Positions 1 to 64,000 of a DNA stretch of 64,000 nt are shown here, in pieces. The DNA lies in NCBI GenBank assembly GCA_015143295.1, contig CM026560.1:7008501-7072500 (forward strand), in the 5' to 3' direction. Both the position numbers and the translations under genes were made by a program. Position 1 is the stretch's first letter. Each line of letters begins with the position of its first letter. The notes below the pieces were generated by a model. That model did not search any database. It was not told the origin of the DNA and saw only the letters and a list, made by a program, of their open reading frames with translations. The DNA comes from Tetracentron sinense. Taxonomy: Eukaryota; Streptophyta; Magnoliopsida; Trochodendrales; Trochodendraceae.

Positions 1-1
1 A

Positions 2-1084
2 ACTGCATTGCTAGCAGCTGGTCAAGCTAGACAGGAGAGGCAGGTTGATGTTCACCCACCTCGTCATAACGGAGTGGAAGCTTTTAGGAGGATCAACCCT
101 CCAGCCTTCTACGGTAGTACAGATCCCTCAGTTGCTGAGTTGTGGATCATGCAACTAGAGAAGATTTTCACCGTGCTTGAGGCTACCGATGAGCAGAGAG
201 TGAAATGGGCCTCCTTCGTCATGGAAGGCGAGGCTGAACATTGGTGGAGGGCCGCATCTAGGCAGAGGAATGAAGTGCGAGCGGGACAAGAGTGGACTTG
301 GGGAGAGTTCCTCGACATCTTCTACGAGAGATACTTCCCGGTGTTTGTGAGAGATCAGAAGGAGATTGAATTCTCTACCTTGGAGCAAGGGAGGATGTCA
401 GTGGCCGAGTATGAGGCCAAGTTTGTAGAGCTTTCTAGGTTCGCTCCTCACTTGATTGCTACGGAGAGAATGAAGGCAAAGAGGTTTGAGCGAGGTTTAA
501 AGGATTTTATTCGGGAGAAAGTTTCGATACTTCAGCTCGAGTCATGTAGGGAGGTGTATCAGCGCGCCTTGATAGCTGAGAAGAATTCAGAAGAATTGTT
601 GAAGAAGAGGGAGAAGTTGCAGGCAAGCAGGTTTGTTCCCCAGGACAAGAGGTCGAGGATAGCAGGTCCTATGCCGATTGCTAGGCCTACCCCTTATCAG
701 AGGCCGACTCAGGTAGCCCCACGAGCAGCTCAGGTGGCTCCGCCTACTACTGGCATTCAGCTGTTTGATGTATGCCGCCAGTGCGGAAAGAGGCACAGAG
801 TAGGAGAGTATAGGGCAATTACGGGAGGCTGTTTTCATTGTGGAGAGGTCTCACACCGGATCCGAGATTGCCCACTCCGCATTCAGCAGGGGATTCAGTC
901 GACTCAGCCACAGGGAGTCAGGCCCCCAGTTAGGCAGTCCACACAGCAGAGGCCACCACAGGGTCCTAGACCTCAGCAGCCTCACCAGCCAGCTCAGGGT
1001 CGAGTGTTTGCTACCTCGGAGCGGGATGCACAGGCGTCCGACGACGTTGTGCAGGGTATGTTTAATTGTGCTTTAGTCAATTAA
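2..1084 (+). CDS. Ty3/gypsy Gag, 5' end outside window
   Basis: This is the capsid/nucleocapsid protein of an LTR retrotransposon. The frame is open from the window edge, so the true start lies upstream. The retrotransposon gag domain spans about residues 45-200 of the visible part and includes the EGEAEHWW and WGEFLDIFYERYFP motifs. A Gln/Pro-rich tail follows. The zinc knuckle CX2CX4HX4C (CFHCGEVSHRIRDC) is near residue 275, preceded by a second CXXC partner. The frame stops at TAA 1082-1084. Protease-pol begins 107 nt later in the same phase, separated by an intron-like segment (1056-1190). No internal stop or frameshift is visible, so the copy looks young. The Tekay/Del (chromovirus) placement comes from the chromodomain of the linked pol. 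Confidence 0.93.
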   Translation, partial: TALLAAGQARQERQVDVHPPRHNGVEAFRRINPPAFYGSTDPSVAELWIMQLEKIFTVLEATDEQRVKWASFVMEGEAEHWWRAASRQRNEVRAGQEWTWGEFLDIFYERYFPVFVRDQKEIEFSTLEQGRMSVAEYEAKFVELSRFAPHLIATERMKAKRFERGLKDFIREKVSILQLESCREVYQRALIAEKNSEELLKKREKLQASRFVPQDKRSRIAGPMPIARPTPYQRPTQVAPRAAQVAPPTTGIQLFDVCRQCGKRHRVGEYRAITGGCFHCGEVSHRIRDCPLRIQQGIQSTQPQGVRPPVRQSTQQRPPQGPRPQQPHQPAQGRVFATSERDAQASDDVVQGMFNCALVN

Positions 1085-1190
1085 AATATTGTTCTGATGC
1101 TATGTGTGTGATATTAAATATTATGTGATATGATGTAAGATGCATGTATATATTCATGATTTGACAAATTAGCTTTGTGTATTAATTCAG
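1056..1190 (+). other. Putative 135-nt intron between gag and protease
   Basis: The segment starts with a strong donor (CAGG|GTATGT) and ends with an AT-rich tract and acceptor (TTAATTCAG|GC). It is 135 nt long, a multiple of three, and holds the gag stop codon. Removing it joins gag codon CAG to pol with a glycine codon split across the junction. The resulting join matches the usual uninterrupted Gag-to-protease transition of chromoviruses. If retained, translation ends after Gag; if spliced, Gag-Pol is made. Ogre elements are known to carry an intron in gag-pol, but between protease and RT. Splicing here is inferred, not shown. Confidence 0.6.
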
Positions 1191-4100
1191 GCTCATTGTT
1201 GATAAATGATTTCCTCGCTCATGTTTTGATCGATACTGGTTCCACTCACTCCTTCGTCACACCTAGTTTTGCACGAGAATTTCTGATTGAGCCAAGTCTA
1301 TTAGATCGTGTATTGTCTATCGCTACTCCTGTTGGTACTTCTGTTATTACTGATAAGGTCTATCGAGCTTGTGATATTCGAGTAGGCCAGAGAGAGATGC
1401 CAGCTGATCTGATTGTCCTTGAGTTCCAAGATTTTGACGTCATTTTAGGCATGGATTGGCTTTCCAAATACCATGGGCATGTTGACTGTTTTGGGAAGGT
1501 AGTCAACTTTAGACCAATCAGTGAGCCCTCTTTTCGTTTCCAAGGGTTGAAGAAGAAGGACTTAGCTCGTTTCGCGGCATTGAGTCTTACTACCTCGGAA
1601 GCACCAGATTTCTCAAGTATTCCAGTTGTAGAGGAATTCATGGATGTCTTTCCTAAAGACTTACCGGGTTTGCCACCGGATAGAGAAGTAGAGTTCGCAA
1701 TTGAGTTGGTTCCGGGTACGGCACCCATCTCTAAAGCTCCGTATAGGATGGCTCCAGCAGAGTTGAAAGAGCTTAAGGAGCAAATTGACGAACTGCTTGG
1801 TCTTGGATTTATCCGCCCAAGTGCATCACCTTGGGGAGCTCCTGTTTTGTTTGTGAAGAAGAAGGATGGTTCGATGAGGATGTGCATCGACTATCGGCAA
1901 CTGAACAAGGTCACCATCAAGAACAAATATCCTTTACCTAGGATCGATGACTTGTTTGATCAGTTGCAAGGAGCTAAGTATTTCTCCAAGATCGACTTAA
2001 GGTCAGGCTACCATCAACTGAAGATAAAGGTGGAAGATGTGCCTAAGTCGGCTTTCAGGACCAGATATGGGCATTTTGAATTCTTAGTCATGCCGTTCGG
2101 TTTGACAAACGCCCCGGCAGCATTCATGGATCTCATGAACAGGATCTTCAAGCCGACTCTGGACCGCTTTGTGATCGTGTTTGTGGATGACATTTTAGTG
2201 TACTCCAGGACACAGAAGGAGCATGAGATGCATCTCCGGATCACCCTGAAGATACTCCGTGAGCATAAGCTATATGCTAAGCTTAGCAAGTGCGAGTTTT
2301 GGCTAGAAAAAGTAGCATTTCTAGGCCATGTGGTGTCAGAAGAGGGGATTTCAGTTGACCCTGCTAAGATAGAAGCAGTGGAAGGATGGGGAAGACCTAA
2401 GAGTGTTACAGAGGTTCGAAGTTTCTTGGGCCTAGCTGGATATTATCGAAGATTTGTGGAAGGTTTTTCTAGTTTGGCAGCTCCGCTTACTCATCTAACT
2501 CGAAAGAACGCTAGATTCGAGTGGAATGAGAAATGTGAGAAGAGTTTTCTTGAGTTGAATAAGCGTCTCACCACCGCTCCGATCTTGACTGTTCCATCGG
2601 GTAGTGAAGTTTTTGTGGTGTATAGTGATGCCTCACTCGTTGGGTTAGGTTGTGTTCTCATGCAACACGGGAAGGTGATTGCCTATGCTTCTCGGCAGTT
2701 GAAAGACCACGAGAAGAACTATCCTACCCATGATTTGGAGTTGGCAGCCTTGGTTTTTGCTCTTAAGATCTGGAGACACTACTTGTACGGTGCACAGTTT
2801 GAAGTTTTCACCGACCACAAAAGTCTAAAGTATTTATTCTCGCAGAAAGAGCTGAATTTGAGGCAGCGTCGTTGGGTGGAATTCCTCAAGGATTACGATT
2901 GTTCTATCCAGTACCACCCAGGGAAAGCGAATGTAGTGGCAGATGCGCTAAGTAGGAGACCTACTGGGTTCTTGGCACACTTGATGGTCCAAGAATGGAA
3001 GCTACTAGAAGAGGCTTCTAGCCTTGATGCAGGTTTCAGTGTTGGAGCTTCTGGAGCCTTGTTGGCTAACATTATGGTCAGGCCAACCTTATTGGACAGG
3101 ATTAAGGACTTGCAGTGGAATGATGGAGAACTGCACGCTGCCATGAATAAGTCACTGAGCAGCGGGTTTGAGGAATTCTCTTGGAGGGATGGTGGAGTTT
3201 GTTTCAAGGGTAGACTTTGTGTTCCGGATGATGAGGATTTAAGAAGGGAGATTCTGGATGAAGCACACAAGTCCAAGTACACCGTGCATCCGGGAGGTAC
3301 TAAGATGTACCAGAACCTCAAGAAGTATTTCTGGTGGAAAGGTATGAAGAAAGATGTGGCTACCTTTGTATCCAAGTGTTTGGTGTGTCAGCAGGTGAAG
3401 GCCGAACACAGGAGGCCGGCAGGACTTCTTCAGTCTCTTCCTATTCCAGAGTGGAAGTGGGAAAATATCTCCATGGATTTTGTTGTTGGTTTGCCAAAGA
3501 CGGCCAAGAACTTTGATGCCATTTGGGTTGTGGTTGACCGATTGACCAAATCAGCTCATTTTCTTCCATATTGGACCACTTTCAACTCCAATCAATTGGC
3601 TAACCTCTATATCAAAGAGATAGTCCGTTTGCATGGAGTGCCAGTTAGCATTGTTTCTGATCGAGATCCGAGATTTACATCCAGATTCTGGAAGAGTTTT
3701 CAGCAGGCCATGGGTTCCCATTTGGATTTTAGTACGGCATTTCATCCGCAGACAGATGGGCAAACTGAAAGAGTGAACCAGATCATAGAGGACATGCTAC
3801 GAGCTTGCATGTTAGACTTTCAGGGTAGTTGGGTTGATCACTTGCCGTTGGTTGAGTTTGCCTACAACAACAGCTATCAAGCTAGCATTCAGATGGCACC
3901 GTTTGAGGCACTTTATGGGAGGAGTTGTCGTTCACCTTTGTGTTGGGACGAAGTTGGTGAGAGGAAGCTTTTGGGTCCCGAGCTCGTTGGTCAGACTGTG
4001 GATAGAGTTCAGTTGATCAGGGAGAGGTTGAAAGCAGCTCAGAGTAGACAGAAGAGCTATGCCGATATTCGGAGGAGAGATCTTGAGTTCCAAGTCGGAG

Positions 4101-4513
4101 ATTTTGTATTTGTTAAGATCTCACCTACGAAGGGGGTGATGAGGTTTGGCAAGCGAGGCAAGCTCAGTCCGAGATATGTGGGTCCTTTTGAGATCATCAC
4201 CCGAGTCGGGGAGGTTGCTTATCGGGTTATCTTACCACCTCACATGGAAGGAGTGCATAATGTTTTTCACATCTCTATGTTGAGGAAGTACATAGCGGAT
4301 CCTTCACATGTCATTCATTTGGAACCGTTGGAAATTCGGGAAGATTTGACTCTAGTGGAGCAACCGGCTCGAATTTTGGACCGGAAAGAGCAAGTTTTGC
4401 GTTCTAAGGTCATTCCTCTTGTGCTCTTGCAATGGGAGCATCACTCTAGAGAAGAGGCTACTTGGGAGAGAGAAGCCGAGGTCCGCGAAAAGTACCCGCA
4501 CTTATTCACCTAA
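1191..4513 (+). CDS. Ty3/gypsy chromovirus Pol (PR-RT-RH-IN-CHR), intact
   Basis: This is the polyprotein for protease, reverse transcriptase, RNase H and integrase. The frame is open from 1175, but the coding part probably starts at 1191 after splicing. Protease has the DTG site about 15 residues in. RT has [12 protein letters not shown], the [11 protein letters not shown] block and the FVDD active site near 2180-2195. RNase H follows ([19 protein letters not shown]). Integrase shows an HHCC zinc site (HPGG, CLVC) and a DD35E triad: MDF near 3475, SDRDPRF near 3660, and TDGQTERVN with its E about 35 residues later. The GPF/Y-like module ([18 protein letters not shown]) and a C-terminal chromodomain (ILDRKE through [15 protein letters not shown]) complete it. 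No stops interrupt it. Order and chromodomain indicate a Tekay/Del-type chromovirus. Confidence 0.95.
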
Positions 4514-4539
4514 GGTACGTAATTTCGAGGACGAAATTC

Positions 4540-4555
4540 TTTTAAGGGGGGAGGA
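4540..4555 (+). other. Polypurine tract for plus-strand priming
   Basis: A purine run (AAGGGGGGAGGA) lies directly before the LTR start TGTAGAGACCC and 27 nt after the pol stop. A near-identical tract precedes the LTR at 61807, as expected for the same lineage. Confidence 0.88.
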
Positions 4556-5047
4556 TGTAGAGACCCGAATCTTTTTCATGTTTTTATTTCATTGTGTTAA
4601 GGGTATTTTAGCCCTTGTGATGTTTGATATTTATTGTTTTTTTTATGCCTAATTATTGTGGTGTAAACTAGGCTTAATCAACTTGTAACGGATGGATGTC
4701 ATGGCACATCCTAAACTTTAGGAAGCTCTAGTTTTAGAACCGTTTACCGGAATTGTGTGATTCTTGAACCATTAGAAAGGTGTTGGAATCCTCTTCGAGA
4801 TTCATGTTTAGTGTTTTTCCTCATTTTGAGTTTAAGTCAAGTCAATAGTGAGTTTTGTCTAATGGAATTGCAGATCAGTCAATTTTGGGGATATTTTAGT
4901 CTATAAATTAAGTGGAAATTAGAAATTCTAAAACGCCAGAAATGTTCGTTTTCGAAAGACGAATCCAACCCAAGTTGAATCGTCAAAATCCGACGAACGA
5001 GTCAAAAGTTATGGCCAAAACAGTAAAGGGAGTCAAAACCTGCAGGA

Positions 5048-5233
5048 ACCGATCGCTCGGTCAGAACCAGCGATCGATCGGTCCAAAACCGATCGATCGG
5101 TATCTATCGACTGGTCCAAAATTTTGTATGGGAAAATTTTCCAGAGAGTGTGTTTTTGACCGATCGCCCGGTCATAAACACCGATCGATCGGTAGGCAAC
5201 CGATCGCTCGGTCATTACCACCGATCGCTCGGT
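5048..5233 (+). promoter_or_regulatory. Array of ACCGATCGATCGGT palindromes upstream of TATA
   Basis: Seven full boxes are visible at 5048, 5069, 5088, 5159, 5180, 5199 and 5220, with a half-box near 5106. Each is a 14-bp inverted repeat close to ACCGATCG(A/C)TCGGT. Within the two clusters the start-to-start spacing is 19-21 bp. The same layout, including the spacer with TGGTCCAAAATTTT between the clusters, recurs in three other gypsy LTRs in this window. The position just upstream of the TATA box suggests binding sites for a dimeric protein, but no factor can be named. Confidence 0.75.
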
Positions 5234-5296
5234 CCTTCGTGTTTTTGCTGATTTTTAGTATGGGCTTTTTGGTCTTTTCGTTCTCAGACCTTGGGG

Positions 5297-5307
5297 CTAT
5301 AAATAGG
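5297..5307 (+). promoter_or_regulatory. TATA box of the LTR promoter
   Basis: CTATAAATAGG is a near-perfect plant TATA box, 64 bp downstream of the last palindrome. Transcription probably starts about 30 bp further on, which would place the R region near 5335. Confidence 0.8.
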
Positions 5308-6201
5308 GGGTCCTACTCGAAATATTAAAATACTCCACCTAGTTCTAACCTAATTTGGCAAAAAGGGGGAGAAACCCTAGGGTTTTGAGAGAGGGTTTTC
5401 TTGGAGAAGGAGGAGATTGATAGGAGATTGCAAGAAAAGTTTGGGAAGCTTCTCCAAATCGTCTCGGGAGCGTTTTGAATCCAAGGGAGGGATTCCTAAG
5501 GTCGATATACTATCCTAATCAACTCTATTTTAAGGTTTGGTGAATGTTGATGTGCTAAGAATTGTAGAAATAGATAGTTGATGCATTTTCCCTAATTTTC
5601 TATGAAATAAGCTAATTATGGATGGGAATGTGAATGGATATGTGGATTGGAAATGTGGATAGAATGTATGGAGGATGGGAAATGTATGGAGGATGGGATT
5701 AATTGGTGGATGTGGATGAATATATTGATTGTATGGATGAATTATGGTTTGACGAATGCTTGAAAATATGGAGGAGAAATGGATTCATATTATACGTACA
5801 CAAGGTGTTTGTGAAAAGGCTTGAATGGATAAATGCTATTATACTCTTATGAAATGGTAGTAAATTGATTATGAATTGCGATATGAATTATGATAAGATA
5901 TGTATATGTGAATGGTTTGTTAAGTATGTCTAATTATTTGCATGGAAATTGATAGTCGGGAAGGTAAGAACTTAGAGGAACATCTCTCAAACCGGGAATT
6001 CTCTAACTATTTGGTATGGGACAGTATAGTGGAGTTTCCATGATGGGAGATCGGAACCTAAGCAATTACCAACTCGAATATTAATTTCGACACTTAAGCA
6101 CATATGCACGTGTATGTTAAGATAAGAGTCTCACAAGTCACACATATGGACTACAAGCATGAACATGGCATACGTATGACATTCTGAATAAGCATAAGCA
6201 T

Positions 6202-6350
6202 GGCATGGTCCGTATCCGCCAAGAACGGCATGTCTCATTACTGTGTGATCTGAATAAGTGCATAAGGCATGGTCCGTATCCGCCAAGAACGGCATGTCTC
6301 ATTACTGTATGATCTGAATAAGTGCATAAGCATAAGCATAAGCATAAGCA
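6202..6350 (+). repeat. 64-bp tandem duplication plus GCATAA run in LTR
   Basis: Two almost identical 64-bp units start at 6202 and 6266 (GGCATGGTCCGTATCCGCC at the start of each). A short run of AGCATA hexamers follows. This is typical slippage within an LTR. Confidence 0.85.
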
Positions 6351-6558
6351 TCTCACAAGCACGTGGTCTCGTAAGCATAAGTACCTCATAAGTGTATGGT
6401 TTTCTAAGTCTAAGATTCTCACAAGTACACGAGTCAAGGTGATGATATGATGTATATGCGCACACGTTCTTCCGCACTCTGATTATGTTATTATGCTATT
6501 GGATATGTTTCTGACTAAGTGCAGGTATATCATTATTGTTGGTTGGATTTTATATACA

Positions 6559-6714
6559 CTGAGTACCTTTGTACTCAGCCGGACTTTTGTCTTGGCAGGT
6601 ATAGAGCAGGAGTACACGGTGGAGCCGTGGGTTGAGGAAACATACATTGAGGAAGGAGGTGAAGGTGAGCCTTCTGAGGAGGGAGCCGGAGACTTGGGCG
6701 GCTACACCTCTTAG
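6559..6714 (+). other. Conserved LTR hairpin and acidic mini-ORF
   Basis: A perfect hairpin CTGAGTAC-CTTT-GTACTCAG (6559-6578) is followed by a T-rich stretch and GGCAGGT. A short acidic reading frame then contains PWVEETYIEE and ends TAG at 6714. The same order (hairpin, GGCAGGT or a similar T-rich tract, then VEE-x-Y-x-EE) is found in the gypsy LTRs at 45380-45501, 49798-49980 and 53869-54021. It could be a conserved RNA processing region rather than a real protein. Confidence 0.5.
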
Positions 6715-6995
6715 TTTACATTTCTTTTCTTTGAGAGAGTTTTGTATTTGACTTTTAGAGGATGTTGCCCAGTAGACTTCTTGTTAGTTGTGTATCAGAC
6801 TTGTTGGTTCTTTGTGAGTTGTATATATAGACCTCAGACTTGTGCAGGTTGGATTGGGTTTATATATCGGAATTTTATTACTCTCATTTTTGGAGACTCG
6901 TGTAGTAGCCTTGTATGCATGGTTTTAAGCAGGTTTAAGTAATGTGGCGATTCTAAAGTCCTATTTTAGCCTTGTGGGATTTTGGGGTCGTTACA

Positions 6996-7380
6996 CTAGG
7001 GGCCATGGTTTTAGGGTTTAAGTCCTGAGGACTCTAGGGCTAGGCTAGAGTTTCGGTTTAGGGTTACCTAGGGCTAGGGTTTTGACTTAGGTTTCACTAG
7101 GGTTCACCTTAGGATTGGACCTAAAGTCAACTGGGGGTTTACCTAGGGCTAGGGTTTTGACTTAGGTTTCATTAGGGTTCACCTTAGGATTGGACCTAAA
7201 GTCAACTGGGGGTTTACCTAGGGTTAAGTCTTAGGGTTTACCTAAGGTTAGGCTAGGGCTTACTTAGGGTTAGGGTTTGGTTCTAGGGTTTTCTAAGGTT
7301 CGACTTAGGGTGAGGCCTAAGGCTTAACTAGAGGTTTACCTAGGGTTTAGGGGACTTGGCAGGGGGTAACCATGGTTAAA
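6996..7380 (+). repeat. Telomere-like degenerate repeat with 75-bp tandem unit
   Basis: The stretch is full of TAGGG and TTTAGGG variants resembling the plant telomere repeat, but irregular. Two 75-bp units (7066-7140 and 7141-7215) differ at about one position. No gene is seen here. Confidence 0.7.
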
Positions 7381-7430
7381 AGGCTTTGACCATGGCTAGA
7401 TAGGGGTGTAAAAATTTGGTGCTTACAAGT

Positions 7431-7776
7431 CTCTCCAGTTGTAACCGGACTCTCGGGAGAGTCCAATTACGCTCTTGAGGTCGCCACATGTCCCTTATGA
7501 CACCCCTTAATTGTGGTTAAGATTCACCCATCCTTAGGGTTCACCCACCTATCCTTGTTTTTAGAAAAATTATTTAAAAATATTTTCTCTAACCACGGTT
7601 AAAAAAATTTAATATTTTTTATACAAATCAAGAATAGGTGGGTGAACCCTAGGGGTGAGTGAATCTTAACCACAGTTAAGGGGTGTCATAAGGGACACGT
7701 TAAGGGGTGTCATAGGGACATGTGGTATCCTTAGGAGCGTAACAGGACTCTCCCGAGTCTAGTTACAACTGGAGAG
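7431..7776. mobile_element. Foldback MITE, Mutator-like (346 bp)
   Basis: Terminal inverted repeats start CTCTCCAGTTGTAAC and end GTTACAACTGGAGAG. The inner arms also pair, through the CACATGTCCCTTA and GGTGGGTGAACCCTA segments. The flanks CTTACAAGT (7422-7430) and GTTACGAGT (7778-7786) look like a 9-bp target duplication with two mismatches, which fits Mutator-like elements. There is no coding capacity. Confidence 0.7.
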
Positions 7777-7829
7777 GGTTACGAGTATTTCTTAAAAGGA
7801 TGAGAGTAACCCACTAGTCATTGCTAACT

Positions 7830-8430
7830 TGACCGTATTCCAAAGTTTGAAATACGGTTATTTCGGCGCTTTTGGTCCTCCTTCCCAAATCAAAATTTCA
7901 AAATATTTGGATTTATCAATGGAATTTTGGAAATTTTTTTTTTTATATTTTATTAAATTAAATATATTAATGATATTTCACACTGAAATTTCAAAATATT
8001 TCGACCGAAATTTCAGAATATTTTATTAAAATTTAATATATTTAGATAATAATATTATTTAATTTTTAATTTTAATTTTTGAAATTTCAAGGAATTTTGA
8101 TAAAAGTTTAAATATTTTGGAATATCATTTAAAAACTAAAAAAAAAATAATTTAAAAATAAAATTTCAAAATTTTGGTCGAAATTCCAAAATTTAAATTG
8201 TCCAAAGTTTTACCCAAAATTTTTCTGAAATTTCGGTCGAAATCTACAAATCCGATATATTATATATTTCAATTTCGAGGGGTTGGAATGAAACCGAGAT
8301 TTCGCGAAATTCCAACGGGATTTCAAATCTTGCCGTATTCAACTATATTAAAAAAATTATAATAATTTGTAGTGATTGAAAGTATTTATTGTGATAAAAA
8401 TATCAAATAATCTATTTTCAACCGTCAAAC
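7830..8430. other. AT-rich stretch with GAAATTTC-type motifs, no gene
   Basis: This is AT-rich DNA with many variants of CCGAAATTTC and CAAAATATTT in both orientations. It looks like a decayed repeat. No convincing reading frame was seen. Confidence 0.5.
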
Positions 8431-8559
8431 TCTACTCTTACCATTCACCAACCATCCGTCAATTTTGCAATGTTTAATGCACTTTCTCACAAAAAAAGTA
8501 GACAGATGGCTGACAGAGGATGAGAGTATGGGTTGAGTGAGAGTAGGGCTAGCATTCCT

Positions 8560-8749
8560 CAACGGTAGTAAATGTTACCGCTGTTCTCGAAGTGGCAGAG
8601 AGCTGAAGTTATATTCGAGGGTTATTATTGGAACAATACAAATTGATATAAATCGTCGTTAAGCATCTGCTTCTCAGTGGAGAGATATCTTGCTGTTTCG
8701 GCGTCCAAGACCTTTCTTTCTCCCACTTTATTCACAAAACCCTCGTAAG
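8560..8749 (+). other. BTF3: Probable 5'UTR exon of BTF3
   Basis: The stretch is pyrimidine-rich towards the end (CTTTCTTTCTCCCACTTT) and finishes CTCGTAAG|GTATTCC, a good splice donor. T-rich, plant-intron-like sequence follows. The first coding exon begins with its ATG directly after an acceptor at 24231, so an upstream non-coding exon is required. This is the best candidate on sequence grounds. Its 5' limit is a guess, and only a transcript could confirm that it joins 24232. Confidence 0.4.
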
Positions 8750-10250
8750 GTATTCCTCCGGAAATCTCTATCTGATTTTCTTATCTGTTCTTGTTTTTCT
8801 ATAAGCATCCCTGTTTAACATAATCTGTTCCTTGATAGATTGGTGTTTTAACTGTATATGATTTCTAGGGTTTAAGGTTCTGACACTATGGTTTTCGTGT
8901 TCATAGTTGTGAATCTTCTAAGCATTTCTTGCTTTTAGTAGATATTGGGATTTGATAGGGAGAGGCAAGAATGGTTCTTCTTATTAGGATTCTGGATTTT
9001 GGTTGTATGATAAACCTTTTAGGGTTTCTTTTGCTTTGAGATGGGTCTTCTATGTTTAGGGTTTTTCCTTCTTCTTCATCTTCATGACCTTATGCAACTA
9101 CTCGGGCTTTATACATCTTTTCTGTGGTGACTGGTGAGGTGATTGTGTTCTACTTTTAGTGCAATTAATTCTGCTGTGCTGCTACCACTGTTGGTTGAGT
9201 AAAAGCACCCTTGTGCTGCATGTTCTTATCCAATTTTCTGTGGATGTGCTGTGCCTGTAGGCAGTGTGGAACATATGCCTTTATATAGAAAGATTATCTG
9301 TTAGTGTGATTTTTTTTGGGTCGATAAATGTTCTCTTCCTCACTGCATATGTAAATTCACATAAAAATGCAAATAAGTTGGCATCCCATTTATGTTGACC
9401 AGTGGAGAGGGATAGGGGCAAACATCTCTGTTGCTGTTGATGGATTAAAAACAGAGAACATTGAGTGTTGAGGGATACATGACTCATATTCTCAAACATG
9501 TCTCAACTAATTTGTATAGTTGTTTCTAGTTTTGAATTTATTCTCATGTGTATTTCTTTTTCTTGTGGAATGGAGAAAAAGTACATATTATCTATTTCCT
9601 TTGAACATTGAAAGACTGAACATCTTTTTCCAACAAATGCTTTCTTCATAATGCTATTCCTTAGTGAAGGTCACTGAATCAACATTTTTTGGTTTTTTTT
9701 TCTTGTGTTCTTGTTTATCTGATACAATCTAAACTAGCAACTTTATGCTTTACTTTGAGCAGATTCAAAATTGTATCTATTGTGTAAGTGGTTTGTTGGG
9801 AAGTAGACATTTCTAAAATGGAGTGACTCTAAAAGTTGCTTGGGCGTGTTAGGACAACTGATGACTGATGAGACCAGTGTTTTAAAACTCGAAAACTCAA
9901 CTATTGACTCAAAAAATCGATAAAAACTCGTTCAAATCGTAGGACTTGTATGGTTTGAATCGCAAATCAAATGAGATTTACCCAATCAAGATTTTCACCT
10001 ATGATTTCAATCGTTTTGCTTGAGATTTGATTCAAATTGTAGGATTTGTATCGCAAATCGCAAGGATTTAACAATCATGGATGAGAGAGAGAGAGAGAGA
10101 GACTTGCTTGTTGCCAAAGAGGAGCTTTCTTTGAAGAGACGAGATAATTCGCCTTAACATCCCCTCCCTTTTATTCTTCTAGAGAGAAAAAAAAGTAACT
10201 TGGTCGAGTCATTCTAGTCAATAGGTCGGTTCAGCTTGGCTAACTCGACC
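8750..10250 (+). other. First part of BTF3 intron 1, little TE content seen
   Basis: T-rich, non-coding sequence without recognised repeats apart from a GA run (10083-10102). From 10251 the intron is occupied by retrotransposon sequence. Confidence 0.45.
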
Positions 10251-10339
10251 TGTCGCGACCCAACTTATCCCTCGAGTCTTGATGAAAATCTTAGACATTA
10301 TTAAACTATCTATTGGTCTTAAAAATTTTTTTTTGGTCA
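10251..10339 (-). repeat. 3' LTR remnant of the minus-strand gypsy element
   Basis: It starts TGTCGCGACCC and ends near GGTCA, next to a degenerate polypurine tract on the minus strand (10345-10385). Only about 45 bp align with the 5' LTR end at 22975, so most of the LTR has been lost. Confidence 0.55.
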
Positions 10340-11061
10340 TGATATACTCCCTTCTAAAAATAATTTCTTCCTCAAAATTAGTTCATACCTCAATTGGTTA
10401 ATAGCTAGGGGTGCTTTTCCTTGATTATATCTTCTTGTTGTTGGCTAGGTATTGACCCTAAAGGGGGGTGAATAGGGTTTATGACAGATTTAAAAATACG
10501 ACTCTAAGTCTTTTATGTGGAAATGAAGATTGTGCAACTAATAAAAATAAGTAATGCAATACAGAATTTAAGGAGTAGAGTTTAGCGAGTCAAACACCAA
10601 GATTTGTTCATGAGGTTTGGCAAATCCAGCCTACTCCCCAAGCTATTCCAGCTAGAGGATTCACCACAATTCTTTTAATCGCACAGACTTCTTCCCAGGT
10701 GAAGTCTAAACCGTTACAGCATCTCTTGCAGGTCGAGACACAACCCTTACAATCCCTCCTTCAGACCGGGACAGAACCTTTACACCACAAGAGCACTTCT
10801 CTCTCTTGCTGAAACGAAGCAACAACTTCAAGTGCAAGAATCCAAGGTTCTTGACTTTCTTTTACAAATGATAATTTGGATTTTTAATCTGAAGAAAAGC
10901 ATAGCACTCTCTGATTTCTAATAAAATCACTCAATAGTGGGCGTTGAAAAGCTCAGAAAAATAGAGTATGAGGATTTGAAGATTTTTCACTTAGAACAAT
11001 GATGAATGAGATTCATGTGATTTGGATTTGAGCATCTGTGCTTAATCATTCATATTTAATC

Positions 11062-11075
11062 TTTATTTATAGATC
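11062..11075 (-). promoter_or_regulatory. TATA box of the SIRE-like LTR
   Basis: The minus strand reads GATCTATAAATAAAG about 90 bp downstream of the nearest palindrome pair. Confidence 0.6.
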
Positions 11076-11163
11076 CCAGAAATTTATGGCAGTTGGAGAT
11101 GCATTTAATGTGATCTTCCCGTTATAAATATAGTCGTTGAAGGCTTTGAAGACGTGGACGGGT

Positions 11164-11752
11164 CATCCAGTCGGTTGGATGCAAGCATCTAGTCGTCTGG
11201 ATGATCGCAAAGCCCAGACGTTAAATCTGGACTTTCATCCAGTCGTCTGGATGCTAGCATCCAGTTGTCTATATGATGCTGATCATCTCCAAATCCATAT
11301 TTTTCAACTTTTAATGATTCAAATAGTTTCCAAATACCTTTGAATAACTTTATAAAGATAATTTTCAAAGTTTTATGATCATTAAAATATATTAGAATGA
11401 TTTTCTAATGGTCGTGAATGATTTGAAAAACTGGAAAATCGGTTTAGAGCCAAACTCACGTTTTGGCCTATCCAGTTGTCTGGATGGGACCATCCAGTCA
11501 ACTGGATGGTGCATTCTCTTGTACACATCTGATTTTCATTCTTTTAACACTTTGATTCAATTGCAAAACCTTTTTCCTTTGATTATAAATATGATAGACA
11601 TCTTTTTAAGATCATTTAAAAGGTATAAGATTGTTTTCCATTGATCTTTAGATTGATCAATGAGTGCAAACCGAAGAGTTTACGCATAGAGGCTTGAATC
11701 CATATTTCTGGCCTATCCAGTCGTCTGGATGGGACCATCCAATCGACTAGAT
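11164..11752 (-). promoter_or_regulatory. Four pairs of ATCCAGTCGACTGGAT-type palindromes
   Basis: Eight 16-bp boxes start at 11164/11187, 11237/11259, 11470/11492 and 11715/11737. The centre varies (GTCGTC, GTTGTC, GTCAAC, GTCGGT), while the ATCCA/TGGAT arms are mostly kept. Start-to-start spacing inside a pair is 22-23 bp. On the minus strand the array lies upstream of the TATA box at 11062-11075 (CTATAAATAAAG). Confidence 0.75.
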
Positions 11753-12313
11753 GGTGCAATATCTGCACCAATCCGGTTTTTCAAACCTTTAGATATAAGA
11801 TTGATTTCCGATGTTTTGTATTTGACTTTTTAAAGATTGTTAACTCATTTTAAGATCCTTAATCATATTTTAATTTGTTCTTTAAGGATCCTAAGGTCTT
11901 TCTAAGTAATTGAGCTTTTTCAACAACCAATCATTAAAGATTTTTTTACAAAAAGTCCTAAATCCTTTTCCTACCTAAAAGATGACTTTCTTGAGCCTTG
12001 GATCTTCAACATGTGCTTTAATACTTGATATCTTCCAAGATGTCTTTTTCTTCTTTTGGTAGAGTTTGACATGAACTTCTTTGAGGTCTTTTTGGTTGCT
12101 TTAAGCTTTTTTTTGAGACTTTGACTTCTTTGCACTTCTTACTTTTGATGACATATTCATGACTTGAATTGAATGGGCAGCTAATGCCTTTAGGTCACTA
12201 TTTTCCATAATCACTTAAGATGACATTAGTAACCTTAAAAGTCATTTCATTATTGAAGTTATCATCAAAATCAATTAGGGTCCTTGAGTTGTAACCTTTC
12301 GGCTAACACTTGT

Positions 12314-12878
12314 TCCCAAGTTGCTTCTTGCCATACCCTGATACCGCCAGATAACCTTTGACTAATGGAACGGTTTTGTTCCTAAGTATATTTTCTCTTC
12401 TATCTAAAATCTTGACTTGTTGCTCTTCAAAAGACAAGTCTCCTTATACTTGAATAGGTTCATTTCGAATTACGTGTGATGGGTCCGACAAGTACCTTCT
12501 CAACATGGATATGTGAAATACGTTGTAGACCTTGGCTAGCTCGGGTGATAGTGCAAGTCTATAGGCCACTTCCCCAATCTTTGTTAGTATCTCGAATGGA
12601 CCAATGAAACAAGGACTTAGCTTTCCCTGTTTACTAAGTCTCATAATTCTTGGAGGGAGAAATCTTCAGGAACACATAATCACCCACTTGAAACTCTATC
12701 TCTTCTCTTGTCATCCACAAACTCTTCTATCGACTCTGAGATGTTTGTAGCCTAACACGAATGAGCCAGATCTTTTTGGTAGTTTCATGGATCAATTCAG
12801 GGCCCAATAGTTTATGCTCACCAACTTCATTCCAACACACAGGTGACCTGCAACTCCTCTCATAGAGAACCGCGTAAG
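12314..12878 (-). pseudogene. Gypsy integrase C-terminus and chromodomain start
   Basis: The minus strand encodes the end of integrase (SCRSPVCWNEVGEHKLLGPEL), the GPF/Y-like module (GPFEILTKIGEVAYRLALSPE, then [21 protein letters not shown]) and the first part of a chromodomain up to EATWE. Stops and shifts break the frame. Upstream coding continues at 15056 across the LTR insert; downstream coding continues below 10434. Confidence 0.8.
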
Positions 12879-15055
12879 TGTTGGACATATATGCCCTCGA
12901 AAGCCAATAAGAGACTTTTCTATGTTGATTAGACAAGCATCATATTCACACAACCAACTATAAAGGGTATTTATATTAATTACTGTCTCATATGATGATG
13001 ACATAAAGTTCCATAGGTAACATTGTAGGAAAATCATGCAAAGGTTGCGAGGAGATATGATTTTCCGGTTCCTTGTAAACCTAATATTGTTCGAAGCCTC
13101 TAGAATACTGGTTGGGCGCCGTACTTCATCATGACTTGCACATGTGTAGTTCTATGAGATAGTGTGATGAATCTCATTCACAGAGAGTGGTGACTCTTGA
13201 CTAACATGTGAGTATATGTAGCAAGTACATAATACTGAACGGGGTCACTAGTGGATACCCTATGGAATACACTGTCAGATTATATTAGGGTTATCCATTT
13301 GACAAATTGTCCTTAGACCTGAGAGGTTAACATCTTCTCAGACATTTGTCTATATGGCTTTGATGTGCCAATCGGCAATGTCCAATACACAGGACTAACT
13401 CCGGGTACGTTGGGTCATGTACACTATGTTTGGAGAAGTGTGTAAACACTCAATAAGGAATCCACAACTCCTTAATTGGAGATAATGATATCAAGGTGAT
13501 ACTTGTTGAACTGAACTGTTAAATCCAGTACTGGTGCTTTTCGGTAAAATGGTCTTTATCGAAGTTGATATTTTTAATATGGAAAAGTATATATAAATAT
13601 ATATGTCAGTTCTTTTCTAATGTTTCTTCAAAAGTGTTTTGGAGGTTCTGTTCAATGAAAAGTAATCATGAGAAAAAGTTCTATTCATAAGCTAGGGACT
13701 AAGACAGTGGAATTGTTCCAATCCCGGAAGCTTACATGTGATATCGGAATGTGGAAGGATTTATTTGTAAATATATTGTGAGATGGTACTTACAAGCAAT
13801 TCTCTAATTTCTGGAGGTTAATCACATTGTGTTAATGGACATTAATTGTGATTGGTGGAAGTCCAGGGACTTAGATAACATTCTATGATCCTAATGGAGT
13901 TTTAGGAAAGGTGTTTCCTAGTAACAATGCTTCAACCAAAAAGGTGAAGTACTTGGTCCCACAACCGGAAATAGGAGATCCCTTTAGATCCCACACACAA
14001 GGACCTTCTTAAAGTATTTAATTTAATTTATAATTAAATTAATTAATTTCTCTAAGTAATCACTATATGGTATAGTGAAGCTCTAAAAGGTGGAATCACA
14101 TTAGATGTGAAAAACCAAATGGGTAGGACCCATTGGGAATTATTATAAAAGAATAATTCAAGTGACCAAGAGGGTTTTGGAAACCCTTTGGGCGTGTGGA
14201 GTGGGACCCACCTAGGGTGGGACGCCCACTTTATGGAGGAAGTTTTATTTTAATTAGTTTCTAATTAATTAACACCTTATTGGATAAGGTTAGTTAGTTA
14301 GTTAGTTAGTTACTAATTAAAGATTCTCTAATTATTAGGGATTCCATTAGTTGGTTACTAATTCAAGATTCCTTATTGGATAAGGATAAGATTAGTTACT
14401 AATGGATAAGGTGGGTTTCTTTTAAGATTCATCCTAATTGGATTAGGAGAATAATCAATAAAGGAAACTATTGAGGAATCCTAATTGGATTAGGATAAGG
14501 TTAATGAATTATAATTGGATTACAATTCAAGCAACCAAGAGGGAACTTATATAAAGGATTGGATGCCCAACCCTTTAAGATATATAATTCTCCAGAATTT
14601 TTTCTTCTCTCCCTCTCCTAAAACCTCACGCCCTCCCCTCTCTCTCCTTGAGGTGTACGGTCACACCCATCTCTCTCTTCTTTTGTCTTCTTGATTGGAT
14701 CTTGAGGAAAAGCAAGAATTCATCTTGTTCATCAAGAAAGGTTTTTGATCAATAAATATTTGATCTTTATTCAAGATTCCTAGAGCTGGAAATTTGGAAG
14801 GGCCATTAGCTTCTATTAGAGAAAGCTTTAAAGGAAAAAGAAGGTTCGTGTGAATCGACAGGAGACTTGACACTTGTGAAGTTTTGCGAGTACTATTCTA
14901 ACGTGGATTTGACTTAACAATTTCTAAGTCGCAAAGGTGAATGTTATTCTAACCTTCATTGAATAAAAATCAATTAGAATCTTAGTCAGATCTTGGGATT
15001 CGATGTATGCCCCCTAAGAACTGTGTTTCTAAAATTAAAAAGAGGCATACTTTCA
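12879..15055 (+). repeat. Solo LTR (TGTTGGACAT family, 2177 bp) with TSD GTAAG
   Basis: It starts TGTTGGACATATATGCCC and ends GAGGCATACTTTCA. A perfect 5-bp duplication GTAAG flanks it at 12874-12878 and 15056-15060, inside the integrase of the older gypsy element. An inverted second copy occupies 62577-64000 and a short third fragment lies at 46118-46195. A related family member forms the LTR at 53225-57545. No coding region is present. The superfamily is not certain; Copia is possible. Confidence 0.88.
14275..14495 (+). promoter_or_regulatory. AT-rich palindromes and TATA box in solo LTR
   Basis: Inverted repeats CCTTATTGGATAAGG (14275, 14371) and TCCTAATTGGATTAGGA (14432, 14479) lie just upstream of the TATA box TATATAAA at 14548-14555. 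The inverted copy at 63125-63365 has the same arrangement next to CCTATAAAAGG (minus strand, near 63091). Confidence 0.6.
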
Positions 15056-16153
15056 GTAAGGAGCCATTTGAATGCTCACATGGTAACTATTGTTGTGGGC
15101 GAATTCAATGAGTGGCAAGTGATCATCCCAACCACCTTGGAAGTCCAAGCTACATGTTTGTAACATGCCTTCCAATGGCTAGATCATTGGTTTCGATTTT
15201 CGTGTATTTGTGGGTGAAATGCCTTGCTCATGTCTAATCTAGTCCCAATGCTTCTTTGAGGCTCTGCCAGAAATTTGAAGTAAACCTTGGATCTCGATCT
15301 GACACTATCAAAACAGACACCCCATGTAACTTCACAATCTCACGGATGTAAAGCTTTGCAAGATTATTCAAGGTAATAGTATTCTTGATTCCCAAGAAAT
15401 ATGCCAAGCATCATGTCCACATCGGATAAGTAACCTAGCTGATCTCTTATGTTGTACTTTGACCTATTGGCATACTAAGATTACATCATGTCCGCATTGG
15501 GTCTTGGTTAAGCCAACCACAAAGTACATGGCATCATGTCCACAACGGATAATGGGTTCAGTAACCTAGCTGGTCTCTGGTGTTGTACTTTGACTAGTTG
15601 GTATACTAGGCATCTTACCACATACTTTGTAATGTCCCTTTTCATCACATTCCACTAGTAATTCAATTTTAAATTGTGATACATTTTCGTACTTCCTGGG
15701 TGCATGGTGAATCGGAACTTATGAGCTTCAACCATCAACTCCTTTAGTTCTGGATTTCTTGGTATACATACACAACCTCTAAATCATAGTATTTCATTGG
15801 ACAAAGTTTGGAAGTAGTTTGTATAACCCTTCTCCTTGAGTGCCATCAATTCTTCATTTTGGGCCTGTGCTTCTTGGATTTGTTGTAGTAACACGAGCTG
15901 AGCTTGCACACTGATCAATACTACATTAGATCTTCTTTCTTCAATATTAAGATACCAGTTCGTCAGTCTTCCGGCTCAAGGCATCAACAAGACAACAACT
16001 ACGTTTCCTTTACCTGAATGGTATTGGATAGTGCAGTCATAATCCTTTAAGAATTTCATCTATTTGCGTTATCGCATATTGAGCTCTTTTTGAGAGAACA
16101 AGTATTTCAAACTTTTGTGGTAGTATACATTGTTAGCTTCTCCCAATATAGGT
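15056..16153 (-). pseudogene. Gypsy RNase H end and integrase, decayed
   Basis: The minus strand shows the end of RNase H ([19 protein letters not shown], then KFLKDYDCTIQYHSGKGN), the integrase zinc site region, and the segment up to EFAHNNSYHVSIQMAP, where the solo LTR interrupts. Stops and frameshifts are frequent. The RNase H coding is cut at 16153 by the LTR that ends at 19926 and resumes there. Confidence 0.7.
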
Positions 16154-17269
16154 TGTGACGCCCCGAACTTGCGCCTAAGGAATCAAGTTTTGAGACGCGC
16201 GCTCGTTCGTCATAACCACGCATGCGAAAGACTTTACTCGCGAAAATGCGGAGATTTTGAACTTTTCTTATGAGCTTACATAAGCAATAACAACTGATCA
16301 TCACAATAACCCATAAGAAGCAAATGCGCTACCTCACTGGCTACAGTAGCCTTTACTTTTGGTGCTACAATTACGTCGGTACTCTTTCCAAACTCTATTA
16401 AGCGTAGCTCCTTGCTAATTGGCAACCGCTTCAAAATTTGAAGACACAAAATGAGAGGAGGGAGCTATAAAGCCCGACAAAATCCACAATCCATCTAGGC
16501 TATTTTCCACCTAGTAACAATCATCAATAACAATATAATATTACAATTTAGTTCTCATATTATAATAATATATCATATCGTAAACCACGACCCGAGGTCA
16601 CCCAGGGCTATTTCACCCTATCCTGAGGTTCTCAACCTCTAATTGCCAAGTTCACACAATCACTGTTCATGATAACAAATTACCGTTCTATTCTTGAGTC
16701 CACAGACTCATTATCCATTCCAAAATCCATTATCATCATACAACTCCATTACCATGACATCCCTTACTACCATGATAACTATCGAGATCATTTGGCTTAC
16801 ATCCAATGAAATCGAACCTTAAGTCCTTATACTTCGTACAATCTTGAGTCCCTAGACTCATCACACAATCCACATCTTGTACCATCTCAAGGCATATTTA
16901 AGTACAGTGATCCTTATTCATTTAGCTGTCTTGGGACATACTTAAGTACAACGATCCCCATTCCTCAACCTTTATTGGGTCATCTCTTGAATCTATGAGG
17001 CATTTCACCTCAAAGTATCTTGTCTATCGAAACTCAACCTTTAGGGTCATCCTTGAATCCACAAGGCCTTTCACCTCTAGGTCTCTTGTTACCCTCAGAC
17101 TCACCCTATCTTGGGTCATCCTCTGCTGAATTCAGAAGGCCTTTCACCACAAGGTACTGTTGGAACATACCGAAGTATAGAAGTCCCCACTCCTCAAGCC
17201 AACATTCATTTCTCCTGACAAAATCAGAAAGAATCACTGGATAACACTCCACCCACTCCCGATCACGCA

Positions 17270-17815
17270 CCTCGCCAAAGAGGAACCATGAATATTAATC
17301 CACTACTCCCAACGATCAGTCACGCACCTTGCCAAAGAGGAACCATGAATATTAATCTACCACTCCCGACGATTAGTCATGCACCTCGCCAAAGAAGATC
17401 CATGAATATTAATCCACTGCTTCCGATGATCAGTTATGCACCTCACCAAAGAGGATCCATGGATATTAATCCACCACTCTCGACGATCAGTCACGCACCT
17501 CGCCAAAGAGGATCCATAGATATCAATCCACCCACTCCTGACGATCAGTCACGCACCTCGCCAAAGAGGAACCATGAATATTAATCCACCAGTCCCGATG
17601 ATCAGTCACTCACCTCGCCAAAGAGGATCCATGAATATTAATCCACCACTTCCGACGATCAGTCACGCACTTCGTCAAAGAGGATCCATGGATATCAATC
17701 TACCCACTCCCGACAATCAGTCACGCACCTCGTCAAAGAGGATCCATGGATATCAATCCACCCACTCCCGACGATTAGTCACGCACCTCGTCAAAGAGAA
17801 TCTCTGGATATTTTT
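17270..17815 (-). repeat. Tandem array of about ten 57-bp units
   Basis: Units share CTCGCCAAAGAGGATCCATG and GACGATCAGTCACGCAC and recur every 57-58 bp. Because 57 is divisible by three, long repetitive reading frames appear by chance on the plus strand. It is an internal minisatellite of the LTR. Confidence 0.85.
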
Positions 17816-18429
17816 CCACACATAACCTGGGCCTTCACCCGATGACTGCCATGAATAACACCCCTGACATATCACACTTTGTCAGGAACAACACCTTTGA
17901 TATATCACACTTTGTCAGGAACCGCCTCTGACATCAAATCTTGTCATCAAATCTCGTTAGGCACAATACCTCTGACATCAAATTCTGTCAGACACTTGCA
18001 TCACATTACTTAATCTAACCTCTGTTGGGATGTACCTGCCCCTGTAGAACCTCATCCCTCAAGACAACTATCCTGTACATCACAGTCTCTATTGGGTGCA
18101 TACCTGCCGACACAGGACAATGTTTTCCCAAAGTAACATTATTGAGTTCGTAAACTCAATACATCACTGGGTCCATAGACCTTAATCAAACCTGGGCCCA
18201 TAGGCCCAATGTCATCCTAACTCTCCCGACTATCAGTCACGGAGAAACTCCGGCTCTTAAGAGATACCGCATCTCCGGACCTAGTTAAAGAGGGATCACA
18301 GATAACATTTTAGACAGGTTAGGTTTTCTAACCATAGGAAATCCCTAATTATTCAAGCCCTACTTGAATAATTGAACCATTTGGACCTCACGTCTAAGGA
18401 CCAAGTCCAAGGTATGCCGTTCCAGTGTG

Positions 18430-18640
18430 GAACGTTATCTGGCCGATAAACCTTTTCATCGCCTTACCCACGTTCAAAGATCATTACATCATACCAGTTG
18501 TTTCGATAGGGAACATATCCGGGCCGATGAGTCCATCCATCGCCCTACAAACACTCAAACACCATTACATCATACAAGGTTGTTCCGATAAGGAACTTAT
18601 CCGGGCTGATGGGTCCATCCATTATCGTCCTCTATGACAC
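18430..18640 (-). repeat. Three degenerate ~85-bp tandem units
   Basis: Units share (A/T)TATCCGGGCCGATGAGTCC and CATTACATCATAC. It is another minisatellite inside the same LTR. Confidence 0.6.
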
Positions 18641-18758
18641 TCAAATCAACTTTTTGTCACCTTAGAGTGACGATCCATCATACCCGGGACCTAATCCGGA
18701 CTCCCCGAGGGTCCACTCGAAGTCCCTACATCACCACAACCCAAAAACCCATTTTGGG

Positions 18759-18840
18759 CACTGGCGATCGATCGCCAGTGCTGGTCGGTCGCTCAGGCAT
18801 TTGCATGTCGACGATCGATCGCTTATACGGGGTGATTGAT
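18759..18840 (-). promoter_or_regulatory. GATCGATC palindromes in the 3.8 kb LTR
   Basis: A perfect 22-bp palindrome with half-site CACTGGCGATC occupies 18759-18780. Further cores CGATCGATCG (18811-18820) and GATTGATC (18833-18840) follow. Unlike in the other LTRs, these lie about 600 bp downstream of the predicted TATA box on the minus strand. Confidence 0.5.
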
Positions 18841-19926
18841 CGTCCACTGCACAGTGAGCCTAAATCCAGGGTTTTTACACCTTAGACCGAGGGCTACACC
18901 CTTCTACTCATTTTCCATGCATATCCACCCTTCCATACTTCATCCACGGGGTCTTCGACCCACGCCAAACAAAATCCATACATTTCACATAAAATAATAG
19001 CTTAAAAGTATAGAGAATAGAGAAGAGGGAAGGGGTTTTACCTCTTTCACGTACTTTGAGACTCCAGGGGAAGAAAAGAACGCCGCTAATGTGCTTAGAA
19101 TAACGATCAACCACCAGGTAGAGCGTCTCTCTCTCTAACTCGCACTTTCTCTATAATTTTTCATTTTTCTCTCTCTACACACCAACCGAGGCACCGGGGA
19201 AGAAATCGGATGCCGCCAACACGTCAGGAGCATCGAAATATTCCAAGGTAGGTTCCCCTTTTCTTTTCTCTTCTCTCTCTCCCTTTCTCTCTTTCTAGAT
19301 GTTCTCTCTCTAGAAAATAGAGTTTGGCTGGCCAAACTCCACCGTGAGTAAAAATGTGCAGAATGAGGGTCTGACCCCTCTTTTATAGGCAAGTGGTGGG
19401 GTGAAATCATGTGCAAAGCACATGACCATTAATGGTGTGGAGAGTTGATCGGGTCAACTCGTTTGATCGGTTTTTCTTGATTTTTCCGTGCATACGGCTT
19501 CCAAAACCTTATCACACGAAGTTTGATTTTTACGAAACTTTAGGTGACAGACGGTCGTCCTCACGGTCAACCAACACGCTGTGGTACCAGCCGCACAGAT
19601 TTCTATTAAAATCCTCACGAAACATCGAGTACTAACGGAACTTCAGAAATTTTTAAATTTCCTATTTTCTCGATTTTCTTATGCATAAGACCTCCGCGGT
19701 CTCGCGAATCGATACACTACGGAACCAGTATGACAGTTTATCGTCCAGATAGTCGATCCATACATTGTGTACGATTTTCGAGAAAAAACACTGAAGTTTT
19801 ATCGGTACAATCCAATCCCGAGTAAAACCCATTTCTTACCAATTTAACAAACACTTAACTAATTAATCTCTGTTAAGGATCTATAATCCCATACTTTTAT
19901 TTATATTAAAATTCCGGGTCGTTACA

Positions 19927-21290
19927 TAATGTCTCCATGTTTTCAGTGCAAACACGATCTTTGCAAGCTCCAGATCGTGAATAGGGTAATTGTTCTCATG
20001 CAAATTTAACTACTTGGATGCATATGCAATAACCTTTCTATGCTGCATCAGTACACATTCCAATCCCTTATGAGATGCGTCACAGTAGACTTCAAATCCA
20101 CGTGCTTCAGAGGGGAATGCCAAAATGGGAGCTATGGTCAATCGACGCTTAAGCTCTTGGAAGCTCTTTTCTCTTGCTGGAGTCCACTCAAACTTGATTT
20201 TCTTTTTCGTCAACTCAAATAGTGTGGCAGCTATCTTTGAGAATCCTTCTATGAATCTTTGGTGATATCCTGCTTAGCCTAGAAAATTTCGAATCTCAGT
20301 GACAGTTGTAGGCCTTTCCATTTATTAACTGCCTGAATCTTAGATGGATCTCCAGAAATCCCATCCCTTGATACAATGTGCCCTAAGAAGGATACTTTAT
20401 CCAACCCGAATTCACATTTCGAGAATTTAGTGAATTATTGATTTCCCCTTGAGGTCCAAAGTGTGATCTTTAGGTGCTCTTCATGCTTCGCTCTGCTTGG
20501 CGAGTAAATGAGGATATCGTCAATGAATACTACTATGAATTGGTCCAGATATGGTTTAAAAAGCAGTTCATCATTTCCATGAATGCCACATGTGCATTGA
20601 TTAACCCAAATGGCATAACTAGAAACTTAGTGTCCATAAAGATCTGAAAGGCCGTCTTCTGAGTATCCTCCTTAATTTTTAGTTGATGATACCCCGACCT
20701 CAAATCGATTTTCAAGAACACTTGTGATCCTTGTAGTTAATCAAAAAGGTCATCGATTCTCGATAGAGGGTATCGATTCTTGATCGTTGCTTGATTCAAC
20801 AGACGATAATCAATGCACAATCACATGACCCCCTTATGTACAACACAAATAACATCAGTGCTCCCCAAAGTGAGATGCTCAGATGTATGAACCCCATATC
20901 TAAAAGATCTTGCAACTGAGTCCTTTAATTCTTGGAGTTCAATGGGAGCTATCTGAGAGGGTGCTTTTGATATCGGAGCTGTTCCAGGTAAGACCTCAAT
21001 CGAAAAGTCAATCTCTCGTGTTGGTTGGAGTCCTGGCCGATCCTCAGAAACACGCCTTGGAACTCTTTTACTACTGGAGTTGTACATCATCCCTTCATCC
21101 TCTTTATCTATTACCACCGAGGCTAAGTAGCCTATAGGCCTTATACACCCTTTCTTGATCATGTTTCGAGCCTTGATTGCTGAAATCAGTTTAAGTGTTT
21201 ATCCTAGAAATTTCATGCACAATAAACCCTGGAATGCTTGGAATCCTAAAAATTACTTTCCTAATACTAAAATCAACTACGGCATGGTAA
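19927..21290 (-). pseudogene. Gypsy protease/RT/RNase H, decayed
   Basis: The minus strand encodes RT blocks ([24 protein letters not shown]) and RNase H ([52 protein letters not shown]). Upstream is the protease-RT linker ([24 protein letters not shown]). Several stops and shifts separate them. RNase H ends abruptly at 19927 where the LTR was inserted. Confidence 0.8.
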
Positions 21291-22214
21291 TCAGTTAAAA
21301 TCATCAGCCCTTTTTGCCACACTGGAAGCAAGCTCCTGAAGCAACTCTACAATCTTTAGATTTGTGTCATTTCCTACCGCATTTCCCGCAAGTGGGTAGT
21401 GGTTCCCTTGTACTGTTCCCTTTCTTGGTATCTTCAATCTTCCTCTTTTTATTATCTTCTTCCATTGATCTTTGATTCCATGACTTACTGACCTTTTTCC
21501 TTTGTCTATAATTGACCTATGAAATCCCTCATGGACTCGCTCCACTTTCAAGGCTCTATCAAGCACTTCTGAGAAAGAGGTGAACTATATCGCTGCCAGT
21601 TATCCCCGGATTGCCGATTTCAGTCCCTCCTCGAACTTACCAGCTCTTCTTTGTATGTCCTCATACAGAACGAGTGGCAAATCGGGACAGCTTGTTGAAA
21701 CTTCCGTTCATACACACTGACCGACATGTCCCTTTGGGCCATTTGTAAAAATTCCATCTCCATCTTTTTCATGGTGGACGAAAAGTACTTCTCGTTAAAC
21801 AACTCCACGAATTTTGCCCACGTGATGGGGCCTTGATTCTCCGGGATGGACCTCTCCACTGTTGCCCACCAATGTTCAGCTCCACCCTCGAGCACATAAA
21901 TAGCAGCTAACTTGGCTTTATCCTCCTCTTCACAAGCCATTACTCGAAAGAGTTCTTCTAACCCCGTATCCAATTCTTTTCTACCAAAGGACCCTTAATC
22001 TCAAGAATGGCATGGGTTGTAGTCTTTTGTACTTCTCCATTCTACTTCCATTTATTTGGTCCAGGGCTGGGATGAGGGGAGCAGCGTTTTGAGCCTGCTG
22101 CTGTATGATTCTTGCTAGTTCTGCAATAGCCTCAAAGGCTCCAGCTACGCCGTTGTGGTTGGCTTTTCTGGATGTCATGTGTCCTATTTGAGGAAACATA
22201 CAATAACTTAGCAT
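21291..22214 (-). pseudogene. Gypsy gag, decayed
   Basis: The minus strand encodes a gag domain (LEGGAEHWW, WAKFVELFNEKYF, MSVSVYERKFQQ) and, near 21300-21400, a zinc knuckle of CX2CX4HX4C type with one position turned into a stop, followed by CFQCGKKG. Frames are broken near 21600 and 21980. Confidence 0.78.
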
Positions 22215-22268
22215 AATACGTTATTTAATAGTTTATTTGCACAAAAAAGTTCATATTCATTTCATCCG

Positions 22269-22299
<31 letters not shown>

Positions 22300-22962
22300 G
22301 AGTACATCCATCAATAACCATATAAGGTCTACAAAACATTACATAACCTAGAACTCTCACACTAACTCCAGTCTTCTAACATGTCGAAATTATCTCCAAC
22401 TCCTTCCTGGCTTCCATCTTCGTTTATGTAGAGTTCTACTGTTGGATGCACCTTATAAGCATTACTGACCTCATCACTCAGTCCCGGTGCTGGTGAGGGA
22501 ACTGCCTGGGGTGCAATGGCTCTATGTATGTCCCTGTACTGGCATGCTGTCAATCTCCTCCGAGGTGATGTCGGCGGGTGGACTGGGGCAACCACTTTGT
22601 GATCTGGTGGTGTGGTGGTTGGACTGGAGCAGCCACTATGTTATCTGGTAGTGGTGGTGGTGGTGGTGGCGGTGGCAGGTGGACTCGAGCAGTGACTATG
22701 TGATCAGGTGATGGTGGCGGGTGGATTGGAACAAACGCTATGCGATCGGGTGGTGGTATTGCTTGGTGTGCTAGGGCACCTTTCCTCGCTGTCGTAAGTA
22801 TTCACACCATTTCCTAAAAACCACAACATTCCTTTGCTTAACCTCAGGTTATTCTAATTTTGTAAATTATCTCTAGTAATCTTTCTAGACACACTACAAC
22901 AGTCTACTTATCCTAAGTATATGTATTATATAAAACATTGCTACGATAAGTGATTGTTTAGT
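22215..22962 (-). other. Leader of the minus-strand gypsy element
   Basis: It lies between the primer site and gag. It contains an AT microsatellite (22268-22296) and four degenerate ~55-65-bp GGTGG-rich repeats (22570-22770). On the minus strand these could encode a proline-rich stretch, possibly an N-terminal gag extension, but the frame is broken. Confidence 0.5.
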
Positions 22963-22974
22963 TTTGATACCAAC
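22963..22974 (-). other. Primer binding site (tRNA-Met type)
   Basis: The minus strand reads TTGGTATCAAAAC directly after the LTR end GGGTCACGACA. It is close to the plant initiator-Met site TGGTATCAGAGC. Confidence 0.7.
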
Positions 22975-23090
22975 TGTCGTGACCCGACTTATTCCTAGAG
23001 TTTCGATGAAAACCCATGATATAATTACGATCGCAAGCTCGACATCAAAGGTAGTGGAAACAAGAATTTTGAACTTTTAACATGAATGGT
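22975..23090 (-). repeat. 5' LTR end of the minus-strand gypsy element
   Basis: Plus-strand TGTCGTGACCCGACTTATTC matches the start of the remnant at 10251. The upper limit is unclear because LINE-derived sequence begins soon after. Confidence 0.55.
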
Positions 23091-23179
23091 AAGGAGTTGG
23101 TGGATCATTTGCGATCCATTTGAAAGTATTTCATCAAAGGTATCTTTCTTCATTTAGACTGCAATTCTGAATAAGATTA

Positions 23180-23770
23180 TCACATGCAATCATTTGAAAG
23201 TAGAGGGTGGAGGATGATGAATCGTTGTTTTTTGTGCCACCATTCAAAGGAGTTGGTGGATCATTTACTTCTGCACTGCTTCTCTGCCTTTTGTTTTTTG
23301 GGAATTTTTCTTAATCGCCTGGGGTGGATTGGGTCTACCCTTTTTCCTTTTAGGACTTCTTATCTTGTTGCTCTTTGGTGAGTTTGGAGAATGCTCGGGA
23401 GGTTATTTAGCCTTCCTTCATAGGACCATCTCTTGGATGATTTGAAAAGAGAGGAACAAGAGAGTGTTCCAAGAGTCCTTTACACTCTGTTGTCCCGTCT
23501 CTGTTTGAGGATTAGACACCTAATCTTAGAATGGTGTGACATCCATAGGGTGGGAGTGGATCTAAGCGATCTACCAAAGTGAGATATGGGATTTTGCGGG
23601 TGGGTGTAGTTTGCTAATTTTTAGTGTTGAGTGGTAATTTTTTGTTTCGTTCGGTTTCGGCTAGAGTTTACTCTCTTGTAAACTCAATGTTGGTTCGTGC
23701 TGTATCCATCGCCTTCTTAATTTGATTTTCTGATTACCTATTAAATAAAGGAATTTGACATCCTTCAAAA
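23180..23770 (+). mobile_element. LINE 3' fragment with zinc-binding RT tail
   Basis: The plus strand encodes MNRCFLCHHSKELVDHLLLHC, the typical zinc-binding C-terminal domain of plant L1-type reverse transcriptases. Further on, in other frames, KERNKRVFQES appears, a motif from the same region. Stops are frequent. A small piece (GGAGTTGGTGGATCATTT) is duplicated at about 23094 and 23249. The 5' end and most of the element are missing. Confidence 0.75.
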
Positions 23771-24231
23771 CATTTTATGTTTTCCTTAAGTTTTATTATT
23801 CCCATAGGTTGGAACAAATATATTTCTTTTTATTGATGCTTTTCACATGGTGAACTATGTCTGGTGTTTTTTTTTGGAAGATATCATGATACTTTAAGCA
23901 TTGCCATTTCACATTTGTTCAAAATTTGTTATTTTACCTTTATGTTTTGATTTTTAAGAGGGAAAATTGTGTTCCATAATGGAGGTGATGTTAGACAGGT
24001 CCCCAATTGTTATTCAAGATGAATCAATGTGGTATGCATGTGAAAATATAGCAAAAAAAATAATAATTATATATTCATACATATGATGTATAATAATAAT
24101 AATTGTAAGTGAATATGTGTGTTTTAAAAGGCAAAGGCGTGAGGCAGATAAATAGGACCTCAGTTGTCATGATAATGCAGAAGCACCTAAAATTGTTATT
24201 GCTTCCTGATTCGTTCTCCTTCCCTGTGCAG

Positions 24232-27200
24232 ATGAATAGGGAGAAACTTATCAAGATGGCTGGTGCAGTTCGCACCGGTGGAAAGGGTAGCGTGCGAAGG
24301 TGTGTAACTGTATTTTGTTTCCCAGTCGTCCATTGAAATAAATTTTAATGAGGTTACAAGTTCAAGACTTAGTGTAACTGACGTTACCAATGTCCATCCC
24401 TTGTTTCCTTGTTGACCGTTACCAATGTCCATCCCTTAATGAACGCACTGCCCACCTACTCATTTGAAATGTTCATTGGTGCACCACCTCTTTGATGATA
24501 TTAAGCCAAAAATCGCACTGATTGGTTTCTCAATTTCCCTTGTGGGTGCCCAATTTCATCACTGTTGCTCGTGCATTTTGACAATCCAAAAGAAACTCCT
24601 GACTGGACACCGACTATTGTATGAAATGTTTTGATGCTATGGCATATCTAAGGAGGAGCCAGCCAATTGGGTGGTCTGGATCCTAGTTATAAATATGCAA
24701 ATTTATGCCTGTGACACGTGCTGTATGTGGCCCATATAAGAAAGGGTCCAACCAATTGGGTGGTCTGGATCCTAGTAATAACTTATAAATATGCGTGTCA
24801 TAGGTGCCTTATGCATTTTGAAGAAACGTGTTCTCGACGATAATTGTAAATGTAAGCTATTATATGCATATGTTTGCATTAATTCGTATAGTGCATCGTT
24901 CGGGTTGTTAAAAAATGTATTAAAAATATGAAGACAACAACAAAAAGGTTATTGCCTTGACATTTGATGACTTCCTTTTTTTTTAAAATTTTGAGCTCTA
25001 CATTCTCTTTTGATACTACCCATCCTTCTCCAACTCTATCAAAATATAATCTTTGTTTAAAATCCTCCTCCTCTTTCCCCCACCTCCCCTGCTCACTAAT
25101 GAAATAATTAGCCTAGGCCAAACAATCTATGTAGCCTCCCCTGGATCCATAAAGATTTTTTGCTGATCTGCTCACCTGCAATGGAGCAGATCTGGGTTGG
25201 TTGGTCTGGAAAGTCATGAGAGAGGTGCTACTATAGAATCTTATGAATCACGCATGGCACACTTTCTATAGCTCCTCTGTCTACAAGGTGAACAACTTAG
25301 TTTACAGCACAATGTGTTCACCACCACACTGGCTGGCTGGTGCCTTAGCTTACCACTTTCCTAGTACAGGTTTCTCGTGGCTGATCAACATGTCAGATAA
25401 TTGGTCTACTTCTAATGGATAGGCTTACCAATGATATGATAACTCCTATCTATAGTGGAGTACGTCCTCTTGTAATCAATATTCTATAATTTAATAATCT
25501 CTAATAATTAATAAATTTGTAAGGAACCAAATTGGTTCTATAGTGTATAATTAATAATCTCTTCTACGTGCTATTTAATAATTTTTAAGAAAGTTTAGTG
25601 TATTTTTAATTATAAGAGGTTTTTATACTATATTAATACATAGTTATATGAATCTTATAAACACTATATGTTGGTTTAGGTATCATGAAGAGAAAGGGAT
25701 AAAATTAATTTAGATATTTTGGCTATCTATTGTAAATTACCATATATAGTATAAAGTTTTAGATATTTTAGAAAGAAAAAACTAAAAATATCATTGTATG
25801 AGGACTTCAAAATAATTAACAAAAGTTAAAGGGAGAATCCCACGAAAAGCAGAGTTCAAAAAGAATTTTGTCTCTTCCCAAAATAAAGGATGTTTCTTAT
25901 TCTCTTTGAAAAAGGAGTTAACTTTACCAAACTGAAAAAGCAACGAAAAGAGAGTTAAAGAGGAGAAACGATGGGGAGGGAGAGATTTCAACCAAAAAGA
26001 AGACAAAAAGGGTTTGCATTCAAAAGAAAGAGGGACAAATCTAGCTTTCTTCCTCATCCTACCATTGATCATGTTTAGGTAAACTTTTGGCTTGAGTTGT
26101 TTTATTTATTTTTCTTCTTGAAAAACTTCATTAATAGATCCTGTAGAAATCGTAGTTAGAAGAATGAGAAGCCTATGTTACAATTGAAGTTATGATTGAA
26201 TACATAGATATGTACAAACAAATGCTTCGCACAATCTGGACCATCAACCTTGTACAAAAGTTACAATTAGGATCTCTCTACCTAAACGTGTCACAATTAG
26301 GATCTCTCTACAAGATTGACTTCCGCCATGCGTGGGGAGATTGCAAGGCATAACCAGAAGAACCCATTGAATTAAAAGTAGAAGGAATTGCAAAAGTGGG
26401 TTGAGGACACCTGGCATCAAAGTCTCTCAAGCCACCATATCCAATATCCTTGTGGCTACTAAAAAAGTAACATTTGCAAGTGGTAACTCAACCGTTTATT
26501 AGAAGAAGTCAATTTGTGTAAAGAGTGAGAAAAATCCACATAAGACACAAGCCCAACTTGTAGCCTTTATCCAAAAAAAGTTCAATCTTACTAAGAAGCC
26601 ATGTTAAGGAACCATTTCTTTAGTCCTAAAACAAAAATCCGAATGACTCAAAATAGATGATGATCAAGAGCAATGTGTTAAAGGATGCAGCAATCCTCGT
26701 TTTCAACAAATTGAGACTCCATTGGCGAATTGGGTGATTCAATGCCAAGCAAACCGAATTGCACTTTCCGGATAACTCATACAAGAAAAGGGAAGATCAA
26801 TGTGCATTTGCTCAGTATTCCAGAGGATGAGATTCCAACATTCTCAAATGGATTCTTCAAAAATTTCAGCAGCAACATAATTTTCATCATTTTAGGTTTC
26901 ATGGAGAGAGTGGTTCTGCTAATCTTGTAGGCATTGAGAATGCAATTCCATAGTTAAAGGAGAACATGTCAATTTAAGCTAAGGGACATCTTTAACATGG
27001 ATGAGACAGACTTATTATATTCTATAGCGTTAGATCGAACAATTGCAACCAGTCAATTAGAAGGTACAAAAAAAGATAAGACCCGCATACCATTAGCATT
27101 TACTTGTAATGCTGATGGGTCTGAGAAATTACCTTATTTCTTTATTGGCCATTTGGCGAAGCTAAGATGTTTTAGAAAGAAAATTGGAGAGAGACTTGGA

Positions 27201-30200
27201 TTTAGTTATTGTCATAACAAAAAAGCATGAATGACTGAATTGATCTTCAGGTACGAAAAATAGTCATTTTTCATAAGTATGATATGAAGATGACATAAAA
27301 GATTGAAAGTTGTATATATTCCTCATCTTTTCAGCAATGACTAAAGAAGCTTGATGCGTATTTTAAGTTACGAGGTCGTAAGATTCTATTTTTGAATAGT
27401 GTGTCATCTCATGTTATATGTAACGTTGAATTGGAAAATATGCGGGTTCATTTTCTTCCCCTGAATGCAACTTCAAAGATATAACCAATGGATGCTGGAG
27501 TCATATCAGCTTTCAAAAGTCATTATAGAAGTTATTAGCTTCAACATGCCTTAGATTTGGATGCTGTTGCTGAGAGAAATATCTACAAGGTCAACCAACT
27601 TCAGGCTATGCAATGGACTACAATGACTTGGAAATCAATATCTTCAAGCACAATATTTAATTGTTGGAGGCATTGTGTTTTTTCTTAGTCCTCAAGGAGA
27701 TATCCATTATTGAGACAGCATCAAACTTGCATCAAGTAGAGGATGGTCACCTGCGGAGGCATTCATTGAGGAATTACTTGTAGAGAAGTTAAAAAAGGTT
27801 GTGCATCACAGAACCCTTGAGTATTGAAGTGCTTATTCATTCTCCAGGTGAAGAAATAGTGTATGAAGGGTTTAAGGATGAAGATTTGCTTGCGATGATA
27901 GATGAAAATGATATTGAAGAAGAGAATGGTGAAAACATGCAAAAAGAAATAACACCAAAAGAAATATTAGCTGCACTTCATACACTTATACGGAAGTTAG
28001 AGGAAGATAAAGTTGCAAATTATGATATCCTTGCTCATCTAAAGTAATTACAAAGTACAATGGTTCAAGAGAAAGCCCGACAACATGAAGAATCATTAGT
28101 TCAAAGACATTAAGAGGTTTTTTATGTATTAAGTGACACAACCTTCTTTTTTGTATTTTTGATAGGTCCAAATATCATCAGCTTGTTCAACGGGCTAGCA
28201 TAAAATCTCTTGGGTTTTGTATTTTGTTATTTTGGAGTGCTAACCTTATACATTTGTATCTATATAAAACTTATATGGAAAATACAATACATTCAAAAGA
28301 AAATATGAAAAGAAAATTTTTGATGGACCAATATAGTGATTCTTATAGATAATATTCTCTTATAATTGATATAATTTATTTCCACCAAGGTTATTAATTA
28401 CAAGAGACTCTTATGCTTCTAACTACGATTTCTATAGGATCTATCAATGAAATTTCTCGAGTGGAAAAATAAATAAAAGAACTCAAATCAAAAGCTTATC
28501 CAAACGTGATCAATGACTGGATGAGGAAAAAAGCTAGATCTGTTCCTCTTTCGTTTGAATGCTAACCATATTTGTCTTATTCTTTTTGGTTGAAATCTTC
28601 TCCCCTTCGTTTCTCCTCTTTTACTCTCTTTTCATTGCCTTTTTAGTTTGGTTAAGTTAACCTATTTTTCAGAGAGAAGAAGAAACATCCTTTATTTTGG
28701 GAAGAGACAAAATTCCTTTTGAACTCTGCTATTCATGGGATTCTCCCTTTTAACTTTTGTTAATTATTTTGAAGTCCTCGGACAATTGTTTTTTTAGGTT
28801 TTTCTATCTGAAATATTTAAAATATGGTAATTTATTATACATAGCCAAAATATCTAAAATAATTTTATCCCTTTCTCTTCCTGATAACTAAACCATCATA
28901 TAGTGTTTATAAGACGCATCTAACTATGAATTAATATAGTATACAAACCTCTCTTATAACTTTTAAAAAATTTATTAAATAGCAAGTATAAGAGATTATT
29001 AATTATACACTTTATAACCAAGTTGGTTCATTACCAATTTATTAATTATTAGAGATTAGTAAGTTATAGAATATTAATTATAAGAGGGCCTACTCTACCT
29101 AAACCCTAATTTAATTCCAAACCCTAGAAAAGACCGAGAGATTTGCATTGAGCAAAAGGTTAGTCCCTAAACTTGTGCAAATATAGAATTTCATACAACC
29201 CTCATAAATATAATTGAGGGTTGTATTGTAGGTTTGTGATGTGGCCTCAAATTGTTATAAAATTGCTTTCTTGAATTTTCTTAATTAATTATTTGTGATA
29301 AGATTGCTATTTTATAGTTTTCATTATTCTTGTTAATCAAATCTTGATCTCAGCACACTAGATTTTAGGCCATTACATAGTCCTATATCTACTTTGGTAT
29401 CAAAGCTTAAGGTTAGAGCTTAGGGAGTGAATCTTGCATTAAAATTTCGGAGTCCATCATCATTGTTTGCATTGCATTCATTGTTAGGACACCCTAAAGT
29501 CACCTCGTGTATGCCCACGTGTAGTGGTTGTGAATACCAACCCAACATAGAATCTTCGCAGTTGAAAAAACTTCTAGAGTCCATCAATGAGTGTCTACCC
29601 AACATGGAAGCCAAGATGGAGGAACAAAAGACCGCCATCAATTATACCGTCACCCACCTAGGAGCAGTAGAGACCTCCTTTCATCATTACGATGCTAGGG
29701 TGGATGATAGAGGTAGAGGTGATTGAGGTATCGCCACAATGCGTGGTAGAGGGAGAGTTGGTCTGCAACATCATGAGTTCTATCAGGATCCATATGACTC
29801 CAATGATTGAGTGAAGAAGACGGTGAGAGTTGAGGCCCCAAGTTTTGATGGTCGACTTGACCCAAAGATCTTTCTTGGCTATCGGACATGGGCTACTATT
29901 TTGAGTGGTATTACATGTCAGGGTTGACGAGTTAGGTTTGCTAAAATGAAGTTAGTGGGCCTAAACATTATTGGACAATTGTGGAGCGCCAGATTGAGAG
30001 ATTAGGTGAGTATCTCATCCCTTAGTGAGATGAGATTAACGAGAAACTTAAAGTAAAATATCTCCCCCTCTTATCATCAAATGTTAATGGACTAATGATA
30101 GTTCCTTCGCCAAGGGAACATTAAAGTCACTGATTACATTGCAAAATTCGATGAGTACATGATGAGGTGTAATGTAAGAAAGGACCCCCTCATGACCCTT

Positions 30201-32657
30201 TCTATATTTAGAACAGCCCTCTGTCCGATCTCCAAAAGGAGTTGATCCCCCATGTTATGGACACCCTTGAGCATGCTTACCAGATGGTGTAGGAGTTGGA
30301 GCGGTATTTGAAGCCGCAAGTCATTAGGCGTTTTGACCCCCGTGGACTCGAGTCTCGATCCACTTCCTTGGAGGTAAACCAACTTTCGGGAGCCAATCGC
30401 GTAGTGGTCAACCGATCCTTCTAATTCTAGATTCGATAAAGGAAAATGAGTAGTTGGTGAGAACTCCAAGGTGGGTATCAATCCAAGTGCTTTAGATGTC
30501 ATTGCTTTGGGCATTATGCATATTAGTGTCCCACGAAAGACTACCAAAAACCTGTTTCTTGATGGGACTGACGTGGAAGAGGAGGGAGAATGGGAAGAAG
30601 TCCATGAGCCAAACATCGGAGCTGGTGATGAGGACTATGAGAGCGTTGAAAAGTGTCTCGCCAGTGTTAGGAAAATCTCCTACCATTGTGAAGAGAGTGA
30701 CATCACACGAAAGATGGTAGTGAGGTGTGCCCTAGCTCAACAAAAAGGGAATGATGACTGGCATAGGAATTCCATACTTATGCCAAATGTGGTGAGTTTG
30801 TGGGGCCATGCATGAGGTGTGGGCATGGGGAACTAAAACCATACTCTCTCTGCACTGCTTGTTGTTCATTGTAGATAAAGTATAGGGGTTTTGAATAATT
30901 TGCAGATTGGCGTTAGATCTTTCAACATTATTTTAGAAACATTTATGCATATTGGTTGCACTATTTTAAACTTATTGGCATAGACATGGATATTGACTAC
31001 AAACCTGGTATATATTTTTATTTTTTCTTGTCTGATATTTACTGAAACAACCTATTAAAGAAATAATTGTTGTTTTCATTCTTGAATGAGAAGGGATTAC
31101 ATGGTTGTTTGGAAAGCTTAAATACTATTTATCAACTTCTTGTGATGGAGAGAATTTGAGGTTCATTTCAATTTTGCCTCTAAATCTTGTTTTCCCACTC
31201 TCTTGTTTCGGTCAGTATTTAACTTTCCGTTGCACTCTGGCGAAATTGAGTTTGTTTGGGATTACCGTGTTATATACTCTTCTTAAATCTTAATCTTAGA
31301 AAGAAGAAGGCTGTTCACAAGACAGCAACCACAGATGACAAAAGGCTCCAGAGCACACTGAAGAGAATAGGGGTGAATGCCATCCCTGCAATTGAGGAAG
31401 TCAACATTTTCAAGGATGACATAGTCATCCAATTTGTAAACCCTAAAGGTAATGCCTATTACGCATAAAGCATGTAGCAGTACACCCATAGTTCATTTAT
31501 TTGTATTCCTTATCCTCTTGGGTGACTCGGTATTAATCATCTTTTCTCTATTTCAGTCCAAGCCTCTATTGCTGCCAACACTTGGGTTGTTAGTGGTTCT
31601 CCTCAAACAAAAAGTATTCTCTGATTCATTGCCTCCCTTTATGAGTATATCTGTATTTGTCAATTTATTTGTCTGTTTATTATTCTACCTATCTTGCTGC
31701 ATGCTGTTGTTCACCAAGGATGGTGGTCTTGCTCAACATTATTCACTAATCAGTGTCTAGTTTGTCCAGTTGGTGGGCTGCAGCCCAAAGTTGTGCATTG
31801 ATTATGTTATCTGGTTAACCCCCCCCCCCCCTACGGCGAGCTATAATTTAATTTATTCAAAAAGGACATTATCAATGTATGATTGGGTCATTGTGCTGGT
31901 GCCTGCTTTGGGATGTGGCTTCAGCATTTTAACAATTCAACCTGCTGCTGCCCGAGAGGCAAGGCACTACCATCCTTGGTGGTCACTGCACTGCAATGTT
32001 TCCTTCATTAGTCTTGGACTGACTGGACTACACCTGAATTTGTTTGGATTCAGAATTGCAGGATATTCTCCCTGGAATCATCAACCAATTGGGTGTGTAT
32101 TGTTATGTCCCTTTTTCTTCATGTGCTCATATCTACTTATTGCGCTCCTATTTAAGGTTGGAAATAACTATTGGTAGTGACCTAATTGGGTGACATTTTT
32201 ACTGAGACCCAAGAATGACATGTTCCCAAACAGTGGTATGTTTACACTTGGGTCATTTTGTCTATAAGCATTGGGTGTTTGTTCGTTCCAAAAAGCTAGA
32301 AGATCATAATTGTCCTTGAATTGGATTGATCATAATATAAATTTGTCGGCTACAATTCCATGTTTTTAGCTATGGGATCCACTATTCTGAGTTTCACTGG
32401 AACCTTGATCCAATCCTGAAATGAATGGTAAATGGACCTACTGCTGCTCCAGTATCAACAGCTAAGTGCTGTGTGCTATTGATTGTTTTGGGGTTTGTTT
32501 TCCAGGGCCAGATAACTTAGACAACCTGAGGAGGCTCGCAGAGCAGTTCCAGAAGCAGGCTCCCGGTGCAGGTGCAGCACAAGAGGAGGATGACGAGGTC
32601 CCGGAGCTTGTAGCTGGGGAGACCTTTGAAGCTGCTGCAGACGAAAGTCATACTTAA
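24232..32657 (+). CDS. BTF3: BTF3 / NAC beta subunit, five coding exons
   Basis: This is the beta subunit of the nascent polypeptide-associated complex, which binds emerging chains at the ribosome exit. Exons are 24232-24299, 31300-31448, 31557-31613, 32054-32092 and 32506-32657. They total 465 nt and encode 154 residues plus TAA. All introns are GT-AG and all join in frame. The product starts [20 protein letters not shown], followed by the basic RRKKK ribosome-contact motif, the NAC domain (about residues 34-100; [22 protein letters not shown]) and an acidic C-terminus ([16 protein letters not shown]). Length and order match plant BTF3. The ATG follows an acceptor directly, implying an upstream UTR intron. 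Introns 1 and 2 are bloated by transposons (about 15.5 and 7.0 kb). No disruption of coding sequence is visible. Confidence 0.95.
24300..25454 (+). other. BTF3 intron 2, 5' part
   Basis: Non-coding. A local direct repeat containing CCAATTGGGTGGTCTGGATC occurs at about 24663 and 24757, each copy followed by TATAAATATGC. Nothing else was recognised. Confidence 0.5.
25455..29098 (+). mobile_element. Pogo-like DNA transposon with ~700-bp TIRs
   Basis: Long terminal inverted repeats run 25455-26162 and 28417-29098; the outer ends read GTGGAGTACGTCCTCTT and, reverse-complemented, GTAGAGTAGGCCCTCTT. A decayed pogo-type transposase lies between. TA precedes the left end; the right flank reads CT, so the TA duplication is not clean. 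Known pogo/Lemi elements have short TIRs, so the long arms are unusual. It sits in intron 2 of BTF3. Confidence 0.82.
26700..28047 (+). pseudogene. Pogo-type transposase, decayed
   Basis: Pieces in shifting frames recall the plant Lemi/pogo transposase: a CENP-B-type DNA-binding part ([17 protein letters not shown]) and the first catalytic block with MDET followed by [19 protein letters not shown]. Next come [14 protein letters not shown], an [13 protein letters not shown] block and [15 protein letters not shown]. The second catalytic Asp is replaced (LNSVSSH where DNAPSH is usual), and the codon before PMDAG is a stop. The C-terminal part (27799-28047) is acidic ([10 protein letters not shown]). 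Several stops make it non-functional. Confidence 0.8.
29390..30880 (+). mobile_element. Ty3/gypsy gag fragment with primer site
   Basis: A primer-site-like TTGGTATCAAAGC (29395-29407) is followed by a broken gag. Visible parts include [20 protein letters not shown] (29560-29620), FDGRLDP (about 29840), [21 protein letters not shown], and a zinc knuckle near 30485 ([19 protein letters not shown]). A remnant resembling the protease linker follows ([16 protein letters not shown]). No RT follows, so the element is truncated. It lies in BTF3 intron 2, just beyond the pogo element. Confidence 0.7.
30881..31299 (+). other. BTF3 intron 2, 3' part
   Basis: T-rich non-coding sequence leading to the acceptor TTAATCTTAG at 31299. 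No repeat was recognised. Confidence 0.5.
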
Positions 32658-33370
32658 AAAGTGTTTTAAGGGACGTGTTCCGATATTTTTTCCTCTTATG
32701 GCATTATCTTTTCTTTTCTTTTCTTTTATTTAGGAATTCTCTCTATATATTTTTAAAAATAATTGACAGCATTTCCTGTTGCTCCTAGTGGCATACTGGA
32801 AAGGACTTTCTTGTATTGTATATCGGGGAGTTGTGTTTGGTGGTTAGTTGGTTGGATCCATTTTTCAGATCACACTGGCACTTCAACCTGAGGAGCTCCG
32901 GTGTGTGGGAGTCTTATTACTATGCTGCCCTTGTATTGGTTGGTAGGAAGAAATTAAAAATTCAAACAAGGCAGCTTGCGGAGAACTTTCACCATAATTA
33001 GGGCACAAAGTGGTGCGGATCCATTCTACCAGGTGCCGCAAGTACGGCTCAGGATCCCTGAGCTGAGCTGGTCTTTCTTTCCATATGAGAAATGTAGGGA
33101 CAATTAGCTGGTTAGGGTCCTTTCATATCCAAATGGAAGACCACCTTTGGACCATTAGGACTGTGTTGGTCTGTGTCCGATGCAAAAGGGGCCATAACAG
33201 TTTGCTCGAATGCATTTGTTTTGATTTGCACAAAATCTCTTTCAAGTTTGATCACTTGCCATCAAGAAACCCAGCCACTTTAGTAGGGGAGTCTTTGTCC
33301 AGACTACAACCTTATGCATGGTCTGGAAAACCTTTATTAAGGGCGAAGCCTTAGTTTCAAAGACCCCCAC
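32658..33370 (+). other. BTF3 3'UTR and downstream sequence
   Basis: After the stop codon comes T-rich sequence (32690-32760), compatible with a 3'UTR. No clear AATAAA signal was found, so the end is not set. Nothing else is recognised up to the microsatellite at 33391. Confidence 0.4.
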
Positions 33371-33387
33371 CTAGTTTAAACGAAAGA

Positions 33388-33390
<3 letters not shown>

Positions 33391-33431
<41 letters not shown>
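33391..33431. repeat. (AT)n microsatellite
   Basis: About 20 TA units in a row. Confidence 0.95.
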
Positions 33432-33433
<2 letters not shown>

Positions 33434-33669
33434 AGGATGCCCCTGTTCACGTTTGATCAGCTCTTTTGTAATTCCAAAATTATCCTTTGCTTTTATTTTA
33501 TTTTCTTCTCCTTTTTATCTTCTTTACTATTATAATGTGAGAGGCATGCACAGATGATTTTTATGAAATTACCAAACTACCTTTGTATAAAAACAAAACG
33601 TTGATTTAATGTTTTACTTCAATTCCCAAACTAACTTTTACTCATCTATCTATTTAGAATCATAGCCAA

Positions 33670-33850
33670 TCGCAATTGAACTTGGGGAGAGTTCAATCGC
33701 ACCCATGGGTTAACACGTGTCCCTTTTAACTCCTATTAACTTTGGTTAACTCCTTCCCCTTGCTCTCACGTGCCACTAGCGAGTTCAATTGCACCCGTGT
33801 CCCTTTTAACTCTTATTAACTGTGGTTAATTCCTTCCTCTTGCTCTCACA
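33670..33850. repeat. ~90-bp direct repeat, related to the MITE at 7431
   Basis: GTGTCCCTTTTAACTC and CCTTGCTCTCAC occur twice (about 33717-33770 and 33799-33850). The preceding GGGGAGAGTTCAATCGCACC resembles the arm of the 7431 MITE (GGGAGAGTCCAATTACGC). Confidence 0.55.
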
Positions 33851-33996
33851 TGCATCACAACTGTCACCTGCTAGTATATATAATGAGTCATTGAAAAAGG
33901 AGATGAAATTTTGCAAAATTCCCAAACTATAATCATCATAATCTTTATAAAAGACAAACACTTAAGTGGTGTTTGGTAACACTAATCTAAATAGGA

Positions 33997-34209
33997 AGAG
34001 CTTATTTGAAAATTGTGTTTAGTTGGACTTTGATTGTTAAGTTGAAGGTTAATTGTATGTTTACATCTTTTTGAAATAATGTTTTATCTGTAGAGTAAAA
34101 ATACAGGTTTTTACCTCTAAAATCTCTACTTTAAAAAGATGTACATAGGCAATTAACCTTCAACTTAACAATCTAAAGTCCAACTAAACACAATTTTCAA
34201 ATAAGCTCT
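33997..34209. mobile_element. Foldback MITE, 213 bp
   Basis: Arms of about 75-80 bp pair almost end to end, from AGAGCTTATTTGAAAATTGT to its complement ACAATTTTCAAATAAGCTCT. The loop is about 60 bp. No clear target duplication was found. Confidence 0.7.
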
Positions 34210-36898
34210 ACATATTTGGAGGTTCTCAAGTATTCAAAACCTCTAGAAGAAGATTCTTTTAAAAGAGAGATGGAAAGCCACAATCCCACTTAAGAAATAA
34301 ATAAAATAGAGGTTAGATTACATCTAATTTGAATTAGTATATGTAAAGATTTGTTTATCTTGTTAGAGTTTGAAATATTTGTTGGTTTTCTTGCAAGGGT
34401 TAGGAGTTATTTTTTTAAAAAAATACGGACTTTAGGTACTTCATGGTTATGCAAAGCAAGATGTAAAACGTTTTCCCCTTCGTAAAGTGGCATTTATAGA
34501 AGTTATAGGGTAGCTTGTCTATTTATAGTCTTCACCACAATGGGGATGGTGCTCGTCCCCAAGCTGCACCCATCTCTCATACTGTAGAGGCATACATCTC
34601 GCCCTCTTCTAGATTTCCCATTTGTACATCAAAACTTCTAGTAGGCAAAATTTGAATAGGATGGAATTTCTGTTCTCCCACTTCACTGAAATATTCTAAA
34701 TTTCTCTTCTTTAAGCCAAATTTTTTGCTGTCCTTTTTAATTTCCATTAATTTACTAGAGATACATTTCAGGCTGAAATATTCTAAAATTTCATATAATT
34801 TCAAAATTTTGGATGCTAGAAACTGAACTTTAATTTTATTTATTTATTGTTGAACATTTTCACTTTAAAGAAAAATACATTACGTTAAATAAAATTACAT
34901 TTAAGAAAAAAAGGACAGCCAAATATAAATAATTAATAAACTACAAACTAACATAATACATGAGACCAATTTATGTTTTATACTTATCTTTGAGATAATA
35001 ATTAGTCAGTAAATATTATTAAATTATGTAATAAAAAATAAATTGAAGTTGAATTAAAAAATATTAAAAGTAACATATGCAATAGGCAAGGCTGTCAATC
35101 CAGCCCTCATATGAGGGCACCCGGCCGGGACTGATCCTTAAAAGCACGCTAAATCAAGGGCTTTTTTCTTTTCACAAAGCTTGCAGCTTAGTTAGGCCAA
35201 AAAAATTAGGCACGTTGACTGAGGGCTGGGGTTGGGAAACGCCCTTTAAAGCTTGGCCCGATATTCATTATCTATCTATCTACAATATATTATATTTATT
35301 TAACTTAAAATTACTATATAGCATCCTTTCACGAAAATAAATGGGATATGGGGCTGGGCTTGGGAAACGCCCTTTAAAGCCTGGCCCGGTACTCATAATC
35401 TATCTGTCTATCTACAATATAGTATATTTATTTAACTTAAAATTACTATATAGCATCCTTTCACAAAAATAAACGGTAATGTTGTAGGATTATTATTTGT
35501 ATGATTTCTTTTCATTTAAGCTAAAAATAGCTTAATCCTTAAAAACCCTAATTAGTAGCCTATAATCTTTGTTGTAGTCTTATAGATAATCAATATCTAA
35601 ATTTTGTTATTAATTAGAAGTAATAATCAACTAATGGTAAGGCCTAAGAAACCCTCAGTATGCCATAAACCCTAGTACTAATCCTAGTGAATCATGGAGG
35701 TTTATCAACCTAAGCCCTTAATAAATTAACCCTAATCCTACACTCATCTCTATTATGTTTTTTCATAAAGCAAAAGTAAAACTTGAATAAATCCTAACAA
35801 ATCCTACACCCATCCTAAACCCAATATTGAATAAACCCTAACAGTCTAAACTTTAAATAAATCATAAAATCAGAGTTTTACTTAAAAATAAATTTCTATT
35901 TCATCACGGTAAAAAAATTTAAATTTCACTTCGCCGTGTTGCTTTTTAGGTTGCATTGTCGATCCTATGCTTGAATAAAGGAGGGTTAATGTCAAGTTGG
36001 TGGGTAGTGGTTTATTTTTTAAATATCTAGACAAATGTTTTTCTTTTATCTTTTATTCAAGCCAGAACCTTGAGGGTAAGGCTTCGGCCTAAGCCAATTC
36101 AAGCGAAGGCTTGAGCGGAACCCTTAGAAGTGAGGGATGGGCTTGCACAAACCCACCCGATCCAGGTCCGACCCATTGAAGAATATGAAAGTCTCCTTAG
36201 GCAAAATAGACCGAAACAAACAATAATATAAAACCTGTAGAAGATACATGTCAACATAAAAGAAGCCATAGAAAGACAGCCATGTACGTCTGTTTGCTAG
36301 ACTCATTTCTAATAGAGCGGAAAAATTGTAAGAGAAACTTAAAAATCATAAGTTGTAGACAATGGAACTTGCCAACCAGACCTTTAATTTATTAAAATAT
36401 ACATTCCTGCCACTATGACAAGGAAAGGTCGTCTTTTGGCCACAGAAGATGCTATACTAAATGTACTTTAACATGAATTACAACAAAATTACAGAGCTAA
36501 TAAAGGAGGGAGGAAACATTAAATGGTCAGAGAAGGTGACGGGTATTGAATGTATGTAGAACAGAGGAAAAATCACACCACATCCACATAAGAAATTCAC
36601 AATCAACCCTGCACTGTAAATGTTTCTTTGAAAAAAAAAGAAAGAAAGAAAAAAAAAACAGCTGAAGCATTAAATTTGAAGTATGAAATTAAAGGATAGG
36701 CAACTCATAAATTTTTTTCCTGCTAATTGACGGAGAGTAGATATCGGTGGTTGAGATGATCACCATGTTCTGCTCTCTTTTGCTACTGCACACTCAAGGA
36801 GAAACTGAGTAAAAAATAGGGAAGGAAATGGCTCTGTCTCATCTCATCACCTTCCCCAAGATATAAACAGGTGATGTTCCTCACCTACCCTCTAAAGA
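34210..36898. other. Intergenic, no gene recognised; 128-bp tandem duplication
   Basis: AT-rich sequence. A 128-bp unit beginning near GGGCTGGGGTTGGGAAAC occurs twice (about 35222-35349 and 35350-35477) with few differences. No coding region was recognised. Confidence 0.6.
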
Positions 36899-39293
36899 TT
36901 AGCCAGGTCTATTAATGGCGAGTGTGAAGTATATGAGTATCAGTGTGCCCATGCAGGACCTGTAACCACCAAACAATAGAAGCGTACGTCAATAAATGCA
37001 CGTTATAGGGAAGGTCTCCATGAAGGTTGTGCCTTATTTGATTATAACTAGTGGTGACTGATTTGGTAGCTCAATGTGGGTCACTGAATAGACCCAGAGA
37101 GTTATTTGATGTTTCTTCTTAAATCTACAAGCCCAACAACAGAAATAAATACTCAAGATATTGGTATCAAGCGCCCATGATGCATATACATGCATTTTCA
37201 TATGCTGGTTTCACTGTATCATGTAGTGATCAGTGAGCACATGCACCACTTTCAGATATAAATAGGAGCAATTTTGTTTTTTATTGTTTATTTTGAAGAA
37301 CTAAGCTTTTTCAATATTCTCGCTTTAATTGCTGATCTTTCTTATCGAAAAAAAAAAAATATTGAAAAAGAAATATATAAAGCCATGAAAGAAAGAATTG
37401 GTTTGGGTACATACACTGTTGCAAAGATGAGAAGGATCTTCCTTGGATTGAGGGAAAAAAAGCGGTTGAACCTCTTACTCCGTCCATCGCCTGGGTCTAT
37501 GAAGTTGGAGCCATTGAGGGTGGTTGTTACTGGAGTGAGAGCTTTGCTGGTGATCAATGACTGCTTCGGTGGCTCCAACTGAGAACTCACTACAAGATGG
37601 GGAGGTGGGAAGTGAGATATATTAACTGTTACGTTAACTCTTCATTCAGATAGTTGGAGATGCTATTACATTTAACCATAGTTACTATAACGAGAAGCGG
37701 GAAGCGAGGGTCAAAAAAATCCTTAATGAAATGAAAAGTGAGAAACGAGAAATGAGATATGGGCATCTAACTTACATTATATTAGTATGGGCATTCATAT
37801 TTCCAATTTTGTCGTACAAGATATATGTGCCAAGAACTAGGTGTCCTAGGTTCCAATCCAGTGATACTTGCTTAGGACCTACAACTAGTTGGGCTCTAGG
37901 TTCGGCTGCTCGGGTCTATCCCATCACCCCCATATATATATATTCCTCTTTGATTACTAAAGGGATGTGATGGCAGTGAGCTTCCTGAGAAGCAATCTTG
38001 GGAAATGAGCTTCTAGGGAAGTGAGTAACTCACCCTGTACATAACTTTCCTGCAATTATGCATTTCACCAACAAAGGAGATAACTATTGAGGTTTGGATA
38101 TCTGCCTTCTTGACCTGTATGCCTTGTACATCGCATACATGCAGTTGTCGTTCTAGCAGTTTATCTGTCCCAGTGAGGAGAAAGATATTCACACATACTA
38201 GATAATTCAAATCCTCAAATTCATTGATATGGATTCATATAATTGAAAGTTGAAATCATACCATTTTACCATTTTTTTCCCTCTGGAATTCATAGTGAAG
38301 ACCTATGAAAGGGTAGGTCCAACCACTTTGCATCTGTACGACAAAGATAGCTTGAACACCATGGCAATCCTTAAAGATTCTTTCAATAGAGAAAGGGGTT
38401 CCCAGTTGTATTTGAATGGCTAACGATATCCTACTTAGAACAGGGTTTGAAAAAGTCTTCATATGGATTTAAAACATGATTCCCTTGTGTGAATCATCGA
38501 CCCCAAAGCTTCGGGTATTATTTATTTTTCAATTATAACAGGTTATAGTGAACCCAGCCGAGTCATGAAAACAGGGTCGATCGGCTGAGTGGATACAACT
38601 TAGATGGGGCTTCATCTTTGGGGTCATGTACGCTGTAAAACATTAACCATATTTGATGCTACATTATTAAAGCTTAAAGTTGGACAGACAAGTCAACATG
38701 GAAGACAACACAAAAGGCACAAAATGAAGACATAATATCAATATGAGGATACGTTCTGTGCAAGTACAAATCCTAATTTGTAACCAGATTACTTTGAGAC
38801 ATTGTGAATATAAAAGAAGCTTGAAAAAATAATAAATCTAAACCAGAAGGCTAGAAACAAGAAATTTGATAAATTAAGATCTGTAGTTATAACGTATGAG
38901 AACCTAACATGTCTTACATAAATTCAAATAATGTTAATCAAACAAGAGAACTTTCTTTTCTTCCATAATCCGGATTGAGAGATTCTTAATGCAGTATCGT
39001 ATTTATGAAAAGACAGAAACATACCTCTCACTAGAAGCCTCTTTGGGGGTTCATCTATTTCTTCTTCCTCCACACCACACCGTCTCTCCATCCTACATGT
39101 AGCTTTACGAGAGAGAGCTCTCTACCGAAGAGAATGGGATAAAGTTAATGTGATGGAAGTTTCGAGATGCGTTAAGACAAATTACTGAGAATTTGTTGCT
39201 CACACTCATTTTCGGGCTTCCCGAGCATTTATCTGAGGATTGTGCAAGGCTCTCAATATCCAACACCACACTGGCAGTTATATCGTTAGTCAT
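36899..39293 (-). CDS. Small membrane protein of unknown function, four exons
   Basis: I assembled this gene from splice sites. Minus-strand exons are 39293-39204, 39121-39025, 37589-37415 and 36959-36899. Donors are GTGAGC, GTATGT and GTATGT; acceptors are TAG, TAG and CAG. They total 423 nt, or 140 residues plus TAA, with every junction in frame. The N-terminal part has ASVVLDIESLAQSSDKCSGS, then SRALSRKA and an acidic EEEEIDEPPKRLL stretch. The middle has VSSQLEPPKQSLITSKALTP and DPGDGRSKRFNRFFSLNPRK. The C-terminus is hydrophobic (ILLIFATV, then GTLILIYFTLAI) and ends NRPG, suggesting a tail-anchored or single-pass membrane protein. The blocks resemble a conserved plant family of unknown function, from memory only. 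The start ATG is the last one before the conserved part. Confidence 0.75.
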
Positions 39294-40902
39294 TGTTTCA
39301 CTCTGCTTGAAAATAAACTGGTCAATTTGTGACACTATATGAATACAGTGGTTTGAGACAATTAATTTTAGGCCACATGTAATTCGGATTATTGATGTCA
39401 CAATTAATTACACAATAAACGCTATTGTAAATAAGTAGTGCCATGAATAAGCACATGTGAAAATATTCAAGTTTGGTTAAAAAATTTATCGATAAGTAAT
39501 TATCTAGTCATTTTAATAAAAGACATTTGGGCATTTAAAAAAATAAAAGAATATTTTGGAAAATCTCTCTCTCAAGCTTAAGGGGTCTTGTAGGCCTCAC
39601 AAGTGTGCAAAATTGGGTGCTTAAAGTAATCCCCTTAGTTTTCTGAGATGGAAGGCTATGTTGTAATATGGTTATCTGATATGTTGAGTTCTTGATTGAG
39701 TTTTTTTACTAATTGGATTTCTTTTTGTTACAAAAACCCAAGTTACCAACTGGTTGAGCCGGTTGAAGAAATTATTCTGGAAGTTATAGAGTTTTGAACA
39801 TTAGACTTATTTACAAGCAGCATATGATTTCCTTAGACTGAGAGCATACTTTGCACTTGTATTAGTCAATTTCCACGGACCAAGGGAATGTGAATCAATA
39901 CAAGATCCAATATGGTATTTTAGATCCCTTCATTCAAGTGAGGATCATCTTTATCCTTAGCAAATTAGTCCCAAAGATCTAAGGTCCTATATGTTATACA
40001 CCCTTAATAAGGTATACAAACGGCAATCTCATGTACATGAACTTGTAACAAATTTGTGATGCACTACACAAAAATCAATCTGTTCGGATGGTCAAAAGTC
40101 AACTACCGATCATCCATTCTTTCGTGTTAGAAAACAAACCACGGTGAAATTAAAAATAGATAAGTAGAGATCAAATGGCTAGGATTACATAATCAATATA
40201 TCCTCATTTTTGAGATAACAAAACTTTCATATGAGATAAACCCTCCGATGGTAAGTACCAAGACCTTCAAAAGCTTACCAAGCGAAACTACTTGCTAGCA
40301 AGTTCTTTGAAGATCCAATAGATTAAAGAAATCAAACAAGATGTTGAGCACTATTATAGTTAAAAGACAAAATTGATGAGATTAGCGAAGCAATACATAT
40401 AATATAGTAATTACTGTATAAACCCGGAAACATGTGCACCTAATAATACTACTTCGTCCCACGTGATGTGGGTAATCATAATGTAGATTATTATGCGAAA
40501 TGGGAATGTTCATGTTTTAATTAATTATATATAATTTCCTAAATTTTTAATTAGCTTATGTTGGTGTTCTCCACTTCTCCAAGCATTTTCTGTATTGAAG
40601 ATTCCTTGCTTTAATGGTGGAAAGATTGCAATCTAAAAATACTATTATTCTGCATAGATTTCAGAGTACTACAACTAGAGAGTTGAACTAAAAAACGTCT
40701 GCAAGTGTATTGACGGGCTTGTTACATGTACTAAGGCCCAGGCCCACTCTGGCCCAGTGTTTTTAGCTTAGGGATACTCATTGGTGGTATCCATTAAATA
40801 GTAGGTGACACCATTCTCCAGGCAGTGATCAGACATTTCTGAGGGTCTACCTTGTCCTTTTATATTTATCATTTTAAACTTGGATGATCTAGGTACCCCA
40901 TC
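39294..40902. other. Sequence upstream of the small gene, nothing recognised
   Basis: AT-rich DNA that would hold the promoter and 5'UTR of the minus-strand gene. No repeat or gene was identified. Confidence 0.4.
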
Positions 40903-41305
40903 TTTTTTTTTTTTTTGGTTGTAAGATAAGGTCATTCAAAGGAAAGGGGATACAAGAGAGGCCCCTGCTCCAGGCAGGGAATTCCTGATGTCAGAACCAT
41001 TGGCCTGGTTTACATAGTTATCTATGCTAATTCCTGATGTCGTCCACTACTGCCTGAATATCCCAATGCACTACCCGATTAGGATTTGATACGACGTTGA
41101 TGATCGCCTTAGCATCCGATTCAATGGTCACCCTTACCCATCTATTGGAAATCACCTGCTTCAGAGCAAGCCTAATTGCTTCCGCCTCCGCTTGCCTAGC
41201 CAAGCCTCCAGCCAATCTAAAAAGGGGGTTACACCAAATTTTGGTGGGGTCACCTACTTCCACTATGCCAAAAACCAGCTGGACAGAATACTTGTGATCC
41301 TTCAA
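40903..41305 (-). mobile_element. LINE 3' end with RNase H domain and poly(A) tail
   Basis: A run of T at about 40903-40917 is the poly(A) tail of a minus-strand element. Upstream on that strand is an RNase H fold of the plant L1 type (QAEAEAIRLALKQVISNRW, VTIESDAKAIINVVSNPN). The element is 5'-truncated. The domain reads openly for 92 codons, so it may be fairly recent. Confidence 0.75.
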
Positions 41306-41483
41306 AAAGTTGGTACTGATCGATTATTTTTATCATTAGATAGATAAGTAAAGTTCTGCATCAAGAGGTCTACCAAATGGGACCCATTGAATGATAAATA
41401 TATATTTTTTTGGTTGTCTACTGATGATTTTGTCTCTAAATGATGGATTCCAAAATATATACACAAGAAAAACTAAGATATTG

Positions 41484-41485
41484 AA

Positions 41486-41538
<53 letters not shown>
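41484..41538. repeat. (TA)n(GA)n compound microsatellite
   Basis: A run of TA is followed directly by a run of GA. Confidence 0.95.
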
Positions 41539-41539
<1 letters not shown>

Positions 41540-41926
41540 GTCATACTCACTTGTATCAAAACCTCTTCCATTTCAAAGAAGCCAACAAGACAGACCTCAA
41601 GAAAGTGAAGCAACACAAAATGGGCTCCTCTCAGTGGTAATATATATCTGCAGAGAAATGTAAAAGGAGCTTTTCTTTTTACAGCTTTAATCTTTCACTT
41701 CTTCCATATAAAGAAAAGGAAGCGTTTAATTTAAATTGGAGCTTTTACAATTCTTAAGGAAGGTCCACTGTCCACTAATCATCCATTATCTATATCCTAC
41801 TAATCAACACCCCCCCATCTTTCTTTCTCACATAATTATGAACCATAACATTCCTAAATTGTCCTCTCTTTTACTGAGCTGTCTTTAAACTGACAATGAT
41901 ACCCTTGTAAACTTAAGTAAGGCCTC

Positions 41927-42206
41927 GGATTGTCTCTGGCGAAGCCAGAAAACCAGCTCGGGGTTCCATACATTGTGCGACAGTTGGCAAAAAAGTGGGG
42001 AGAAGTCATTCCATTTTCTCCCCATAATTTTGACTTCTCCCCATATGATATCTCTTCCCCTTATTCTCATACACTTATCTCCACATGTCTTATAATGGGT
42101 GGAGAAGTCAAAATCATGGGCCCCATGATTCTGACTTCTCCACCACTTGTCACCTATTCTATGGAACCCCGAGACAAGCCGTTTCTGGCTTCGCCAGAGA
42201 CAATCC
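41927..42206. mobile_element. MITE with 25-bp perfect TIRs
   Basis: The ends read GGATTGTCTCTGGCGAAGCC and its exact complement (25 bp in all). The interior has paired GACTTCTCC segments. Flanks TAAGGCCTC and AAAGCCCTT are only loosely alike, so the duplication size is unclear. Confidence 0.75.
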
Positions 42207-42347
42207 AAAGCCCTTAAGTAAATGCCAACCGTGGGACAGTGTCAGTATAGGTGGTGCACATGCAGGATCCCGGGCCCACATTAGCTTAGTAAATCTACTT
42301 CGGAGAAGGCACCATTGTATAAGGATCAGACACCTTAATCTTACATG

Positions 42348-42613
42348 AGATTGTCTCTGGCAAATGTGAAAATTGGTCTCCCTCCACACATCTTTCAACA
42401 TGTGGTGATAAAAAGAGAGAAGTGGGGAGAAGTTAAAATCATGGTGAGAAAATGAAATGACTTCTCCCTTTCTATCACCACATGTTATGTATGGAGACAT
42501 GGTTCTGTGATGATAAAAAGAGAGAGATATCAAGTGGGGAGAAAAGGAAATGACTTCTCCATTTTCTATAGCCACATGTCCGATTCTGTATGGAAGCCCG
42601 AGATAATTTTCTG
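42348..42613. mobile_element. Second, degenerate MITE of the same family
   Basis: It starts GATTGTCTCTGGCAAA and shares AGTGGGGAGAAG and GACTTCTCC motifs with the MITE 140 bp upstream. The right end (CGAGATAATTTTCTGG) is diverged. Confidence 0.55.
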
Positions 42614-43719
42614 GCCCATGCCCCTTAATCTATCTACCCGTGACTCACGAACATATCCCGAGTGAAAGTGTCACATACGAGGACACTGGAATTGGCAGTC
42701 ACGGACAAATAAGGGCGTGATACAAGCACTGGTGCTTTCTCGTGAAATCAGAAAACTGAGAGAAGTTTGCATAAATTGGTAGGAAGTGAGGGTTGTTTTG
42801 ATAATTTAAGCAAATACATTTGTTTTTTTGACACTGTATTTACTATTTAGTATCTGTTCTAGATTTAAGCAAAGCAAAGTAAATACTAACCTTTGAAAAA
42901 TGATTAGTTTATTCAGAGACGAGCTGCCGGAAATGGTTACCGCCGTCGGCAAGTAAGACTACCGGTATTTGTCGCCGGTAAAAATATCCATAATTCCAGA
43001 AAGCCCCTGAAATCCTGCAAAATTAAAATTGTAATTACAAACAAGAAAATCAACAGAATAATTTATCAAATTTTTTAAAGAAAACAGAAAGAATGAAAAA
43101 CATGCTGCTGAAATAAAGCAGATTTTGAAAGGTTTTTCATTCGAAGCAAAATATATAGGAGAAATTCAATCATAAAGAATCAGTAAAAGAAAATATTGAA
43201 TTAATTTAAAATCTCTGAAACCAATGATCGAAAATTTTGACGATTCGCTTTCTTCCTTTTGATTAAAAGATCAACCACATTGTAATTAAAGAATCCGAGA
43301 ATCAGATTTTTTTTTTGTTAAACGGAGAATCAGATTAAGAATTGATATTTTGAAATATATCTGAAAAAGAACAGAGAAACTGAAGAGATTCTGGTTTATA
43401 AACAAGGAATTCGAGAATCCCATAGAACTTCAAAGCTGATTTTCTGATTCATAGACAATGATTCTATCTAAAGCAAATGCCAGATCTACGAAAAGAAGCA
43501 AGCGAGAGATAATTTCTTCCGCTACCTTGTACTTTGCATGGAATCGTATTGAAGTATTTATGCTACATTCCGATTTTTTTTTTTGAAGAAACGGAATTAC
43601 AGAGAGAGAGAGAGCAGTGATAATGTACGGAGAAATAGAAAAGGAAGAGAAGCGATTCTAATTCTCAGACAAAAGAGGAAAGGAAAAGAGAAGAACAGCT
43701 TTCTCTGTCCGCCATTAAA

Positions 43720-44088
43720 ATGGCCTCACAGATACCGAAGCATTCAAGGCTCATAAAGAAGCAGCGATTTTTCCGAGAATTGCGAGCTGAAAACGTGTTT
43801 CAACAACTCCGTATTAAATTAATCGAAGGTGGTGAAGAGGAAACGATACCTTTTTCGAGGCGTTCTCTGCGAAGTAAGAGAAGTTTGAAACTAATTTCAG
43901 AGACGTCGAGAAACTCTGTGATTCAATCTCGGCTCTTGCACTTGGAAACTCCGAAAAAGGGGTCAGAAAATCTGAAAATGATGCCCAAATTTGGGAGAAT
44001 TCGGGAAGAAAACATCGATAAGCTTCGACCTGAAACTGATCTTTGGATTTGGATTGATTTCCTTTTTATCTTTAAAACCAAAAAATAA
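43720..44088 (+). CDS. Unrecognised 122-codon ORF, doubtful
   Basis: The ATG sits in AAAATGGCC, a reasonable plant start context, after a GA-rich, UTR-like stretch (43600-43715). The product is basic (RSLRSKRSLKL) and ends in a hydrophobic, Lys-tipped tail. No domain was recognised. It may instead be part of the untranslated region of a gene on either strand. Codon use gave no clear verdict. Confidence 0.2.
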   Translation: MASQIPKHSRLIKKQRFFRELRAENVFQQLRIKLIEGGEEETIPFSRRSLRSKRSLKLISETSRNSVIQSRLLHLETPKKGSENLKMMPKFGRIREENIDKLRPETDLWIWIDFLFIFKTKK

Positions 44089-44359
44089 AATAAAAAATCT
44101 AGTATTGGTTTTATTGATTCCTTTTCTTCTCTCTCTTCGTCTCTTCCTCCACTTGAGGAGAAATAGCCAGCGTTACTCTCTCCCTTAATGTACATAAACG
44201 AGTTAAACGCCCATATGAATAAAGAAAATCTCGAAATTGCCACTGTGGTGAAGATGCTTCGAACACAGAGCAGATCTGTCTGGTAGTAAAGACCATTTGG
44301 AAGATTCTCTCCCGTTTCAATTTCTTATTTTTTGGGGTCGCAGAACCAACTACCGCACT

Positions 44360-44425
44360 GCGAGAACGGATTTGGTCTGGCCCTCGCCAGACCAAAACAG
44401 TCTGGCCGCGCTGCCAGACTCCGTT
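44360..44425. repeat. Short GC-rich foldback
   Basis: GAACGGATTTGGTCTGGC faces GCCAGACTCCGTTC, with an internal small hairpin GGTCTGGC...GCCAGACC. It is possibly a tiny MITE. Confidence 0.45.
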
Positions 44426-44809
44426 CATCTATTTGGTGACAAGGTTGACAACTTGAAACAACCCTGATGTAAAGAAACATTAAAAAACCCGGCATTACCA
44501 AATCACAGGTGCTTATTAGTTCAGAAGAAACATGACACTTCAAATTACAAAACGGACGGCTATGATTATGACCTCTAGGCTCTAGCTCTTGTCTTACTTG
44601 TCTTCTATCAACTCTAACTACAAAGTCATTAATCCTTAGAATGATGAAATCCTAACCCAAGAGTAATAATTGTAATTGTAAGCACTCTATTTTTACACCT
44701 ATTTATTGACCCCTTCATACCCGAGAAACCCTCTCCAAACTCACCAACTCATAACCTCTAATGTGGGACCAAACTAACCCAAGAGGTAGCAAAAAATAAG
44801 AACTAAGCT

Positions 44810-45030
44810 GGTCGATTATGGTATAAATGATCAGCATATTTCAAGTCATTTCAGCCTCGTCGTTTATACCATGAACGACCAAATTCAGTTTGTTGTTTTT
44901 GTTGCGTCATTGTGCTATAAACAACCCCTTTTTTAATGCCCATTTTGCCGAGATCATTTATAGTATAAACGTCCCTAAATTATCTGGTTTGTTGAAGGGG
45001 CCATATTGATCGTTTTTCCCATTAACGACC
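44810..45030. repeat. Five degenerate palindromes about 47 bp apart
   Basis: Copies related to GTCGTTTATACCATGAACGA start near 44810, 44858, 44905, 44951 and 45007. The best copy has arms GTCGTT/AACGAC. They end just before a gypsy LTR remnant. Confidence 0.5.
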
Positions 45031-45051
45031 AACATATTTTATACTATTTTT

Positions 45052-45560
45052 ATCGCACCCCAAAATCCCAGCTTGGGCATAATGGGATTTTGGGCCGTGA
45101 TACTGCTTATTCCTACTTAACTTTATAGCATATAAGGCGATAACTAAATTCAAGACTCTAAACATGATGATATTAAAATTTTGATACAAACAAAACAACT
45201 TGTATATTCTGAGACTAATATGAACACAACTCACAATTTGGAACAACTACCACGATCCCCAAATGACCAAGTCTAAGCAACATTAGCTAAAGTATAATGA
45301 GTCTTAAAAATTTCTCCTTAAATAAAACAGAATAAAAGTCTAATAGTAAGGGAACTGGTCGAGATCCTAAACTCCCTCTATGAAGGGATCACCTTCTTCT
45401 TCCTCTTCTTGGTACTTCTCCTCAACCTAAGGTACGACAGTAGACTCCAGCTTTAAACCTGTTGACAATAACAGGTCGAACTGAGTATTGAAACCACTCA
45501 ACGAATATCCAATCTAACTAATAATACAATAAAACATGTACATAATCAATATAAGGTTCA
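45052..45560 (-). repeat. Gypsy LTR remnant (downstream part)
   Basis: The minus strand ends in GGGATTTTGGGGTGCGATA, like the ends of the LTRs at 6995 and 50262. It carries the conserved hairpin (45481-45501) and the acidic frame (VEEKYQEEEEEGDP) seen in the other gypsy LTRs. Confidence 0.6.
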
Positions 45561-45699
45561 TATGAAATTTACATAATTAATATCCGTTTCATATGACATT
45601 TATATAATCAATAACAGGTGCATATGACATTTATATAATCAAAGTACGAAAAACATGTGAGCATACCATGACATCACTGTGAGTGTGAGATTTTATCGA

Positions 45700-46110
45700 C
45701 TTTCCTTTCGAGTTGGGCCCTATGGAGGAACGATACTAAACGTCCTTTCAGGTCTCACTGATTGACTAAGAGTCGCCACCTATTTTATCTGAGAGAAATA
45801 GGATCCGGGTAGATGGGTGGGACCTACGGTCTCGGTTGGAGTCTAAGTAATTGATTCACTTAAGCCCCGGGGAAGGTTTTAGGCACTCGGGGAAGGTGTT
45901 AGGTAACTACTATCTAAGTATAAGCCAAACAAGGTAAAATTAAGAGGAATGCTTAATTGTTTAGGGTGTGCTAACCCAAGAAGGGGAAGAGATTAACCTA
46001 GGGGTCGAACCCAATGGATGGCCTACTTATATACCCACTAGGGCGAGATCAGACTGGGTGTAGTTCGGGCGGTTCCTTACAACCATACCTAGGTTAGAGG
46101 GTGTGTGTGT
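45700..46110. repeat. Possible Tat/Ogre-type LTR fragment
   Basis: AAGAGTCGCCACCTATTTTAT and GGCACTCGGGGAAGGTGTTA resemble a block common near the LTR end of plant Tat/Ogre elements. This is recall only; borders are not defined. Confidence 0.35.
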
Positions 46111-46117
46111 GTGTGAA

Positions 46118-46195
46118 AGTATGCCTCTTTTTAATTTTAGAAAAACAGTTTATGGGAGGCATACATCGAATCCCAAGATCTGACTAAGATTCTAT
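46118..46195 (-). repeat. Fragment of the TGTTGGACAT-family LTR
   Basis: It matches the end of the LTRs at 12879-15055 and 62577 (GAAAGTATGCCTC through GATCTGACTAAGATTCT). It is cut by the gypsy LTR that begins at 46198. A GT run precedes it (46102-46117). Confidence 0.75.
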
Positions 46196-46197
46196 GT

Positions 46198-46520
46198 AGT
46201 GCCCCAGAACTTTTGTCCATATATTGGAACTTGTGCATTGAATCTCCCATTTTGTATGAAATGTGAATGTTGAAAGTTGGGTAGTCTTAATTCAGTAATA
46301 AAAAATGTTCATGGAAGTCAAAATGGAAATGGAAAGTTCTCTAAAGTGTTAAAGAGGGGGATTTCCTAAGGCGGACATGTTGAAAACTCGGGCTACTAAA
46401 ACCCAATTGCAGACCAGTCGGCTTTAGGAAAAATTTGGTCCATGAATAAAGAAGAATTGGAAGGTTCTAAAATGCCAAAATTGTTCCTCTTCTAATGACG
46501 AGTCCAATGCAAGTTGAATC
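46198..46520 (+). repeat. Gypsy LTR start, truncated by a nested LTR
   Basis: It begins TGTAGTGCCCCAGAAC and runs 323 bp until the next LTR (TGTAGCGCCCCGG) was inserted at 46521. The bases before that are GAATC, the likely target duplication. The remainder of this LTR was not found. Confidence 0.65.
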
Positions 46521-46749
46521 TGTAGCGCCCCGGAACTTTTCGTACTTAATGAACAGTGTTCTCCTAGCCATTGGCCTTTCACATAGTCCAATTAATAAAT
46601 AAAAGAGAAATTGAAAATTCTAAAATACTGGAAATGTTTCATTTTGAATGATGAACCCAACGCAAGTCGAAATGTCAAAATCCGACGAACGATTTAAAAG
46701 ATATGACCGAAATATCAAAATAGGGTAAAACAACAAAAATCTGCAGAGT

Positions 46750-46945
46750 ACCGATCGCTAGAGATCGATTGGTCCACAACCGATCGCTCGGTCTAAATTT
46801 GCGATCGATCGGTATCTATTGATTGGTCCAAAATTTTCTTTGGGGAAAAATTCCAGAGATGGTGTTTTTAACCAATCGCTCGGTAAAAAACACCAGTCGC
46901 TCGGTAGGCCACTGATTGCTCGGTCATAAACACCGATAGCTCGGT
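46750..46945 (+). promoter_or_regulatory. ACCGATCGATCGGT-type palindrome array
   Basis: About eight boxes follow the same order and spacing as 5048-5233, including the central TGGTCCAAAATTTT spacer. Several boxes show C-to-T or G-to-A changes at CpG sites (ACCAATCGCTCGGT, CTGATTGCTCGGT), as expected from cytosine methylation. Confidence 0.7.
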
Positions 46946-47268
46946 CTTTCACATTTTTGCAGAATTCATTAAGGGTAAATGAGTCTTTTGACCCCCCTCT
47001 TTTCTGTATAAGCCTAACTCGTGGGTGAGGGTTTCATAAACCCTCAAAGCTCATATTTTGGGATTTTGGGAGAAAGAAGAAGGAAAAAAGCTAGGGTTTT
47101 GATACAAGGAAGATTGGAGGAGTGATTAGAGCTTAGATTTCATCCCATTCCTCGAGTATCCTCAAGATCTTCTCCAAATTTTAAGGTTAGTACACCCTAC
47201 TAACTACCTTAGTAACAACCTAGGATTTCTTAAGTGAATGTACATTGAATCTCTCCCATTCTCTTTTG

Positions 47269-48637
47269 TGTTGAAATATGCTATGCCCTAAAATATAAAC
47301 AAGATAATATGAATAGTGGAATGTGAAAAAATTCGTTGAATCCCAAATCAATGTTTGAGTCAAGAACTCACAAAACAAAGAGGGTGGTTAGGTTTTCCTA
47401 TAAGACTATCTACCCTTTTTATGATTTAACAATTAAATTATTAACTTTAGGGATGATAAAATTTAAGTGCGTAAATAGAAAACCAAGCAAACCACAACAC
47501 AAGAATTTTTACGTGGAAACCCTTCCGAAAAAAACCACGGGTCCTAATCCAGCCAAGAAAAATCACTAAGACAAAGTAAACAAGAACTTACAAGACTCGA
47601 ACTTGACTCATTCGGACTCGACACTTTGATCCTTTAGTTCTTCGTCCTCCACGCCTCGAAAAGTCATCACGTACTCTCAAGTCCCGTGATCAACCGTACC
47701 TGCTCGTACTTCTCTTTGTGTCTCGAAAATAGTCCACAATCTTCCGATCGATTTCCGTCAATGACGGCTTCGGATTCCACCGACCAAATCACACATCCAT
47801 AATCCGTCTCGGATCGATCTCCTTCACAAAAGGCTCCAGAACACTCCGGCCAAGTTTTTCTATCCAGAACGGGTTGATGGTTTGATTAAAATCAACTCCT
47901 AGATGGACTCTATCAATGGGAAGGTCCAAATAGGCTAGAATGAAGCATTGACTTGTAAAACTAGGATGAGAGAAGGATTCTCAAAGGGGAGGAGAGACAA
48001 TGCAAAATAGAGTTTTTATTAGCTCTAGAGATAGTTAAAAACCCTCTCAATACTCCCCCAAAGATGCTCTCCAAGAACTAGAAGGGTTCACACTTTATAG
48101 GGAATCAAAAACTAAGTTTAGAAGTTGCTAAAACCCAAGAAAAAACGTATTTGGAAGTTTTCCCATATCAGGGTCGACCCTGGAGGTTAGTTGGGTCGAC
48201 CTAAAGGTGATTTATATTGATTTTGGATGATTTTCCATATGTGGGCCGACCCAAACATCCTCCAGGGTCGACCCTAAGATATGCAAGGTTCTGCCTCATT
48301 TTGCCATACAAAATTTTGGCTCTTCAAGGTCGTACCAAAACGCCCAAGGTCGACCCTGAGGTAAAAAAAAATGTTTAAACTTCATTTTTAGCTTGCTCTC
48401 TTCACCTAGGGTCCGTATGGTTAGTGTAGGACACTTACCACCTCAGGCATCATATTAGAATTATTCTAAGTCAATTTTCACCTATAGTAGCATGGTATCT
48501 AGCTCACTTACCATCCTATGAAGGAAATGATCAACCGAGTCTTCAACTTCACTTGTCGTGGATGCTTGAAGGCAATGACACACGAGACACACATAGACAC
48601 CTAGACTTACTTGTTTTGACACCGGAATACACCAACA
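47269..48637 (-). repeat. LTR nested in the gypsy LTR (1369 bp)
   Basis: On the minus strand it runs TGTTGGTGTATTCC to CATATTTCAACA. No direct target duplication was found; flanks read TTTTG and CAAAA. It has a TATA-like CCTATAAAGTG on the minus strand (near 48095) with GGGTCGACCC palindromes upstream (48170-48357). The family is uncertain, possibly Copia. Confidence 0.55.
48170..48357 (-). promoter_or_regulatory. Three pairs of AGGGTCGACCCT palindromes
   Basis: Boxes start near 48170/48192, 48242/48264 and 48326/48346, giving spacings of 22, 22 and 20 bp within pairs. The array lies just upstream of the minus-strand TATA box near 48095. Confidence 0.65.
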
Positions 48638-49797
48638 CAAAAAACATGGACTTTATAGAATGTATGGATAGATGAGGGGTATAAGGCAATTGGATGCCGT
48701 ATGGGTGATGAATGTGTGTTGGAAAAATGGTGGATGGGCATTTCAAGCATAATGAATACACTTTATGTGGTTTGATGAAATGTATGCACTAAGAAATCAA
48801 AATGGAATGACTATAAATGTGTTGCATGCCATGTGTTCGATAAAATACCCAAATGAGAATCTAATGGATTTAATGAAGAAAATGAAAGTAGGCTTTATGT
48901 GATTTTTCCAAAAAAATGATAAGTTGATCAAATGCTCCATATGTTGTCTAAATTCTCGCATGATTTTATTAAGAATGAAAATGTTATACATCCTCTCTTT
49001 TGTTGCACATGCTACCATGATCACTACAAGTGCTACACACATGCTTCCTTTTATTTATTCATGTCATCATGATTATTACACATTGCCACACACACACCCA
49101 TGCATGTATTAACCGAGATTTTCCTAAAGTATAAAGTATACGAAACAACAAGAACAAGATTCTGATTCACGATATGAATGATAAAGCCGGACATCGGGCC
49201 GGTCAAGGGTAGGGCATATCCCTAAGATATGTCATACCTGGCTCATAAGGAAAACAAGTATGAATGATAAAGCCGGACATCGGGCTGGTCAAGGGTAGGG
49301 CATATCGCAAGATATGTCATACCTGGCTCACAAGAAAACAAGAAAACAAGGAGGTTGGTGTACATTTTCTATATATATATATTTCGTTGAAGGGAATTTA
49401 CATTCTTGGCTCACAAGTCGCTTCAAGGGCACTAACCTCTGGCTCACAAGTAAACAAGCAAGTCAAGTCAAGAACATGACAAGTGATTCTAAACAAGAAC
49501 AAGACAAGTATGCGTGATTCTTACGAACGAAACCAAGACAAGAACAAGTTTTCAAACATGAAAAGCAAGTTTTGAAAGAGACATGAAAGACTATTTTCAA
49601 GAATAAGACATGATTTTTAAAGTACGCGTTTTACCAGAGTTTTTGCATTCATTCACGCATATCAAGATTATCACATTGCTTTATTTTCAATGCTATTTTC
49701 ATATGCTGCCATTACTTGCTTTAAGTTGATGTGATGAACTATATCTTGTTGCCTTGTGTGATTGTTATTGCTATTGTTAGTTAGTGGCTTGTACTCG

Positions 49798-49980
49798 CTG
49801 AGTATTCCAACTCAGTCATACTTTTATGCTGGCAGGTGCACGGGTCCCTTTTGACATTTGTGCCCCGGGTCCTTAGGTTGAGGAGGACTACGACGAGGAA
49901 GAACCATATGAGGATTCGGTAGTAGAACCTCAGGCTGAGGTGAGGGACTTAGACCATTGGCCCACGAGGGTGATTATTGA
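49798..49980 (+). other. Conserved LTR hairpin and acidic frame, second copy
   Basis: The hairpin CTGAGT...ACTCAG (49798-49815) is followed by CTTTTATGCTGGCAGGT. A frame with VEEDYDEEEPYED then follows. The codon before VEE is TAG where two other copies have TGG. Confidence 0.5.
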
Positions 49981-50266
49981 GCGAGAGAGAGTTGTGATGT
50001 TTCTCATTTTGTATTTTGGATAGGTGAGCATGTCCACCTTTGACTTGATATATTATGTATATGTAAACTTGGAATACTGGTTTGAGTTATAGAAGAAACG
50101 AAAATTTTGGTTACGCTTCCGCACTCATGTTTAGCTTCCACACTCTGATTATTGTTATTATTATATCATGTTAGCCTTGTTTATTATAGGATGGTTTAAC
50201 AGGTACGAATAGTCACCTCTAAAGTATCCCTTAACTCCTATGGGGTATTTTGGGGCGTGACAGAAG

Positions 50267-50278
50267 TGGTATCAGAGC
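50267..50278 (+). other. Primer binding site, initiator tRNA-Met
   Basis: TGGTATCAGAGC is the standard plant initiator-Met primer site, four bases after the LTR end. Confidence 0.92.
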
Positions 50279-50584
50279 TCTAGGCATTAGAGTCCCTAGG
50301 GTCACTTAGTACTCGATACCATGATTAAACAAGACAATAGGTGTTATGAAAGAGTCATATTCCAAGTATAGACTAACAAGTTAGTCTTAGTCAAAATAGG
50401 TTGAACTTCAACCGAACTTAGTGATCTACGCTAGGAATACGGATCGTATGTTATGACATCGTTATGAATACCATGTGTGCTTTATTCTATGCTTGGTGAA
50501 TATGTATTGAGTGAAATTTTGAAATCATTACTAAATGCATATCCAAGTTAGACTTATGTGTATTTTCGTTCTTAGGATTTAATC

Positions 50585-51812
50585 ATGAGACGCAATACTC
50601 GGGGTCGCGGATACAACACGAGAGGAAATGAGGGTGATGCTCCATCGGGTGATGATCAACCCGACTTTGCCCAAGCTTTTGCTTTAATAGCCGAGACTTT
50701 GGCTATGCTAGCGGCAAGACAACCGGCTACTCCCTCTAATGCCGCACTTATAAAGGCTCCTCCAAATAGAGCTCAAGCTGGAATAGAGGCTTTTCAGAGA
50801 TGAGGCCTCCAACATTTACTGGAAGCATTGATCCACTAGTCTCCGAAGGATGGATCCGGCAGCTTGAGAAAATATTCTCAGTATTGACACCTACTAATGC
50901 AGAAAGGGTCAACTGGGCCGCCTTCATGCTTGAAGGTGAGGCTAATCATTGGTGGAGGTCCGCACTTAGGACCCGAGATTTGACCCGATAGGGTCAAGTG
51001 TGGACATGGGGTGAATTCTTGGACGTCTTTTACAAGAAATACTTCCCCGTTGGGATGAATGAAAAGAAGGAAGTTGAATTTATTACCTTGGAGTAAGGTA
51101 GCCTATCTGTGGCGACTTATGAAGCCAAGTTCTTGGAGCTATCTCGATTTGTTCCACATATGATAGCGACCGAGGCTATGAAAGCCCGAAAATTTGAGAG
51201 GGGATTGAAGGCCTACCTCAAGGATCGAGTTTCAATGTTTAGACATGAGACATATTCAGAAGTTGTAGATAAAGCCCTCTTGACAGAGTTGAATTCTGAG
51301 GAATTTCTCAAGAGGAGGGGAATGGAGAAGGGCTAGTCTAGTGGTTCCGCAGAGAAGAGAGCTAGGTTTGCTCCATACCAGTCCACAGGGCCAGCGCAGT
51401 CACAGAGGATGTACTCTGCACCTCAGTCTCTCCGCCCTTTTGCCCCACCGGCTTTTCGTCCTGGCTACTATTCATGGCCCTCGCCCCACAGTGACTCAGG
51501 TTACGGGTTATGCACCTTCCACCAATTCTTACGATATGTGCACCCTTTGTGGAAGGAGGCATTTGGCCAGCGAGTGTCGAAAGGCTACCAAAAGTTGTTT
51601 TCCATTGTGGCGACCAAGGCCACATAATTCGAGATTGCCCCCGTCGTCACTTGCCGGTTCAGTCTCAAGGGAGTAGGCCCCCTATTAGGTAGACATCTCA
51701 GTAGAGCTCTTCTCAGGCTTCGAGGCCCTCACCGTCGACATAGCCACTCGTCAAGCAATTCAGGGCCGAGTCTTTGCCCTGTAAGAGCAGGATGCACGTG
51801 CATCCGATGATT
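50585..51812 (+). pseudogene. Gypsy gag, decayed
   Basis: It starts MRRNTRGRGYNTRGN. The gag domain is recognisable (FSVLTPTNAERVNWAAFMLE, WWRSALRTRDL, WGEFLDVFYKKYFP, YEAKFLELSRFVPHMIA), as is a zinc knuckle (FHCGDQGHIIRDC) in a shifted frame. A stop near 50803, TAG near 50990 and 51095, and a frameshift near 51590 inactivate it. It is homologous to the gag at 2-1084 and breaks off at the ASDD position, exactly where foreign sequence begins. Confidence 0.85.
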
Positions 51813-53210
51813 CATTAATACCTATTAGATTATGGGTCTATTTCTAATGGTATTTCCAATTTGGGAAGAATCAATTGACATCGAAAACCTAGACACTGGC
51901 TTAGTGTGATCTTGCCTTTGGGCACATCATCACATCACCTTGAATAAGCAGATAGAAACTATCTTCTTCAGTTTCACAGATCTCATCTTGTGAATCCTGG
52001 CGCATTCGATCTATTGTCTGATCTATAAGGGATGTTATACTCACTCTTTGGCGTTATTGTATATATCTCTTATTCATATGCCTACCTACCATGAACCTAA
52101 TAAACACCTAGCGAAAGCTCACACTTTGGCGTTATTGCTCCCACTATTGTTTATATAGTTTTCACCATGTTCACACATAGGTGAGAGGGATTGGGCCCAA
52201 CTTTGGCCTGTCAGCTTACTCACACTCCCCACTATAGGATCACATAGTGTATGGTAGAAGATCATAATACTAGGGACTTGTCTTCTATCTTATATACACA
52301 TGATATATCAAGGGCAATTATTTCAACAGAATAATTAAACAATAGATATCATCTCATGATAAATAAACAACAATAATATATGAGATTAATCGCTATAGGT
52401 CAATAAATTAAAATGCATGGATGCAAGAGAATGAGATAAGAATAAAGGTAGCTCGCAAAATCCTTCGCGATCCCATCCTTTATCATCTTATCCAGATCAC
52501 ATCGCAACATCTCCACCAATGCATTAAACAGAATTTAAATGGCATTAGGGAAACCAGAATTCCATTCGCCCTTTTTGTGGAAACCAAATGAATCTGCCCT
52601 TTACAGATTGCAAAAACCTACAACATATTATCCTCTAATATGAATGCATGAATGATAAAAAATTTATCATAAAATATGACCCATAACTATAATCTCATAT
52701 AAAAAAGATGCTACATTGTGATGGAGTACTTTTTCTTATTTTAAAAGGTTTTAAAATTTGATAACAATTATCAATTCACTTGATAAAATCTATATCTTAT
52801 ATAGATCAAACCCTAGAAAAAATAAAACAATTATATTTTCTATAAAACAATTTTCATAAAATTATTTTTAAAATATAAGATAGAATTTTCTTAAAATCTC
52901 TACAATATTTTATTTCTTTCTCGAATGCAAGATCCTTTCTCGAATGCAAGATCCTTTCATATAGATTGGTTCTATTATTATCCAAGATTGGTTATTTAAC
53001 ACTAGTTTTTAAAATTATTTAATTATTATTATTATCAAATCTTATTCGATAACATAATAAAAATAATTATTTATTTATTCATCTCATGAATAAATAAAAT
53101 AATAAAAACTATGAGCAATATTAAATAGATCTAAATAAAATTCATCTCATGAATTAAATCATCCATTTAATTATCTTATCAAAATAAACAAAAAATACTC
53201 TTAACCATGA
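51813..53210 (-). other. Non-coding internal part of a minus-strand LTR element
   Basis: On the minus strand it follows the primer site at 53211. It is AT-rich, with a direct repeat CTTTGGCGTTATTG near 52040 and 52124. No coding region was found. Its far end abuts the broken gag, and the matching second LTR is missing. Confidence 0.5.
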
Positions 53211-53222
53211 GCTTTGATACCA
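53211..53222 (-). other. Primer binding site on the minus strand
   Basis: The minus strand reads TGGTATCAAAGC two bases after the LTR end CCCCCTTCA. Confidence 0.75.
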
Positions 53223-53868
53223 CTTGAAGGGGGATCCGGATAAAAATTTATACGAAAACTGGATCCCCTGGATCTTAACACCATAGAAAGCATCAAAATA
53301 TCTAAGAGTCTTAGTCATATCACCTCGGTGAATGATGTTCATCGGTGAAGCTTAATCCACTCGAACCGTCAGAACTCTTTGTAGAGATTTCTTGAAGAAA
53401 TACTCGAAGCTCGATCCTTATTCTTCGCTATCCCCACGAAGCTTTAGAATCTCCTTTGGAATTGTTAAAGCAAGAGGAAGAGGATGGATCAATGCTGTAG
53501 ACCTTCTATCACCAAAAACACTAAGGTTCAAAACCCTAGAAAAGCAAAACCCAACTTGCACCACCCTTCTTGTCGTGACCCAAAACCCACCCTAAGAGTT
53601 AGAGTGAACTTTGGACGACTAATCATGACTTACATGACTTGCTTGACAAATCATCCTGCAAAAACCCACAGAGCATATACAATAGAGGACGTAAATAGCG
53701 GAAACATACTTAAACATAGCATAGCGGAAGACTTAACCAAACCTCTATGTATATACAAGTGATCCAAGTTATACAAAAGATACACAAAAGAAAGTGCGGA
53801 CATGCCCGCCAAAATACATAAATCTAACTCTCAAGCTCACCCACAGCTATCCACTCAGATTCTACCAC

Positions 53869-54021
53869 CACCTAATAATAACCCTCTCCCTGAGGCTCCT
53901 CCACCGGCTCCTCAACGTACTCCTCCTCCACCCAAGGGCTCGGAGCACAGACATCAAATGGAGTAGCAGCTCCCTCAGAACCTGCCGACATAAACGTACG
54001 GCTGAGCATGGAATACTCAGC
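53869..54021 (-). other. Conserved LTR hairpin and acidic frame, third copy
   Basis: On the minus strand a hairpin GCTGAGTATTCCATGCTCAGC is followed by an acidic frame with PWVEEEYVEEPVEEPQ. Here the W codon is intact and the frame ends GEGYY-stop. Confidence 0.5.
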
Positions 54022-55399
54022 GTGTACCAAATACTAACCAACAGTCATAGCATACAGATAGCAATACATAGAGAAGGAAACAATTTACACATACAAAGCA
54101 GGAATAATTCATATCATAACAATAAAGTAAAGTAGTATATAATCATGCTTGCCTTCATAAAAGCCGATAAAACCCTTGAAATAATTGTGTGCTTGACTTG
54201 ACTTGAAATATCCTTTTCGTACTTGAAAGCTTGTCATGTTTGTCTTGCTTGATCTTGTCGAGCGTGTCGTACGTGTCATGCCATGCCATGCGTGTCATGT
54301 GTGCTTGCTTGTGATCATGTAACTTGTGAGATACACTTGTGAGATATCCTTGTGAGATGCGCTTGTGAGATGCCTTGAGAGGGAAGTGAGACCCTTCTTC
54401 ATGATATGTATGTACTTGCGAGGGAAGGGGGGCCCTTCTTTATGCTATGCACTTGTGAGTGAGGGGAGACCCCTCGTGGAATGTTTGTTCTTGTTTTCTT
54501 GTGAAAAATGAGGTAAAACATATCGTAGGATATGTCCCACCTCTCAACCTCGTTCTTGAAAGCCTCGGTAAATTCATATCATGCATGCCGTGCTCGTGGA
54601 TTCGTGTGCATACTTGCATTGGAATTTAAAGATGACATTTGGGGATTTCACAATATATAGCATGTTGCAAATTAAACAATAAGCATTTATGACATTTTAA
54701 AGAAAACAAGAACTCACACTATCATAAACCCTAACAAGTTCATAAGTAATTAAGCATGCATTTTCTTAAATTATCCTTCGTTTTGTTCACCTTGGCATTT
54801 CATCAAACATGGGGTGTGTCCATTATTTATTTCAACGTAAATCATGCTTTTCTAGGTGGGTTATGCTCACATCATACATGTTTGTTCATTATGGATACAA
54901 TGCCCTTCCCATTTCATTCATCACATCATCCACACGGCATCCATTTGCCAACATCCATCTCCATCTCCATTCACCATTCACACAACCCATCTCATAACAC
55001 ATATGTAGATGAAGGAAAACAAAGAAACATGGAGGAAAAGAGGAACTATAACTAGGAGGGTAGCAAGAAGTACCGACCTTGATCAATGAGGAAGAAAACT
55101 CCTCCAAAAATGTGCATGTAGATGCTGCCCTAGCTTGAGAAAAGTGCTCCTCACGAGCTTGAATCGGAATCTTGAAGCAATCCAAGCTTGAGGTGATTGT
55201 GGGTCTTGAAACCCCTTTGATTTCTCCCCAAAAGCAAACCCTAGGTTAGGGAACCCCTTCTCCTTTCTCTCTATCTCTCAAAAGACTCTAAGTGTTGTGT
55301 ATGAACCCTCAAATGTTCGGGCAAAGCCTTTAAGGCATGAGTGAAACGCCCAAAAGACGAAAACACCCTTAGTGAAATTTCTGCAAAAACACGAAGACC

Positions 55400-55575
55400 G
55401 AGTGATCGATGTTTATGACTGATCGATCGGTTGCCTACCGAGCGATCGGTGTGTTGACCGAGCTCTCGACCAAAAATCAACTCTCTGGAAAATTTCCCCA
55501 TACAAAAATCTTGACCAGTCGATAGCTACCGATCGATTGGTTTTGGACCGATCGATCGCTCCATTGACCGAGCGA
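55400..55575 (-). promoter_or_regulatory. ACCGATCGATCGGT-type palindrome array
   Basis: On the minus strand the boxes and the central TGGTCAAGATTTTTGTATGG spacer follow the same order as at 5048-5233. Confidence 0.7.
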
Positions 55576-57545
55576 TTAGTGATCTGCAAATCCAAACTAT
55601 TTTGGCCATATTGTTTGACTCGTTCGTCGGATTTTGACGATTCAACTTGCGTTGGATTCATACTTCGAAAAATAACATTTCTGACGTTTCAGAATTTCTA
55701 ATTTCTTCCTAATTTATTAATTGTACTACTTTAAAGGTAAATTGGCTACGAAAGTGCCATGTATTACGCATGAAAAAGTCTGGGGCTCTACACTTGTAGC
55801 TCACGAAAATCCTTAGGGACACTTCCTATGGGCTCACGGTTTGGAGAGAGAAGAGAAAGTGTGAAAAAAATTCTGGAGAATTGTCTCTCTTTATGGTGTA
55901 GGTGTTGGAGTATTTATCTATAACTATTCTAGTTATAGAAGACCTACTAATTAAGGAGTCCCTTTTGAAGAGGATTCATTAATTAAAATGGATAAGTCAA
56001 CATCCAACAAAGGGAGGAATCCTAGTCAAACTCGGATTCCACAACCACAAAGGGGTGGGCGTGAGCCATGATGGTGCGTGAGATTTGGGGAGTTTAACAC
56101 TCCTATTTGCATTCCAACTCCATGTCATCTTAATCCTAATTGCAATCCAACAATTGGATTTTAATTCCTTAATTAATAGAGTTATTACTCAATAATTATT
56201 CAAGTAACCAAATCTCAATCCAATTAGGATTTCCAAAGTGGGCGCCCCACCCTAAGGTTTAAACCCATGGGCTTGGGTCCCTATTAATGGGTTTATGGAT
56301 TTGGGTCAAATCCATTTCCCCTTTTATTATGTTAATTAAATAACCATCATTAATATCCTTTAATTTAAATCAACAATTGATTTAAACCTTAGATTAACAT
56401 TTAATGTATTTAATAGTGATTAACATTTAATCACTTAAATAATTGATTAAATTTTAATCAATTTATGAGCTTGTATTTCTTATGTGAGCATCTCCACAGA
56501 TTGCTCTGGGACATTCTTACCCTGACTTACCCAATGTTATCCCATTGACCCTAAACAGGAATTACATCAGAATTGCGAGTGACGTGAGATATCCATGTTG
56601 TAATTGAATCTCAATGTATGAACATTTAACCAATACGGATCCTGCCACATGAACTTTTAAATTTGATTTATCATTCCAAATACATTATCCCTAATAGGCC
56701 TTCGAGATTGACATACTATCTAACCCATAGCCCATTACACATCATCCGGGTTTCCAAGACTTATGATTAAGTCATGAGAAAGAATTTCTCATGAAAAACA
56801 TTTTGAGAAAATCTTTTAATAAGTATAATATATTTTAATAAAAGTATATTTCAAAACTTATTTTGATTTCAAAATCACCTGCGCAGGATTTGAACTTAAT
56901 CAACTGTCTTACCCAGAACTTGGATAATCTCTCAAATTAATGAGCATGGATTTCTTGTTTGAAATTCATCATGACTTGAACAACTTTTTGACTATTCAAT
57001 TGTCACCGTATTGTATTCTCGAAGTTAGAAAATACGTTGGTGGAATCAAAACAGTTAGATCAATGCTCAATCATAAATGAACACATCAGATCTAAGGATC
57101 ATCAAAACTGTTCAATGTGAATTAGAGACCAACTATCTGATAGTATGTTTATGCAAGAGGTCTCTCATTGAAAGCAATCAGTCAGTGTACATTTAAGCAC
57201 CCATATGCCGATGTGTAGTCTCCACTACAATAATTCGAGATAGAACTACATCTAAGCTATTGAGAACATCTTAGCATTCTGGTAGCCATATAGTGAAGTG
57301 CTCGGCTTCACCTACAGCTGTAACTATATAAGGTATAAGGAACTCGAAAGTTATATCTGCCAATGATAATCCAATCATATAACTTTCCTATGGACCTTTA
57401 TCGATATCTCATATCGTATAGATTATCTTATGATCATGGTCAATTACCCATAATGAATACACAATAGATTAAGAAGAAGTTTTTATTAGTCAAATTAATA
57501 AAAGTCTAACAATCTAAATGACTTTTCTGGGCATCATGTCTAACA

Positions 57546-59782
57546 GTACGGACTCCACATCCATTCCGGTTGTGTGCGAGTATATGGATGTTTTCCGGAG
57601 CCTTGCCAAGATTACCTCCTGATCGGACAATCGAGTTTATGATTGAGCTTGCTCCAGGCACGGCTCCGATTTCTAGGGCTCTATACAGGATGGACCCTAT
57701 TGAGCTTAAAGAGTTAAAGGAGCAATTGGAAGAATTGCAAGGCCTTGGCTTCATCCAGCCAAGTGTCTCACCTTGGGGAGCTCCGGTGCTCTTTGTGAAG
57801 AAGAAAGATGAGTCGATGCGGATGTGCATTGATTACAGGCAGCTAAATAAGGTCACTATCAAGAATCGCTATCTATTTTCTCGGATAGACGACTTGTTTG
57901 ACCAGTTGAAGGGCGCAAAGTTCTTCTCAAAGATCGATCTTTGATCGAGGTATCATTAGTTGAAGATCAAGGCAGAAGACATTCCGAAGACGGAATTCAG
58001 AACTCGATACGGTCACTACGAGTTTTTGGTTATGTCTTTTGGTCTAACTAACGCGTCGGCTGCATTCATGGAACTGATGAACCAGGTATTCAGATCGTCT
58101 CTTGATTAGTGTGTGTTCCTATTCTTCGATGATATCCTTGTGTATTCCAAAATACGGGATGACCATACGAGAGATCTCCACCTCACATTGCAGACTCTTT
58201 GAGAGCATAGCCTATATGCTAAGTTGAGAAAGTGCGAGTTCTGGCTGGAAAAGGTGTCATTTCTTGGCCATATGGTGTCAGCCGAGGGTATCTCAGTCGA
58301 TCCTGCGAAGATCGAGGCAATGATGAATTAGGAGAAGCCGAAGAGTGTTACCGAGATTCGCAGTTTTCTTGGCCTGGCAAGGTACTACAGGAGGTTCGTG
58401 GAGAGGTTCTCCAGCTTAGCGGCTCCGTTTACCTACCTCACATAACTTGTCGGGCTTGGGTGTGTTCTTATACAACATAAGCAGGTGGTTGCCTATGTTT
58501 CTCACCAGTTGAAGGACCATGAGCAGAACTACCCTACGCACGATCTAGAGCTTGCCGCGGTTGTCTTTGCGTTGAAGATTTGGCGTCACTACCTCTATGG
58601 GGAAGAGTTCATCGTGTTCACGGATCACAAGAACTTGAAGTATCTCTTCTTTCAGAAGGAGTTGAATATGAGGCAGCGTTGATGGATGAAGTTCATGAAG
58701 GATTATGATTGTTCTATTTAGTACCATCCGGGTAAGGCGAACATGGTAGCCGATGTACTTAGCAGACAGCTTTACAGGATTATGGCTCACATGAGGGTCC
58801 AAGAATGGAAGTTATTAAAGGATATGTGTAACCTCGACACTACCTTTAGACTTGCTACCTATGGGCTGGTGATGTTAAACATCTCAGTTAGGCTGCATAT
58901 CTTGGACCGGATCAAGAAGTTACAGAATTCGGATGCTGAGTTGCTTGTTTACCGAGACAAGTCGGTTAGTAGTGGCAGTCAGGAGGTTGCTTTGAATGGT
59001 GATGGTGCCATCACATTCAAAGGCAGGTTGTGTGTTCCCACTGACGTGGCATTGAGGGGTGAGATCTTGGACGAGGCTCATCGATCCAAGTACACGGTAC
59101 ATCCTAAAGGTACTAAGATGTACCAAAATCTCAAAAGGCACTACAGGTGGCGAAACATGAAGAGGGAAGTTGCAATGTATGTTTCTAGATGTTTGTGTGC
59201 CAGTAGGTAAAGGCCGAGCATCAGAGGCCAGCAAGTCTTTTACAGTCCCTTCCTATTTCGGAATGGAAATGTGAGAATATCTCGATGGATTTCATTGTTG
59301 GTTTACCGAGGACGGTAAGGGGCTCTGATGCTATCTGGGTAATAGTGGATAGATTGACGAAGTCTGCGCACTTTCTTCCTTACCGAACTACTTTCAGTTC
59401 AAATCAATTGGTAGCTTTGTATGTCAAGGAGGTGGTCCATCTGCACGGGGTTCTGGTTTCCATTGTGTCTGATCGAGACCCTAGGTTTACTTTCAGATTC
59501 TGGAAAACTTTTCAGAGCGCTATGGGTTCTCGGTTAGATTTCAACACTACCTTTCATCCTCAAACCGATGGACAGATTGAACGGGTGAATCAGGTTGTAG
59601 AGGATGTGCTCCGACTTGTATTTTGGACTTTCAGGGCAGTTGGGAGGAACACTTGCTGTTGGTTGAGTTCGTCTACAACAACAGTTACCAGGCGAGCATC
59701 CAAATGGCACCTTTCGAAGTGCTGTATGGTCGGAGTTGTCGATCTCCTCTATACTGGGATAAAGTCGGTGAAAAGAAAATAC
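57546..59782 (+). pseudogene. Gypsy pol (RT, RNase H, integrase), decayed
   Basis: It begins inside the protease-RT linker (SIPVV, then EYMDVF) and continues with RT ([16 protein letters not shown] in place of the usual Y/FVDD near 58126). RNase H has lost its N-terminal part near 58444. Integrase follows ([24 protein letters not shown]). Stops occur near 57942, 58108, 58199, 58330, 58680 and 58720. A solo LTR splits integrase at 59783. Protease is missing altogether. Confidence 0.88.
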
Positions 59783-61176
59783 TGATGCCCAGATAATGGA
59801 CCCTAGAGGGGGGTAAATAGGGTTTATGGCAAATTAAAAATTATTCTAAGTGATATTTGTAGAATTTAAAACTTATCACAACAATTACCAACTAAATTCA
59901 GAGATAATAAAAGAAAGAGAAGGATAGAGATACCAGACACCAGATATGTTATCGGGGTTCAGCAACTTGCCTACATCCCCGCCTTTAAGCTTTCACTTCA
60001 AGGATTTTCACACGATTCACTAATCGTTCTGTTCTTTTCCGGCAGAGAGCAAGCCTTATAATCCTTTTCCAGGCTCAGGAAGAACCTTTAATAATCCTTT
60101 TACAGGCTCAGGAGTAACCTCTTCAAGAGAGACTCTCTCTTGGATACAAGAAGACTCACTTCTTAACAGGGTGCAAGAATCCCTGATTCTTGACTTTCAA
60201 TAGAGACAAAGATTTGTGGATTTATAATCCGAATCGAAAGCTCCTTAATTGAGCTAGATAAGAATTGAATGCAAAGTTAACAATCTCTCAAAATTGATTG
60301 GAATTGAATGCTCAAAAAGAAAGGGATTAGGATTCTAAATAATCAATAGAAAATAGAGTATTGATTGCTGAGAGTTAGTGAGTGATGAATAAGCAATATG
60401 ATAGTGATTGGAATCCTTAGTATATTGTATTTTTATCATAAATCAGCTCTATTTATAGTTGGGCAATCAATATGGCCGTTGGGAGTAGTATTGAATGCGA
60501 ACTAGCTGTTTAAAAATAAAAGTTATAGGTTTTTCCCGCAGGCACTCATCAACGAGTGAGAAGGAATTTGGCTTGATTCGTCGCCGAGTGGAGACAGAAG
60601 CAATTGCTTCATTTTCCTGTCACCCACTCGTCGACGAGTCTCTTGTACTCGTCAACGAGTTCACTGAATTTTTCATTAAACTCATCATAATGAGACCATA
60701 AAGATGGGAATCATGCTAGGCCCCTTAGGCAATTAGATAATCAATATTTTAGTCATTTTTAGGGTCCAAGAATGATGTCCAAGTTATACTAGATCACCTA
60801 GGGTCTATCTAGGGATTCTATGAGCAATTCTTTTCCAATAACTTGAGGACTTTACAAGGTCCTAGACACTTTAACTTAGACACTAGTCTTCATGAAAAAT
60901 GATCTTCAATCTTGAATTTAAGAAGCTTTACTCTTGATAGATCTTCATGCATTGACTTTGAGCTTTTGGTGCTTCGTAGAAGAATTAGTCTTTGACTTTG
61001 ATCTTGATGACTTATGTTCTTCAATTCTTCGTATCTTGAAATTTGATTTGACATGTACTGCTTCTGCTGAAATTTTACAAACTCAAAGAAAATATTAGCA
61101 TATCAAGAGTCATTTCATTATTGTGGTTTCATCGAAACATTCTAGGGTACTTAGAGTTGTAACCTTGAGGCTAACA
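59783..61176 (-). repeat. Solo LTR, SIRE/Maximus-like (1394 bp)
   Basis: On the minus strand it runs TGTTAGCCTCAAGGTTACAA to CCCCCCTCTAGGGTCCATT...GGGCATCA. Flanks AATAC (59778-59782) and AATTC (61177-61181) match in four of five bases. Removing it restores the integrase reading across the site. It has ACTCGTCGACGAGT palindromes (60543-60660) and a TATA box (near 60450, CTATAAATAGAG on the minus strand). Confidence 0.8.
60543..60660 (-). promoter_or_regulatory. Four ACTCGTCGACGAGT-type palindromes
   Basis: Boxes lie at 60543-60558, 60576-60589, 60626-60639 (perfect) and 60647-60660. The last two are 21 bp apart. The array is about 90 bp upstream of the minus-strand TATA box. Confidence 0.7.
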
Positions 61177-61723
61177 AATTCTGGGTCCTGAATTGATCGA
61201 GTAGACCGCAGAAAGGGTCAAGGTCATCAAGGAGTGGTTGAAAGCTGCTCAGAATAGGCAAAAGAGCTATGCGGACACTCGCCGTAGAGACTTGGAATTC
61301 CAAGTTGGGAATCAAGTCTTTGTGAAGATTTTGCCGAGCCGAGGAATCATGAGGTTCAGGAAGAAAGGGAAACTCAGTCCTAGGTACGTGGGGCCATTCG
61401 AGATCATCACTATGGTTGGTGAGGTTGCTTACCGGGTAGCCATACCGCCTCACATTACAGCGGTCCATAATGTATTTCACATTTTCATGCTCAGGAAATA
61501 CATTCCGGATCCTTCCTACGTCATTGCTCTTGATCCCGTGGAGATTCGAGAGGATCTCACTTTGGTTGAGCAACCGGCTCAACTCTTAGATCATCAAGAT
61601 CAAGTCTTACGTACCAAGACTATCCCGTTAGTCCTCGTGAAATGGCAGCACCATTCTGCAGAAGAGGCTACGTGGGAGCGTGAAGCTGAAGTGAGGGAAA
61701 AGTACCCTCATTTGTTTTCTTGA
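61177..61723 (+). pseudogene. Gypsy integrase end and chromodomain
   Basis: This is the continuation of pol after the solo LTR. It reads openly through the GPF/Y-like module ([40 protein letters not shown]) and the chromodomain ([38 protein letters not shown]), ending at TGA 61721-61723. Confidence 0.88.
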
Positions 61724-61806
61724 TGTTCTTTTCATGTAATTTGTCATTTCTTGTTCTTTTGGTATCGTTCCAATTTCAGGGATGAAATTCTTGTAAGGGG
61801 GGAGGA

Positions 61807-62576
61807 TGTAGAACCCCGAATCTTCATTTCACTAAGTAGTGAATAGTGTTTGAATAGTGCTCAAAGTGGAGTCTTGTACACCGATGGGGTTATGCTAATG
61901 AAAATGTTTGGACATATGGTGTCCATGTGTTGATAGGTATATATATATATAGCCTAAAGGAGTGTTTTTGAGTGTACAAGGTGTTAGAGTTGGAATGGAG
62001 AAGGTCCATGTAGTAGAAAGAGGGTTTTGCGGCAGAAACAGGGGAGCACAGATCGCTCGGTGATAACACCGATCGATCACTCCAAAACCGATCACTTACT
62101 CTAGACCCCGATCGCTCGGTCAACTAGTGATCGCTCGGTATCTATCAACTGGTCAAAGATTTTGTATGGAAAAAAATTTCAGATAGGGTGTTTTCAACCG
62201 ATCTCTCAATCAAAACACTGATAGCTCGATAAGCCACCGATTGCTCAGTCCTGACCACCGATCGATCGGTTATATCCAGTTTTGCTTCATTCAGGGTGTT
62301 TAAGTCTTTAAACCACCACCCTTGCCTATAAAAGGCCCCAACTCGTGCCTAAGGGTTTCAGAAACCCATAGGGCATATTTTGAGAGAGTTTGAAAGGAGA
62401 AGAAAGGGGAAAGCTAGGGTGTTGCTCATGCTTGAAGAGAAGATCAAGATCTTCCCTTCTTTGGTGTTCTCCATCTAAAAGACTCGAGGTTCTCACTTGT
62501 TCTAAGCCTTTGGAATCGAATTCATCAATTTTACCAAGGTAGATACATTCTACTACCAAACTTGTGATAATACTAG
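61807..62576 (+). repeat. Gypsy 3' LTR, cut by an inverted LTR
   Basis: It starts TGTAGAACCCCG directly after a polypurine tract (TAAGGGGGGAGGA). It carries the palindrome array and a TATA box. It stops at 62576, where another LTR is inserted. Its start differs from the LTR at 46521, so the two may not be a pair. Confidence 0.82.
62051..62272 (+). promoter_or_regulatory. Palindrome array and TATA box of 3' LTR
   Basis: About nine ACCGATCGATCGGT-related boxes end at a perfect copy near 62257-62270. CCTATAAAAGGC follows at 62325-62336. Confidence 0.7.
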
Positions 62577-64000
62577 TGAAAGTATGCCTCTTTTTAGTTT
62601 TAGAAAAACAGTTCTTGGGGGGCATACATTGAATCCCAAGATCTGACTAAGATTCTAATTGATTTTATTCAATAAAGGTAGGAATAAAATTCACCTTTGC
62701 GACTTTGAAATTGTTAAGTCAAATCCACGTTAGAATAATACTCGCAAAACTTCACAAGTGTCAAGTCTCCTGTCGATTTACACGAACCTTCTTTTTCCTT
62801 TAAAGCTTTCTCTAATGGAAGCTAATGGCCCTTCCAAATTTTCAGCTCTAGGATTCTTGAATAAAAGATCTAATCTTTATTGATCAAGAACCTTTCTTGA
62901 TGAACAAGATGAATTCTTTCTTTTCCTCTAGATCCAATCAAGAAGACAAAAGAAGAGAGAGATGGGTGTGACTGTACACCTCAAGGAGAGATAGGAGAGG
63001 GCATGAGGTTTGAGGAGAGGGGAGAAGTTTCCAAATCTGGAAAATTTTGGAAAATTTTCTTATATCCAAAGCCTTGGACATCCACCCCTTTTATAGGCTT
63101 CATTGGTTGCTTGCAACCAAAGTTTCCTAATCCTTATCCAATAAGGATTCCTCAATTAGTTTCCTATTTGGTTTCTCCATAATTAATTAGGAATAATCAA
63201 AATAGAAACTAATCTCATCCATTTGTGTCCAACTAATCTTATCCTTATCCTAATCCAATTAGGATTCCTTGATTAGCAAGAAACTAATAGACTCCTTGTC
63301 CAACAAGGAATCTTTAATTAGTAACTAACTCTAATTAACTAACTAACCTTATCCAATAAGGATATTAGTTATTAGAAACTAATTAAATTAATAACAATTA
63401 TTATTCCTCCTTGAAGTGGGCATCCCACCCTAGGTGGGTCCCATCCACACGCCCCTAGGGTTCCAAACCCCTATTGGTCACTTGAATTATTCTTTTATAA
63501 TAATTTCCAATGGTCCTACCCATTGGGTTTTTCACATCGAATGTGATTCCACCTTTTAGAGCTTCACTATACCATATAGTGATTACTTAGAGAAATTAAT
63601 TAATTTAATTATAAATTAAATTAAATACTTTAAGAAGGTCATTGTGTGTGGGATCTAAAGGGATCTCCTATTTCCGGTTGTGGGACCAAGTACTTCACCT
63701 TTTTGGTTGAAGCATTGTTACTAGGAAACACCTTTCCTATACTCCATTAGGATTATAGAATTTTATCTATATCCCTGGACTTCCACCAATCACAATTAAT
63801 GTCCATTAACATAATGTGATTAACCTCCAGAAATTAGAGAATTGCTTGTAAGTACCATCTCACAATATATTTACAAATAAATCCTTCCACATTCTGATAT
63901 CACTTGTAAGCTTTCGGGATTGGAACAATTCCACTGTCTTAGTCCCTAGCTTATGAATAGAACTCTTTCTCATGATTACTTTTCATTGAACTGAACCTTC
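62577..64000 (-). repeat. LTR of the TGTTGGACAT family, runs off the window
   Basis: It is the inverted counterpart of 12879-15055, very similar along its whole visible length. On the plus strand it starts TGAAAGTATGCCTC, preceded by ACTAG (possible target duplication). AT-rich palindromes (63125-63365) and a minus-strand TATA box (near 63091) are present. Confidence 0.85.

Follow-up and report, generated by a model that had tools for sequence, protein, structure and literature searches.

Why should LTRs of different retrotransposon families hold arrays of short palindromes just upstream of the TATA box, each family with its own palindrome? The question is raised by the 64,000-nt stretch of DNA analysed here (the window), where the original prediction placed such arrays in at least four LTR families. 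In an unsupervised scan the window gives seven clusters of at least four near-palindromic 14-mers, far above the two found in all in 100 dinucleotide-shuffled windows. Six of the seven are LTR arrays, four of them in gypsy elements (family F1) and the others in the Sirevirus-like families F2 and F5, while the seventh, at 18763, has no element assigned. The copia family F3 shows three copies under the 14-mer scan and five when searched with its own 10-mer, and F4 was missed by the scan because its palindrome has an odd length. Arrays are thus present in F1 to F5 (Table 1), as predicted. Across 304 kb scanned, palindromic clusters number 28 against 7 for mirror-symmetric controls, a total in which certain elements count with both their LTRs and a few clusters are AT-rich or tandem repeats, and palindromic arms of at least 5 occur in 35 of 165 dispersed-repeat clusters where 8.3 are expected. 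AT-rich clusters (for example c1a 6357 and window 7984) were discounted as low-complexity sequence. In the parts of the genome that were sampled there are further array families (C, M, G and S5), one of them in a second gypsy lineage, and it is supported that the arrays, their position before TATA, their two-turn phasing and their family-specific sequence extend outside the window.

Table 1. Palindrome arrays and associated features, in window coordinates
Feature	Position	Strand	Remarks
F1 pol frame	1160..4510	+	protease, RVT_1, RNaseH, integrase H2C2, SH3_Tf2-1; Ty3/gypsy
Gypsy LTR with first F1 array	starts ~4556		
F1 array, first	5048..5233	+	7 units ACCGATCG[CA]TCGGT; spacing 21, 19, 71, 21, 19, 21
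Linker between two dyad blocks	5127..5148	+	TATGGGAAAATTTTCCAGAGAG; common to copia F3
TATA box of first F1 array	5298..5303	+	78 bp past start of last unit
F5 array	11165..11752	-	Sirevirus-like LTR; 8 degraded ATCCAGTCGWCTGGAT copies in 22-bp pairs; TATA 11071
F4 array	14275..14494	+	CCTTATTGGATAAGG / CCTAATTGGATTAGG; 4 units, no phasing; TATA-like 14548
F1 array	46760..46945	+	degraded units; spacing 19, 21, 71, 21, 19, 21
F3 array	48171..48356	-	5 units GGGTCGACCC; spacing 22, 50, 22, 82; TATA 48099; folds as long hairpin
F1 array	55397..55580	-	degraded units
F2 array	60544..60660	-	Sirevirus-like LTR; 4 units ACTCGTCGACGAGT; spacing 32, 50, 21; TATA 60457
F1 array	62048..62270	+	TATA at 62327
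F4 array, inverted copy	63132..63361	-	TATA 63095

The units themselves are less exact than had been proposed. The gypsy palindrome ACCGATCGATCGGT, ascribed to four LTRs, is exact in two of them (three copies) and inexact in the rest; ACTCGTCGACGAGT is exact once in F2, its other three copies being degraded; and ATCCAGTCGACTGGAT has no exact copy at all, its eight copies with one to four mismatches lying in the single F5 LTR. The F4 array, in the LTR at 12879 and its inverted copy, is real though unphased, and the LTR placed at 47269 more likely runs from about 47324 to 48656 on the minus strand, judging from its relatives. Quasi-palindromes (ACCGATCGCTCGGT) make up about half of the F1 units, with the asymmetry nearly always in one direction (60 against 5, among 123 units), and most F5 units break symmetry too. 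That the palindrome sequence is family-specific holds for the arms, which differ, and not for the centre, since the CpG-centred palindromes have a common TCG (TCGA in symmetric units). The position just upstream of TATA is kept in most cases, although TATA[AT]A is found for two of the four gypsy LTRs only, with none in 46900-47100 or in 55200-55420 beside the two degraded arrays. Outside the window the array of the Tat-like family C lies about 340 bp from TATA, and the TATA scan found no TATA in family M.

F1 is Ty3/gypsy, with RVT_1 and integrase in the single pol frame that adjoins its LTR, and may belong to the lineage named Del/Tekay. Assignment of F3 to Ty1/copia comes from the gag of its relative L029 alone (a single frame of 124 aa that matches Retrotran_gag_2, E 2e-10), because the scanned frames show no reverse transcriptase. 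Of the Sirevirus marks, the poly-C integrase signal near the LTR end is present in F2 (CCCCCC at 59813) and F5 (10468), and is not seen in the last LTR bases of the F3 elements L029 and c3a, the two ends examined. Nor do these two show, 10 bp ahead of the 3' LTR, the Sirevirus polypurine tract AGGGGGAG; the corresponding region reads AAAGGGGAAGA adjoining TGTAAAGTCC in L029, and is similar (TGGGGAGA) in c3a.

Spacing is the more regular property. In six of nine families dyads lie 19-23 bp apart, with 30 of 54 gaps in this range against 7.3 expected, in a test that took one author-chosen array per family, the F3 one lying outside the window and the C one taken without two of its eight units. 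The proposed spacing therefore stands for F1, F3 and F5 and, outside the window, for C, M and G; F2 and F4, not clearly phased, do not follow it, and in the same test S5 also lacks 19-23 bp phasing. Sites about two helical turns apart would lie on one face of the DNA. Two copies of the F3 unit 15-30 bp apart occur 1528 times genome-wide, its reversed control once, and among the matches listed 50 pairs, all on contig C1, partly related and tallied by hand with 15-30 bp allowed, are spaced at 20 (18 pairs), 21 (6), 22 (25) or 23 bp (1). Exact 20-bp and 62-bp gaps recur in 16 of 20 F3 loci while the spacers vary; this count comes from free unit detection and is the fairer figure, because the anchor search permits near-20 and near-62 gaps only. 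The 20 F3 loci and 8 F1 loci are from the first 50 matches listed, on contig C1, and two of 26 F3 stretches (L031, L029b) have no anchor. Mean column identity over 24 loci falls from octamers (0.71) through linker (0.57) and spacers (0.49) to downstream sequence (0.38), in an ungapped alignment although spacing is exact in 13 loci only, and with octamer and 14-mer identity raised and edges sharpened because both served to find the units. L002, whose flanks equal those of L001, was left out of this alignment and identical rows were counted once. The slot test made 54 comparisons, and its best p values (0.003, 0.0045) would fail correction for that number.

The arrays were suggested to be convergent in unrelated LTRs, and this holds in part only. 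The linkers of gypsy F1 and copia F3 match with a score of 43, the best of 60 shuffled sets reaching 37, and in both families the first downstream dyad lies 39 bp from the linker start although the palindromes there are different. This dyad is found in 15 of 17 F1 loci with a linker, in 12 of 20 F3 loci (linker within 6/18 mismatches) and also in four F3 arrays; the linker is absent in three of 20 F1 loci (L053, L055 and L056, short stretches that are possibly cut off). F1 and F3 thus have a homologous U3 segment, and so their layout was probably not reached independently. Exact linker copies number 6898 genome-wide, and viral contigs gave no match to it, a result of little bearing on other plants. 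A promoter stretch is likewise shared by F5 and S5 (score 42, shuffle maximum 37), that of F2 scores 32, inside the shuffle range, and the U3 comparison linked neither M nor C to F1 and F3 above shuffle level. It is conceivable, if doubtful, that inter-superfamily recombination gave one gypsy and one copia lineage a common U3 cassette of linker, dyad positions and TATA, with the sites exchanged in concert for other arms around the common TCG as a recognition code, so that families would adopt, or escape towards, different members of a single family of dimeric proteins under an unchanged spatial grammar.

Quite what the arrays do is a matter on which the evidence divides. They could well be U3 enhancers made of dyad-symmetric putative protein-binding sites about two helical turns apart, usually 70-110 bp before TATA, a reading about evenly poised between right and wrong. 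Near-symmetry, spacing, position and the shared scaffold with different arms are its support. Each dyad would be the site of a dimeric DNA-binding protein, a host protein most likely, with neighbouring dimers cooperating to recruit the promoter machinery; in the CpG-centred sites the protein would meet the common TCG centre flanked by family-specific arms, and element lineages may drift or be driven to other arm sequences with the array layout kept. Arrays would have grown by direct duplication in F1 and M and by inverted duplication in F2, F3 and F5; on this view the long hairpins, like any small RNAs they yield, would be by-products. Sitting less easily with an enhancer is the one-pair asymmetry of about half of the F1 units, nearly always the same way, and of most F5 units, which is odd for a strictly symmetric dimer. 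The unphased F2, S5 and F4, the distant C array and M, where the scan found no TATA, also tell against it. The spacing, too, may come from duplication or common descent and not selection, and co-variation of spacers needs a further process. Were the protein encoded by the elements instead, with family-specific protein and site pairs, the family-specific arms would be accounted for. Some plant DNA transposons have anti-silencing proteins paired with their sites in this way, and the Tat-like element has two long antisense frames, one of 371 aa with no Pfam match and one of 284 aa. The F1 pol frame shows no sign of an extra frame, and this variant is most improbable.

The folded array might itself be what counts, the 3' end of the RNA forming a long hairpin (or the DNA a cruciform) for packaging, processing or silencing, with single palindromes as its parts; this is rather unlikely, though structure had been left open as an explanation and has since gained support from array-level inverted repeats with co-variation. 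F2, F3 and F5 arrays each fold as one long inverted repeat, a single long hairpin for F2 and F3, and folding of the array regions is stronger than that of shuffled sequence (z -3.6 and -5.3 for F1, -5.5 for F2, -8.7, -11.4 and -12.2 for F3, -9.6 for F5, -7.1 for C, -5.2 and -4.8 for M, -5.0 for S5, -3.2 for F4) when a neighbouring control region gives +0.3. Against this the non-array stretch L015:686-750 reaches -3.9, so that the weaker values are not telling. Palindrome clusters of maize Sireviruses are small-RNA hot spots according to passages of PMC5311732 and PMC10760457. Arms of F3 co-vary over 13 loci (p=2e-4) in a way that keeps the long inverted repeat, an effect that loses significance once thinned to 5 loci; these 13 are limited to loci with exact 22/22/22 spacing, which excludes eight of the 21 F3 loci with four units. 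Among 27 tests of flank co-variation F3 position 1 stands out (p 0.0002), F3 position 2, G position 1, F5 position 3 and M position 2 are weak (p 0.016-0.048), and the remainder, including all of F1, C, F2, S5 and F4, are negative. A hairpin needs no strict two-turn spacing, the block spacers of F1 are not complementary, the sense strand shows no surplus of G-U pairs relative to A-C (29 against 46), as is expected if DNA and not RNA is what counts, and F1 stems show no excess of C>T over G>A (8 and 8). Template switching, in reverse transcription or replication, would yield co-variation free of G-U bias by correcting imperfect inverted repeats, and a mostly mutational origin, in which palindromes arise and multiply through tandem and inverted copying and need no function, has in its favour the direct duplication seen in F1 spacers and M blocks and the reverse complementarity of F3 spacers 1 and 3 within a locus (14/14 in c2a41, 13/14 in L036 and L029a). 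It seems improbable all the same, leaving unexplained why CpG-rich octamers (used in the search) are better conserved than spacers, why arrays sit before TATA and why F1 and F3 keep the same scaffold and layout with different units. Slippage, left possible by the original prediction, is rejected as sole source of the F3 arrays on the diversity of their spacers, a reasoning that does not extend to F1 and M, and part of the arrays goes back to duplication.

The U3 enhancer reading has a close precedent in the repeated motifs (RM boxes) of Sirevirus LTRs, palindromic arrays before TATA published in 2010 (Bousios et al., PMC2829016). As described in the passages of that paper considered here, RM boxes resemble the present arrays in being palindromic, family-specific, present in many copies and grouped a short way upstream of a conserved TATA box, and the Vitis motif CGGTCGACCG is the same as an F3 variant found here (L044). 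Dyad repeats upstream of TATA are seen in F2, F3, F5, S5 (a putative LTR) and two of the four F1 LTRs of the window. Beside the RM figure of at least eight copies per element, F5 has 8, F1 up to 7 per LTR, F2 4 and F3 4-9 (20 loci), the F2 and F5 counts being from single LTRs. The same passages give RM boxes a CGG-CCG core, with Tnd-1 as the single exception, in contrast to the TCG centre here: F2, F5 and F1 units have no CGG...CCG, and only some F3 units (CGGTCGACCG) have the core. RM clusters are further described there as delimiting CpG islands. The passages also call RM boxes Sirevirus-specific and absent from classic copia, whereas here arrays occur in Ty3/gypsy and in copia elements that lack two Sirevirus marks; measured two-turn spacing and a scaffold across superfamilies go beyond what these passages hold. 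A known system cited in PMC5311732 and PMC10760457 similarly has palindrome clusters in an LTR cis-region with strong predicted folding, and differs from the present case in its lineages; here, arms and spacers are compared across loci, and from sequence only. According to parts of PMC10760457 cis-regulatory regions of transposable elements are often repeat arrays, sometimes palindromic, and those parts mention no scaffold common to gypsy and copia in which the palindromes have been exchanged. LTR CpG islands of Del (Ty3/gypsy), a lineage that may be that of F1, are like F1 a CpG-rich variable LTR segment, although the text of PMC4029996 does not contain 'palindrom' and has the cluster holding all eudicot elements predominantly without a CpG island. 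A literature search with exact motifs listed no LTR paper, and in another, for the F3 variant, PMC2829016 is the one paper with it in a relevant setting among the 10 of 45 matches listed.

A layout known from Sireviruses is therefore seen here in other LTR families, two of which have a shared scaffold with different motifs. This turns a Sirevirus feature into a testable rule for LTR promoters, of fixed spacing, common centre and family-specific arms, for which F1 and F3 supply a swap experiment made by nature. Should the inverted repeats be maintained by template switching, the arrays would document that mutational process clearly; should the arms be read by a family of proteins, they would show how plant genomes and retrotransposons sort access to transcription one family at a time.

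Arrays of short dyads stand out in the LTRs of F1 (gypsy), F2 and F5 (both Sirevirus-like), F3 (copia) and F4 (an LTR and its inverted copy) once mismatches are allowed, although exact copies of the palindromes are fewer than the original prediction had it. In the window F1 has three exact copies (in two LTRs), F2 one, the F3 12-mer two, F5 none and F4 two in each of its two copies, whereas units (single dyad copies) counted with mismatches number 7, 7, 6 and 6 in the four F1 LTRs, eight in F5, four in F2, five in F3 and four in F4. The expectation that palindromes exceed those of shuffled sequence was borne out by an unsupervised scan for near-palindromic 14-mers, a cluster being at least four copies within 400 bp either side: in the window it recovered seven clusters, made up of four F1 arrays, one each of F2 and F5 and a further one at 18763, and over 100 shuffles in 500-bp blocks two in total. 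Across 304 kb, that is the window and 240 kb from six places picked blind, there were 28 clusters (including a few AT-rich or tandem-repeat ones and both LTRs of some elements) against seven from the identical scan for mirror-symmetric words. Among dispersed short-repeat clusters of any kind, 35 of 165 consensus words, part of them AT-rich and meaningless, have palindromic arms of at least 5, where shuffled words predict 8.3. F1 and F3 were found again in stretches sampled outside the window, together with the new families C, M and S5, and exact pairs number 2192 (F1), 1917 (M) and 1528 (F3) in the 1.16-Gb genome as a whole, the reversed-pattern controls giving 0, 0 and 1 respectively.

Array families and other features; L0xx and c1a-c4a denote loci and sampled stretches outside the window
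Feature	Motif or content	Location	Start of nearest unit to TATA (bp)
F1 array	ACCGATCG[AC]TCGGT	in window	78 and 70 (two of four LTRs)
F2 array	ACTCGTCGACGAGT	in window	87
F3 array	GGGTCGACCC	in window	72 in window; 91 in c2a; 101 in c3a
F4 array	CCTTATTGGATAAGG	in window	about 70 and 37
F5 array	ATCCAGTCGWCTGGAT	in window	94
C array	ACAACG-N4-CGTTGT	outside window only	about 340
M array	TTAACCATGGTTAA	outside window only	no TATA found
G array	GGCCTACCGGGCC	outside window only	
S5 array	CCAGTCGACTGG	outside window only	111
Perfect 24-bp palindrome	GCACTGGCGATCGATCGCCAGTGC; related TCGA-centred sites about 20-50 bp off	window 18758-18844	
Tandem repeat	57 bp, about 9 copies, 87% matches	window 17263-17802	
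Inverted repeats	about 700 bp, 84% alike, separated by 2.2 kb	window 25455-26169 and 28409-29098	
Second array in a 3-kb LTR	GCCTACCGGGC, steps of about 20 bp; flanks G..C or A..T by unit, 12/12 complementary (two LTRs, p 0.016)	L008:6671-6843 (c1a 36671-36843)	
Long antisense frame 3' of pol, Tat-like element	371 aa; no match in a Pfam scan of this frame	L023:249-1361 (-)	
Long antisense frame 3' of pol, same element	284 aa	L023:1352-2203 (-)	
Frame within a few kb of an F3 array	393 aa, strong HSP70 match	L014:5080-6258 (-)	
Motif-rich stretch	numerous TATCCGTGGAT and CCACGGA motifs in both orientations, adjoining CACTACAAGAAA; presumably like CACTA transposon subterminal repeats	L022:850-1300 (c4a 20850-21300)	

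A Ty3/gypsy pol frame adjoins the F1 LTR, and the F2 and F5 LTRs start with TGTTAGCC and have at their end the CCCCCC tract that is the Sirevirus poly-C mark. In a relative of F3 the two LTRs, each about 1490 bp long, are 91.4% identical; the element carries a gag frame of copia type together with a TTGGTATCAGAGC primer site, and this single gag match points to F3 being copia. Neither the polypurine tract nor the poly-C of Sireviruses was seen in this relative. The element that carries the C arrays in its LTRs has RVT_1, RT_RNaseH and RVT_3 domains, and we take it to be Tat-like gypsy; the M array lies in an LTR pair of 3,047 bp that is 99.93% identical. For Sireviruses, PMC2829016 describes clustered palindromic motifs that lie upstream of TATA and calls them absent from classic copia elements, and in maize small RNAs map to such regions (passages of PMC5311732 and PMC10760457). 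Among the open-licence papers listed in literature searches, no title or abstract opening describes such arrays in plant Ty3/gypsy LTRs or a cassette shared by gypsy and copia.

Placement directly upstream of TATA is true of most families (the S5 array adjoins the TATA box) but not of all. The proposed 19-23 bp spacing exceeds chance in F1, F3, F5, C, M and G each but not in F2, S5 and F4, with 30 of 54 gaps in this range against 7.3 expected from random placement within the same span; all F3 pairs among the 50 matches listed are 20-23 bp apart, though 15-30 bp was permitted. Sites that are nearly symmetric and two turns apart, with free spacers between them and a position before TATA, fit a reading in which putative dimeric proteins would sit side by side along one DNA face.

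The symmetric units of F1, F2, F3, F5 and S5 are centred on TCGA, other units varying, and this centre is absent from C, M, G and F4. Since the second pair in 123 F1 units is T-C in 60 and T-A in 56 (G-A in 5, other in 2), TCGC is as common there as TCGA; TCGA is found in one of eight F5 units (TCGT in three), one of four in F2 and three of six in S5, and the common dyad element is better described as TCG. Among the published Sirevirus motifs of PMC2829016, two of 13 (Vitis, Tnd-1) have the TCGA centre. In F3, whose units were located by their core GGTCGACC, the outer base pair of each 10-mer switches between G-C and C-G with asymmetric intermediates present, giving p 0.0045 at slot +61 and p 0.003 at slot +83, best of 54 comparisons (slots numbered from the TATGG of the linker, the U3 segment between dyad blocks common to F1 and F3).

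A single-stem fold is predicted for the F2, F3 and F5 arrays; a non-array stretch gave a z of −3.9, so that little can be read into the weaker scores of F1 and F4. Spacers 1 and 3 of F3 are reverse-complementary within a locus at 10.5 of 14 positions against 8.4 permuted (13 distinct loci), a value reached by none of 20000 permutations, and pairing is in excess both over the whole block (423/559 against 393.6 permuted, p 2e-4) and in the spacers alone (191/273 against 162.4, p 2e-4). Of the 381 pairs in the inner part, 78-182 are left when the partner is slid by 1-3 bases. Thinned to five loci of below 80% identity the count is 62/105 against 56 (p 0.12), and so shared descent may inflate the pairing. 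Such array-level symmetry fits inverted duplication with homogenisation afterwards, and it fits selection for structure; the F3 stem was searched for a sense-RNA signature and has none, with 29 G-U and 46 A-C pairs.

No alignment spans the whole of the F1 and F3 LTRs. The two have in common the linker TTTGTATGGGGAAATTTTCCAGAGAGTGAAATTTT, with a best score of 43 against a maximum of 37 among 60 shuffled sets, and in each family it separates an upstream dyad block from a downstream one, the dyads, counted from TATGG, being near −72, −51, −32, +39, +60, +79 and +100 in F1 and at −43, −23, +39, +61, +83 and +105 in F3. The F1 linker is within 5 mismatches in 17 of 20 loci, 15 of these 17 having the +39 dyad and 16 that at −32; the F3 linker is often degraded, 12 of 20 loci being within 6 mismatches of 18 with a dyad at +39. 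As a 20-base word it occurs exactly 6898 times genome-wide (reversed control 0). F5 and S5 likewise have a promoter stretch in common (score 42), and the score of 32 for F2 with S5 is inside the shuffle range. The 11-mer CATTTAATGCA or close forms recur in the U3 of several families (LTRs of F1, C and S5), and may do so by chance, its scores being below the shuffle mean. Convergence of F1 and F3 on a composite site is the less likely account of the linker likeness, and we read the linker as a U3 segment probably of common ancestry across the superfamilies, the dyads of which would have been replaced later.
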